NCBI GenBank assembly: GCA_016647705.1
Contig: CM028328.1
Coordinates: 38,974,501-39,038,500, forward strand
From: Eucommia ulmoides
Lineage: Eukaryota > Streptophyta > Magnoliopsida > Garryales > Eucommiaceae
DNA length: 64,000 nucleotides
Reading direction: 5' to 3'
Part shown: positions 1-64,000 of the stretch, one piece after another
How positions within the stretch are numbered: position 1 is the stretch's first letter
Layout of the letters: every line of letters starts with the position of its first letter
Notes under the pieces: model-generated
The model's input: the letters and a program-made list of their open reading frames with translations, nothing else
Told to the model about the DNA's origin: nothing
Database searches by the model: none
Position numbers and translations under genes: made by a program

Positions 1-581
1 TTGAATTAGAAATAGAAATTCGAGAATAAAAAAAGATCTATATAGGAAATGGAAGTGGAAGTCTGAGAACGAAAAATAAGTTTCTATTCCTAAAAAAATA
101 AATATTCGAGAAAAAAAAGTTATTTATACTCACAAAGTGAAAATAACAATTTAAGAACAAAACGATTTTAGTTTACAGATTTTGAATATTTTTCACATAG
201 GATATTACTCATATTTTGTGGTCTTTTTTTTAAAAATAAATTATTATTAGGTATGAATGAATTTGATTTCAAAATTATTATGTAAAAGAATATTATTTCA
301 CTCCATTCATTTAAACATATCATTACTACCAAATTAGAGAATTGAATAATGATTTAATTGGTATATCTATTCTATTCATTCTCTCATTATATTTCTCCTC
401 TTATTTCATTCCATCTAACCAAACGAGGAAGTAGATGAAATAGACCCTAAGCCTTCTAGGTCGTACTAATTTGTTTGTTTGCTTTTTTATTGCTATAAAA
501 TCAATTAGTTAAAAAAGAACAAAATAAAATGATATTCTTGGTGTTATTTTTAGATAACAAATGATGTAGTAGCATACTTAC
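1..581. other. AT-rich flank, no gene recognised
   Basis: The stretch is AT-rich with poly-A and poly-T runs and no reading frame I recognise. If the exon candidates at 582-835 are real, this would be intron or downstream sequence of that minus-strand gene, because a splice-donor-like GTAAGT (minus strand) lies at 576-581. I found no second lectin-domain exon in it. Confidence 0.4.
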
Positions 582-655
582 CCTGATTGATCTATGCGCC
601 AATAACGGCTATCACGACCCCAGACAATGGTAAGCTCATTGGGCTTCATTTCCTT
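582..655 (-). CDS. Candidate exon, phloem-protein-2-like lectin domain start
   Basis: On the minus strand this 74-base open stretch is bounded by an AG acceptor (reading TTGTGTAG just before it) and a consensus donor GTAAGT just after it. One frame reads NELTIVWGRDSRYWRID. That closely resembles the opening of the PP2 / Nictaba-type lectin domain, where a basic-or-acidic stretch leads into an I-x-W-G-x-D-x-R-Y-W pattern. PP2-like proteins bind N-acetylglucosamine glycans and act in phloem or the nucleus and cytosol. The rest of the domain is not visible, so the gene is cut by the window edge or truncated. The call rests on one short motif plus two splice sites and is tentative. A transposon-captured exon is the alternative. 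Confidence 0.38.
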
Positions 656-729
656 CTACACAAGTAATACAAGATGCATTAATTTCTATCTAGCTATGAT
701 ATATGAACGTACGAGGAAATTATATTTAC

Positions 730-835
730 CTGATAGGGCAGCTGAGACATTTCGGGAACACAAATTGGAGAACACACAGAAGGATAACACCGGCTTGTAT
801 GGTCTTTGTTATTGGCCCTCGTATATATAGAGGAC
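730..835 (-). CDS. Candidate upstream exon of the same minus-strand gene
   Basis: The minus strand is open here and ends in CAG followed by GTAAAT, a plausible splice donor. In the phase that would lead into the exon at 582-655 it reads through residues such as RCYPSVCSPICVPEMSQL. The intron between the two would be 74 bases, short but usual for plants. The peptide is cysteine-rich and I do not recognise it. Its 5' limit is not clear. Plus-strand reading frames over the same bases look like shadows. Confidence 0.25.
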
Positions 836-1388
836 ATTGAGTACATTTTACGCTATTTTTCTCTTAAAGTAATCTTCCCCGCGGAAGAAATGAAAGGAAT
901 CAAAGCAACTTTATCACTAAATTACTCTTTGTACCCACAAAGTATGGACCGACTTACACTTTATATTTTAATTTTTAAATTTTGTCACAGTACTCGTGCA
1001 ATTTCAAAGTTGTTTTGCCAGCCACATTCAACGCATCATTTACAAAAGAACACAGTAAATTTGAGGTACCCAAGGGTCATAAATAGCCAGTGTAAAATTG
1101 GTTAGTTGAAGAAAACTCAAATACAAATCTGATTTTTCGGGAAAAAAAAGATGGTGAATTTAAAATTTTATGGTGCAAATAAAACTCAATACATATTTTA
1201 AAGATGCAAAATGTAAATTACTTAACCTTTACAGAAGAAAAATTCGTTTTAAAGATGCATGGCCTCCCTAGATGCTATTCTTTTTAAAGAAGATGACCTC
1301 CCCCCACCCAAAACAACACAACCCCCCCCCCCCAACAACAACACGTGTAGCATCTTCCCAAGCATCTATAGGACGAGAGTACGCAAGT
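836..1388. other. Intergenic, nothing recognised
   Basis: There are open stretches on the plus strand (for example 806-1105), but their translation shows no domain, signal or repeat. A C-rich run with 12 consecutive C lies at 1322-1333, followed by short CAACAA repeats. No element ends were seen before the LTR at 1389. Confidence 0.4.
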
Positions 1389-1923
1389 TGTTTGTGATAA
1401 CTGTGAGTTAGTTTGTAGCCTCGACCACTTACATTGATTATGATTTCCTATAAATATTTTAGGTAGGAGTTGTAATATCATTAACTCCTTATATTATTGA
1501 CATTAAGTGAGAGTTGAGAGTTGTATGTTGGAGTAATGAAGTTAGGTGGATTCTCTCCTATAAATAGGAGGAGCCTTGGCTAAAGGAGAGCATCACATTC
1601 TAAATCTCATCTTGATAGAGAGTGTTTTTAGAGATAAAGTAGTTTAGAGAGTTTTCTTGTAATCTTTGTAAGGTAACTTGGGTAGAGATAGTTGAGCGAG
1701 GGTGTACAAGAGTTTAAGGGCTCGAGCTATTTGGGATATATTCGAGTATCTAGCATGTATAGTAACTCTCTATTATCTATCAATAAAAGGTTTGGTCTCA
1801 CCCGTGGCGTAAGCAAATTACCGAACCACGTAAATTGTGTATTCCTGCTGTGCATTTTTATTTTTTTTAATTTTTGTCATTGTTATTACCGATTCAATAT
1901 TTAATTAGCAGTTTGTCACAACA
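1389..1923 (+). repeat. 5' LTR of the Tork-like fossil
   Basis: It begins TGTTTGTGATAA and ends TTGTCACAACA, short inverted ends of the TG...CA kind. It is about 535 bases. It holds a TATA box (1559-1566) and a polyadenylation-like AATAAA at about 1781 (inside CAATAAAAGG). The last 230 bases are repeated at 4321-4550. Confidence 0.8.
1559..1566 (+). promoter_or_regulatory. TATA box in the Tork-like LTR
   Basis: TATAAATA lies between two copies of the hexamer CTCCTA/TAGGAG, in the position expected for the U3 promoter. Downstream bases (ACATTC, about 1593) are a plausible start of R. Confidence 0.5.
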
Positions 1924-1940
1924 AATTGGTATCAAGAGCT
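1924..1940 (+). other. Primer-binding site (initiator-tRNA-Met type)
   Basis: AATTGGTATCAAGAGCT follows the LTR end directly. It is one insertion away from the usual copia TGGTATCAGAGC, complementary to the 3' end of initiator tRNA-Met. Confidence 0.75.
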
Positions 1941-2049
1941 AGGTCGGTACTATTCATATATGGTATTATTTGTCGATGCTGTTGTACCGAACTTCTAAAA
2001 AACTGTTGACATAGATCCAAAATTTTGCAATAGCAGCAAAATTTTTTGC

Positions 2050-2800
2050 AAAATTTTAGGTAGAAAAGTTCGATGGCAAGAATGATTTCAGCATATGGCG
2101 TATCAAGATGCACGCTTTGCTGGTATAGCATAGACTTCATAAAGCATTGAAAGGTAAAACGTCTTTACTTGACACAATGTCAGACACCGACAAGGATGAT
2201 CTGATGAAGAAGGCATATTGTGCAATCTTATTATGCCTGAGTGATGAAGTGCTGCAGAAAGTTACAAATGAAACTTCAACCGTCGGACTATGACTGAAGT
2301 TGAAAAGTTTGTTCATGACGAAATCTCTGACGAAGTTAATAAAATCATTGTTGATTTGACAAATATTGATGTCAAGGTGGATGATAAAGATTAAGTAATT
2401 ATTTTGATGTGTTAGTTGCCACCCTCATACGAGCACTTTTTCAATACAATGATGTTTAATAATGAAACGATCTCTATGGAGGACATTAAAGCAACCTTGA
2501 ACTCAAAGGAGTTGAAGAAAAAGGTTGTCGAGAATAGAGAAGGAAGCTCTATTGAAAGCCTATTCGCTAGAGAAAGAACATCGGCGAATGCTTCGAGCAA
2601 CAAAGGGAAATCTAGGTCAAAATCAAAGCCTAGAAAGATCAAGTTCTACAACTGTCACAAAGAAGGGCATATCAAGAAAGATTGTCCAGAGCGAAAAGGA
2701 AAGGAAAAAACGGACGACTCAAGATCTAGAGACACTGGTATTGTGGAAGAAACTTTTTCTAACAGAGATCTTCTCACTTGCACAGACGAAAGCTCTAGAG
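2050..2800 (+). pseudogene. gag part of the Tork-like fossil
   Basis: The start carries the copia gag pattern around KFDGKNDFSIW. A helical region follows, then a basic stretch (KSRSKSKPRK) and a CCHC knuckle of the form CHKEGHIKKDC at about 2644-2686. In living relatives gag forms the cytoplasmic virus-like particle and packages element RNA through the knuckle. It is decayed. Confidence 0.7.
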
Positions 2801-4320
2801 ACGAGTGGATTATAGACACCGATTGTTCGTATCATATGTGTTCCAACAAGGATTGGTTTACTACCTACAAATAATTCATCGGTGGTAAAGTCTTGATGGG
2901 AAACAATATAGCCTGCAAGGTTGTTAGGATTGGAACAACCCGGATCAGAATGTTAAACATTATTGTGAAAACGCTCTCATATATCAGGCACGTTCCAGAA
3001 CTGAGGAAGAATTTGATTTCCTTGGGTACGCTTGACTCCATCGGCTGTACGTGCAAAGCTGGAGGTGGAGTTGTAAGGATTTCCAAATGTGCTTTTGTCA
3101 TGATGAAAGGAGTAAAGAAGAATAACCTCTATTTGGTCCAAAAAAGTACCGTGACGGGTGCTCCTGCTGCTGCATATTCATCAGATTCAGAAAAATATAC
3201 TATCAAGCTATGGCATATGCGATTAGGCCATATGAGGGAACGAGCGCTAGAGCTACAGAGCAAGTAAGGCTTGTTGGATGGACAGAAGACAAACATGTTA
3301 GATTTTTGTAAGCACAATATTTTTGGTAAACAGTGCAGGAAGAAATTCGGAAAAACTGTTCATCGAACCAAAGGTACTCTGTATTATATCCATTCAAATC
3401 TTTGGGGTCCCTCTCAACTTCTGTCAATTGGTAGTAGACAGTATATGTTGACCTTTATTGACGATTACTCTTGAAAGGTTTGGGTATACATATTGAAGCA
3501 CAAGAATGAAGTTTTTGATTAGTTCAAATAATGGAAGGCTATGATTGATAAGCAGACTGGAAAACAGGTCAAGCGCTTGAGAATTGACAATGGCTTGGAA
3601 TTCTATGAAGGTGCTTTCAATGAGTTCTGCAAGAAAGAAGGAATTGTGAGACACTATCCAGTTCTACATAAACCACAACAAAATAGGGTTGCAAAACAGA
3701 TGAATAAGATTCTCTTAGAGAAAGCTTGGTGCATGCTTTCGCCTGCTGGCTCATCCAAGAAGTTTTGGGCTGAAACTGTTCACACAGCTTTATACTTGAT
3801 CAACGAGTCTCCATCAACAGCAATTGACTGTAAGACTCCTGAAGAGGTATGGTCTGGATCACTTACAAAATACTCTGACTTGAGCGTATTTAGTTGTCCT
3901 TCTTATGTTCATGTAAGTGATGGTAAACTTGAGCCGAGAGCAAAGAAGTACATATTTATAGGGTATGCAGATGGGGTGAAAGGGTATAAGTTGTGGTTCC
4001 CTGATTTGAAACCACCCAAATGTATCATCAGCAAGGATGTGACCTTTGATGAGACTGCTATATTGAAAAAGAAATAAGAGAGTCAAGATGTTGAAACAGA
4101 CCATGGTGTCAATAGATAGATGGAGCTTGAAATAGAAGCTTCACGGAACTTACAAGACAGATTGCAAGAAGATGTCCAGGATAAGCAAGATGATAAAGAA
4201 GATCATGCCTCTGGTAAATCTTAGCAACTAGAGAATTATGTGCTTGCTCGGGACAGGGCGAGGAGGCACATCAAGTCACCTCAGAGATACGATGACTATG
4301 TTGCTTATGCACTAAGTGTA
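2800..4320 (+). pseudogene. pol parts (protease, integrase) of the Tork-like fossil
   Basis: Protease-like text around WIID and a following beta-rich stretch lead into the GAG-pre-integrase motif LWHMRLGHM at about 3207. The integrase core includes RLRIDNGLEF (about 3570) and the FWAETVHTALYLIN stretch (about 3765) that is typical of copia integrases. The hinge region with RRHIKSPQRYDDYV at about 4262 corresponds to the sequence between integrase and reverse transcriptase in Tnt1. Only these parts are recognised. Confidence 0.75.
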
Positions 4321-4550
4321 GCTGAGAGAGGGTGTACAAGGGTTTAAGGACTCAGGTTGTTTGGGATATATTCGAGTGTCTAGCTTGTATTGTAACTCTT
4401 TGTTTTCTATCAATAAAAGGTATGGTCTCGCCTGTGGCGTAGGAAAATTGTCGAACCACGTAAATCGTGTGTTCCTTCTGTGCGTTTTTTTTTTTTATTC
4501 TTGTCATTGCTATTACCGATTCAACATCTAACCAGCAATTTATCACAACA
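4321..4550 (+). repeat. 3' LTR piece of the Tork-like fossil
   Basis: It repeats the last 230 bases of the LTR at 1389-1923, including GGATATATTCGAGT and the closing ATCACAACA. By eye roughly 85-88% identical. Confidence 0.8.
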
Positions 4551-5571
4551 ATAACGCTGAATAATATTCCAGCTCACAATTTAGTAATCAATTCGGATAA
4601 AACTTGAAAAAAATATTTGCAATACCAGCATGATATGAGCTAAATACTCTCCGGTATTAAAATGAGTTAATCAGGAATTGAGTGATATCAGAATCGTGTA
4701 TGTAACCTGTAAATTATTATATTTATAGAGTGAAACATACCTGAGTTTCTTTATTCTCTCCAAATCATAATTGATCAATGTCTATCACATATAGTTATCT
4801 TTTAACGTTTAACTCAATTATTTGAATATTTTGGGTCATATTTATCATTTTAGATTTACTATGGAGTGCTTCAACAAAAATCTATGTGTAGCTCTTCTTA
4901 TTCTCAGAGATGGGCCTATGTGTTTAAGCCTATATTTTCATTAATAACTAGGGGCCCTTCCAGCTCAGGTCCAACGTACAATTCAATTGTTGTATTCTCA
5001 AAGTGGGTAGTGTGAAAACCACCCTCGTCAATTTGAAAGCCATATTTCATTTCCTTTAGTTGGGAATCGTGGGTTAGGAACTCAATAGCTTGGGAAGAAA
5101 GAAAAAAGTCAAAAAAACATAATATATATATATATATATGAATAGTTGGCGAGAGCTCCTAATAATAACACTAAATTAAAAAAAGAAAATAGTTACTTTA
5201 GTTTTAGTCCTATCTGTTAGAATTTATGAAAATACTAATATTTCAATTAGGGTTATCTAACTAATTGTTGCCCTACTGTCGTCAGCCGCCTACCGGACTC
5301 TGACGAATTCTAGCCACCACAAGTCACCGAAATTCTGGTCACCAGTGGTCAGATTCTGGCCACCGCCAGTCACTGAAACTCCGATCATCGGTCACTTGAA
5401 TTATTTTTAGTTACATTCAACTATTTTTTTGGTTGTCGATCACAGGAAAATTACATGAATGTAACTAAAATATACTAGAATATAACTAAAAGTACAATTA
5501 ATAAATATAACTAGAAAATACATTAAAAAATAGTTACATGTAATTGAAAAATATACTAAAAATAGTTATAT
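4551..5571. other. Spacer with AT microsatellite and short internal repeats
   Basis: No gene was recognised. A TA run lies at about 5120-5139. At 5280-5400 a GC-richer patch repeats GTCACCGGAATTCTGG-like words around the core TGGTCACC. From 5410 to 5571 an AT-rich unit containing TAGTTACATGTAATTG is repeated imperfectly. The solo LTR starting at 5577 landed in this last repeat. Confidence 0.4.
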
Positions 5572-5576
5572 GTAAT
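5572..5576 (+). repeat. Left target duplication GTAAT of the solo LTR
   Basis: GTAAT immediately before the TG start matches GTAAT at 6986-6990 exactly. Confidence 0.75.
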
Positions 5577-6985
5577 TGATAGGTGTAAAATACCTATCTA
5601 ATTCTAAACCGAATTTGCTAGTTTTCAAGTACTTTATTTAAGTTTGAATATCGTTTTAGCTGTTTTTATTAGTCAGGAGCAGGGAAGTAAACAATCGGCA
5701 AACCGAGCAAAATGGTACAAAAAGGGTAGCCAAAAAGATGAAAAAAGGAGGTTTCAAATAACAGAGCAATTCCGCCTAGGCGAAGTTTCCACCGCCTAGG
5801 AGGAAATTCAACAGAAAGATGCAAAAACTGAAGATTCTACCACTTAGGCGGAATTCTAACCGACTTAAACTTCGCCTAAGAAAAATTCTGCCGCTTAGGT
5901 GGAATTCTAACCAACTTAAACTCCGCCTAAGAGAAGTTTCTACCGCTTAGGAGGAAATCGCAGAACAGGTCAAAATATCTGTTTAGATATTTTTGAACCC
6001 CTAGGCTTATAAATACCCCTTGGCCACGTCTGAAACTTGTTGTTAAAGAACCCTAACCCTAGAAGAAATCTCTTAAGCTACATTTTGAAGATCAAGAAGG
6101 AGGTTTATCATTCGGATAAAGAAGGATAACTTGCGGATCGATCATTAGTGACAGTGAACCGTTTCACTTCCAGATTTGATCGTTTCTCTCTTGTTTTATT
6201 CTTTGTAATCACTTTTTCATATCTAAGAATGTTGAATCCCTCTTATTTTTCATGGTATATGGCTAAGATCTTGTAGAAGTAGTTAAATGTTACTTAGGAG
6301 TAGTCGAAATCATGTAACCGTTTAGTTGAGTAAATTTATGTTACTTTAACGTGTTGTTTGTCAAAATCCGATTGTGTTTATTGTTATTCTTGATATTATT
6401 CTTGTGTTGATTAACCTAGAATACGGGGTTTGACACTCGGGAGAGGTAACCCCGGATTCAGACTAGGGTAAATACAACGTGACGTTCTAACGACCCGGAA
6501 GGGTGTTAGAACGTATGCAACCCATGACGTTGGCTCAAAACTCACACGACTTAGGGTCGTTTAGGTGTTGAAGGGGACTTCTTCGTTGACACGAAGTCGT
6601 GTAATCCCTCGTTTTACACTCGGAAGAGGTAGCGGAGGAGTTATTGATATAAAGGTTGTCGGATTAGATAAAAACCGTTATAACTAACTAAATGAAATCG
6701 ATTACGCATTATATGAAAGAGATTTATACCTAAGTAATTAGTGTAATTAAAACTAACTTTATAGTTGTCATTTATCTTAGTATAGTAATTAGAAAAAAAA
6801 TAAAATTTGATTAGTCGAGATAATATGAAACTATTGAAATCGCAATACTCAACTGAATTACCTGCCCTTCCCCGTGGAACGATATCCGATCCTAAAAGAT
6901 CCATTATATTAAAACTAGACCTCGTACACTTGCGAGTAGTCCAATTACCGCGAGGAGGAAACATGTGTGAATCTAAGCGCGTATA
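5577..6985 (+). mobile_element. Solo LTR, gypsy (Athila/Tat-like) type
   Basis: A 1.4-kb solo LTR flanked by perfect 5-base duplications. It starts with a hairpin (TGATAGGTGTAAAATACCTATC, 5577-5598). It holds the phrase GACACTCGGGAGAGGTAACC at about 6431 and the tail CGTACACTTGCGAG at about 6923, all shared with the second solo LTR at 24112-25475. The 3' end reads TA rather than CA, placed by the duplication. No internal region is present. The family call rests on the GTACACTTGCG tail, which is common in plant non-chromovirus gypsy LTRs. A TATA-like TATAAATA lies at about 6009. Confidence 0.7.
5771..5962 (+). repeat. Array of CCGCCTAGGCGG-like palindromes in the solo LTR
   Basis: At least six imperfect copies of the palindrome CCGCCTAGGCGG or its halves (CCGCTTAGG, CGCCTAAG) occur within 190 bases, each followed by AATTC or AAGTTTC words. 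They lie upstream of the TATA-like box, in what would be U3. Confidence 0.6.
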
Positions 6986-6990
6986 GTAAT
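6986..6990 (+). repeat. Right target duplication GTAAT of the solo LTR
   Basis: Matches 5572-5576 exactly and sets the 3' limit of the LTR. Confidence 0.75.
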
Positions 6991-7306
6991 TAAAAAGAAA
7001 TATGTCAGCCAGTGACCAAAGTCTTGAGATCTAATGGAAGACGATGGAGGATGGAAACAGAGAGTGTTGTTGGTGATAGACGATGTAAACCTTAATTAGA
7101 CACATTTGATTGGAGAAGGGAGCATTGATTACAGGACTAAAACAAAAATCAAAACATAATTAAAAGATTATACTCAAGTTAAAATTAAAATTGGATAAAC
7201 TATAAATTAGGCTCTCTATTATGGACTATTGACTAATTGTCCCTTAAAATATGGGGGGTGGGGGTGGAAGAATAGCTCCTACAAGAAGAAAAATAGGTAC
7301 AGGGAA
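6991..7306. other. Spacer, nothing recognised
   Basis: AT-rich sequence with a G-rich patch (about 7253-7266). No frame or element end was recognised. Confidence 0.4.
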
Positions 7307-7828
7307 TAGGGGTATTCATGGGTGGTTTGGGAACAACCTAATCAATTACAAGAATTTGTAGAGGTCCGTTGCCCAAACCTGCCCATTGTTGAACGTATAA
7401 AACTCAAGTCCAGCTCTAGGGCCGACCAGACCATATATATATATAGAATAAATTATATAATTTTCTTAACTAAAATTTAATCTATACAATTATTCTAAGT
7501 CAAAAGGAAGTCTCAAATACTAGATCTCCAACTTGGAGATCATTAGATAACCACTAGATTACAAGCGTTATATTTGAATCTGCTATATGTTATAAACTAT
7601 TTCTTTCGTGTATAACATATTTTTTTTAATAATGGCATGAACGGGGCCATCTGGCCCGGCCTAACCTTAAATTTAAATGGTTAGGCCCTCTAACCCAACC
7701 ATAAAATGATCGGACCTAATTTTTGTGGCCCTAACCCAATTAATGGGCTTAAATTTCAAGCCTATACCATAAAAAATAGCCAACGAGTTAGATAGGATTG
7801 GCGGGCCCTGGGCCGATGAACACCCCTA
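7307..7828. mobile_element. hAT-like MITE
   Basis: Imperfect terminal inverted repeats: TAGGGGTATTCATGGG at the left end and, on the opposite strand, TAGGGGTGTTCATCGG at the right end. This TAGGGGTGTTCA terminus is common among plant hAT-type miniature elements. The interior repeats GGGCCGG / CCCGGCC-like words and has no coding frame. An 8-base target duplication was not found (ACAGGGAA against ATGAGAAT), so the ends or the flanks have decayed. Confidence 0.5.
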
Positions 7829-9044
7829 ATGAGAATAAGATAATGGAGTCCAAAAATACTCTCAAAAGAGCGAGCATAAAAGGAAAGATGGAAAAGGAAC
7901 TCATATCAGTGTATGTATATATATTCTGGCGTATAACCCATTCCCAAAGGCATGGACTGAAAAATAATTTTAATTTAAAAATATTAACAGTCAACAATTT
8001 CTCAAATCAACTATTTCTTTGATTCGCGAGTCAACTGATTTATCGTCGTTAGATATGTCAAATCTTCACCAAGACTGTTTTATTTGCATAAGATAAGATA
8101 AAAAAAAATTATTTGATTCGTCGACGACAAGTATTTTTCCGATTGGTGTTTTGATCTCTGCAACATAAATATGTTCGAATCTTTTTTATTAAAGAACACT
8201 CAGTTTAAATTAGGAGACTCCCAACATAAATATGTTAAATTAATTAATACTTAATAATTTGGGTATAAAATTATCATATCTTAGATGTATCAAATTTATT
8301 TTCACTACATTTTCTTTTATTCGATAGTTAACTGATAGTGTTTTGATCTATTACAGTTTTGTGTTTTACTAATTTTCTTTCCCTTAGGTAGTTAATTTTG
8401 AAATTTGGTTTTCACTATATGTTCATCCCTTGATAGTTAATTGTTTGTGGATTGTGTGTTTCATTGGGTACTGACAATTTTGATTATTCAATTTTTTTTG
8501 TGTTTACCAAAACATATGAGATTAACCTATGTAATCAAATACTTAAAACATATAAATAAGAAAGTAAAACCATTATCTATACTTTTGAAGTATATAATAT
8601 TGAGAAATCATTTAATTGACAGAGGGGATTACCAACGAACCCTAGATATGTGCATGCGACCAAGAGAGAGAGCCCAACTAACCGTAATTGAGGTTACGGC
8701 TGATGTAGGGTTACTTCAAGTAAAAAGTTGTGTTATAAAGAGTGATAGAATATGATTATACCCCGTGTATTGTAAAAATTGAGAGAGAGAAAAAAAGGAA
8801 TTATAATTTATGATTAAGCTCGACTTTATAGAAAATGAGGGAGAGAGAGAGAAAGAGAGAGAGATTCTAATTTCATTTTCGTAAATTTAATATTTTAATA
8901 TTATTATTAGATTTAATATCCATATATTTTTCTATAAGTTTCATAAATTTGATGTCCATAATTTTGGAAAATTGTCGTATATTGTTTCTATAATTTGTGC
9001 GCTCGACACTTATAGAAAGTGATAGAGAAAGAGGGATTCTAATT
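7829..9044. other. AT-rich spacer with GA tracts
   Basis: No gene was recognised. GA microsatellite tracts lie at 8781-8790 and 8839-8864. The open stretch at 8441-8755 shows no known motif and has the base composition of its surroundings. Confidence 0.4.
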
Positions 9045-10390
9045 TAATTTTAAAAGTCATATTTGAGTAAATTATACCACGAATGATTGGTTATGATATA
9101 TGGGGTCTATAGGTGCTTTTAAATATCATATGTTGTGGAAACTAGCCATCAGAGGGCCTATTTTAAATTAGCTTAAATAGACCTGTGAATTTCATATTAT
9201 TAGAATACATAATCAAGAACTATCAAAGTTACATAGATTTCTAAGAGTTTTTATTCTGAGATATATTCGAGAGATCTATTGTGAGATTATTGTATGACAA
9301 GTTCTTGAGAAAAAACGCTATTGAGTTGGCATCACCGATTTGTGTTGTCTTGCTATTCTGATTTCAATCTTTCGGTGTTCTCTAGGTGAGATCTTTCCAA
9401 GCTATCATTCTTTATTGTGAAATCATATTACTATATTTGTTTGATTGATAAGGTTATATTAAAATCGTTTTTGAACTTTAAGAGCATAAAAATTATTTTT
9501 AAAACGATTTTTGTGATTATCTAATTACGTGTTTTATTTTATGCTACCCACACATATTATAATTAGATGTTTAATTCCTCAATTAATTTCTATCACGTAG
9601 TAATTATTGGGACATTAATTGAGTTTAATTGGTTTGAGGTATCGTAGAAGCTCTGAGTAGGAAGAAACTCAATGATTTTTTGTAATTAGTGAGTTTGTGA
9701 GGATTGGATATGGTTGGGATTGTATCTAATCGGGGTAGCTTGGGTTTCAATCTTTTCAAGAAAAAGATTGAGGTTTGATCTTTATCTAGTGGATAAAAAG
9801 GTTAGGTTATTCTTTTTCCTTGAAAAGAATTAGGAATGAATTCTTCCTGAATAGAGTTTGTTTTTGAATGAATTGTAACGGTTCTATCCTTACCGATGAA
9901 AATGATACTTAGAGTGTTTGTGAGGTTCGATTATTAGCCTGGTAAAAGGATTAGGTTGTGATTCTTCATGTAATAGAATTAGGTTAGTTTTTAGCCTGCA
10001 AAAAGATAAGGTTTTTCCTTAGCCTGTGAAAAAAGAATTGTAAAGGTTGATTCTAAGCTTGTGAAAAGAATTGTTGTGAGGGTTTGATTCCTATCGTTAA
10101 AGGAATCTTAGGTTTCTAGTGGGTGTGAATCTCCGTGGAGCTCGGGAGACTAGATCAGCCAAGACTAGCTTGGTGAACCAGGATATATCTTGGTGTGCTG
10201 CATTGATTTACTTTATTTATATTTTATTATTTGGGTGTACACCTAGATTTGAACACTTATCCGTTGCAAAACAAGATAATAATTAATTTAGGATAAAATT
10301 GATTATTTGATTAATTAAGTGTTTTAAATTGTTTAAATTTTTATAACCACCCAATTTACCCCCCCTCTTGGGTAGCTCACTGGGCCAACA
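9045..10390 (+). repeat. 5' LTR part of the Sirevirus-like element
   Basis: Aligns with the 3' LTR at 16480-17151 from the words TTTGAGTAAATTATACCA onward, and ends GGGCCAACA directly before the primer-binding site. It holds the run GGATTAGGTTGTGATTCTTC and the end CACCCAATTTACCCCCCC, both typical of this LTR group. Confidence 0.7.
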
Positions 10391-10404
10391 ATTGGCATCA
10401 GAGC
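10391..10404 (+). other. Primer-binding site
   Basis: ATTGGCATCAGAGC follows the LTR end, one base away from the copia initiator-tRNA-Met site TGGTATCAGAGC. The same word occurs at 56425-56438. Confidence 0.7.
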
Positions 10405-10419
10405 TAGTTTTAACTCGAT

Positions 10420-11300
10420 ATGACTCATAATCTAGCTAAACATGATCACATGGAGTGCACTGATTCTGATATTATATGTACCATTGTAGAGTCTCCCGCT
10501 TTCTCTAATAGTCATTGTTTTGCTGATGAGAATGATAGAATTCCTGATGATGAGAATATAAGGCCATTGAGATGCTAATTGCCCTTACCTGTGTTTTTGG
10601 AAAATATAATTTTAAACTTGGGCAAAAGATTGCAACCCTTGAAAATAAGAAGTTTAGTACTGCCAAATCTCTTAAGAAAAAGAATTTGGACAAATATTTT
10701 GAAACTGTTGAAATTACAAATGCTTTATCTGAAATTGGTAAGTTGTATGAAAAAATAGAGTCTCTTTAAGAAGAGAACGAAGTTTTGAAAACTGATATTT
10801 GTGATTTTTAACAAAATGATTTTAAAAAGAAAAATCTTGAAACTTTAAATGAGGCCTTGTGCATTGTGTTAGAAAATGCAAGGTGTAAGCTTGATGGAAC
10901 TCGTATGAAAATCCATTCTGTTGAAAATAAGTGCCAAATTCTTAAGAATAATCTTGAATTTATGCATAAGAAAAATTTTGGTCTACAGGTAAACGTTAGC
11001 ACAATGAAGCAGTTACTTGAAAAGACACAAAAGGAGCTTGATGAAGCAATGAATAAATTCAAGGATATTGTGATGACTAAACTAGTTGGAAAATTAATAG
11101 TTGCTAAAGCAACTCCACAATATTACCAATTATACCATGCTCCCATAGGGAACAATGACTATCTGAAGAAACGTACTAACAATGCTAAATATTTTTATTG
11201 TGGGAAGTATGGTCATTTTGAAAAAAAAAATTATTTATTACATGGTTACCCAGTCGGATCCAGAAATAACTAGATACCAAAAAGAGAAAACTTTTATCCA
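10420..11300 (+). pseudogene. gag C-terminal part of the Sirevirus-like element
   Basis: A helical region reading KNLDKYFETVEITNALSEI (about 10680) is followed by a lysine- and glutamate-rich coiled coil and a CCHC-type knuckle, YCGKYGHFEKKN, at about 11196-11235. The minus-strand element has a close counterpart (LDKYFETTELLNALSEI, about 46800-46860) and the same downstream GYP/VGS words. Role by family: capsid protein. Decayed. It continues into a lysine-rich tail up to about 11760 whose text (PKDDPGMSKF) is also shared with the other copy. Confidence 0.65.
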
Positions 11301-11804
11301 AGTACCACTCGGAGATTCAAACAAACACGAGGATACAACGAATACTGCCAAGAAAGGAGACTGGATTCAATGTACCTAAGAGAAAGAATCATTATGTGAA
11401 AATCGGAAGGATCAAAGAGCAGTAAGTTCATTACATGAAATCCAATAATTCTTATCCTCAACAAATGGCAAGATATCAATACAAGAAAATGATAGTGTAT
11501 AAAGCAGTGGCAAAACAAAATGAGGAAAAACAGCTCAAAGCACCGAACAAAGGCTATAAAATTATTACCGAACCTAATAAAAAAGGTGTCAGTCCAAGAA
11601 AAGAGGAAATCAAAGTAACAAATTAAGCAAAATAAAAAAATAGTGGATTTAAAGGACACCAAGATTGAAATCAGCAATCAACCAAAGGTACACATGCCAA
11701 TTTCTCCCAAAGACGATCCAGGTATGTCAAAATTTTTAAAGTTCAAGTTATTAATTTTGTTAGGAAGACTGATCCCTCACATTTCGAAAATTAGAGATTT
11801 GCGA

Positions 11805-11824
11805 TGTGTGTGTGTGTGTGTGTA
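11805..11824. repeat. TG microsatellite
   Basis: A run of about ten GT dinucleotides. Confidence 0.8.
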
Positions 11825-11944
11825 AGTGTATGGGTGTGAAAATATTTTAAAATAATATATGTGGATCAAAATAAGAGGTAAAAATTGAGTTATATTGATC
11901 AATTAGGACTAAATTACAAAAGGACAAAAGTAGGGTCAAAACTG

Positions 11945-12269
11945 CCAGTCAATCGACAGTAAAGCTGTCGGTCAACCGACTGTTACGGGTTTAAAATCCC
12001 CAACCCTCCTCATTTCACCCCATTTCGGTTTTGAAACCCTCTCTCCAAAAACCTTTCCTCTCCTAAGCACTTTCATCCTAAATCTTCATGAAATCAACAC
12101 GGTGTGGCTTGGATTTGAAGATCTAGGGCTCAGATCTACGATTTTGAAACCTATTTCTTTGATATAAGGTTGGTTATTCTATCTTTCCTCTAGGGTTTTG
12201 GTTTGTGCTTCATCTTAGATTAGATTTGTTGTGTTTTCTTGGTTGGTTGTTCTTTAAATCGTGAGAAAA
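11945..12269 (+). promoter_or_regulatory. Leader of the passenger reading frame, promoter-like
   Basis: Two GC-richer palindromic words (CAGTCAATCGACAG and CGGTCAACCGAC, 11947-11981) are followed by a TATA-like TTTAAAAT (11990-11997) and then a long pyrimidine-rich leader running to an ATG at 12270. The counterpart in the minus-strand element (about 45290-45605) has the same order: palindromes, TATTTAAG, pyrimidine-rich leader, reading frame. The shared order suggests a separate internal promoter and 5' leader. This is inference from layout only. Confidence 0.4.
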
Positions 12270-13560
12270 ATGCCTAGAATCAAGATGCTTACCCCAAGAG
12301 CTAAGTTTAACAAAGTTCATTTTTTGGAGCAAGGAGGAACTAAAATATAAAGTGGAGTTTGCTAATCGAAAGGTTGTATGTTGCAGACCCATAGATTTTG
12401 ATGGTCTAAAGAAGAAAAATCTTTATATTGAACCGTTTGTTAGTGTTTTGGGTTGGACCGATTTTGTCTCTGGTAGTAGCAAGTGGATGTCGATTTAGGT
12501 AAGGATGTTCTATAGCAACCTTACATATAATGAAGAATATGTAACGTTGTTTGTTTAGGAGAAGAAAATCAGGTTTAATAGTGCCCTTGTAAATGACATT
12601 TTGAAGTCGAAGAAAGGAAATGTGTTTCCCTACAATACCCTTCATTTGCTTTCGAGAAACTTTAATAGAAAATAAATTGCAGATAAGTTTGGGTTGGATG
12701 GTAATAGAGTAGGATTGCTTTCACTTGAGCACCGTCTTCTTCATTTGATGATCTCATATATGATTGTGCCTAGAGAAGGAAATCGTGCTAATGTGAATGA
12801 ATATAACTTGTATCTTTTGAATGAGATTGTTGAGGGAAGGAAACTTGACTTAGCCCATCTCATGATAGATTACATGAAATACCATCTACAAAACCCCTCT
12901 AGAGTATTACCCTATGCCAATGTGCTTCAAAGAGTGTTTGACTATTTTGGAGTGGGAGCTGATATAAAAGAAATAAAATTCTTCCTAGTAACCTCGGGAT
13001 GGATAAATGTGGGTAATATTATTTTAATGGGGTATGAATTTAAGAGGAATAGATGGGTGAAAAAGAGAAGTGATGAGAGACTGAGAATGATGGTAGAAGA
13101 AGAAGAAAACGAAGATGATGAGGAAGAGTTGAGCTCAAAGCAGAAGATGGATTTGCTTCAAGATCAGGTTGATCATTTTCGGGTACATGCGAATATGATG
13201 GATTACCGAATGTCTGGGCTAGAGAGTAGTATGGCTAAGATGAATGTGACAATGGATGTTGGATTTGGCAGAATCTCAAGCAAGATGGAACAAATGTTCC
13301 AGTTTATGCAGACCTTGCAATTTGCAACCCAGCAGCAGTTCAGTGCTCAGCAGCACTATAGTGGACAAACTATATTTAGAGTGCAATAATCCTTTGGAGT
13401 ATCTTTTGATGCAAGCCATCAGGAGCGGGACCGTCTAGAGCAGGGGCGTTAATGCAATACTATCAGCAGATGCTCTCGACCTCAAGCGTTTAGCCTGTTG
13501 TCTACTACCCACAACAGCTAGCCACCAGTCCATTGAGATTATACTATCCATTTACCAGAC
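12270..13560 (+). pseudogene. Passenger reading frame, putative plant transposon protein-like
   Basis: The likely start is ATG at 12270 (MPRIKMLTPRAKF), just after the pyrimidine-rich leader. The longest open part is 12694-13389. Recognisable blocks are IEPFVSVLGWTDFVSG (about 12430), a V-R-x-F-Y-S-N-L block (about 12500), SLEHRLLHLMISYMIVPREG (about 12723), LDLAHLMIDYMKYHLQ (about 12846) and a following VLPYANVLQRVFDYFGV. This block order matches a large family of plant transposon-associated proteins of unknown function (Pfam 'putative plant transposon protein'). The C-terminus has an acidic run (EEEENEDDEEEL), a coiled coil and a glutamine-rich tail. It lies where pol would be expected. The counterpart is at about 44400-45060, minus strand. 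It is broken. The function is unknown, and whether it is a cargo gene or an element gene is not settled. Confidence 0.6.
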
Positions 13561-13919
13561 AGGGTCCTCACTAGTCTTTATTCTTCATCTCTATTTCGGT
13601 TGTGTTTTGAATCTCAAACTCATCTCACGTTAAGTACTTTGGTCTATAATAGCCTAATTTAGGATTTGTGGTACTTGACTGCGTAGTATGTAGCTTTTTT
13701 TGGTTGTCTATACTTGATCGGTGTTGCTTAATATTTATCTTGATTCACATATCTTTTGAAAAATTGAAAATGGTTTTGATGCTTAAAATTGATTTTTTTT
13801 TATGCTTAAAAATTACTTTTTAATCAAAAAGTATTGATAAATCTTTTAAAGAAAAATATTTCATTTGAAATTAAAGATGTTTTTGGTTCTCCTTCCCCAC
13901 TTTTTGAGATGACAAAAAG

Positions 13920-15480
13920 GGGAAGAATATATTTGATGTTTATTAAATATGTTTAAAGAATTGAATTGATTTACAAAGGGAAAAATATAAAGGCGAAATC
14001 ATTATTGTGCTTAAAACGAGTTAGTTGATGTTTAGGATTTGTTCGCCTAAGCATTGCACCAATAAAATATAGAACTTTGTTGAAATGATCATGTTATGCT
14101 TGGTACATAAAATTGAAGTGTCTCTCAATTTGGTTTATTTAATTCTTTCTATTTATGCAATTTGAAATTGAGAAATAATTTGCGGACTTAATCGAAAATT
14201 TTTAAAATCCATATTTGAGTAAATTATACCAAGAATGAATGGTTATGATATATAGGGTCTATAGGTGCATTTAACAGTCATATCTTAAGGAAACTAGCCG
14301 TTAGAGGGTCTGTTTCAAATCAGTTTAAATAGACCTGCGAATTTCATATCATTAGAACACATCAATTAGGTAATATCGGTGCTGATATTATTGTTATTAA
14401 AGATGTTTTACTAGTTGATGGTCTTAAATATAACTTGCTTAGTATTACAAGGGGAAATCATTATTACGCTTAAAACGAGTTAGTTAATGTTTAAGATTTG
14501 TTCGCCTAAGCATTCCACTAATAAAGGGGGAGAACTTTGTTAAAATGATCATGTTTTTTTTTATTGAATTATCTTTTCGTTGAATTAATCATATTTGTGC
14601 TTATGTTGAATATCTGATAAATTTATTGAATTATCTTGGAGTTGAAATAATTTGAGAAATGAGTATTCCAGCAACAATCGGTCAACTAATGAGTTAAGGT
14701 TAAAGTTTTAAAAGCCATATTTGTGTAAATTATACCAGGAATGAATGGTAAAATATATGGGGTCTATATGTGCATTTAAATGTCATGTCTTGAAAAAACT
14801 AGTCGTTAGAAGGCTTGTTTCAAATCAGCTTAAATAAACCTGCGAATTTCATATCATTAGAACACATCAATCAAGAACTATCAAAGTTCCTAAACTTTCT
14901 AAGAGTTGTTATTCTGAGATATATTCGAGAGTTCTATTGTGAGATTATTATGTGAGAAGCTCTTTAGAAAAAGGGCTATTGAATTGGCGTTACTGATATG
15001 TGTTGTCTTGCTATTCTGATAATGTATCCCGATCATGATCATACACAACACAATTTAATGAGTTATATTTATGTGTGTTTAATTTGATGAAATTAAGATC
15101 CTAATTAGTGTTCAATTATTTGCTCCAATGTGAAATTGAAAAATTAATTGAATTGATTTGCAAAGGGGAAAATATAAAGAGAAAATCATTATTGCACTTA
15201 AAATGAATTAGTTGATGTTTAGGATTTGTTCGCCTAAGTACTGCACTAATAAAAGATAGAACTTTGTTGAAATGATCATGTTATGCTTGATAGAATATCT
15301 TAAACATTGAATTGAACATATTTTATGATTTGTTGAATATCTGATAAATTTATTGAATTATCTTCATGATTATGCTTTAACGAATTAAAAAACCTATCCT
15401 CGGATTTAGGAGGAGTGTGGTTACATTATTGTTTTAAAGAAAACATTAAAGTTAATTGTCATTATAAAAAAACGGGAGAT
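13920..15480 (+). repeat. Mosaic of repeated LTR and internal pieces
   Basis: Two modules recur out of order. Module A (containing GTTCGCCTAAGCATTGCAC and GTTGAAATGATCATG) occurs at about 13985-14100, 14457-14550 and 15180-15290. Module B, a slice of the LTR (containing GAGTAAATTATACCA and AGACCTGCGAATTTCATATC), occurs at about 14190-14365 and 14700-15025, besides the true LTRs. A chip of protease-region sequence (VLLVDGLKYNLLSI, about 14400-14440) lies between them, as does a slice from near the LTR start at about 15026-15145. The arrangement is directly visible; its cause is inferred in the findings. Confidence 0.6.
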
Positions 15481-17151
15481 TGTTGATCCTGAGATTTTGA
15501 TAGACAATTAAGGGTTAATATTTTTTGGTGGAACAAACGGGTTTGTTGAGTATTTAAGTATAAGAAGTTTCATTAAAGATTAAATCATGAAGCAATTATT
15601 CAAGATGCAGAGATAGACATCAAAGAGATGAAGAGTATTGAAGATTCTGAAGAAATTAGGTGAAAACAACTCAAACATCTTTTACACTTAATATATCCCG
15701 ATAAGGATCACACACGGCACAAATTAATGAGTTATATTTATGTGTGTTTAATTTGATGAAATTAAGATCCTAATTAGTGCTCAATTATTTGCTCCAATGT
15801 GAAATTGAAAAATAAAAATTGACCTAAGTAATATTAGTTTTTAAAATTGAATATTAGTGTCAATTGAGTTAACCGGGAAAAGAAATTGGTTAACGGGATT
15901 AAAACGATGAAGTTTGGAGTTGAAATAATTTGGGAAATAACTGTTCTAGCAATGATCGGTCAATTGACGGGTAAAGGTTTGGTCAACCAATGGGCGAAGG
16001 CTGGAAAACGAGGAGTCTCTAAATCAATCGGTCAACTGACCATGAGAGATCGGTTAACCGATTGGCCGAAGTGAAACTCTCTGTATCGATCGGTCAACCG
16101 ATCAAGGGGATCAGTTAACCGACTAGGGCCTTAAATTGACCTAGAAATCCAACCTTCATTGATTGGTCAATTGACTAGGGATGGGTCAGTCAACCGACTG
16201 CCTTAAGAGCTGGAAAGGCTTAACAACCTGTATTAATCGGTCAACCGATTGTCTGGTTAGAATTTCTAGGTTTTTAAGGATCAAATCAAATACAAGCCAC
16301 TTTTGGTATATCTTATTCAGATATTATTGGGATTTTAATATATTTCAGATATATAACATCTATTTTTATATCCATATAGATATGGTACATAAAATTAAGT
16401 GTCTCTCAATTTGGTTCATTTAATTTTTTCTATCTATGCGATTTGAAATTGGGAAATAATTTTTGGACTTAATCGAAAGTTTTAAAAGCCATATTTGAGT
16501 AAATTATATCAAGAATGAATGGTTATGATATATGGGGTCTATAGGTACATTTAAATGTCATCTATTGAGGAAACTAACCGTTAGAGGGCCTGTTTCAAAT
16601 CAGCTTAAATAGACCTGCGAATTTTATATCATTAGAATACATTAATCAAGAACTATCAAAGTTCCTGAGTTTTCTAAGAGTTGTTATTCTAAGATATTTT
16701 AGAGAGATCTATTGTGAGATTATTGTGTGAGAAGTTCTTGGGAAAAAACGTTATTAGGTTGTAATTCTTCCTATAATGGAATTAGGTTAGTCTTTAGTCT
16801 GCAAAAAGATAAGGTTCTTCCTTAGCCTGTGAAAAGAATCATTGTGAGGGTTTGGTTCATACCATTAAAGGAATCTTGGATTTTTAGTGTGTGCGAATCT
16901 CCATGGAACTCGGAGGATTAGATTAGCCAAGGATAGCTTGGTGAACCAGAATATATCTTGGTGTACTGCATTGATTTACTTTATTTGTATTTTGTTATTT
17001 GTGTTTGTACCTAGATTTGAACACTTATACTCTGCGAAATAGGATAATAATTGATTTAGGATAAAATTGATTATTTGATTAATTAAGTATTTTAAATTGT
17101 TTAAAGTTTTATACCTACCCAATTCACCCCTCTCTTGAGCAGCTCACAACA
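15481..17151 (+). repeat. 3' LTR of the Sirevirus-like element
   Basis: Starts TGTTGATCCTGAGATTTTG right after a purine-rich AAAAAAACGGGAGA and ends GCTCACAACA. The first bases are clearly related to the LTR start of the autonomous element at 54242. It holds the palindrome array at 15950-16250. Confidence 0.7.
15950..16250 (+). repeat. Array of CGGTCAACCG palindromes in the LTR
   Basis: At least nine copies of the words CGGTCAACCG, CGGTTAACCG, GGTCAATTGAC or GGTCAACTGACC, most of them perfect or near-perfect palindromes, spaced 20-45 bases apart. They lie in U3, about 470-770 bases from the LTR start. Confidence 0.7.
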
Positions 17152-17153
17152 TA

Positions 17154-17290
17154 AATAATTCCATGTTTTTTACAAAACAATTATAACTCAGGGTTGGTAA
17201 CCCCGAGTATTGAAACCCGGGGTAACGAACCCCGGGTATAACTCAAAAAACAACCCCTAAACCCAAGGTTGTCAACCCCAGGTACTCGGT
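17154..17290 (+). repeat. Left terminal inverted repeat of the MULE
   Basis: Reads AATAATTCCAT, then TTATAACTCAGGGTTGG, ACCCCGGGTATAACTC and onward. The reverse complement of 25612-25742 gives the same order of words with roughly 80% identity by eye. Near-palindromic GGTTGTCAACCCC words continue to 17425. Confidence 0.7.
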
Positions 17291-17444
17291 CCCGTTTGTA
17301 TTTTTATTTTTATAGATAAACCCGAGGTTGTCAACCCCGATTTTGTTTTGAATTTTCTATTAAACCCGAGGTTAACAACGTCGGGTTCAATTTTAATTTT
17401 AAATTAAACTTGGGGTTGTCAACTTCAGATTTAAAGAAATCCTC

Positions 17445-17451
17445 TATAAAT
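17445..17451 (+). promoter_or_regulatory. TATA box at the left end of the MULE
   Basis: TATAAAT followed 20-190 bases later by a CT-rich, leader-like stretch with a CTT microsatellite (about 17564-17598). This is a plausible start region for the transposase transcript. MULE terminal repeats often hold promoters. Confidence 0.4.
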
Positions 17452-17454
17452 TCC

Positions 17455-17640
17455 TGGGGTTCAGTGCAAACCCTACCTCCCCCTCTTCTTCCTTTCTTTT
17501 CTTTCTCAGCGCCGCATCTTCCTTCTCATCTCTTCTTCATTTCTTCTTCATTCCAGCCATCGCTTCTTCTTCTTCTTCTTCTTCTTCTTCTTCTTCTTCA
17601 TTTTTCCCTTCTTCTTTCTTCCTTCTTCCACAATCCTCCA
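17455..17640 (+). repeat. CT-rich leader with CTT microsatellite
   Basis: Pyrimidine-rich sequence with about twelve TTC/CTT triplets near 17564-17598. The leucine-rich and serine-rich frame over it (17410-17784) is an effect of composition, not a protein. Confidence 0.5.
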
Positions 17641-17699
17641 TTCTGTTCCACTGCCACCGCTGTTTCGCCGTCTTTGAGGTTATTTTATTTTATTCATTT

Positions 17700-18589
17700 T
17701 AGTCTTCTTCTTTTTTGCTTAATTTGTTTGTTAGTTTGGTTAGTTTATTTTTTAGTTGTTTATTTGTTTGTTTTTTTTATTTAGGTTGTTTGTTTAGTTA
17801 GTTAGTTAGTTTATTTGTTTATTTAATTGTTTAAAAATAGTTAGTTTGATTCAGTTTAATTGTTGGTAGTAGATTTTATTTATAATTGTATTTTGTGTGA
17901 TATTTAGTTATGTATATATGTTAATTAGTTATAATTATATATTTTGTGTAATATTTAGTTATGTATATGTGTTAATTAGTGATAATAATGTAGTGATATA
18001 ATAAATGTTTTGTTAATTAGAACAAAACAAAAACATAACGATATGTCTTGTAACTAATCAAAATTGTAAAATGTAATTTAACATTAACATTATGAATTAA
18101 GGATGTTTTTGACACAAGTAAAGGAAAGGTTCACGGATTTTTAATTAATCACTTAGCCACTAAATTCAAATAAATAAGAACTTTTTTTGGGATTTAAAAA
18201 TATTGGATTTTACAATGGATTTTTAACTAAAAATAGATTATAGTCATCAAATCGCACTAAATCACAAGGAAACATATCGTTGATAATTGAAATTTGAGGT
18301 GTCATTACAAGAACCTATCAGATTTGAGGTTCTTGTGTGATACTTATAATTACTTATTTAGTTATTCAAATACGATTTTGAAAGTATGTTATGATTATAT
18401 AATGTATTTCTAATTTATGTTTAAAAGTAAAAAATCTAAGGGGTAAAAAGTGCAATTTATAGTAAATTGACGGTTTAATTTGAATTTTGATAGATGACAT
18501 ATAATTTTGTTGTGATTGAGTTTTAATTGATGACAATATATTCTTGTTTTGTTTAGGCTCGTGAAATGATAATCGTTTGAATTAAAGAG
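17700..18589. other. MULE interior, intron-like
   Basis: AT-rich sequence with tandem GTTTGTTTAGTTAGTTAG words at 17760-17840 and no recognised protein. It lies between the leader and the first transposase block and may be an intron or decayed sequence. Confidence 0.3.
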
Positions 18590-20290
18590 CGTTAGGATGT
18601 TATTCTATTGGGGTGGTAGAATATTGTAGGGAGCCAAGTTTGGAGTATCTTACAGTATCTCAACACTAAAATCTTTGGTTGTCCGTAGGGGATCAACCTT
18701 AAACTAATTGATTGAGATGTTAATACCATGTGGAATTGAGGATGGGGCTAATGGAAATATGAAATTAAAGTGTAGGATGCCGATGACTCTTATGGGGAGA
18801 AATTTTAAATATACGTTGTTTTCTATTGGGGATGACTCAGTAGTAGGACAAGTGCTTGAGTTACCTCTTTGTGTACCCTCGCTTCTTGTTGTTGAGGTGT
18901 ACGTAGAGGTAGAATGAGAATTTGATCACGGTCTAATTTGTTTCCAACCTAATCATTTTACCCAATTAATAACTCAGAGTTTTAATCCGTATAGTATCAA
19001 GTGTGACGGACAATTTTTTGGCTATAGTATTCCCATGTCGCACCCCCCAAGAAATTTAGTCTAATTACACCACCCCACCCCTACATTCCAGAACAATATA
19101 TTTTCCATAGTATTCACATGTTGCACCCCCAATTAGTTGAGTCTAATTAAACCATCCTACCCCCTACATTCCAGAATAATATCATTCTCATAGTATGATT
19201 GACCGTGATCATGGCACCAGTTATGTCGATCCACATCACCATCATTCGTCAAGTAGTCCACTGCACGACAACACAAGTAATTATTGTGGTATGTAGGATG
19301 GGGACATAGAAGGTGAGTTAAATACAATTGATAGTCATCACGATATGTCAGAGGCCAAGTTAGATGAGGATGTTGCGTTGGAGCCAGACGAGAATTATAG
19401 GGATTAAGACAAAGATTTAGATGTTGGGCCTAGCGGGAAAACGAGTCAAAGTCAGCATTTAGAGTTGCACAGGGTTATTCTATTTTATAATAAGTTGGAA
19501 TGGGTGATGACGATGACATGGTGAAGTACAAGCCGAAGTTGCAAAAGAATTTTTGGTCACCAAAAATGGACGAATTCCATACCAGTATGGTCTTTAAGGA
19601 CAAGAAACATCTCCAGAATGCCATGAAGTATTATCACGTCATAAAAAACAATGAGTATTGTGTGGGCGAAACTCATCCGAAGGTTTGGTCAATTAAATAC
19701 TAGCATGGATGTGGTTGGAGATTACGAGCGATTCTTAAAAAGAGTCACAGTATGTTTCAAATTACGCAGTAGGAGGGGCAGCATACATGTTTCTATAATC
19801 ATAAGGCTTTAGACCATAAAAATTCGGATTCGGGTGTCATTTCAAACTTAATACTTAGACAAGTCAAAGATGATCCAGAATTGAAAATGGGCATTATTGT
19901 TGATTCCGTGAAAGAGTCTCGGGATTCACCATCTCCTACTGAAACATTTGGTTGGCTAAATCTAAAGCCATCGATACCTTATTCGGAGATTGGGACGAAT
20001 CGTATCAAAAGTTGTTGAAGTTTATGTTGGCATTGGAGCACTTTAATTCGGGTACGATTGTTGAGTGGAGAACTATTTCGACTACTCAGTCTGGTTATTC
20101 GACGTTCAACATGATGTTTCAGGCATTCAAACCTTCAGTTGTCGGATGGAGTTATTATCGGCCTATCCTCACAATTAATAGGACCCACTTGTACGATAAA
20201 TACGAGGGTAAGATCTTGATCGTCATTGGAATGAAACCTCTTATTGCTCAACGCCGAAGGCGGAGAAATGTCAGATGTAGGGGTTGCAAG
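18590..20290 (+). pseudogene. MuDR-type MULE transposase, broken and truncated
   Basis: Three blocks of the plant MULE transposase are readable. The N-terminal block (about 18595-18917) ends in a V-E-V-Y-V-E motif. The DNA-binding block (19500-19800) reads FHTSMVFKDKKHLQNAMKYY, then HGCGWRLRA and GQHTC, the usual Cys/His residues of the MuDR N-terminal domain. The start of the catalytic domain (19952-20235) has FGDWDESYQKLL, YRPILTINRTHLYDKYEG. In-frame stops fall at 19701 and 19770, and the frame shifts between the second and third blocks near 19945. The first catalytic aspartate, normally in I-D-G-T-H-L, is asparagine here (about 20177-20179). The rest of the DDE domain and the SWIM finger are absent. 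It cannot be active. Such proteins bind the terminal repeats and cut and paste the element in the nucleus. Confidence 0.75.
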
Positions 20291-20299
20291 ACATAGTTA

Positions 20300-20640
20300 G
20301 TTATATGGTTTATAGTTTAACTATAGGAATGTATATACCTATTTTTGTATACTATTGTACTGTTTGTTGTATTTTCTACTCCGTCTTTGAGATGTGTATA
20401 TGCATATTTATTCATCATTAGACATGTACTCTTAGACATGTATTAAGAGGGTACATAATCATTGGAAAATTCATAACAAAGCTAATACATAAGAAATAAA
20501 AAGCTCAATTACATAATAAATACAATATAATTATGAAAATTACATAACTCATAACAAAGACAATGCATAAGAAATATAGTATATATCATCACAAAAAAAA
20601 AAAAAAAAATCATATGAAAACACATAACAAATACAATACA
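20300..20640. other. MULE interior, AT-rich, no gene seen
   Basis: Looks like a 3' untranslated region or spacer, with a poly-A run of about 20 at 20593-20610. No domain. Confidence 0.3.
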
Positions 20641-21170
20641 ACTGGCCAAATATATTTATTCTTTGTTGGACATGTATCCTCAAACAGATGATCATTGTTA
20701 GTCATCACGTTATGGTATTCGTACGGAGAGAGTGCTCTGTTACTTGCGGCTGCCATTTCATTGGCTAGTTGGAGTAGATAATATTGATTCCTTCACAACA
20801 ATATTCAATTATTCTCTAGTTGAATTCATGTAATAGCATTTTTCAATCTCAGTTGTGTCATCCATTTGACATCACCGAGGCATAAAAAAACTTCGACGAT
20901 GCGGAACTGGTGAATTAAGAGCTCTCAAAGAAGTTACAAGGTTGTAGACTCTTTTATCTTGTATTCCCACTCTTTCCGTAGACTGATACGATACGCTATT
21001 GGAGGGGTGTCTTGTTTGCTCTAGTAGTTATCATAATATGTTTATAAAACCCACTGTCTATAGTGATCTCAGGGTCCAGGCCAACCCCAAACACAATATG
21101 AGATTTTCTCAACTGAAAAACCATATGAGCTTTTCTCACTAGAATTAATATTTGAAGACATTTCACGAAA
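20640..21170 (-). pseudogene. Unassigned coding-like stretch in the MULE
   Basis: The minus strand reads protein-like in long stretches, for example IVFGVGLDPEITIDSGFYK (about 21100-21040), then LVTSLRALNSPVPHRRSFF (about 20940-20885) and STLSPYEYHNVMTNNDHLFE (about 20735-20670). Stops interrupt it. I do not recognise a family. It runs opposite to the transposase, as genes captured by MULEs or second element genes often do. It may be a captured host fragment or an element gene. Confidence 0.25.
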
Positions 21171-21260
21171 ATTATAGGATTTCAAAGTTTCTATACAAAA
21201 CTTAGCTTTTTTAGTACCATGTACGGTGAACGATTGACAAGTATCAACCTTTTGTAATAG

Positions 21261-21610
21261 TCGATTGACATTTCATAGATGCCTTTTCCATAATTTTTTC
21301 AGTGTCGGTTGACGTTTTGGACAATGTGTTTTCAGTCTTCTCCAGCTTTTGTTAACCTTTTTTTATCCTTTTTCAGTGTTGATTGACATTTTGGGCCATG
21401 CGTTTTTGTACTACCACCAACCTTTATCAGCCTTTCTTTAGTGTTGATTGACGTTTTAGGCCATGCATTTTTAGCCTTTTTCAGTCTTTTTAGCCTTTTT
21501 TTCAATGTCTATTGATGTTTTGGGCTATGCGTTTTTAGCCTTTGTAAGCCTTTTTTAGTGTCGATTGACGTTTTGGGTCATGCACTTTCAGTCTTTTTCA
21601 GCCTTTGTCA
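21261..21610 (+). repeat. Degenerate tandem repeat, unit about 43-74 bases
   Basis: Six units begin with GTCGATTGACGTTTTGGGCC-like words, at 21261, 21304, 21378, 21443, 21507 and 21559, each followed by CATGCGTTTTTAGCC and TTTTTCAG words. The unit contains no open frame. Confidence 0.7.
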
Positions 21611-21751
21611 TAGGTCCAACCGTTAACAGAACTGATTTGACAAACTAGTTCATCATTTATCAGTGTTATCAATAGTGATTGACAAATCAACTTTTCTACA
21701 ATAAATTGGACCATTTAGGTCATTGTTTATCATTGATACACATATACAAAC

Positions 21752-21778
21752 ATATATATATATATATATATATATATC
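21752..21778. repeat. AT microsatellite
   Basis: An uninterrupted TA run of about 13 units. Confidence 0.9.
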
Positions 21779-21918
21779 AATCTACGAACACATTTCAATT
21801 CATTGCAATCACTCTAAACACACCTTAAATCGAAGTTCGAAATTTTTATATCTTATTTCAACAAAAACAAATGTGCACGATGAGATATCTCTATTGTTCA
21901 ATGGGACGCCATTGATTT

Positions 21919-22182
21919 TTGGAGAACGAATTCTCATACTCTTTAAATCCAAGAGTTCGTTACTTTCCACGGTGGGTTGCAAGGATGCAGGAGGAATATA
22001 CTTATCGTATGAACCAAGCAAAGGTTATGGTGGATGGATATAGACAATACAATGTTTCAATAGTTCGTCAATTGACAAGAACAATACCAACAGATACATC
22101 ATATAATCTTAAAATGGCGTTGCATTGCTACCGCGAAGAAAATAATCGAATGCAAATTCGAATTCTTCAACACGAGCCTTAA
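21919..22182 (+). CDS. Hypothetical protein, 87 residues, inside the MULE
   Basis: An open frame with plausible composition: FPRWVARMQEEYTYRMNQAK near residue 16, then a helix-prone stretch up to the end (ENNRMQIRILQHEP). The same frame continues past its stop with protein-like text (ARESLQEELVGKARIYMRC, about 22191-22245), so this is likely part of a longer decayed gene. I recognise no family. Its place 3' of the transposase is where a second element gene or captured host sequence would sit. Confidence 0.3.
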   Translation: MENEFSYSLNPRVRYFPRWVARMQEEYTYRMNQAKVMVDGYRQYNVSIVRQLTRTIPTDTSYNLKMALHCYREENNRMQIRILQHEP

Positions 22183-22602
22183 ATGATGGCACGTGAGAGT
22201 CTCCAAGAAGAATTGGTTGGCAAAGCGCGTATTTACATGAGATGTTTATGGGAACCTCAATATCAATCAGATATTAAAAATCGGATGACGAAAGTAATGT
22301 ATAACGTTCCTGCATAAGTGTATTGCAGTTTAACTAAGTATTTATTTTCAAATCTAATGTATCATTTATACGTTAAATTATAATAACGCTACCTCTACCA
22401 AACAACATACATTTTCTCTTTATTTGCATTCCAAAAATACAATTACAATAAGAAGGGTTTACAATACCAATACACGTATAATAAGAAGGGTTTACAATAC
22501 CTGAATAATACGTCGAAAGAAACACACAGTCTATTATAAATACGACTTTGAAATAAAGTTTGCTAAACGGACGAATCAGCAAACCTTCGTGCTACGGTAT
22601 CT

Positions 22603-23019
22603 TCAAGGGCAATCACATAATCCTTGAATACCATTAGAAAATTCTATAAACTCATTAAATTCAAATAAATAGTCCCAACCCGTTGAAGCCATTCTAACTG
22701 CCAAGTTATCCATCGATTTCGGTAAGTATTTCACGGTGCTACCTGTCTCATTTAGGAGTTTTGTGAACTTACCAGTGTTTATCACATCCTCAACAGAAGC
22801 CTTACAATTACAGTAAATTACACAATTTGTGAACATTGTTTCTCGCAACTTGAAAAGGCCTTGGCGAATACTTCGTACACCAACGTCTGTTTGGCGCTCC
22901 GTTAAAGTGTTGCCGCAACACAACTCTATCCCTGCAAAACTGCTATACCAGTTGCCTGATGTTGTTCTAATTACCCCCAATTCGTTACGCAATCTGTGGA
23001 ATGTTATTACAGATTTCAT
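22603..23019 (-). CDS. Hypothetical protein, 138 residues, opposite strand in the MULE
   Basis: One of the longer uninterrupted frames in the window. The text is varied and not low-complexity: NELGVIRTTSGNWYSSFAG near residue 12, TMFTNCVIYCNCKASVEDV near residue 61, MASTGWDYLFEFNEFIEF near residue 110. Two adjacent cysteine pairs (CVIYCNC) are noticeable, but no known finger fits. A plus-strand frame (22829-23158) overlaps it and one of the two is a shadow. The minus frame looks more protein-like over 22610-22830; the plus frame does beyond 23060. Confidence 0.3.
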   Translation of the reverse strand: MKSVITFHRLRNELGVIRTTSGNWYSSFAGIELCCGNTLTERQTDVGVRSIRQGLFKLRETMFTNCVIYCNCKASVEDVINTGKFTKLLNETGSTVKYLPKSMDNLAVRMASTGWDYLFEFNEFIEFSNGIQGLCDCP

Positions 23020-23049
23020 TGGTGTTCAACGACAACTCAATCTCTCTGG

Positions 23050-23560
23050 TGTATGGTTGAATCCCATCACGAGGAAACAAACTTTCTTAGTACACAATAA
23101 TCCTTTCAAACACACTGTCCATTGGGTCAATCATCGTTACCATGAGAACTACAACTAGACCGAATGGAAAAATGATAGTGAAGAGGCCAAGAATTTACAA
23201 TGGCCAATGCTAATGGCAAAGAAAAACCTTTATGAGGCAAGGTCTTATATGTACCACCTAAAGATTCCGAAATTACAGTATCTCAAAATATAGAAAAACG
23301 AAACGGATAACATCGACAAAATTTCTAGCGCATTGAAAGGGGAAATAAAACAAATAGAGAAATAGATTCTTGCCAAACAACAACTTCACAAGATTTAGAA
23401 GAGCAATTCTCCAGATGCAAAAGAGTAGATGCCAAAGTTCTTTACCGATCCCAAATACACAGATAACCCAAAATTGTTCGATTACGAAGATGGAGAGATT
23501 CACTACCAATGGTTTGATAAAACTAAATTGTTATCGATACTAAAAAAGTTCAACGATAGG
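23050..23560 (+). pseudogene. Unassigned coding-like stretch with coiled-coil composition
   Basis: Plus-strand text such as HNNPFKHTVHWVNHRYHENY (about 23090-23150), AKKNLYEARSYMYHLKIPK (about 23216-23270) and PKFFTDPKYTDNPKLFDYED (about 23432-23490) is interrupted by several stops. It is rich in lysine and glutamate between the named words. No family was recognised. It may be the 3' part of the gene at 21919-22182. Confidence 0.25.
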
Positions 23561-24106
23561 TAGTATTTTCTAATTTATCTAAAAAAAAAAACTTCTTTTT
23601 ATGACTACTTGTTCTTGTCATTGCGTTTAATTTTAATTTGATGTTTATGATTATTTTAAGTTGTTTCACTTTAAGATTATGTCGAATATTCATTTTTATA
23701 ATTATAAATTAAATACTTATCACAATTAAATATTAAAAAATTTATTCTTTAAATATATTTTTAAACAATGATTACATATTATATATTAATTTTTAAAAAT
23801 ATCTTTATAATTATAAATTACAATTCTGATAATTTTTATTTTTATTTTTTTTAATGGAAAAAGTAGAGAAATGGAGGAGAAGAAGAAAGGAAGAAACGGA
23901 GGAGATGAAAAGAGAGGAGAAGAAGAAGAAACGAAAGAGAAGAAAAGAGATGAGAAAATTAAGGAGAGAGAAGTGAGCGGCCAAGGAGGGGGAAGACAAT
24001 TTGAGCGGAAATCCTGGGGTTGACAACCCCGGGATTAACAAAAAATTTGTCTAAATTTTTCAATATACCCAGGGTTGTCAAGCCCGGGTTTATTGAAATT
24101 TTGAAA

Positions 24107-24111
24107 CATAC
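24107..24111 (+). repeat. Left target duplication CATAC
   Basis: Matches CATAC at 25476-25480 exactly. Confidence 0.8.
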
Positions 24112-25475
24112 TGATAAGTGATTTATTTATCGACAAATCAAGTACTTTTAGATTCAAATATTTGTGTGTTTTAAATATATTTTGTTGTTTTAATATGTTT
24201 TTGTGTTGTTTGGTAGGTTTTTGAATAAAATGGTGAAAATGTGCAAAACCGGTACAGGTGCAGTAACGTCAAGGCCATTTTTTACTACGATTCAATCCTA
24301 TTTTGGAAAAACTCAAAATTTGTAAGTTCTATATATTTATCTTATATTTCTATAGGTGTTTGAATCACCTCAATTGGAGTTTGGACGAGAAAGTTACAGC
24401 CAAAACAAGAAAGGGTGTCACCGCCGCGTCGGTGATCCCACCGGCGCGGCGGTCCGGTACCAGCTGTAAAGGGTTTTTCTTGATATTTTGGGATATTTTT
24501 CACCCCTTAAGTTGATCCCTTCATCCCCAACACGTTTGAGAAGATATTAGGGAGTATTGTGAGAGGTTTTTGCGGAGCTCATCCAAACCCCAAAGGAGAA
24601 TAACACAAATCGAAGAAGGAGAAACGCTCTCAGATTAGTTTTAGGGGCGGATCTTTGGAATACGACTAAGTGCCTTCATTTATTTCTTTATTTTTTGTAA
24701 CTTTGGTAGTTGGTTCGAGCATAGTTAGCTTGTTTATCATTGTATATATAGTTATAGCCGTTAGCTAAACGGATATTGTCTAGGGATTAATAATATTTAT
24801 GAATATGTGTTTTAATTGAAATCACTATTTCGTTAATAGTTGTTCTTCTTTATTTGATTGTGTTTACCGTTATTCTTCGATTATATGCTTGTTTAGATAT
24901 ATTGAGAATATGGGGTTTGACACTCGGGAGAGGTAACCCCGAATTTGGACTAGGATTAAACACAACGCGATGATCTAATAACCCAGGAGAAAGTTAGAAA
25001 GTGTACAATTAATGACGTTGGGGCAAGACTCACGTGACTATGTGTTCTAAAAAATGCTAGAGGGGGACTTCGACGTTAACACGAAGTCACATATTCGCTC
25101 GCTTTACACTCGGGATAGGGAGTGAGCAAGTTTACGATACAGAGATTGTCAAATAAGTCGAACACCATTAACGTAATTCAAACGAGATCAAACACATTTA
25201 AGTAAATGAATTTAATCCTTAGATAATCCATTCCCCTAAACGTCTTAATATAGTAATATAGTTTAATTAGTATAATTAGTATTTTATTATTAGTATATTT
25301 AATTATAAAACTACAATTTTTATCGCCTAGATAAAATTAGGTTGTGATAATTACGGTACTTGACAATAATCTCAGCCAATCCCTGTGGATACGACAACCC
25401 TAACTCTTCCAACCCTATACTAAAACTTGACCCGTACACTTGCGGTGAAAATGACGATGTGAAATTCCGCCACCA
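24112..25475 (+). mobile_element. Solo LTR, same gypsy family as 5577-6985
   Basis: A 1364-base TG...CA solo LTR inside the right terminal repeat of the MULE. It begins with the hairpin TGATAAGTGATTTATTTATC and shares GACACTCGGGAGAGGTAACC (about 24918) and the CCGTACACTTGCGGTG tail (about 25432) with the first solo LTR. The MULE words CCCAGGG resume directly after the right duplication. A GC-rich palindrome pair (CACCGCCGCG and CGGCGCGGCGGT, 24419-24453) lies in the U3 position. It is younger than the MULE, because it interrupts it. Confidence 0.8.
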
Positions 25476-25480
25476 CATAC
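25476..25480 (+). repeat. Right target duplication CATAC
   Basis: Second copy of the 5-base duplication; fixes the LTR end at ...CCACCA. Confidence 0.8.
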
Positions 25481-25611
25481 CCAGGGCCAACAACCCCAAG
25501 TTTATCCATATATATATATAAATAATTAAAAAAAAAAAAACTAATAGGACCGTATACCTAGGGTTGAATATATATATATAAATAATTAAAAAAAAAATAA
25601 CAGGACCGTAT

Positions 25612-25742
25612 ACCTAGGGTTGACAACCCCGGGTTCAGGAGTTATTTTTTGAGTTATACCCGGGTTTGTAACCCCAAGTTTCAATTCTGGGGGTTACGAA
25701 CCCCAAGTTATAATTCTTTCGTAAAAAAGATGGAATTAATTA
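25612..25742 (-). repeat. Right terminal inverted repeat of the MULE
   Basis: The reverse complement matches 17154-17290 (AATTCCAT, TTATAACT, GGGTATAACTCAAAAAA). Two near-identical AT-rich direct repeats with ACCGTATACCTAGGGTTGA words lie just inside it (about 25543-25625). Confidence 0.7.
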
Positions 25743-25959
25743 TTTTTCAGAAAATAAGTAATAAAAAAATTATTATTATGTAAAAAACTCGCCAAACTTG
25801 TCGATTAATCTATAATCGATATGCGATGTAAAAAGGGAGGACATTTTACTTTTTTAATTCTTGTTTTAAACTTTCTTTTGCATAAAATAAACAACAAAAA
25901 TGAACAATGGGAATTATTATGTTAATAGGACTGAAGAAAATTAATTGGACTTGATTTGA

Positions 25960-26170
25960 TTAAAACATTTATTTAAACTTAGGTATCGTCTTCAAACGGG
26001 TGTCTTTGGGTGTCTAACACCTTCCCCGAACAATCGCCCCCCCTACCCTCTTAAAATGAATCTTTGGTTAGATCGTGCCTTTTGGAGTCAAAATTTTACT
26101 TAAGCCTCTTTTTCTAAAAAAAAAATCTAAAAATTCAGCGACATAGTACACCATTTAAACTCAATGATAG
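25960..26170 (-). mobile_element. Tat/Ogre-like LTR fragment
   Basis: On the minus strand the words CGGGGAAGGTGTTAGACACCC (26004-26024) and a nearby GTCGCTGAATTTTTAG (about 26125) recall the conserved LTR sequence of plant Tat/Ogre gypsy elements (GGAGTCGCCACC ... CGGGGAAGGTATTAGGCACC). Fossil piece. No coding part is nearby. Confidence 0.4.
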
Positions 26171-27084
26171 ATAGCGACTCTTTTCCTAAAAAAATGGCTT
26201 AAGTACTTTTAAGGGGAAATCGATGCTTAAAAAAAAAACTCTCTTCACTCGTTTTCAAAAAAAAAATTGCTCTTTACACTATTTTTTCCAAAGAACACTA
26301 CTTTTACTTTTATTTATATTTATTTTCTTTTTTGAAAATCTGTGGTGCGTCAGATATATTGAGTTAAAATACAAAATTGAGCTTGAATTGAACAAAAAAA
26401 AATGATTTAAATGTGTTTCAAATGTTAATTAAACCTTTTATCTATAAGTTGAATCAATTATGTTAAATTAAGGGACATGATCAATGGAAAAATCATGAAA
26501 AATAAGCCTAACGTTCAAGTCAATTATCTCTCAAATTGGATGAATTCAAATGTTGTAAGAGTGTATAATCATAATATTTGTTAATTAAGCCTAACATTCA
26601 AATCTTTAATTACAATGGATTCATTCCAATAAACAAGTTCAGTTGCTCAAATCTAAGTCCTATATAAAGCTGTCTAGAAGACCTCCAAAACCAAGACATA
26701 GAAGAGACATAATTTCATGAAATTAACAAACCTTGTACATTCTTAGAGTCAAATTCTTGTGTGTTTAATACTCTTTGTACTCTATTAAGTAAAATCGTGT
26801 TCCTATACTACTACATTTATCAAAAGAGTGAGGATTTGAGATAGTCACCAAGTTGGGTTGTTCTAAGAGGAATATTCATATGAAATTGATTATATCTTTG
26901 GAATTTAGCTGATGTTAATTAAATTCCAGAATTATCGACATCATACACGTCCTAAACGTTACTGATGAGTTCGTTCCATACTTATCTATACAATATTTGT
27001 GCATAATTGTCTTTGTGTGGAATATTTGTAAATATACATAAATCTAAACTTGATTGTATTGAGCATATGTTTATTCTAGATTGT
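26171..27084. other. AT-rich sequence, nothing recognised
   Basis: Poly-A and poly-T rich at first. From about 26640 to 27060 it has the mixed composition of an LTR or leader, but I found no repeated partner, TG...CA ends or primer site. Confidence 0.3.
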
Positions 27085-27101
27085 GTTATATTATATTATA
27101 T

Positions 27102-27164
<63 letters not shown>
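27085..27164. repeat. AT microsatellite
   Basis: TTATA units grade into a pure TA run of more than 25 dinucleotides. Confidence 0.9.
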
Positions 27165-27168
<4 letters not shown>

Positions 27169-27176
27169 CATGAAAA

Positions 27177-27340
27177 CACTATAAGAAAAATGGTCTACAA
27201 AGGCAATCATTTTAGTGACATTTAAAAAATAGTACTAATAACACATTTTTAGTGTCAAATTATTTAATTGTCTCTTTAATTAAAAAAAAAAAAAACACTA
27301 GTCAAAATTAAAAATAAAAATAAAAAAATAAAAAGCTATT
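27177..27340 (+). mobile_element. CACTA-type terminus
   Basis: CACTATAAGAAAAATGG matches the CACTA superfamily end (CACTACAAGAAAA). Repeats of AGTGACATTT / AGTGTCAAAT type follow, like CACTA subterminal repeats. The opposite end was not found in this window, so it is a single end or a decayed small element. Confidence 0.45.
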
Positions 27341-27413
27341 GAATCATTGCAACAAACTAAAATTGGATAAGGAAAAAAATAAAGAAAGTAGAATAAACTA
27401 AAAAAAAAAATAT

Positions 27414-27427
27414 GGGGGGGGGGGGGG
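27414..27427. repeat. Poly-G run
   Basis: Fourteen consecutive G. Confidence 0.9.
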
Positions 27428-27681
27428 AATTAAAATTAGAAATGGGAAAATATTATAATTAAAAAAACTCAATTAATTGGAAAAAAAACACATATTCCAA
27501 GGCTTTCTTTTTCCCTATAGTCATCTACTTCTCTTCCTCGTTGCTTTGTTCATCTACTAGTTTATACCCGCGCAATGTGCAGGATATTAAATTTTTACAG
27601 AGTTCAATTTTTCTAATGCATGTGATTTATAGTTTAATTTAAATTGTTTATTTTATTGATGTGTAACTTAAATAGATTGTA

Positions 27682-27687
<6 letters not shown>

Positions 27688-27733
<46 letters not shown>
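27688..27733. repeat. AT microsatellite
   Basis: TA run of about 23 units. Confidence 0.9.
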
Positions 27734-27737
<4 letters not shown>

Positions 27738-27864
27738 TAATTTTATCGTAATAGTATATTTTACTATCATTATACTTGGAAAAATCATATATTAAATGTA
27801 TTATTAAATTATATATTTTTTATATATATTATAATATTTTAATGATATGATGATATAATTAATC

Positions 27865-28857
27865 TTAGGTTGTGTTTGGGTAAGGGATTTTGGGGGAGGA
27901 GGGGTTGGAATTTCATTTGGGTAAGGGATTTCAGAATTTTTTTTAACAAATACCTTATTTGGGTATTTATAAAAAGAAAATTTTCAAATCCTTGTATCTT
28001 AAAAAAAGGGTGAAATGAGGGATTAAGAAATAGATTTCATTTCCCAAATCCATCCAAGAGAAGATTTCATAAATTTCATTCTTTTGCAATCGTCTTTTTC
28101 CTTCATCTTCTTCCTTCTCCTTTGCAGTCTTCTTATTCCTTCTCATTTGCAGTCATCTTCTACTTCTTGGTAGTTTGTCATCTTCTTGTTCGTCAACCAT
28201 CATTCGGTCGTCGTCCAATTTGGTGTACATCTAGGTTTTAGGGTTCAAATTTCGTCGTTTTCGTCGTCTTCGTCTGCAGCTTCGTTTATCGCCATTGTCT
28301 TTGTCTAGAGCGTCTTTGCCTTCGTCTTTGCAGGTCATCGCCCATCGTTGTCGTCTTCTTCTTTGCATCAACGTCCTTCGTCCAATTTGGTCGTTGTATA
28401 GAGGTGGGAATTGAAGCTTCATTTGGTCATCGTCGTCATTCGTCCTTCGTCCAATTTGGTCATCATCATCCTTCATCAATTCATCCAATTTGGTTGTCAT
28501 CGTCCTTCGTTCAATTTTTCCATCGTCGTCCTTCGTAAATTCGATCATCGTCCAATTTGTGCATTTTTGTAAAGATCCGATGTAGTGATTTTTGTGAATT
28601 TTGAGATTTTTTGTCAATTAGGGTTCTTTGTTATTTTATGAATTTTGTAAATTTTGTATATTTTGATAATTTTGTTTACAAATACTTCACCTATCCAAAC
28701 AAAGAAATTAAAAAATTACACGATCAAATACTTCAGCTAAAATAGTTATCCAAATAAGAGATTTGAAAATGTTGAGATTTCAAAATACAAGATTTTGTAA
28801 TCTCATTATTTACAAATCCCTTGGATTTGTCAAATATTTTACCCAAACGAAACCTTA
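27865..28857. mobile_element. PIF/Harbinger-like (Tourist-type) non-autonomous element with TTA duplication
   Basis: Ends at 27868 and 28854 are inverted repeats: GGTTGTGTTTGGGTAA on the left and, on the opposite strand, GGTTTCGTTTGGGTAA on the right. Each is flanked by TTA, the target duplication of the Harbinger superfamily. It is 987 bases. Subterminal parts also pair (GGGATTT / AAATCCC words). No transposase. The interior (about 28100-28570) is a TTCGTC-rich minisatellite. The minus-strand aspartate- and arginine-rich frame over it is a repeat artefact. Confidence 0.7.
28180..28565 (+). repeat. CGTC-rich minisatellite inside the Harbinger-like element
   Basis: Words such as TTCGTCCAATTTGGTC and ATCGTCGTC recur about every 40-60 bases (28200, 28379, 28450, 28490, 28545). 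Confidence 0.6.
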
Positions 28858-29040
28858 ATATTTCATTTTAATAGGAGAATAAGATGGACATAATTGATTG
28901 TGGTAAGTGACTTTTGCTTTTTTTGCTTTTTAATTATAAGATATAGATTAATCAAATCCGTTGAACTACACCATGCTCTATTCGTTGCATGTGTTTCTCT
29001 ATACATCATCTCTCTCACACACACTTCCAAAATGCCCTAT

Positions 29041-29922
29041 TGTTAGCCCCTAACAATGCTAGAGGACCAAACAGCACTGACTTAGTGCACTTTCCTACCG
29101 GCCACAGTGCGTGTGGCACGAACGGGGTCGTTGGCAAGGACAACACCAATTTAGTGCACGTCGGTGGGCTGAGGCATTGTGACACAACATCGGTGGGTGT
29201 TGGGTAGTAAGGAAGACCTCGGTGCGGTACCGAGATAAGGCAATACAACGTAGGCGCAATGCTACATTGTGGGCAGAGTCATGTACGGCGTACGACGGAC
29301 TGTTAGGAACGGCGGTGTATTTTGGTACGAAAACTGCATATGACGTTGGGTCGTCATTGCGCGCAATGATGCAACCAAACAGAACGTGGGTGCAACGACA
29401 CGTTCTGGCCATTCAGGCGGCTTGGAAAGACGTTGGAGAATGTCGGTTGACTATGGGACGAGATAGCAACGAGGTAGGATGTTGGGACGGTGCAACAACG
29501 CTGAAAGGAAGTTGAGCTCGTGGTGAGCTGATGGACTAGTGGTTACCATGAAGTTCTGGAGAGTTTTCAGTGGTAGTTTTAGTTAGTTTTTAGACAGGGA
29601 AACTAACTCATGTGGTATTGACACGTGTTGGGACAAATGTCGGTTGTCTGCCTAGGTAGTTAGGGTTGTCAACTGTTGTTTTCTCCTATAAATTATCATT
29701 GTTCAGGTCAGTTTTTGACTAGTGAATGTAGGACCTACGGAATTCAAACTATAGATGTAAATTAGTTCCTTGTAACCCGAGTTAATTAATACAAGGTTGG
29801 GTTTTCCTGTAAACGTTATTGTGTCGTTGCGTGAGTGCGTTTCTAGTACTGTTTCAGTGTATTCTCTATTGTATTACGTTGTAGGAACATGTGTGTTATA
29901 CATACGAGTTAGTGTACTTTTG
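29041..29922 (+). repeat. 5' LTR of the gypsy fossil
   Basis: Begins TGTTAGCCCCTAACA, itself a small palindrome, and matches 31413-32290. TATA-like TATAAATTATC at about 29690 and AATTAATACAAGG near 29780 fit the promoter and polyadenylation region. The 3' limit is approximate. Confidence 0.75.
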
Positions 29923-29924
29923 TT

Positions 29925-30980
29925 GCGTTGGAAGACTACGTCGGTGAGCCACCGAAGGGCAGTGAGGTGAACCTGTCTATGCAGAACATTGAAGTAAAGG
30001 TCGACATTGCGAATCCGCGAATTTCTTTTGAGGAATTCTGTACCAATACGTCAGCCAAAATCACGTCCATGGCGGAGGACATGATTGCGTTGGCTGATGT
30101 TTTGAAAAGCAACCTCAAGAGCGTTGAGGATGAAGTTGTTCTTTTCAAGAAGGCCGTTGTTGGACAGTGCACGTCACAGGACGGATCAGCATGGATGAAG
30201 GTGCCGAAGCCATCGGCATTTTCGAGTACTCGAATTGCCAAGGAGTTAGAGAACTTCCTTTGGGACATGGAGCAATATTTTCAGATTACTCATGTTCATG
30301 ACAGTGATCAAGTATCCATCTCGAGTATGTACATGGTTGGAGACGTGAAGTTGTGGTGGCGACGCGTGTGGTAGACAACACACATCCAACGATAAGGATG
30401 TAGGTTGATTTGAAGAAGGAACTCAGGTAGCAGTTCCTACCAAAAAACTCGAGTTGGGTGGCTCAAGATCAATTGCGGCGACTTAAGCACATAGAATTGG
30501 TGCATGAGTATGTGAAGGACTTCACATCCTTACTATTGGATGTGAAAAATATGTCGAAAGATGACAATCTCTTCAGTTTTACCTCCGGCTTACAACCGTG
30601 GGCGCAACCAAACTCAGACGGTAGGGCGTATGGGACCTGCCGACTACCGTGGCAGCGGCAGACAGCCTGAGCAACTACAACCTAACACGAGACAGTAGCG
30701 GATCTGACCAGAAGTCAGGTAGGAAAGGCAAGGAAAAAATGAACAAGGGCACGATGAAATGGAAGAACAAAGGTGTGGAGGCCAATGTTTCCGAGGGTCC
30801 TTATTCAAAATCACAACTGACGATGGCCGCAGGTAAGAGCCAAAGTTGTTTTATTTGCGATGGTCCCTACCAAGCGAGGGACTGTCCAAAGAAAGAAAAG
30901 TTGACGACGCTGGTTCGGGAGAAATCAAAAGATGAAGGCTTTGGACGAGAGATTGCGCGCGTTGGTACAATGTTGTTGGT
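29925..30980 (+). pseudogene. gag of the gypsy fossil
   Basis: The text KELENFLWDMEQYF and SISSMYMVGDVKLWW (about 30235-30360) is the hallmark capsid block of chromovirus gag. A basic linker and a CCHC knuckle, CFICDGPYQARDC, follow at about 30847-30885. It packages element RNA in the living relatives. Decayed. Confidence 0.75.
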
Positions 30981-31412
30981 GGACAACAATGAGCAGATCA
31001 AGAGTGATCTGAATACGGGTATGTAGTAAACCTGATTCGGGACGTAGGATGTTGGAAACTGTTTTATGTCCCGTACTGAAAAATAACCAGAGGTGATTGG
31101 TTATCGTGGGTGTTTCCAAACGAGGTTGTTGCGGTAGCAAATGGGCTAGTGGTCAGTCTGATCACGGAAGGTGTTCTGTGGCAAAGACATTACAGGGAAT
31201 TACAACGGACCGATGGAAGTCTGCAGGCAGATTGAGGAGACTGTGGCAGAAAAAATTGACAAACATATAGCAAATAGTTTTAATGAATTGAGACGGCTGC
31301 TGACAGATTGAGAAGATTGTGGCAAAATGGTTGGCATCGGTATATGCCAAAACCAGTGGATTATGCTGGGATCGATCCGACGAGGACATCGGGTTCTTTT
31401 GGTGGGGTGGTT

Positions 31413-32377
31413 TGTTAGCCCCTAACAACGCTGGAGGACCAAACATCACCGACTTGGTGCACTTTCCTACTGGACACGGTGCATGTAGCACGGACGGGGT
31501 ATTGGCAAGGACAACACCAACTTGGTGCATGTCGGTGGGCTGAGATGTTGTGGCACAACACCGAAGGGTATTGGGTAGTGAGCAAGACCTTGGTGTGGTA
31601 TCGAGGTAAGGCAGCACAATGTAGGCGCAACGCTACGTTGTGGATAGAGTCATATATGGCGCATGACGAACTATTGGGAACAGCGGTGCATTTTGGTACG
31701 AAAAATGCATACGACGTTGGGCGCAACGACTCAACGAAATAGAATGTGGGTGCAACGACACGTTCTGGCCATGTAGCCGATATGGTAAGACGTTGGAGAA
31801 CGTCGGTTGACTATGGGACGAGATGACAACGAGGTAGGCTGTTGGGACGGTGCAAAAACGCTGAAAGAAAGCTGAGCTTGTGATGAGCTGATGGACTGGT
31901 GGTTACCAGGAAGTTCTGGACAGTTTTCTGTGGCAGTTTTAGTTAGTTTTCAGACAAGAAAACTAATTCCTATGGTGCTAACACGTGTCGGGACAGGTGT
32001 CGGTTGTCTGCCTAGGCAGTTAGGGCTGTCAACTGCTATCTTCTCCTATAAATTGCCATTGTTTAGGTCTATTGTTGACTAGTGAATGTAAGATGTGCAT
32101 AACTTACACCCTAGATGTAAATTGGTTTCTTATAACCCGAGTTAATTAATACAAGGTTGGGTTTTCCCGTAAACGTTATTGTGTCGTTGCGTGGGTCCAT
32201 TTCTAGTACTGTTTTGGTGTATTCTCGGTTGTATTACATTGCAGGAACATGTGTGTTTTACATACGAGTCGGTGTAATTCCGTTGCGTGGCTGGACATTC
32301 ACAAAGTTGCTAGTTGTCGGTGCAACTAGATCATTACACGGTTATGATTTTTGTGGTAAAAATGTAACCCTGTGACA
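31413..32377 (+). repeat. 3' LTR of the gypsy fossil
   Basis: Starts TGTTAGCCCC directly after the polypurine tract. The end is placed at CCTGTGACA because the next bases, CCTAG, resemble the left flank CCTAT. TATA-like TATAAATTGCC at about 32047. Confidence 0.7.
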
Positions 32378-32586
32378 CCTAGCCTCCTTCAATCATCAAT
32401 TTACCCGTCCTCTTAGAGAGAGAGAGAGTTTACTTATTGATGAAGAGGTCTGGTAAAGGCTTCGATTACTGGCTGGAGGGTTGAACCGACGAACAAGAGT
32501 TAGCAATAAATGAAGAGGAGTGGATGGGGGTCGAATCGTGATTAGGGAAGGTGGATGTGGCCGACGAGATTGACTGGAAATTTAAC

Positions 32587-33278
32587 TGAGGGCATGTTTG
32601 ATAACCACTTAAAAATTAAGTGCTGAAAGTTTAAATACTTAATTTTAAGTGTTGAAAATATCAAAAGGTTATTTGATAAAATTGTGTTGAAAATTTAAGT
32701 GCTGAATTTTTTTTATTTTTTATTTTTTGATAAGTACAAAATTTGTATGCTAAAAAATATTTAATTTACATAACTACTTTTGAATCAGGATAATTTGGAG
32801 AGAAAAAAATTTAAACCAAAACAATAAAATTGCCATTTAAAAAAAAAATTATATTAAAATTAAAAGTAAAAATTGACCTAAAAATATATAATATTATGTA
32901 TTTTTTTATTCAGTTTGATTGTTTAAATTAAATTATAATAATAATTTAAATATAAAATAAAATTAAAATCCTAAAATAATTCAAAATTAATCCAATTCTC
33001 ATTAAACTTAATCCTAATTAAACTCTCCTAAGAGATCAAGGGTAAAATGGTTAAAATATAATTTTTTTTAAGTGAAAAATAATGGAATGCATTAAGCAAA
33101 ATGACATAAATAAAAGGACCTTAACTTAATTTTTTACTCACATTTTGACTTAATTTTTAAGTTAACTTAACTAATTAAGTAATACTAATTGCATTTATCA
33201 AATAAACTTAATTGATTAAGTACTTAATATTATCAATTTTAAGTATTATTTTTTTTTTTTTTATCAAATATACCCTCA
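32587..33278. mobile_element. MITE-like inverted-repeat element
   Basis: The left end TGAGGGCATGTTTGATAA pairs with the right end, whose reverse complement is TGAGGGTATATTTGATAA. Subterminal ACTTAAAAATTAAGTGCTGA words and their complements recur on both sides. AT-rich, no coding frame. Target duplication not found. Superfamily uncertain (hAT-like by the end sequence). Confidence 0.55.
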
Positions 33279-33744
33279 CTCTGGCCATAACATCTGCACA
33301 AATACAACGCGATCTAAAAAACATAGATCCTCAGAAATTACATTTACATCTTGTTCATACAAACCTAGTCGATGAAAACACCATTTATTTAATTATTAGT
33401 TTTTTGGATTAGTTAATACTGCTTCTCAATCTAACTCCTGATTCTTTTAATTCTATTTTTGTTTTCCCTTTTTTTATTCTGCTGCTGAATTTGGAACAAA
33501 ATAGACCCAGGAGTATCCCACAGGTTTCATCGGTGAGAAAGAACTATATGAACCAATATTGCCACAGGCCATATGTTTACTGTTTTAGGATGAGCCTTTA
33601 GAGTAACATTTCACTATTGTTTCAGATTTTGTATTTTACTAAACAGTGAAACCAATCCATTGTGTAAAGGCCTAATCAAACGGAAATCTCTTGTGAGCTC
33701 GCCTGAAGACAAGTTTTGATTTGACCTTATTGTTGCAGGGCAAC
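33279..33744. other. Spacer with a possible captured exon
   Basis: Mostly featureless. The stretch 33505-33585 is open on the plus strand and reads QEYPTGFIGEKELYEPILPQ. At about 33737 a TTATTGTTGCAG acceptor-like word is followed by open sequence (GNSPGHIPKFVF). I cannot assign it; it may be chance or a host-gene fragment. Confidence 0.2.
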
Positions 33745-34640
33745 TCCCCAGGTCATATCCCAAAATTTGTATTTTTGAAAAAATATTACTTTATATAAAA
33801 TTTAATATTTTTTAAACTGTTTTATAAATTTATAATATAAATAATATTTAGTAATTTTTTAAACTTAAATATTTATTTTAAAGTGATTTTTAAATATTTT
33901 AAGACTATTATATTATTTAAAATATATTTTTAAGAGTTTTGGAGTATAATTAATATTTTATTTATTTTAAGAGAAGATATTGTGTAAATAAATCAATAAT
34001 ATAAATATTAAAGTGTATTGTTGAAATGAAGAGAGCACATAATAATACATATATATACATATGTTTAAATGTGACACGCATATATATTATTTTAATAATA
34101 ATAATAATAAATTTAAATAAGAGAATGATCAACATATTGGTTTGGAGGAGACATATTATAAATATATTATATATGTGTTGAGTTCCTTTTTTTTAGTGAG
34201 AAGGTTCTATGGGGAAATTTTTATTTTTCGATTCGGATTTTGGCTTCAGATTTCAGGTAAAATTTTCAACTCTTTTAATATATGTATTTAATTTTCCTAT
34301 TGTGTGATTTAGGTTATTATTGTTGTTGAATTTAACTGTTAAATTTCGTAAAATAATTATGATTATGTGGAAATCATGCAAATGTGTTTTATGTGTTGTA
34401 TTAATTAAATGCACGTATTATAGGAGTTGGAGTTCTACTGAGCGTTAGCTCACAACTCCACAATCTTGATTGCAAGGTCGATGAGAACGAAACGGCGACA
34501 GGAATTTTAATTGAATTTCTACTAAGTTGTAATAATTGTATTTGTAAAATTATTAATTCCTGTTGTAAAAATTGAATCGTTAAATTCGATAATTATAATT
34601 GTCGCCATCATATTGTAAAAATTTCCCGAATTTATATAAA
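33745..34640 (+). mobile_element. Gypsy LTR-like fossil piece
   Basis: The sequence GGTCATATCCCAAAATTTG near the left and CTGAGCGTTAGCTCAC (about 34439) followed by ACGAAACGGCGACAGG (about 34488) match motifs seen near the ends of plant chromovirus LTRs. No second copy is in the window. Very AT-rich. Boundaries approximate. Confidence 0.45.
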
Positions 34641-35659
34641 ATAAATATTGACGATTCAAATTTAGTTTTAATTCTCCTTAGGGAGAAACCGCGTGGCGGC
34701 CCTAGGAAACTGGGTTATTACACCCGAACTCCTCGACGGCCAATTGACGCTGGAAGACCCCCATCTGCATGCTTTCTGTTGCTCAACGAAAAGGGATTAA
34801 GATTCATTCACAAACGAACACCAGGCATTACACCTAGCAACATGATGGACCTCTGCTTCTGCCTCCACCATTGCCCTCAACTACTGGAACGCTTTCAACT
34901 GTAGCTTCCAAGCACCCTAAAACATCAAGGTAACTGCAATTCATTGAGATAAAAAGAATTTCGAGCTCTTTTAGATAACATGGTCATTGAAGTCGTCGGT
35001 AAGCTATTATCAGCTACTGAATAAGGACTTATGTATTCTGGTATTCGTCGTCGCGACCATCTCTAAAGCCTATGTAAAGACTCATCGGAAAGAAATAAGG
35101 AAGATGAAATAAGAAGTTAGGGATGAAGAAAATAAGTAATGAAACGCCACTTAAATAGGTGTCCTAGATGAAACGCTAGGAGACGTGCCTCATTAATGAT
35201 GGCAGATGGCATGCTACATTAATGACTAACGAATACAAAGATCACAGAATCCCGAAAGCCTACATGCAGATATGCTTCATAAAGATTGAACCCAGATATA
35301 CCTTGGAAAAGTTGCAACGGGATACACGTTGATCATCCCTACCTTAGGAGTGGCCGAAATCTGGCATGTGGCCAGAAAACGACGAGCTTGGACAGAATCA
35401 AGGTAGGATCCAACCTGGGTCCGTTTGGCTGAAAACTTTACTTGGGAAAGAGTCCAAACATGATTGAAGACAGTCAGATGAAGAGATGGAGCAAAAATAT
35501 AATTTCATTAAAAAAAAAAAAGTATACATACTGGGGGCATACCTCGCAAGTCCGAAGAAGAAAAAGAGGAAAAGTACAAAACTACAACTAAAGACAGGCA
35601 CCCCCTCGGGTCAAAGGTTTTTTCCTCGAGTAGGCCTCTCCTCTATCCTCCCTCTAGCC

Positions 35660-35960
35660 GGTTTACCAGTAGCATGCTCTTGAGCATCTCTCTCACTATG
35701 GAGCTTGGCCCTTACCGCCACTTTGGATTTAGGGGATCGGTAGAGCAATTGCTCTAATTACATGATACTCTCCACGGCATCAAGTACCTTCTGTTGTGCA
35801 GTAGCAGTATTTTGCCTTGACCTCTCAACCTCCTAGAGAGCCTCAGAAGTAGCACACTTAGTTTTCACCACCCGGTGATCTTAATCCACAAGCAGAGACC
35901 TCGCCCCGTTTCTTTCCCGTTCTAGGACGTCGAGTCGGGACATGATCCCCCTCCACTGCT
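35660..35960 (-). pseudogene. Coiled-coil part of the gag-like fossil
   Basis: The minus strand reads SRLDVLERERNGARSLLVD, then a heptad-rich stretch (SRQNTATAQQKVLDAVESI). This family usually ends in a long coiled coil, so the position fits. Confidence 0.4.
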
Positions 35961-36941
35961 CGAGTAGAGTAAAAGAAGAAGAAGCGGCCTATCACACAAT
36001 CAATAGATTGTTAATTGAAGCCTAAGGCAATTATCAAATCAAGAAAAACAAGTATCGTTACCACAACACTCAACTGCAACAAGCTTAGTGCAGGATTGTT
36101 GCTGAACTCCGTAGCTGCTACCTCAACGTCCCTCGATGGAAACACAGCTTAAGCCTATCTCGATGTATCCTATGGGTTGAGAAAGATCTCATCACTAGTC
36201 GAGATCCCCTAAACCCAAGAAGGTTCACCCATTTTTTCCTTTTCCTTCTCGGAGGAAAGAGGCAACCAGAAGAGACTCATTCGCCTTCTTCGTCATCGGC
36301 TCATCACAAATCACAATGCTGATGACTGATTGATGCCTCCTATTGGAAGAGTTGAGACGAGGGCAAGGCACCATTTCCAGGGAAGTCGCGAACGTGACAA
36401 CCACCGCTATCGCTTCCTAGGCAACTAGTAGCAAATCTGCTAGCGCAGAAGATTGAGTTGCATAATCTGAGCATCCTCTAATATTTTTGGATCGACCTCT
36501 AACAACTCTGCATCAATAAAATCATCATCCATTATTAAAGGAAAAAAAAAGTAGCAATACTGAAAAATTAAAGGAAGGGAGGACTATATCTCATTTCTCG
36601 GACGACACGTTCAAAAAATATAACTCAAATCCCGATGAAGAATTGAAATCAGGGGGACCAGTAGCCCCTGCAGGGTAGCAGACAAGAGATGGAACGAGTT
36701 GGAAATAAGAAAAATGAAGTCTCTCTTGACCTCTGTAAGCCTAATGGATTAGTAGCCACAACTTCCTCTACCTTGTTGAGTGCTGAACGGGCAAGATACT
36801 CTACAAAAGAAGAAGAAAATAAAAAATGATATAGTTCACTATAAAAGGAAAGTAAGGGAATGAACTTAACCGGACGTAATGACCACTTCCTCAAAACTAA
36901 GTGGGCCATATCTATTCTCAAGGGTCGCTCTCAAGACCCTT

Positions 36942-37157
36942 TCACCAGGACCTACCTATTCTTTCATCCCCAATTGTTCTCCGGGATCCAAACAATAAGT
37001 TGTTCGCTTTGGTCCAGAACTGATACCAGCAGTCGAACACTATCGCGTTCTTGTCAAGCTGGTAAAAATAGAAGACCAAAAAAGACGAATGAGGTATGCC
37101 ATTCCCCAAGCACAGGACTGTGAGTCCCACCATCAGCCTCCATGCATTGGGCGTCAA
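36942..37157 (-). pseudogene. Gag-like family block (PNAWR ... YQLDKN)
   Basis: The open minus-strand stretch with PNAWRLMVGLTVLCLGNG at its start and VFYFYQLDKNAIVFDCWYQF in its middle aligns from memory with the conserved core of plant gypsy-type gag-like proteins. Fossil. Confidence 0.55.
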
Positions 37158-37599
37158 CTACGGGGGTGCCAACTAGACCTCATGATGAACCTTGCGAAGG
37201 AAAAGATAGAGTGGAAAGCGCACCCTGCCAAGGAAAGCATCAAAATATAAGGTAATGCAATAAGGGACATTAGAGCACGTTCCACGACAGCTCAGGAGCA
37301 ATCAAACGCTTAGTAAAAGGGATGGTAAAATTTTTATACATTGCATAGACTTGAGCGTCCCTCAAATGGATCACAACAAGTCGGGCCTCTGCCCAATTTT
37401 TTTTCTTCATCAATACTACCTCAAGAGCAGCCTCAACTTCAAGAGTGAGAGGGCATCGGGCTTCCACCGGTTCTGCCCTCTCACATCGAGCTACCACCAA
37501 GTCGTCCGACTAGCGACTTCAGCTATTGAAATTCGAGCTTGCAAGTCTCGCAAGGGAACCCTATGAATGTCACATTAACCCTTAGTAGGGGCACCCTGG

Positions 37600-37745
37600 A
37601 CGATGGCCCAACATCAATATTGCTTTTATACACTCTAGACGATAGCTCGGCATCATCATTATCGCTATATACTCTGGATGACAGCCTAGCTTTATTGTTA
37701 CCCCCGTTTCGCAAAGAATAGGATGTAGATCCAAAATCTCTCGCC
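37600..37745 (-). repeat. Short tandem coding repeat (SSRVY)
   Basis: On the minus strand three units read ARLSSRVYSDNDDAE, LSSRVYKSNIDVG and PSSRVPLL, about 45 bases each. At DNA level TCTAGAGTGTATA-like words recur. Confidence 0.5.
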
Positions 37746-38979
37746 ATTGCAAAATATGCAAACTGGATGCTACGAAAGCATAGAGACAAAGATAATACTC
37801 AAAAGAATGAAACAGAAGAGTTCACAAACACCTCCATTTGAAAGGGTCGAACACAACTCCCTATCATTCGTCATTCGAGAAGTTGAATTGACCTACCGTT
37901 GAATTCAGTCACACGGTAGTTAATGCCCAACACTCCTAAAAGACAAAAAACTACAACAATAGGCCACCACCAGTGCATTGACAGGGCACAACCCTTGAAG
38001 AGACGACATACACCGAATCCTCACGGAATATCCAAATATTCCCAAGGAACGAAATCATTCACCTTTGGGAATTGCGGGAATGTGATGAGAGAAAATTCGG
38101 TCAAAAGCTACAAGGGTACTATATGTCCTCAAACACACGATCGATCTGAAAACTCCAGAATCGACCGGTCAGACGAGCCCAACTCTACACCAGCTCCAAG
38201 TCTCTATACCCACTTCGGGTATTTTCTTTTAGGACATGAGCATCATTACGCTCCCGCTCTAAAGGCAGTCAGAGCCGTCTCTCCCATAAAAGAAAGTATC
38301 GTTGCAATAACGATCCTACAATCTTCGTCTTCTATCCAAGCCATCTCTATGGAAATAAGACCAAGATTCGTGCCATTACCATATCATTATCCAGAGAATC
38401 AAGGAACATTTTCCAAACGTGTCTCCTTCCCTCAAATATAAAGGTTGAAATCCTAAAGGTCTTAGGTACATGTTGTTTTACGGTAAGTCTATACTAAGCT
38501 TACGCCGCTTTATGCACTTGCTGCATTAATACACCTTTTCTTAGTAACCTCGATTGATTTTCACATCGGAGGTGCAACGCCGACAAACCCACCCACGATG
38601 CATTATTTTTTAGGATCCAGACCGAGAGACATTGAGAAACCACAACAATCCATTACTCCCCAATCTTACTGTTGACGTCTCCGGTGATCCACTTCCAAGC
38701 ATCATCAATGTTTTAGCATGGAGCGCCTTGTTATAATTTATGATATGCTCAATATTTTACAAGAGAATAGCAAGAAGATCTAAATCATAAGCACATGGTT
38801 GATCTTCCTAAAACAACATTTGAATTCAATATTATTTCATTGGTGTAATTTTTATTTTATTTTTGACATTTTTAATTTTTGGAAGGTCAAGTTTGTGTCA
38901 TCATGTGCTTGTATTACCATTTGGATCTATTTTGTTGAGATTCTCTTTAAAAATTGTTTATTTGTACTATTATGTTTAC

Positions 38980-39926
38980 CACTATACAAAAAATACGGTA
39001 GTCAGTAAATGTAAAATATTTACAAGCTAAATCTTCACTCGCCACTAAATGTAAAAATAACTATTTTAATTTTTTTTAATTTTTAGTAGTATTTAAAATT
39101 TCCACAATACAAAAAATTTAATAGCCGGTAAATGTGAATCGTCATTTTCCACTAAATATGAAATAAATATTAATTGTTTTAAATAGTGGATTTAATTTGT
39201 TGCTATACAAAATTTAAATAGTCTCTAAGGCTTTTAATTTCGCAGCTAAATCATAGCGACTAATTTATAATTTGTTTTTATATCCTATAGCGACTTGTCA
39301 TGACTAAAAAATTTCCCCAAAAACTTGTGCGGCCTTAGCATTATTCCACCTTGTTGGAAGCGCTAAGTAAATTTAACCAACTCTATCGCTAGCGCAAGAC
39401 TTTAAATAGAGATGGAAGGAATTTAAAAAAGGCAAAAAATTGGGAAAAATAATCTTTTTATATCTCTAGAGAGGAAATACGAGGATGCTAAGCTCTAAGA
39501 GTTGAGGGATGGTTTAGAGCAAATGGGCTCCCCTCCTTATATCGACCTTGGCCTTGAGGATGGATGATCAATATTGATTTGATCCGACAATCGAGATTCA
39601 AGGCCTAGAACCTTCCTACAAAAATATGCTTTCAAAGAATTCTCTAGAATCCCCTACATACATCTATGAATATACAAGGCAATCTACTCTAAACTACCCT
39701 AATGTTCTCTGGAGCCTTCTAGAAATTGGAAAGCCTCATTGGGTTGGGCCTCCTCTTTTACTTGGATTGGATCAAAATTGGACTTGTCCGGGCCGAAGGA
39801 CTTAGGTCGTGACAAACTACGGTATTAGCGACAATTGTATAAATTGTGGCTAAAACATTTAGTGGCTAAAAATTGAGTTGTTAATGGCTAATTAAACTGT
39901 CTCTAAAACTGATTTTTCTTATAATG
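38980..39926. mobile_element. CACTA-like non-autonomous element
   Basis: The left end CACTATACAAAAAATACGG and the right end, reading CATTATAAGAAAAATCAG on the opposite strand, fit CACTA termini. Repeats of TAGCGACTAA, GTGGCTAAAA and related words near both ends are usual subterminal repeats of CACTA. No transposase. A solo LTR sits in the middle. The 3-base duplication is not clear (TAC against AAA). Confidence 0.55.
39296..39814 (+). mobile_element. Solo LTR inside the CACTA-like element
   Basis: 519 bases from TGTCATGAC to GTCGTGACA, inverted at the ends. CACTA-type words (TAGCGACT, TAGCGACAATTG) lie on both sides. Internal words ACTTGTGCGGCCTTAGC and GGTTGGGCCTCC suggest a gypsy-type LTR. 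TSD not clean (CGACT against AACTA). Confidence 0.55.
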
Positions 39927-40529
39927 AAAAAGGAATTGAGATTTCAAATTGTTCTTTATAAGAGTAGTTTTACATACTATTGAATTTTATTGGTTTGAGA
40001 ACATGAAAGAGCTTTTGTAAGAGAATTAAAAAGTATTTTAAGAACATCAAAAAAATGGTTAGATTTCGTATATTGGACTCGGGAAGAACTCGCATCGCCA
40101 ACGAGATTTAGTTACTCATTGTGATCTTAAATCCCTCGTGTACCAATATAACATAAGGTAATCTAATTTGACGTTTTTACTGAATTTTCTTAGAGTTAAT
40201 TATTGTTTTGAAAACCGTCTTAGTTTCATATTAAAAAGAAGCATACTTGATATATATTGAGCTTTCCAAATTAGTTCATTTTTTGTATCATATGAACTAT
40301 ATTGATTATATCTCATACGTGATTATTTGCGTACCTGTTTGTACATATCATATTGTTTGTACACGCACTTCTGTAAACACCTAATGAGTCAATATAGGGT
40401 GTATTGGTCTATAAGTGATTGGTAGAAGCTTTGAGGGCTAGTGCACTAAAACTAACAATGAAATAAATTCAACTTGTGAGGGTGTGAACTGTAACTTGAA
40501 GCTGGGTATTGGTTTAAATAATAGAACTA

Positions 40530-40705
40530 TAGCAAGATATAAATGTCACTTATCTCGTGGGAGATTGTAGCAAGACATAAACGTAGTTTTATGTGAATTG
40601 TAGAGAAGTATAAAAGTAGCTTACATTGTGAGAGAGTGGCAAAGAATAAATATAGATTACCTTGTGAGAGAGTAGCAATATATAAATGTACCTTATCTTT
40701 TGAGT
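40530..40705 (+). repeat. Degenerate tandem repeat in the LTR, unit about 40 bases
   Basis: Four to five units of the form GCAAGATATAAATGT ... CTTATCTCGTGGGAGAG-like words (40530, 40566, 40605, 40646, 40674). Confidence 0.6.
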
Positions 40706-41037
40706 GTAACAGTTTAATCTTTATCAGGAAAGAAGATATAAAATACTAGAGGATTAGAAAGCTCCGAAAGAGATCGAGAGAATAGATATAGGTAAGAAGG
40801 GACCTTGGTCGAACTAGTATAAATCTATGTGTCTACAATGTCACTATCTCAATCTTTATCTATGTGCTTGTGCCTTTATTGTTTACTTATATATTCCACT
40901 GCAACTCTTTAACACTTATAATTCATTACTAAATTGCTTAGGAGTATTTTAAAGCGTAAATTAAAAGAAAGTAAAAACTTGTAAGTTATTTTCACTACTA
41001 AATTAAAAACCCCTTCTCTTGGTTAGACTTGGACCAA

Positions 41038-41056
41038 ATATTTGTACTAAAGCTCA
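41038..41056 (+). other. Primer-binding site, decayed
   Basis: ATATTTGTACTAAAGCTCA follows the LTR end and resembles ATTTGGTATCAGAGCTC. Confidence 0.45.
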
Positions 41057-41099
41057 ATTACTTATAGGATTAAAATCCATAACAATTCAATCCATTATA

Positions 41100-41365
41100 A
41101 ATAACTCATCATTCACATTGCTTGTAGGGCAGTCCATGCATAGGCAACCATTGTTTACTAGAGATAACTATGTATTCGGGAAGGCCAAAATGATAATGTT
41201 CCTACAAGCGACAAACTATAAGGTTTGGCGAGTAATTAGGAACGATTAATATACTTCTAGGAAGATCATAGACTCATGTGAGATCAAAATATCATACTAG
41301 GAGTATAATGAGACTGATATCAAGTTATTATCATTATTTCACCTATGGTTTTTATTCATGCCATG
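41100..41365 (+). pseudogene. gag N-terminal part of the plus-strand fossil
   Basis: Reads MHRQPLFTRDNYVFGKAKM and FLQATNYKVWRVI, the opening block of Sirevirus gag, followed by the EYNETDIKLLSL block at about 41305-41340. Confidence 0.6.
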
Positions 41366-41896
41366 AAAAGAGTTCATGTAAGCTTTTATCTCTTCTAAAT
41401 GATTTGAGACAAATAGTCAATGAGAAACGATCCAAAAATCAGGAGAGTCATTAAGTTCTAGGCCAAAGGGAAAATGAAAATATTGATGAAACTATCAATC
41501 ATTCTCGACCAAAAGAGAATCAGGAGGTAGTTGAAGTAATTGGGGAGGATGAAGCGGTTACGAACTTTGAGAAAAGTAGTTTTGAAGCTATTGTAGAAGA
41601 TGGGCATCAATCTAACCTTTCTCCTAATAGTATGGTCCCTGATCAAAATCCTAATGCCCGATTGGGGAACATAGCAGAGGTAAAGAAATTATTTATGCCA
41701 TACAAATCTTTGGGGACAAGAAAGAGTCAGTTCCTATCACAGAGGTTGTATTTAGCAATATGGATTTTTGAAGAATATGAATGTGTGTCCAAGGGAATGG
41801 TTCTGGAGGGAAAAAAAATTCGAATCATGATTTAGATCCAGAACCAAATCCCAAACTTCATCTTTCGCCTAGACGTTGTGGTGAGGCTAACTATTT
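41366..41896 (+). other. Coding-like segment of unknown origin inside the gag region
   Basis: Frames read ENQEVVEVIGEDEAVTNFEK and PNSMVPDQNPNARLGNIAE (about 41510-41680), with continuing text up to SPRRCGEANYF before the minus-strand element. The flank resumes at 49151-49366. It is not gag and I do not recognise it. It may be a further insertion (LINE or captured gene) in the Sirevirus. Confidence 0.25.
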
Positions 41897-43834
41897 TGTT
41901 GGCCCACATATCTACTCGAAGGGGGGTTGAATTGGGTAGTGATACAAATTTAAACAATTAATTATCAAACACACAAATTATCAATTTTCCTAACTAGTTA
42001 TTATCTTGTATTACAGCAAAAACCTATTTAACTAAGTACACAACGAAACTACTAGAAATAACGAAAAAACACACAACGATTTATCCTGGTTCGATAAACT
42101 ACTCTTACTTATATCTAGTTCCTCGAACTCCATAGGGTTTTCGTAATCCATTAATCCTTGATTTCTTTCCTATGTAGCAACCAAACCCTTACAATTTTTT
42201 TCACAAGCTAAAGACTAACTTAATTCTTTTCCCAACCTCAGAATCAAACATTTACAATTTCTCTTTTCACAAAATAAGGAAGAATCCTATCTTTTTACCA
42301 AGTTAAAGATTAACCTAACTCTATTATAGACAAAATCAAACTTCATCCATTTCATAGGCTAGATCAAACCTATCTACCCCGATTAGTTACCGACCTAAAT
42401 ATATCAAATCCACTCACTTTCACAAATAAAAAATATACAAGTTTCTTCCCATAGGAACTTCTATCACCTTAATACAATGTATGATCTATTAATGTCCTGA
42501 TACCACATGATAGAACTACATGGAAAGACAAAACTGATTTTACTCAATTCAAGCACACGGATAAATTAAATTAGATTTCATAAGCAAAAACCGATTTACA
42601 AGATTTTTAGGATATTCTTAATTAAAAATGATTTTTCACATAAAATACATACTAACTCAATTTAAGAATATAACTCAATTAAAGCATATATAATATTAAG
42701 CAAGTAATCAAGAACAATCTCATCGGGATTTTTTTTAGAAGAACGTATTAAACACTCAACCCAGAAATAGCAAGAACGGTGATTTTTTCAAAGCAAAACT
42801 TTTTGTCTTGAATTGATTGTTATTAATTTAAAAATACAGGTCTTATTACATAGATTTCAAATTGTGTCTGTAACGGCTACTTTTCAAAATATAAAACCAT
42901 CTAGGACATTTTATGATATTTTAAGACCCCATACAAAATACTCTTTTAAATCAAATGTATTTAATTTAAAAAATACTCTTTGAAAAGCTCAATTTAGTCT
43001 CCAAAACTTCTTTGATTCAAAATTCTTAAATATAGAAAGTAGTTTTACCAATTAAACTCATAGAATCAATTAATATAAGGACAAATTAATAGAATCTTCA
43101 AAATATGTGATAGATATATGAAATATGGTCAAATTCCCTTAAAATCAGATTTTCTAATGTTCAAAACCATAGGATTTGGGTTGAATATCTAAAAAAACAG
43201 AAACTGTCAAAGTAGACTGAATCTTGATATGTCAGTATCGGACCCCCTATCAGTTAATCGGTCATTTGCAATGGTCTAAATTCTAACTGTTGATACCTTC
43301 TGTCAGTTGTTGATCCTTTCAGTGCTCGACCGTTTTGTCCTGTAGCTCTTTCTCATATATTTTTACAGGCCACTGATCTTTTTAGTCAACAAAGATTTCC
43401 CGTCAGTCGACCAAATGGACCAGAAACTTTCCCCTTCATGTTTTAGAACCATTTTCTTGATTTAACACTTTATGTAAAATATTTAGGATCTTAAATTTAT
43501 TACTTCTTACCATCGCACGTAGAATAATACTCAATTTTACGTGTTGTGTGTAATCCTAATTGAGTTGCATTAAGAGCATAAAAGTATTGAGTTATTTTTA
43601 CCTAAAAAAAAAAAAAAAAACAATGCCCCAAAAATTCTTCAATGACTTCGCTTGCAACCATCTTGAATCTTTTGTAAAATGTCGTCTTTGTAAATCTTCA
43701 ATGATTATTATATTTTACGATTCATTTTTTTCTCCTTTGCTCAAACGAAACTCTAATCTGAAATCACTCAATAAACATATTAGTTTTATAAAATATCAAC
43801 ATTAAATTGTCCATCAAAACATCTAGGGTTAACA
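41897..43834 (-). repeat. 3' LTR of the minus-strand element
   Basis: The minus-strand LTR starts TGTTAACCCTAGATG and ends GGGCCAACA. Palindrome-type words (GGTCGACTGACGG, ACCGATTAACTGA) occur at about 43220-43410. A poly-A run lies at 43602-43620 on the plus strand. Confidence 0.7.
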
Positions 43835-44399
43835 AGTCAACAGTCTTTCTTTGTTTTGTTATGACAATTAACTTTGATGTTTTATCAACAAAATATGTAA
43901 CCACGCTCCCCCTGCATATGGAGGGAGAATTTTTTAACTCATTTAAAACCATAATGAGAAAAATATTTTTAAAAAAAATATGAAATATAGCTCATAAAAT
44001 ATATTTGCTCCAACTTTCTGATTATTTTCATGAATTCATGCAAGGAGAACACATAATTTGAAAAACATCATATAACTTCTCCCCTTTCATCATCACAAAA
44101 AGTGGGGAGGAATGATCAAAACATCTACGTTTAACCCCGAATATTCAAAATAATTACTCTTTTTAAAATTCATCCTTTAACCTTTTGTAATTTGTAAATA
44201 TATTTCTCAAAAAAAAAAAAAAAAAAAAAGCACTAATTTATATCCAAGTTAAAACATCAGCATTTTTTTTATTTAAAGATCAATTCTAATAAACAAATCG
44301 TAAAAAATAATATTTATATAGATCATTATATGGATTACCCTTTTTGGTAATGTTGACTAACTTCTCAGTTTCTTCTTCATCATCGAGAATTGTCACATA

Positions 44400-45060
44400 A
44401 TATTCATCTTCACTTTCTTCTTCTTAACGATAACCCATTGACTGAACATTATTCATATTGAAAATAGTTGTGTCTTTCATATAATATTTTGCACATTTTT
44501 CATCGATTTGAACCAGAAAATTTTGAAGAATGTAGCATATCACACCGCCATAAGGTAGAACACTAGACTCAACATTTAAGTGGTATTGCATGTGTTCAAG
44601 CATCAAAGATGAGAGATCAATTTTGTCCTCGTTTATAAAAACATTCAACATGTATGCATCAAAGTCGGTTACCATAGAGAAATGGATTCCACGAGGGACA
44701 ATATTAGAAGAGATGATGCCCTAAAGTCAACAACTCCTAACTCTGCATATGTTTGCACAATATCCATTTTCTATTGAAACCATGATAGGGAGTTCTTAGG
44801 AACAATCATTCCTATCTTTAACTTTAGAATAGTGGCGAACTCTTTGACACATATTTCAATTCTAATTATATTTACATACAAACAAACCTTCTCCCCAACA
44901 ATGTGAAAATTACTATCGAACAATTTTACCCATTTTTAATAAAACATGTCTTGTTCTTAACAAGAAACTTACTCCACCCCAACTTCTTGAATTTCAACAA
45001 TATATCAATTCCACTGGATGAAAGATAATCAAAATCCATACCCCAAGCCCATACCAATTT
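44400..45060 (-). pseudogene. Passenger reading frame, second copy
   Basis: Homologous to 12270-13560. Minus-strand blocks WVKLFDSNFHIVGEKV (about 44940-44890), KIGMIVPKNSLSW (about 44820-44785), and the open stretch 44675-44424 with KIDLSSLMLEHMQYHL and VLPYGGVICYILQNF match, in order, the blocks with FYSNL, FPYNTLHLL, LDLAHLMIDYMKYHL and VLPYANVLQRVFDYF of the first copy. An acidic tail (EEESEDE) follows the last block, as in the first copy. Broken. Confidence 0.6.
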
Positions 45061-45289
45061 CCTATGACTAAAATCATTTTGATACAGACTTTATTTGCAA
45101 GATTTAAGAACATTTTCTTATCAAATGATTTGCTAGAACTAACCCTAAAATTTGGCGCCGTTAGAGAGACTTTGAAATATCAAACGTACAGGGATGGAAG
45201 TTTAGCCAAGAATACAAGAACTCAAGGAATAGATCTTGATCTTACAAAAATATAATAAGATTGGGAGAGAGAAATCATAAGATAGTAGA

Positions 45290-45605
45290 GATTTCTTCCA
45301 ACCACACAATTCTTCTTCCAAATTAGTGAAATCCTTCTTCGATCTTCACACCATTCACTCGATCTAGCCTTTTTAGATGGGAATTTCATGAAAGACTTAT
45401 GTTTATGAAGGGTTTTTTCACTTAGAGTCTCAGAGAGAATATGAAAGGAGAGGCCAAAATGATGAGCAAAACCTTAAATAGTCCATTTACCCCAAAGTTT
45501 GTCGGTTGATTGAGTATAGAGTCAATTGACTAGCTCTTTTCGTTAAAGGTGTCCCCTTTACTGACCGCCTATTTTCAATCAAGCGGTCATATGGTTGGTT
45601 GACTG
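45290..45605 (-). promoter_or_regulatory. Leader of the second passenger copy, promoter-like
   Basis: Minus-strand order: palindromic words (GTCAACCAACC, AGTCAATTGACT, TCAATCAACCGAC) at 45605-45500, the TATA-like TATTTAAG at about 45474-45481 and a CT-rich leader. It parallels 11945-12269. Confidence 0.35.
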
Positions 45606-46299
45606 GCTGTGCCTATTTTTTAACCATTTTTCTTCTTTTTTTTTTCACTCAGCCTCATTCATTTCTCAATTTGATCCACATAAATAGTCATTTAAAAAAT
45701 TATTTTGTCCCATTAAATTAACACACATAATCAATGAATCTAATTAGTAGAAAAATGAGAAGCATTTGTATCCCTAACAAAATTGACATATTTATGCTTT
45801 GGGAAATTTGACATACCTGATTCATCTTTGGGAGCCATTGGTGTGGGTACCTTACATTGATTTTCAACACGAGTCTCAATTTCCTTTGAATCAACTAATT
45901 GATCATTTAACTGATTCACCTTGATAATGTCTTCCTTTTTGTAAGGAAGTCTTCAAAACATTTTTCAGTAATAATATTTTTGCCTTTATGAGATACTTGA
46001 GATTGATTTATCTTGCTATGATCCACAATGACTTTATACACTAGCTTCTTCTGATTCAGATTTTGTACTTTTCTTCGGTGATAATCATTGATTTGTCTCT
46101 CATACTGAAATTGTGGCTTTCTAAAAAAAATCTCTTTTAAATCTTTGCACATCAAATTGATTCATCCTTCTCAGTTCAGGAAATCTTGCATTTTTCTTTT
46201 GCACATAATTTTCATTCATCTTTCTTGGTCTAACAAATCCATACTTCATATCTACAGAAAAAAAAAAAAAAAAATCTAGGCATCAAATTATTTTTGGAT

Positions 46300-47110
46300 C
46301 CTACTGAGTAACCATACAGAAGGTAACACTATTTTTCAAAATGGCCAAAATTTCCACAATAATAACATCTAACATTATTCAAAATCATTTTTAAATAATC
46401 AACTTTCCACAATAATAACATCTAGAATATCGGTATTGATATTGAGGAGCTGCCTTAGGGTCTACCTGTTTTGCAAAAACTTCAGTTTTCTCAATATTCT
46501 TGAATTTATCAACAACCTCATTAAACTCTTTTTGCGTCTTTTCAATTCACCGTTCCAATGAACTAACATTTACCTGAAGACCAAATTTTTTCTTGTGCAT
46601 AAATTCAAGATCATTTTCAATAAGATGCATTTTCAAATGAGCTCTATCAAGTTCAAATCTTGCACTGTCCAATTCAATTTTTAAAGCCTCATTTAAAGTT
46701 TCAATATTTTTATTTTTGAAAACTCATTGTTGAAGATTTGAAACATTATTTTTCAGAAAAATATTTTCTTCTTCAAGGTAGTCAATGTTTTCAAGAAGGG
46801 TGCTTATCTCAGATAGAGCATTCAAAAGTTCAGTAGTTTCAAAATACTTGTCTAAATTACTCTTTTTAAGAGTTTTGGAAGTACTGAAATTTTTGTTTTC
46901 AGGAGTAGCAATTTTTTGTGCAAACCTCAAATTTCTTTCCCAAAAACATCTGTGAAAGCAATCAATTTCTGAAAAGCCTTATTAGTAGCCTCATTATCAC
47001 TATCTTTATCATTCTCACCAACTGAACCTTGATTATTAGAACAAATATGAGATTTAGATAAAACATTAGGACAGACAAAAGATCCACATAAAATATTTTC
47101 TTCAGTACAC
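46300..47110 (-). pseudogene. gag part of the minus-strand element
   Basis: The minus-strand stretch 46930-46724 reads KNFSTSKTLKKSNLDKYFET and LEEENIFLKNNVSN, a close match to the coiled coil at 10620-10790. Knuckle-like CYYCGN/GHFEK text follows at about 46400-46330. Decayed. Confidence 0.6.
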
Positions 47111-47174
47111 TCTATGTGATCATGCTTAGCTAGGATATTAAGTGTATCGAGCTAAAACCAACTCTAGTACTAAT

Positions 47175-49150
47175 TGTTGGCCCACCGATCTACCCAACAG
47201 GCTGGGTGAATTAGGTAATGATAAAAATTTAAACAATTAATCATGAAACACACAAATTACCAATTTTCCAAATTGGTTATTATCTTGTAATATAGCAAGA
47301 ATGTATTTAACTAAGTGTACAACCAAACAACTAGAAATAAAGAAAAGACACATAACGATTTATCCTAATTCAGTAAGTTACTCTTACCTACATCTAGTCC
47401 TCTAAGCTCCATAGGGCTTTAGCAATCCACTAATCTATGATTTCTTTCTTAGGTAGGAACCAAATCCTTATAATCTTTTTCAAAGGCTAATTTCTCAAGC
47501 TCAGAATCAAACCTTTAAAATTTTTCTTTTTCACGCTCCAAGGAAGAACCCTATATTTTTATCAGGTTAAAAATTAACCTAATTCTATTACAGGTGTAAT
47601 AAAATATAATCCTTTTCATAGGCTAAAGTTAAAACATATTTACCTTGATTATACACCGACCCAAATGTCCCTAATCTACTCACACTTACAAAATACAAAA
47701 AATACAAGTTTCTTCTCACAGGAACTACTACTACCTCAATATAATGTATGATCAATTAAGGTAACGATACTACATGATAGAACTACATGAGAAAATAAAT
47801 TTGATTTTATTAAATTTATGCACATAGATAATTTAAATCAAATTTCATAAGCCGAAATTGTTTTACAAGATTTTCAGGATATCCATAATTGAAAACTAGC
47901 TGAATTTAAGAATATAACTCAATTAAAGCACAGATAATAATGAGTAAGTAATCAAGAATAATCTCACCGAGATTTCTTTTAGAAGATAATAGGAAAGACT
48001 CAAATCCGAAAATAGCAAGAACGATAATTTCTTCAAAGCAAAACTTTTTCTCTTGAAAGTACTCTCAGTAAAATAATTCCCTCTTTACAAATATAGATGA
48101 ATAAAACTCTTTCTCTTGATTGTTATTAAGTTAAAAATGCAGATCTTAATATATAGATTTCAAACTATGCATATAACGGCTACTTTTCAAAAGATAAGAC
48201 CATTTCTGACACTTTAAGACCCCATATAAAATATTAATTTAAATTAGATGTATTTGGTCAAAAAATACTCTTTGAAAACTAAATTTAGTCCCCAAACTTC
48301 TTTGATTCAAAATTGTTAAATATAGTAAGTAGTTTTATCAATTAAAGTCATAGAATTAATTAATGTAAGGACCAATTAATAGTATCTTTGAAATATGTGA
48401 TAGATAGTTGAAGTATACTCAAATCCCCTTAAAATCAGATTTTCTAACGTTCAAAACCATAGGATTTTGGTTGAGGATCTCAAAAAATGAAACAATCAAA
48501 GTAAACTGAATCTCCATAAGTCGGTCGACCAGACCCCCTGTCAGTTAACCGACCCCTTGCAACGATCTAAATTCAAACGGTTGACACCTTTTGTCTCCTG
48601 TTGGATCCTTTAAGTGATCGACCATTCTAGCTAGTAGCTCTTCCTCATATTTTCTCACAAGCTACTTAATCTTGTTAGACTACCGAGGCTTCTCGTCAGT
48701 CAACCGAATGGACCAAAATCTTTTACTTTCATGTTTTAAAACCATTTTCTTGATTTAACACTTTATGAAAAACATTTTCATGATTTAACACTTTATGAAA
48801 AGCATTTAGGATTTTAAATTTATCACTTCTTACCGTCGTACGCATAAGAATACTCAATTTTACGTGTCGTGTGTGATCCTAATTAGGTCTCATTAAGAGT
48901 ATAAAAGTATTGAATTATTTTTCCCTAGAAATACAAAAAATCGTCAATGCTCCAAAATATTCTTCAACGCCTTCGCTTGAATCTTTTGTAAAACATCGTT
49001 TTTGTAAATCTTCAACAATCATCATTTTTTTATGATTCATTCTTTTTTCTCATTTGTTCAAACAGAATTATAATCTAAAATCACTCAATAAACATATTAG
49101 TTCTATATAACATCAATATTAAATTGTCCATCAAAACATTTAGGTTAACA
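47175..49150 (-). repeat. 5' LTR of the minus-strand element
   Basis: Second copy of the LTR at 41897-43834, 1976 bases, ends TGTTAACC and GGGCCAACA on the minus strand. Contains palindrome words near 48520-48720 (GGTCGACCGACTT read on the minus strand as AAGTCGGTCGACC). Confidence 0.7.
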
Positions 49151-49366
49151 AATTCCTCTGAATAGGATTTTCAAGAGGTTTCTCCTTAAAAGAAAGAAAA
49201 ACAAAAAGAAGTTTCCAAATTCAATCATAGGAGTTACAACTAGATCAAGGGCCAGAAATCCCCATTTCAAGAAGAATGAACATTACTCTTGGTAGGAGGT
49301 ATGAACCTTGATAGTTCTTTTAATCTTCTTTTTTGTGTATTATATTTAAATGAATATAACAAGATA
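49151..49366 (+). other. Continuation of the unknown segment
   Basis: Resumes after the minus-strand element and ends where Sirevirus gag text starts again (THEGTNQ at about 49411). Lysine-rich, no family seen. Confidence 0.25.
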
Positions 49367-49369
49367 TCA

Positions 49370-50090
49370 TTATGTAAGTCAATATAAGAGATTCGAGACA
49401 TGCTCGAATTAACTCATGAGGGAACCAACCAAGTATAGGAGTAAAATATCAATGCCCTCGCGCACAAATGGAGGAAAATGAAAGCAATAAAAATATGTAC
49501 ACCTGGTTAAACAAGATCTACAATGGGATGAATGCTCTTTAGAATCGTTACTCAATGGCGCAAAGAGTATGAAAAATAATTTGCTCAATTCCCAAGGTGT
49601 GAAAACATAAGGTTACGATGATTCAGGAAGGCAAATACCTGAATACCTATTCCATGGAGGCATTGATCGAAAACCTCAGAACACATGAACCTTCCATCAA
49701 AATATACGTGGAGGATTCAGTCACTAGTACAAAAAAATATCCTATAAAGGAAAGCTCTAAATAAATGTGACCTTAAAGATGATGATAAAATCTTAGACAG
49801 TGAACAAGAGAATTAATTTGCACTCATAACCAAGAACTTTTGTTAGCTTCCAAAAGGTGCATTCAGAGAAAGAAAGGAGGGCCCACTAAAGGCCAAATGT
49901 TTTAATTGCCACAATACCATACACTTTCTAGACAATTGCCTGCACCCCAAGAAAGGACAACATCAAAAGAGAAACAATACGGAAAAAGAAAGAAGACGAC
50001 CATGATGGACACATGGGATAACATGGAAATCTAGAGCATAGATAGGTCATCGAGCAAGGAGGAGATCACTATGGTAGTAATGAATTCGAT
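49370..50090 (+). pseudogene. gag C-terminal part with zinc knuckle
   Basis: Reads THEGTNQ, then a helical block, FCKLP/KGAFRERKEGPLKAK-like text and a knuckle CFNCHNTIHFLDNC (49898-49939), typical of Sirevirus gag. Confidence 0.55.
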
Positions 50091-50399
50091 GAACTCCATG
50101 ATACATATAAAGAGCTATTATTTGAATTTTTTTTTTTAAAAATGTTCCAGAATCTCTTCACTAAACAAATTTCTCTTATCCCTATCTAAACAAGTCGAGA
50201 CAACAAAGCTGAAAATATTCACTGAAACATAAAACAAATGATTTTAGCAAAGAAGATTTTAAGAAACTATTTTTTTTTTTAAAAAAACATTTCTTGAAAG
50301 TGCTTTAAGAAATCTGAAAATAGAGTTCACACTATCCACTTAAGAAACTTCTACCTCGAGTCCAATAATGCGGTATTGAGATGATCATTAGAAAGCACT

Positions 50400-50500
50400 A
50401 AATCGGAGCTTAAAGAGTAAATTAAAATAAAGTAAAAACTTGTAAGTTATTTTAATTACCCAATTCAATCCCCCCCCCCCCCCCCCCCCCCTCTTTGGTA
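50400..50500 (+). repeat. 3' LTR end of the plus-strand fossil, with poly-C
   Basis: AAAGTAAAAACTTGTAAGTT repeats the 5' LTR end at about 40970-40990. A run of 22 C (50470-50491) stands where these LTRs have CCCCCC before TCTT. Confidence 0.6.
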
Positions 50501-51670
50501 CACTTGGACAATCACATTCTACATCTATAGCATTGACCGTGACAAATAGCTATCAATCGTGTCTTGTCGATGAGACACAATTAGTCAAATATCTTCTAAA
50601 CCCATTTTGATTTCACTAATGCAAATATATGTACCACCCATAGTGACGAAAACTTAACCTATATACTTTGGTTTAATAGACTAGTGAATATAGTATCTAT
50701 CTTTACAATCTATTATAACAGTTGTCTCTGTGAGTTATAACTACAACAAATATGAAGATATCTGACTGAATTATAACTTGTTATTCAAAATTGTAATATT
50801 TTTGTAAAACGTAGTAATTATAACGAATAGACTCAAAACTAATTTTTTGTTTGCATCAATGAAATGGACCTCATAAAAATTATAATAGTTGTTACAAATA
50901 GTATCATAGTGTTAACTACACGTAGTACTTATAATGATATTTAACCTACACTAAAATCATAACTGATCTAGTACATATTCTTGGTATTGATCTTAAATAT
51001 ATGGTTTACAGATTTAGCATGTTGATAAATCAAATTGTAATTTGATCATATAATATTACTCAAAATATGTTATAATTTCTTTGTTTGATAAAAAAAATAT
51101 TTGTATATAACAATGAATATTATTAATCTGCTAGTATGAATATTGACCACACTCGCATTATGATTGATCCAATACAAGTTACTGATCATGTACGAATTCA
51201 ATTAAATCTAACTACAAGATATTTTATAGATTTATCTTTTACTATTACTTTAATTTTATTTAAATTTTAAATAATCAAAACAAAACTTAATAAATAAGTT
51301 TAGTTTCATTAATGAAATTGAACACACTTGTTTCACATTAACTGAATTTGAGTCTATCTGAATTAGATAAAATTCAAGTAGAAACAATTTACAAGATTAC
51401 TTTATATTTGTTAATTCAATTTTTAATTTTAAGTATTTTAAATAAAATGAAATATTAAACTCAATTAGTCCACTTGAATATTTGTTTCCCTTAATTTTAA
51501 TTGAGTAATTTAATTGACTAATATGAACAAATATTTCACTAACTATAATGGGATGCTTACCCGATGATCCGTTTTTAGTATCAAAACTACTAAATGAACC
51601 CAAAGATTTTTCAATGCACCTAGCGATCCTTTCAAAATATATGATCTAATCTCCCCCAATTAAAGTGCAG
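50501..51670. other. AT-rich spacer, nothing recognised
   Basis: No domain or repeat pair was found. The minus-strand open stretch at 51397-51603 has the composition of its surroundings and no known motif. Confidence 0.4.
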
Positions 51671-51679
51671 TTACTGATG

Positions 51680-52110
51680 CGCCGTAGATTGCTCGCGAAT
51701 GACAACACCAACCGAGTGTTGGTGTTATATTCAAATCTTGTTCATTTTTTTACAAACAACTTATCATTTTTTAAATGATTTTTGATAATCTTTAATTTTG
51801 AAAACATTTTTAAAAAACAAGTTCAAAAAGATTTTCTAAGAGTCGATTTTGAAAAAATTTACTTGGGTTGAAGTTTTATTAAAAATTGGAATCGCCACCA
51901 AGAAATTGTTTAAAATGGTGTGCTAGATCATAGTGTTTTAAGGAAAATAAATAAAAGAAAGGAAAGAAAAATATTTTTGAAAGTATCCCAAATTTTGACT
52001 CAAAAGGTATTAACCAGAATATTCTTTAAGTTCAGTGGTTGGTTATGCTCGGGGAAGATTTTAGGCACCCCAAAACACCCATTCAAAAACAGTACCTAGT
52101 GCCTAAGTAT
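51680..52110 (+). mobile_element. Tat/Ogre-like LTR fragment
   Basis: AATTGGAATCGCCACCAAG (about 51886) followed 160 bases later by CGGGGAAGATTTTAGGCACC (about 52051) is the conserved pair of words in Tat/Ogre LTRs. Fossil piece, coding parts absent. Confidence 0.5.
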
Positions 52111-52214
52111 TTTAAATTAAATTAAGTTCAAGTTTTGTTTAGTTTGGTTGGTTAACACATCTTTTTCCCTTATCTTTGTTATTATGTCATGCAAATGAAG
52201 TAAAACTAATAAAC

Positions 52215-52318
52215 ACATAAGAACAAACAAAACAAGCAAATAAAATAAAACGAACAAACAAAACAAGCAAATAAAATAAAACGAACAAACAAAACAAGCA
52301 AATAAAATAAAACAAGTC
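52215..52318. repeat. Tandem repeat, unit 32 bases, three copies
   Basis: Units built on CGAACAAACAAAACAAGC and AAATAAAATAAAA, nearly identical to one another, so recent. Confidence 0.85.
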
Positions 52319-52716
52319 AAAAAAATAAAAATAAAGTGTTGCCCTTTTAAACCACCTACTGATTACGGAAGAATCAACAAGCTTAGTCCCCCCAAGGGTG
52401 GAGGTTTTGATTTTAGATCAAGTTATGATGGCAAAATTTATTTATCAAAAAGAAAAGGAAATAAAAATTTAAAATAAAAGACTTTCCATTAAGACAAGAT
52501 TTTTTATGAAAGAGATGTTTCATTTATTCAAGAAAACAACTAAATATTAAGAAAATATTTTGTATTTTTTATTAATGAAGAAAGGTGATAAAACAAATTT
52601 AAGTAAAGAAAACATTTTTCGTTTTGAAAACATTTTAAAGAAGACAAAGGTTTGGTTTTTTATGAAGAAAAAAACATTTAAAGAGAAAATTATTTGTGAA
52701 GAAAAATATTTTATGG

Positions 52717-52721
<5 letters not shown>

Positions 52722-52749
<28 letters not shown>
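52722..52749. repeat. GA microsatellite
   Basis: About 13 uninterrupted GA units. Confidence 0.9.
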
Positions 52750-52754
<5 letters not shown>

Positions 52755-53216
52755 TTTCTTATGGAAAACAAAACAAACTTTTTTTTTACAAAAAAAAAAT
52801 AATAAAAGAAAAGGAAGTGTTTTTGTGTTATAAAAAAAATGTACTTTTTAGTTACATGTCTTAGTTTGTTAAGAAACCTTTTTTAGAAAGAAAAAAAATT
52901 GTTTCTTTAAACGACGAAAACATTTCTTTCAAAAATCTTTGTTTAATGGAAATATTTTAGAGTAAAAACAAGAACATTTTTTTTTTTTGAAAGTTACTTT
53001 GTGTTTTGAAGAGAAACAAAGAGACTTGATTTTTATTTTTATTTTTTATTTCTAGCTAAACAAAAATAACAAAATACATTCATTTTGCCAGAATAACCTT
53101 AACTAAAACCACTTGGGAAAAGAATTTTCCTTGACCCTCATTTAAAGTTTCTCACAAGATGAAAAACCTAAAAATGAGGTATAGATAGTCCTTCATTTTC
53201 GATTTTTTAATTTAGG

Positions 53217-53247
<31 letters not shown>

Positions 53248-53330
53248 GACTTTTTTTTTTTTTAATTTTTTTTCCATGAAAAAAACATAAAAATAAACGA
53301 TAAATATTGTTGGTGTCGGAAAATGGCTAA

Positions 53331-54241
53331 CACCCATAGTTGGTCTAATCAGAGTCGACGTGGATTGTTGTTGGTGATCTAGATATGACTTGCCTTCAAT
53401 GAAAATCCCTTTAATTCCTTATCCTTGAGTCTTTATGTGAATGAGTTGATCTAAGCAGTTTTCAAACCTAAGCTCCAAGCGTGTACCTCACTGAGGTTGT
53501 GCCAGCAAATCTCCTCTAGCATGAAAGTAAGAGCTCGGAGGGAGAAAAAATATGAATGCTTTAAATATTCTAAAAGTAGTACCTTTCATAACATTGTTCA
53601 CCTTTACTTTTATCGGAGAAAACTTGATTAGCGTTTTGGATTTAGGAGCCTTAAGCTCGGTTATCGACCTCAACACAGCGCGTGGTCCAAAAAAAGGGCG
53701 CATGAAGGGATTAGAGCCTTGGGCCTTGGATTTTTAGCGTTAATGGAAATGTCCATGGGTCATTATGTCAATGAAGATGGAGAACTGGCCTAGACACAAG
53801 TACGGTTACCGAGGAGGATATACTGACCAAAATATCACTGGTCATAACTCTTTCGATTGTAGAAGGTTCGCGGTTAGAGTTGCCTTTGGTTAAAAGTTTA
53901 ACAGTCTAAGTAAACTGAGTTGAGACTGCCGACTAGACGTTTGTGCCGATCAAAACATACGTTTTAGTATCCACATCATCGATACTTCTCGTCACGTTAA
54001 ACGCTTGATCCACATAGAAGGTTTAGGTAGAATGATTCAGGAGTGGTTAGTTTTTACCCTCATCAGTTGCCCCTAGTGTTGAGATGGAACATAAGACACT
54101 AGGGGTTCTGTTCTACCCTGTGATTTGATCAAATATGGGACTTGTTCTCGAAACACCCTGCTCGGCTTGGGAGAAGAGCCCGGTAATCTGCCACGTAGCT
54201 TCCTCAAGAAGCCTTCTTACAATTTCTCGGATACGCGATAC
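53331..54241 (+). mobile_element. Gypsy-type gag-like element, left side of a split copy
   Basis: GC-richer than its left neighbour. The words TCAGTTGCCCCTAGTGTTGA and ACACTAGGGGTTCTG (54062-54115) form an inverted pair. Frames then read TPCSAWEKSP and CHVASSRSLL up to the Sirevirus LTR at 54242. With 63428-64000 it appears to be one element opened by that insertion. Fossil; family assignment from general resemblance to plant gypsy-type gag-like genes. Confidence 0.35.
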
Positions 54242-56424
54242 TGTTGATTCTAAGATTTTGATGAACAATTAAAGGTTGATGTTTTTTGTGAAACTAACGG
54301 TTTGATTAAATGTTCCAGTTTATTAGTTCTAATGATGAAGATATAATGACAAGTAATAAATGGATGCTAAAAGATGATGACAAAGATGATGAAAGATTAA
54401 GAGGTTGAAGAATTTGAAGAACCTAGGAAAAACAACTCAGATTAAATTTCAACTCTTAATATCCCAATTAAGATCACACATGACACAAAATGATTTTTAT
54501 AAATATGTGTGTTTTTTTATAGGATTCTAATAAGCTAAATTATTTGCTCCTATGTGTAATTGAAAAACAAATATTAATAATTAATTAAAATTGAATTTAA
54601 AAATTTAGTGGAGCTAACCTAGAAAATAAATTGATTAAAGGGGCAAAAACGTAGATGAGAATGAATTAAAAACAAATTTAGAAGAGGTTCCCAGCATTGA
54701 CAAGTCAACAGGTAAGTCGACCGGAGCATAGAAGGTAAAGTCTCTTAATCTCTCGGTCGACAGGTAGGTCGACTTGAGCTTAAATGGTAAACTCGCTGAA
54801 TCGATAAATTAACAGGAAGATCGACCTGTGACCAGAAATGAAACTCTCTGAATCTCTAGGTCAACAGATAGGTCAACCAATGGGCAATGGATTTTTGGAT
54901 TGGCTACATCCTCAATTGAGCGGTCAACCGGTGACCCTTGGTCAGTCGACTTATGGCATAGTTTCAGGATTTTGTGGTTTTCAAATTTTATTCTAAAAGT
55001 AGCCGTTACTAGCCATTTTATGCTTAAGATTTGAGAGATATTTTAGGGATTTAATGTTATTTGAGATATACAATATATATTATGATATCCCTATAGATAT
55101 GGTTCATTAAGTTTGAATATTTCTCAATTTGGTACATGTAATTATTATCCTATTTAATTGTGATTGAGAAATATTTGGGGGACTTAATTGAGAAGTTTAT
55201 AAGTCATAATTAAGTGATTTGAACCAGGATGAAGTCTTAATTATATAAGGGGTCTATAAGAATAATTAAATGTCATAATAAGTGGGAACTAGCCATTGGA
55301 GAGCTTGTTTTATTCCTTTTTATATAGACATGCGTTTTTACACATTAAAGAGAGATACATCAAGAGAATTAGTGTGTACTATTCAACTTTTGAGCTTTCT
55401 AAGAGTAATCATATTGATTGAGTTGTGAGATCTTTTCTGAGAATTATTCTTGAGGAATATTTGTTATGGATCATTGCTATTACCGATCTAAAGTTTCATT
55501 GCTATCTCTAATCATTATTTTTTCGGTGGAATCCGGGTGAGATCTTTCCAAATTACTTTCTATTAATTCTTACTTGATTATATCTGAAATTTTATCTTTG
55601 AAATTATTTTTTAATTTTTTATTGAAAAATATTTTTGAAAGAATTTCTTGAAGAAATCTGATTACGTACTCAATTACGTGCTACTCAATTTTTGTTTAAA
55701 ATCATATTTTGAATATCTCACTTTTATATCACTAGTTTTGGAATATTAATTGAGTTCTAATTTATCTGGGGTGACAGAAGTTTTGAGTGATAAAAATCAT
55801 TAATCAATTTGTAATTGGTGAGTTAAGTGACGGATTGAATACTATTGGGAGTATTTAATCTAAGGGTAGCTAGTTTCAATCTCTTCTTGTAAAGATATTG
55901 AGGTAGAAATTTTCCTGAATTGAATTGATTTGTGAACAATTTTTTAATGGTTCAATCCTTATTAGGTAAAAGGATATTTGGAGTGTTCGTGAGGTTTTGA
56001 TTCTTTAGCCTAAGATACAAAAAGAATTAAGTTATTCTTGGACTTGTAAAAAGTAGAGGTTATTCCTGAACCTGTGAATTGCAAATGTTGATTCTGAGCC
56101 TGTAAAAAGAATCTTTGTGAGCATTTGGTTCCTACCTTTAAAGGAATCTTGAGTTTAGTGGGTGCAAATTTTCGTGGAGCTCGGAGGACTAAATTAGTCA
56201 ATAATAGTTTGGTGAACCAAAATATATCGTGGTGTGCTGCTTTATTTATTTTACTTATATATTGTTGTTTAGTGTGCACTTAATTGATAACTTATATCCG
56301 CTACTATAAATATAATAATTAGTTTTAGAATAAAATTAATTGTTTGAATTTTTGAAGTGTTATATTCTAATAGTTTTTTATCTACCCAATTCACGCCCCT
56401 CTTGGGTAGCTCACTCAGCCAAAA
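54242..56424 (+). repeat. 5' LTR of the Sirevirus
   Basis: 2183 bases, starts TGTTGATTCTAAGATTTTG, ends CTCTTGGGTAGCTCACTC and then AGCCAAAA before the primer site. The left flank is GATAC. Holds a palindrome array at 54690-54965 and a TATA-like TTTATATAGACATGC at about 55317. Confidence 0.85.
54690..54965 (+). repeat. Array of GGTCGACC-type palindromes in the LTR
   Basis: About ten copies of words such as GTCGACCGG, CGGTCGACAGG, AGGTCGACTTG and CGGTCAACCGG, spaced about 20-40 bases, repeated in the 3' LTR at about 61805-62065. Confidence 0.7.
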
Positions 56425-56438
56425 ATTGGCATCAGAGC
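56425..56438 (+). other. Primer-binding site
   Basis: ATTGGCATCAGAGC directly after the LTR; identical to 10391-10404. Confidence 0.75.
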
Positions 56439-56509
56439 AGGTTTAGCTCGACACACTTAGCTAACAAAGATTACATGGTACACATAATAGGCACACTAGC
56501 TGAGAGGTA

Positions 56510-57800
56510 GTCTATGCACCGACGACCATTGTTTGCAGGTAAAAATTATTCATTCTGGAAAGACATAATGATAGCTTCCTTCAGGTTATAAATTACGATG
56601 TATGGCTAACAATCGAGGATGATTCGTTTGTTCCAATGGAAAACAGAATCGAGAAGAAGAATGAACAGCTAACTGCTTCAGATAAGAAGAAACTCTCTAT
56701 CAACTCTCAGACTATTAACATTCTATTTTGCTCTTTAGATACTAATGAATATTCTAGAGTTTCAAGTTATAAATCTGCAAAGGAGATGTGGGACAAGCTA
56801 CAAGTTACCCACAAAGGGACAAGTCAAGTGAAGCAATTGAAAATTAATGCTCTTATGAGGAAATTTGAATTGTTCAGAATAGAAGAAACTGAATCGATTC
56901 AAGAGATGTATACTCGCTTTACCAAAATCTGGAATCACTAGAGTCAACTTGGAATGCCATACTCCATGGAGGATAGAGTTCGCAAGGTCCTAAGATCTTT
57001 GACAAAAGTATGAGAGTCAAAGGTGACAGCAATTGAAGAAGCTAAGGATCTTGGCAAATACGAAATTGATGATCTCATAAGCAACTTGATTACTCATGAA
57101 GCAGTGATTAAAGGATATGAGAATGACACCAAAAATAGCAAGAGAAAATCCTTGGCGCTAAAAGCTCAAAAAATTGAAGAAGAAGACGATAGTGATGATG
57201 AAAGTCTTGACAGCAAGTAAGAGAAAGATGTAGCGTTTCTTACAAAGAATTTTAGAAGAATGACTTGGAGCACATTCCATGGCAGAAGAAATCTCAACAT
57301 GACTAAAGTGAAATGTTACAACTGTCATAAGACCGGTCACTTTCAAAATGATTATCCCGAACCGAAGAAGGATAAAGAAAAGAAAAATAAGAAGAAAGAA
57401 ATAAGAAAGGAAAGATGAGTAAGAAAAAATCCATGAAGGCTACTTGGGATGATATTGAATCAAGTAGCTTCGAAAAATCAGATAGTGAATGTATGTCCAT
57501 GTTTGCATTGATGGCCACTGGTGGTGAGGTAACTAAATGTTCAAGTTCTTGTCTTTTAGATTGTGATGAATTATTTGATATTTATCAAGAACTTTCTCAT
57601 GATTATAAAAACCAATGTTCTAAAATAAATACCCTTCAAAGTACAATTAATATATTAAACAAGCAAGTGATGGACTACAAATCTAAAAACAATTAATTGA
57701 AATCCAAGTTGACGGATTTGCATTCAATTGTTCTCAAATTCACCGGTGGTGAAAATAACTTGAAAATGCTTTTGGGAAGTTCACGTGGAATTTTTGATAA
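56510..57800 (+). pseudogene. gag of the Sirevirus
   Basis: Starts with the RRPLFAGKNYSFW-type block (about 56520), then QVTHKGTSQVKQLKINALMR (about 56805), a CCHC-type knuckle around CYNCHKTGHFQ (about 57315-57350), an acidic linker and a coiled coil (NTLQSTINILNKQVMDYK, about 57630). This two-part gag with a C-terminal coiled coil is typical of Sireviruses. Forms cytoplasmic particles in living relatives. Broken. Confidence 0.8.
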
Positions 57801-58069
57801 AATCGGTATTGGATTTCATAGAAATCTTAAACGAAAATATTTTCACAAATTCTTTTTTGAAACCAAAGATCTTGTTAGATTTTTAAATGTAATGTTGTGG
57901 GGCATACTATTCGTAGATGTTTTGCTAAAATATCTAACTGTAGACAAGTTTGAGTTCCAAAAGGAACTAAAATTATCCCGACTAATAAGATCGGATCCAC
58001 TTAGACTGGGTACCACTTAGGAACTATTTGAAGTGCTCCTTGCAGATTATTCTAAAAGCTTCAATAAGC

Positions 58070-58270
58070 AAGGATAAATGGTTCCTAGACAATGGCTATT
58101 CTCGACACATGACGGGAGATAAAGGAAAATTTACATCTTTGACACCTAATGATGGAGGTTATGTGACTTTTGGAGATAACGCAAAGGGTAAAATTATCGG
58201 TATAGGTAATATCGGTAAAGTTACTACTATTATTAATGATGTGTTACTAGTTGATGGACTTCAACATAAT
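58070..58270 (+). pseudogene. Protease part of the Sirevirus
   Basis: Reads KWFLDNGYSRHMTGDKGKF and then a beta-rich block ending NDVLLVDGLQHNLF, the copia aspartic-protease region. The end block is repeated as a chip at 14400-14440. Confidence 0.7.
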
Positions 58271-58429
58271 TTGTTTTAGTCAACTATGTGACAAGGGTTA
58301 TAACATTATATTTGATCATGATAAGTGCATTATCAAGAATAGTCATGATAGTAGTATGTTGTTAGTTGCATCACGTTTTGAGAATGTTTATACTTGCTCA
58401 TTTGATTATTTTAATTTTCAAAATTTATC

Positions 58430-59320
58430 TTGTTTGAATGCTTTGTCTGAAAATAGTTGGTTATGGCATAGGAGACTAGGGCATGCTAGTATGGAGTTAT
58501 TCTCTAATTTATCTAAAAAGAGTCTCGTGTGTGGCCTACCTGATTTGAAATTTGTGAACGATAAAGTATGTGATGCATGTCAATTAGGCAAGCAGACTAG
58601 ATCATCATTTAAGAAAAAGATGCACACGTCCACGTCTAAATGTCTTAAATTATTGCAGCTTGATTTGTTCGGTCCAAACTCTGTTGCTAGTCTAGGTGGT
58701 AAGTTTTATGCTTTCGTTATAGTTGATGATTATTGTAGACTTACCTGAGTATTTTTCCTTGCTAAGAAAAGTGAGGTTGCTTCTGGCCTTGCTAAATTTT
58801 GTAAACGTGTTTAAAATAAGAAGCAATATTCCATTATTAATATTCGAAGTGACAGAAGAAGAGAGTTTAAGAATGATGATATGGTAAGTTACTGTCATGA
58901 GCATAGTTATGCTCATAACTTTTTTACACCAAGATCACCACAACAAAATGGTGTAGTGGAAAACAAGAACAGAACTCTTCAAGAGATAGCTAGAACGATA
59001 CTTAGTAAAAATCGCTTACCAACCTACTTCTGGGTCGAACCAGTAAGTATAGCTTACCATATGGTGAATCAGGTATCGATTCGTAGAGGGTTCAACAAAA
59101 TCACATATGAAATCTGGAATGGTAAGACTCCTAATATTTTCTATTTTAAAGTATTTGGATGTAAGTGTTTTATTTTGAATGACAAGGATAATCTTGGTAA
59201 ATTTTATGCTAAATCTGATTATGGGATTTTTCTTGGATATGCTACTAACAGTAAAACTTATAGAGTTTATAATAAACATACGTTAGTAATAGAAGAAATT
59301 ATGCATGTTGTTTTTTAGGA
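58430..59320 (+). pseudogene. Integrase part of the Sirevirus
   Basis: GAG-pre-integrase block WLWHRRLGHASMELFSNLSK (about 58458), CDACQLGKQTRSSFKK (about 58570), QLDLFGPNSVASLGGKFYAF (about 58659), then SPQQNGVVENKNRTLQEIAR (about 58935) and the chromo-like end block IFLGYATNSKTYRVYN. Family role: inserts element cDNA into the nuclear genome. Confidence 0.8.
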
Positions 59321-59639
59321 AGCTAATCCATTCTTGTCGAGAAAGGTTTTGGATTATGATAATACAGATATTTCAAATAACCAAAACCAAGGTAATAATG
59401 TACCTAAGGAGTCCCAACAAGATGAGGAACCTAAGAAAAAGGATTCGACTTTACCACGAGCTATAAAGACAGTACCGGGACATTCGGTAAAAGAAATCAT
59501 CGGTAATTTCGAAAGAGGTATAAGTACTCATTCTTCTCTTAGGGATATAATTAATCTTGCTTTATTATCTCAAATTGAGCCTAAGAATGTATATGAGGCG
59601 TTAACTAATGAATCTTAGATTTTCGCAATGCAAGATGAG

Positions 59640-60270
59640 TTAGTTCAATTTGAGTAGAACAAAGTATGGCGTCTTGTTCCGAGACCAGATTTTCGTCCAA
59701 TTATTGATACTAAATGGGTTTTTAGAAATAAAAATGATGAATCTATCATGGTAATTAGAAACAAAACAAGATTAGTAGCACAGGGCTATAATTATGATGA
59801 AACTTATACTCCTGTTGCTAGACTAGAAGTAATTAGAATGCTACTCGTTTTTGCATGTTCACGTAATTTTAAGTTATATCAAATGGATGTTAAGAGTGCA
59901 TTTCTAAATGGCTTTCTAGTAGAAGAAGTTTATGTGGAACGACTCCCGGGATTTGAAAATGATAAATTTCCCAATCACGTATTTAAATTTCGCAAGATTT
60001 TGTATGGGCTCAAACAAGCTCCTAGAGTTTGGTATGAGAGATTTAGCCAATATTTGATTGAAAACAGTTTTCGAATGCGTATTTGTGATATAACACTGTT
60101 TGTGAAGCAAATTGATTCTGATATTCTATTAGTACAAGTGTATGTTTATAATATTATTTTTGTATCTACTAATGAGAATCTTTGTCAAGAGTTTGCTAAG
60201 ATAATGCAGGTCAAATTTGAAATGAGCATGATGGGAGAGTTGAATTTTTTTCTTGGATTGCAAATTAAGT
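59640..60270 (+). pseudogene. Reverse transcriptase part of the Sirevirus
   Basis: Contains KTRLVAQGYNYDETYTPVAR (about 59763), LYQMDVKSAFLNGFLVEEVY (about 59875) and LYGLKQAPRVWYERF (about 60002), all classic copia reverse transcriptase blocks. Best-preserved coding part of the element. Confidence 0.85.
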
Positions 60271-60419
60271 AGATCAAATAAAGGATATTTATAAACCAAC
60301 ATAAATACACCAAGGAGTTGTTAAAGAAATATGGCTTGGATGGCGCTAAAGAGTACAACAGTTACATAGCAACGGCTACGAAATAGACAAAGACGATACG
60401 GGCAAAAGTGTTAATGAAA

Positions 60420-61030
60420 AAATGTATCGAGGTATGATTGGTAGTCTGTTGTATTTAACTACTAGTAGACCTGACATTACGTATAGTGTTTGTCTTTGTG
60501 CTAGATTTCAATCTTCTCCTAAAGAATCACACTTAACTATGGTTAAGCAAATTTTTCGATGCTTAAAGGGGACGACTGACCTAGGATTATGGTATCCTAG
60601 GGGGAGTGATTTTAAATTGATAAGTTACTCCAACGTTGATTTTGCCAGTTGCAAAATTGAGCGAAAAAACACAAGTGGGTTATGTCATTTGTTAGGACAT
60701 GCATTCGTTTCTTGGTCAAGCAAGAAACAAAATTCGATAGCCTTATCCACTACTGAGGCTAAATATATGGCAGCTGGTAACTGTTGTGTTCAAATTTTAT
60801 ATATTAAGTAATAGTTAAATGACTTTGAAATTTGCATGGAGGAGCTGCCGATTTATTGTGATAATAAAAGTGCTATTTATCTAAGTAAGAATCCTACAAA
60901 GCATTCACGAACTAAGCACATAGAGATTAGACATCACTTTATTCGTGATCACATTCAGAAAAGGGACATTATTATTGAGTATATTGATACCTCCAACTAC
61001 TTGTTGATGTTTTTACCAAACCACTAGCGG
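60420..61030 (+). pseudogene. RNase H part of the Sirevirus
   Basis: Starts with YRGMIGSLLYLTTSRPDI, then SWSSKKQNSIALSTTEAKYM (about 60711), ELPIYCDNKSAIYLSKNP (about 60841) and RTKHIEIRHHFIRDHI, the usual copia RNase H order. Confidence 0.85.
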
Positions 61031-61141
61031 AAGATCAGTTTGTGAAAATCATTCGCAGTTTGGGTTTGGCTAGGCATAATGATGTTCGCCTAGAGTAAAG
61101 TTCTTTTGTGTTCCCCCCCCTCCCTAATTTTTTGAGATGAC

Positions 61142-61153
61142 AAAAGGGGAAAA
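61142..61153 (+). other. Polypurine tract, first of two
   Basis: AAAAGGGGAAAA after TTTGAGATGAC. The same phrase (TTTTTGAGATGACAAAAAGG) occurs at about 13900 in the non-autonomous element. Sireviruses commonly have several such tracts. Confidence 0.55.
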
Positions 61154-61355
61154 TTAGTTGATGTTTTGTTGAATATCTTAAGGGAGAGTTTATTGTATAT
61201 TGAAATTTGTTCTTTGATTGAAAATCTTTTGATTATCTTTATTACTTTGCTTCAATGAGTTAAAGAACCCGTCCTCGAACTTAGGAGAAGTGTGGTTACA
61301 TTATTGTTTTTAAAAAAACATCAATGTTAATTGTCATTATAAAAAATGTGGAGAT

Positions 61356-63427
61356 AGTTGATTCTAAGATTTTGATGAACAATTAAAAATTGATGTTTTT
61401 TGTGGAACTAACAGTTTGATTAAGTGTTTCAGTTTATTAGTTCCAATGATGAAGATATGATGATAAGTAATAAATGGATGCTAAACGATAATGACAAAGA
61501 TGATAAAGGATTAAGAGGTTGAAGAATTTGAAAAACTTAGGGAAAACAACTCAGGTTAAATTTCAACTCTTAATATCCCAATTAGGATCACACACGACAC
61601 AAAATGATGTTTATAAATATGTGTATTTTTTGATAGGATCCTAATTAGTTAAATTATTTACTTCTATGTGTAATTGAAAAAAAATTTGATAATTAATTAA
61701 AATTGAATTTAAGAATTTAGTGGAGCTAACCGAGAAAAGAAATCGGTTAAAGGGACAAAAACATTGATGAGAATGAATTAAAAACGAATTTAGAAGAGGT
61801 TCCTAGCATTGATAAGTTGACAGGTAAGTCGATTAGAACATAAAAGATAAAGTATTTAAATCTCTCGGTCGACAGGTAGGTCGACTTAAGCTTAAATGAT
61901 GAACTCTCTGAATCGATAAGTCGACAGGGAGGTCGACATGTGACCAAAAATTAAACTCTCTGAATCTCTAGGTCGACAGATAGGTCGACCGATGGGCAAT
62001 TGATTTTTGGCTTGGCTACATCCTTAATTGAGCGGTCGACTGGTGACCCTTGGTTAGTCGACTTATGGCACTGTTTCAGGATTTTGTGGTTTTTCAGATT
62101 TTATTCTAAAAGTAGCCGTTACTAACCTTTTTATGCTTAAGATTTGAGAGATATTTTAGGGATTTGATGTTATTTGAGATATGCAACATATATTACGATA
62201 TCCCTTTAGATATGATTCATTAAGTTTGAATATTTTTCAATTTGGTACATGTAATTATTTCTATCCTATTTAATTGTGATTGAGAAATATTTGGGGGACT
62301 TAACTGAGAAGTTTAAAAGTCATAATTAAGTGATTTGAACCAGGATGAAGTCTTAGTGATATAAGAAGTCTATAAGAGCAATTAAATGTCATAACAAGTG
62401 GGAACTAACCGTTAGAGAGCTTGTTTTATTCCTTTTTATATAGACATGTGTTTTTACACATTAAAGAGAGATACATCAAGAGAATTATTGTGTGTTATTC
62501 AACTTTTGAGCTTTCTAAGAGTAATCATATTGATTGAGTTGTGAGATCTTTTTTGAGAGTTATTCTTGAGGAATATTTGTTGTAGATCATTGCTACTACC
62601 GATCTAAAGTTTTATTACTATCTCTAATCATTATTTTTTTAGTGGAATCCGGGTAAGATCTTTCCAAATTACTTTCTATTAATTGTTACTTGATTATATT
62701 TGGAATTTGATCTTTGAAATTGCTTTCCAATTTTTTATTCAAAAATATTTTTGAAACAATTTCTTGAAGAAATCTGATTAAATACTCAATTACGTGCTAT
62801 CCAATTTTTGTTTAAAATTAGATTTTGAATATCTCACTTTTCTATCACTCATTTTGATATATTAATTGAGTTCTAATTTATCTGGGGTGGTAGAAGCTCC
62901 GAGTGAGAAAAATCACTTATCAATTTGTAATTGGTGAGTTGAGTGACGGATTGAATATTATTGGGAGTATTTAATTTTAGGGTAGCTGGTTTCAGTCTCT
63001 TCCTATAAAGAGATTGAGGTAGTAATTCTTCCTGAATTGAATTGATTTGTGAGCAATTTTATAACGGTTCAGTCCTTACAGGGTAAAAGGATATTTGGAG
63101 TGTTTGTGAGGTTTTGATTCTTTAGCGTAAGGTACAAAAAGAATTAGATTATTCTTAAGCCTGTAAAAAGTAGAGGTTATTCTTGAGTCTGTGTAAAGAA
63201 ATTTTGTAAAGGTTGATTATGAGCTTGTGAAAAGAATCTTCATGAGGATTTGGTTCCTACCTTTAAAGGAATCTTGAGTTTAGTAGGTGTGAATCTCCAT
63301 GGGGCTCGGAGGACTAAATTAGCCAAGAATAGCTTGGTGAATCATGATATATCGTGGTTTGCTGCTTTATTTATTTTACTTATATATTGTTGTTTGGTCT
63401 GCACCTAATTGATAACATATATCGTCT
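61356..63427 (+). repeat. 3' LTR of the Sirevirus
   Basis: Follows 54242-56424 closely up to the words CACCTAATTGATAAC, then changes to the flanking gypsy-type sequence. About 92% identical to the 5' LTR near the start by eye. Palindrome array at about 61805-62065. Confidence 0.85.
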
Positions 63428-64000
63428 TCACCCACGTAAAGGAGCTGATCAAATCAACTTTGTACGACTTATACTTTTGGTGAGACTTTTCCTTACCTAA
63501 GTCGGTTCTTAACAATTCGTCCATGAATAGTAAGTTTTTTCATCCCTTCTTGGTATTCTTTCTTCACTTAACTATTTTTCCTTTATTTAATTGGTTTAAC
63601 TTCACTGTAGTTATTGATAGAGCCTCCCTAAGGAAAATCATGAACGAGAAGAAGGCCAAAGAAACTGTTAAAGCTACCAGCTCCCAACAGGAAGCTCATC
63701 CTAGGAAGGTTTCCTAGGAGCGGGAGCCCACCTCAACCCGGACTACACAATTAGGTTGACGTCAAAAAAAAAGACAAGGGGAAGAGGAAGGTGACGGAGG
63801 TTGAGACTGAGCCGAAATCAAAACGAAGAAAGCAGGATAACCAACTGTAGCACAAGGAGAAAAGTAAATCCTTCTCCATGCCCAACACCATCATGAAGCT
63901 TGAGTTGTGCATCTTAGACCTTCTCGACCTCCACCCCAGCTTTATCCAAAAGATTACTCCTTCAGATAACCCTACAAAATTGAATCGAATAGTGACGTGA
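63428..64000 (+). mobile_element. Gypsy-type gag-like element, right side, cut by the window edge
   Basis: A short block reading FTHVKELIKSTLYDLYFW (63428-63481) is followed by GTGAG, a pyrimidine-rich gap and a second block from about 63600 (VIDRASLRKIMNEKKAKETV), basic text (TEPKSKRRKQDNQ, about 63810) and NTIMKLELCILDLLDLHPSF (about 63883). This exon-like pattern, with a lysine-rich linker after the SLRKIM block, resembles plant gypsy-type gag-like genes. Fossil; it continues beyond the window. Confidence 0.4.

What the first reader, a model, noticed from the sequence alone, without database searches (positions are those of the whole stretch)
9045..49150. Non-autonomous Sirevirus family that carries the same passenger gene in two distant copies
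Elements at 9045-17151 (plus) and 41897-49150 (minus) have Sirevirus-type LTRs, a gag coiled coil and knuckle, a shared lysine-rich tail (PKDDPGMSKF / PKDESGMSNF), a palindrome-bearing leader and then a reading frame of the 'putative plant transposon protein' kind in place of pol. Seen directly: the order of blocks matches in both, although the LTRs of the two copies are clearly diverged from each other. Inference: the passenger was acquired before the two lineages split and was kept through at least one round of amplification, so it may have mattered to the element. This is my best candidate for an undescribed system: a gag-plus-cargo LTR element mobilised by relatives such as 54242-63427.
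Basis: partly seen in the sequence, partly recalled or inferred. Interest (0 to 1): 0.75.

Follow-up and report, generated by a model that had tools for sequence, protein, structure and literature searches.

The report
Pol-less retrotransposons keeping one extra gene
The two elements belong to a large family of damaged plant retrotransposons that lost their copying machinery but kept an extra gene under natural selection, and that gene's predicted shape resembles a known DNA-binding protein with which another kind of transposon switches off host silencing.

The parts
9045..10391 (+). Element A: 5' LTR, truncated at its 5' side (about 1 kb missing)
   Evidence: matches 3' LTR 87.9% (9048-9328) and 80% gapped (9950-10380); relatives in L002-L008 have longer LTRs
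10392..10410 (+). Element A: primer binding site TTGGCATCAGAGC next to LTR end CCAACA
   Evidence: read; pattern match
10414..11822 (+). Element A: ORF1, coiled coil, CCHC knuckle and lysine-rich tail, broken; no capsid domain found
   Evidence: relatives L048/L049
11877..12264 (+). Element A: leader with palindromic boxes at about 11946-11955 (2 mismatches) and 11969-11978 (exact CGGTCAACCG)
   Evidence: array of boxes in relatives
12265..13386 (+). Element A: ORF2, PF20167 frame (open stretch 12676-13386)
13387..15482 (+). Element A: linker with polypurine tracts, LTR-like fragments and a 74-bp pol remnant (14367-14440)
15483..17147 (+). Element A: 3' LTR with 5 palindromic boxes by the strict scan; its last bases lost
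47174..49151 (-). Element B: 5' LTR (first bases lost)
   Evidence: 83.3% identical to its 3' LTR over 1875 aligned bases
45743..47151 (-). Element B: ORF1, coil, knuckle and tail, broken
45091..45742 (-). Element B: leader with two degenerate palindromic boxes (2 mismatches each)
   Evidence: none by the stricter scan
44289..45090 (-). Element B: ORF2, PF20167 frame in pieces
43836..44288 (-). Element B: linker with one AGGGGGAG polypurine tract
41896..43835 (-). Element B: 3' LTR
54243..63423 (+). Element C: gag-pol relative (capsid PF14223, knuckle just under its cut-off, pre-integrase, RT; RNase H-like end by eye), no room for ORF2; 3' LTR end truncated

Best explanation
A and B are old, broken members of a non-autonomous Sirevirus-type LTR retrotransposon family that carries ORF1 (coil + zinc knuckle + basic tail) and ORF2 (PF20167). 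It lacked capsid and pol before the A/B split (inferred from the shared plan) and copies itself with the proteins of gag-pol relatives that share its LTRs (inferred). ORF2 holds the place of the Sirevirus 'envelope-like' gene and was kept by purifying selection while the lineage amplified (shown for A-type copies). Most likely (inferred) ORF2 is no envelope: it is a sequence-specific DNA-binding protein of the VANC fold, perhaps paired through its long C-terminal helix, that binds the palindromic boxes in the LTRs and just upstream of its own gene, and so counters silencing or drives transcription of its own family and of box-bearing gag-pol helpers. My step-by-step estimates: family and order 0.97; selection on ORF2 0.9; trans mobilisation 0.85; fold relation to VANC 0.7; box binding and anti-silencing 0.35. 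The confidence below weighs the reading as a whole, function included.
Confidence: 0.4

Rival explanations
1. ORF2 is an envelope-like or movement protein, as usually said of this gene position; the pol-less elements keep it because it helps particles move or assemble.
For: Its position behind palindromic boxes and before the polypurine tracts is that of Sirevirus ENV (PMC2829016, passages); PF20167 hits the extra ORF of a sunflower Athila element (PMC11728184, passages).
Against: No 19-residue window passes the usual 1.6 hydropathy limit in 6 ORF2/PF20167 proteins, though one reaches 1.58; the modelled domain resembles a DNA-binding protein.
Confidence: 0.15
2. ORF2 acts on RNA: it binds hairpins formed by the palindromes in the element's transcript and favours packaging of that RNA into the helper's particles (cis preference), together with the knuckle of ORF1.
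For: Boxes pair as RNA with many G-U cells; leader boxes, and LTR boxes at the RNA's 3' end, could be transcribed; cis preference would explain selection on a protein of a non-autonomous element.
Against: The fold match is to a protein-DNA complex; G-U cells also arise by decay of CpG. The position of the boxes does not decide.
Confidence: 0.2
3. Pure parasites: selection on ORF2 acted in a rare, unseen gag-pol-ORF2 master, and the pol-less copies are its repeated deletion products.
For: Omega falls with divergence (0.385 to 0.186), which old selection followed by neutral decay would also give; only 4 of 32 copies lack stops in the 237 codons.
Against: The same ORF1 without a found capsid domain, and like spacing, in both the A and B lineages; 0 of 29 A-type loci with pol nearby; gag-pol relatives C, L047 and L079 lack ORF2 before the 3' LTR.
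Confidence: 0.15
4. ORF2 was captured independently in each copy or moves as its own unit within the elements.
For: The same domain also rides in an unrelated Athila-like element of this genome.
Against: Fixed order and spacing with ORF1 at 27 of 30 pairs, shared leader.
Confidence: 0.02

Closest known systems
Pol-less Athila families of Arabidopsis (Marco and Marin 2008, PMC2410132; abstract and two sections read)
   Same: Non-autonomous LTR elements with gag or gag+env ORFs under purifying selection, thought to be moved in trans
   Different: Athila is Ty3/gypsy; here the LTRs and cis signals are Sirevirus-like (Ty1/copia), no capsid part was found in ORF1, and a palindrome array precedes the extra ORF
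Env-containing Sireviruses (Bousios et al. 2010, PMC2829016; abstract and passages read)
   Same: Palindromic CGG-CCG boxes in the LTR and 5' of the env-like ORF, AGGGGGAG tracts before the 3' LTR, C-rich signal near the LTR end
   Different: The elements described there encode gag and pol; sequence homology of ORF2 to their ENV was not tested
RLG_Quinta/RLG_Cereba pair (PMC11302176; abstract read) and TR-GAG elements (PMC8704663; passages read)
   Same: Non-autonomous element with its own ORF, thought to be helped by a gag-pol relative
   Different: Their ORF is GAG; here no capsid domain was found and PF20167 is retained
VANC21 of VANDAL21 (PMC5735166; passages read; PDB 9lnj)
   Same: Transposon-encoded protein, similar predicted fold, and short motifs repeated in non-coding parts of its own element
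   Different: VANDAL is a DNA transposon; its motif YAGTATTAY is not palindromic; no sequence similarity found

Membership tests
Sirevirus (cis signals) | PBS complementary to initiator tRNA-Met, TATCAGAGC | tested here: met
   A: GCATCAGAGC (one base off); L040 TATCAGAGC exact; B is degenerate
Sirevirus (cis signals) | Repeated palindromic CGG-CCG motif in the LTR, also 5' of ENV when ENV is present | tested here: met
   5 boxes in A's 3' LTR (0.05 expected), 33 in 30 leaders (0.6 expected); weak or absent in the LTRs of B and L048 and in C's 3' LTR
Sirevirus (cis signals) | Multiple AGGGGGAG tracts in the linker before the 3' LTR | tested here: inconclusive
   exact copies in the linker: L048 3, A 1, B 1, L049 1, L047 1, C 0, L050 0, with further one-mismatch copies; no shuffle control was run
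Sirevirus (cis signals) | C-rich integrase signal near the LTR 3' end | tested here: met
   A: a run of seven C about 25 bases before the LTR end, read by eye; no statistic
Sirevirus (coding) | Large gag with central knuckle and downstream coil | tested here: not met
   A, B, L048, L049: no capsid domain found in the pieces scanned; C has PF14223 and a knuckle just under its cut-off
Sirevirus (coding) | Reverse transcriptase falls in the Sirevirus clade | not tested
   no RT found in A and B; no reference RT set was at hand for C
TR-GAG | GAG as the only ORF | tested here: not met
   no gag domain found; two ORFs
PF20167 (Transposase_32) | Score over the Pfam cut-off of 45 bits | tested here: met
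   L050 53.3 and L048 46.6 bits; under it: A 26.0, B 21.5, L021 33.7 and L051 17.0, incomplete frames
VANC anti-silencing protein | VANC fold | tested here: inconclusive
VANC anti-silencing protein | Encoded by a VANDAL (Mutator-like) transposon | tested here: not met
   encoded in LTR elements; so 'works like', not member
VANC anti-silencing protein | Binds its motif and removes methylation | not testable with these tools
   needs protein and methylome data
Plant retroviral envelope-like protein | Transmembrane segment | tested here: not met
   no 19-residue window above 1.58 in 6 proteins, by a simple hydropathy scan

The most novel reading that the evidence does not exclude
Plant 'envelope-like' genes of the PF20167 type are not envelopes but VANC-fold DNA-binding anti-silencing factors whose sites are the Sirevirus palindromic boxes. 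Pol-less elements supply this factor while gag-pol relatives with the same boxes and LTRs supply the enzymes: a two-component retrotransposon partnership, with one protein fold shared by DNA transposons, Ty1/copia and Ty3/gypsy elements.
Probability: 0.25. Interest if true: 0.85.

Novelty: new variant of a known kind. Interest (0 to 1): 0.62.

Why it matters
What the extra ORFs of plant LTR retrotransposons do is open, and an envelope function in plants is called controversial (PMC7264820, abstract and two sections read). A 2026 paper says it remains to be investigated whether the Athila and Tork lineages encode such ORFs and whether the proteins change the elements' epigenetic state (PMC12844716, passage). 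A fold link to VANC21, together with a palindrome array placed before the gene and in LTRs, turns that question into a binding experiment. It would also help to explain why a non-autonomous lineage keeps a gene under selection.

Tried and rejected
First structure job on the whole 404-residue frame gave pLDDT 53 and was not searched; the second, on 252 residues of the domain with two more distant rows added, gave 79.7. The viral structure library gave no match under E 0.45. Sequence searches of solved structures gave nothing meaningful. ORF1 as a truncated Sirevirus gag: profile comparison aligned only the two knuckles (probability 1.5%, E 0.033), so its origin stays open. Selection on ORF1 is not shown. 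The idea that the boxes are the best conserved part of the leader was tested and is wrong. Target duplications were looked for by eye at A, B, C, L047 and L048: none; the Athila-like element has GTACA on both sides. Copy numbers are lower bounds: only 150 candidates were scored of 2807 (ORF2) and 3661 (ORF1). The organism is inferred: contig 8 is 79,924,242 bases and the longest scaffold of Eucommia ulmoides v2.0 is 79.92 Mb. In-print claims rest on paper searches in open-licence PMC only; none of these listings (titles, starts of abstracts) nor the passages I read link PF20167 or Sirevirus ENV with VANC. A count failed for a wrong program option and was repeated.
Full report
What is in the window. 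Self-comparison and six-frame pieces confirm two elements of the same plan. A lies on the plus strand and B on the minus strand. Each has LTR-type repeats, a tRNA-Met type primer site, ORF1 (coil, CCHC knuckle, lysine-rich stretch, tail PKDxxGMSxF), a leader, a PF20167 frame (ORF2), a linker and the 3' LTR. A and B parts are related at the protein level. Both ORF2 copies hit PF20167 below its cut-off; open frames of relatives L050 and L048 pass it. Copy A is badly damaged: its 5' LTR lacks about 1 kb, and its linker holds stray LTR pieces and a 74-base pol remnant. ORF1 does not look like a full gag: no capsid domain was found in the open pieces of A, B and the relatives L048 and L049 that I scanned. 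The third element, C, is a gag-pol element with capsid, pre-integrase and RT domains and a knuckle just under its cut-off, and has about 330 bases between its last pol frame and the 3' LTR, no room for ORF2.

It is a family. The genome (946.7 Mb; by scaffold length very likely Eucommia ulmoides v2.0) gives 150 scored and listed matches each for A's ORF2, A's ORF1 and B's ORF2, all capped lists; the weak end of the third list includes A-type places. Between the first two lists, 30 same-strand pairs lie within 20 kb, about 0.5 being expected; 27 have one spacing (1.86-2.02 kb on the plus strand, 2.07-2.24 kb on the minus strand, where start coordinates are counted from the other end) and 3 lie at 3.3, 3.8 and 7.6 kb. 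Of 29 A-type ORF2 loci besides the window, 23 have ORF1 parts within 1.5 kb upstream and 6 do not; none of 29 has a pol match at E 1e-4 within 1.5 kb, while the window's own copy has the stranded remnant. Of 9 B-type loci other than the window's, 5 have the ORF1 tail upstream, one more only an ORF1 coil match, 3 neither (flanks of unequal length). L048 is a clear example: two LTRs of about 2.2 kb, 89.7% identical, with 3.9 kb between them and ORF1 and ORF2 as the sizeable frames.

The helper. L047 carries LTRs that match A's at 80-88% in pieces, a like primer site and pre-LTR segment (88%), but between them matches to C's capsid, knuckle, protease, integrase, RT and RNase H pieces, and no ORF2; Pfam confirms Pol_BBD, pre-integrase and RT in it. 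L079, presumably the 3' part of the element whose capsid gag is in L067, also runs from RNase H to the pre-LTR segment without ORF2. The stretches L078 (a shortened interior) and L080 (unrelated sequence after RNase H) show no ORF2 either. Of 40 scored matches to the end of A's LTR, I took the 14, besides the window's own, that reach towards the interior: 5 lead into capsid gag, 2 into A-type ORF1, 5 into a third interior with a distant ORF1-like frame, 2 could not be classed; one of these two begins like ORF1 by eye. Of two third-interior elements read further, one keeps an RT and RNase H remnant and neither has ORF2. One LTR family thus carries at least three interiors, as expected if non-autonomous members use gag-pol members; movement in trans itself is inferred.

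Selection on ORF2. For 32 A-type copies (L050 dropped as a duplicate of L014), pairwise dN/dS has median 0.251 over 496 pairs, against 0.38 to 1.6 in the five other frames; codon-position diversity is 0.212/0.133/0.334. The copies were mostly found by protein similarity, which biases this downward, so I simulated neutral copies picked the same way under three settings: omega 0.64, 0.77 and 0.84, position diversities nearly equal; the simulated dS (0.12-0.26) is lower than the observed 0.75, so the match is not exact. Omega falls from 0.385 in the closest fifth of pairs to 0.186 in the most distant, as expected if masters were selected and inserted copies decay. The N-terminal stretch of ORF2 gives 0.27 (30 copies, controls 0.40-1.57), B's ORF2 0.44 (10 copies, controls 0.57-1.54), and ORF1 only 0.50 (9 copies, controls 0.57-1.0), which is not convincing. 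Only 4 of 32 copies are free of stops in the 237 codons.

The palindromes. The leader carries an array of up to four boxes of the form arm-TCAA-arm, e.g. CAGTCGGTCAACCGACTG, at near-constant places. A strict scan finds 33 boxes in 30 leaders against 0.6 expected from dinucleotide shuffles, 22 in the downstream flanks (linker and LTR, 0.95 expected), 0 in ORF1 parts (0.7 expected) and 2 in ORF2 (0.25 expected); 21 of 30 loci have at least one in the leader. A's 3' LTR and the 5' LTRs of C and L047 have 5, 2 and 2 (expected 0.15 or less); B's and L048's 5' LTRs have 1 each; the 3' LTRs of C and L048, the leaders of B, L048 and L049, and the gag-pol interiors of C and L047 have none; the rest of the window has 1 (0.95 expected). 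For the last box of 25 loci, 87.5% of cells pair, against at most 46% when slid, and 22 cells changed on both sides against 7.4 +/- 3.3 in shuffles; the number of pair types does not exceed shuffles. So symmetry was kept while letters changed, though two old box types inherited by many copies would also give part of this. The boxes are not more conserved than the rest of the leader. Bousios and co-workers described such CGG-CCG palindromes in Sirevirus LTRs and 5' of the ENV gene, with forms such as CGGTCGACCG (PMC2829016; abstract and passages). ORF2 therefore sits where Sirevirus ENV sits. I did not compare it with a Sirevirus ENV sequence.

Verdict. The general kind, pol-less elements with selected ORFs, is known from Athila (PMC2410132; abstract and two sections). 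What I did not find described (searches listed under Tried and rejected) are the Sirevirus-type version with its measured selection, and the VANC-like fold of a gene that sits in the envelope position behind a symmetrical box array.

Noticed in passing
L052+L055 (C17:30815695-30823267): An Athila-like LTR element (97% LTR identity, GTACA duplication) whose only sizeable frame is a PF20167 protein; a partial relative lies in L053/L054.
   Followed up: partly
L076, L077 (C11:24514050-24517900; C9:45332400-45336000): A third interior behind A-like LTRs: a distant ORF1-like frame without ORF2, in L077 followed by an RT and RNase H remnant.
   Followed up: partly
window 29131-32011: Direct repeats of about 520 bases 2.4 kb apart flank frames that look by eye like a Ty3-type gag with a knuckle; possibly a TR-GAG element.
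   Followed up: no
window 14367-14440: A 74-base pol fragment, 81% like 58203-58276, stranded in the linker of A.
   Followed up: no
window 2416-4074: Broken frames that look by eye like a Ty1/copia gag-pol of another lineage.
   Followed up: no
window 17148-17313 and 25585-25746: Inverted copies 82.5% alike, the first directly after the damaged end of element A's 3' LTR.
   Followed up: no
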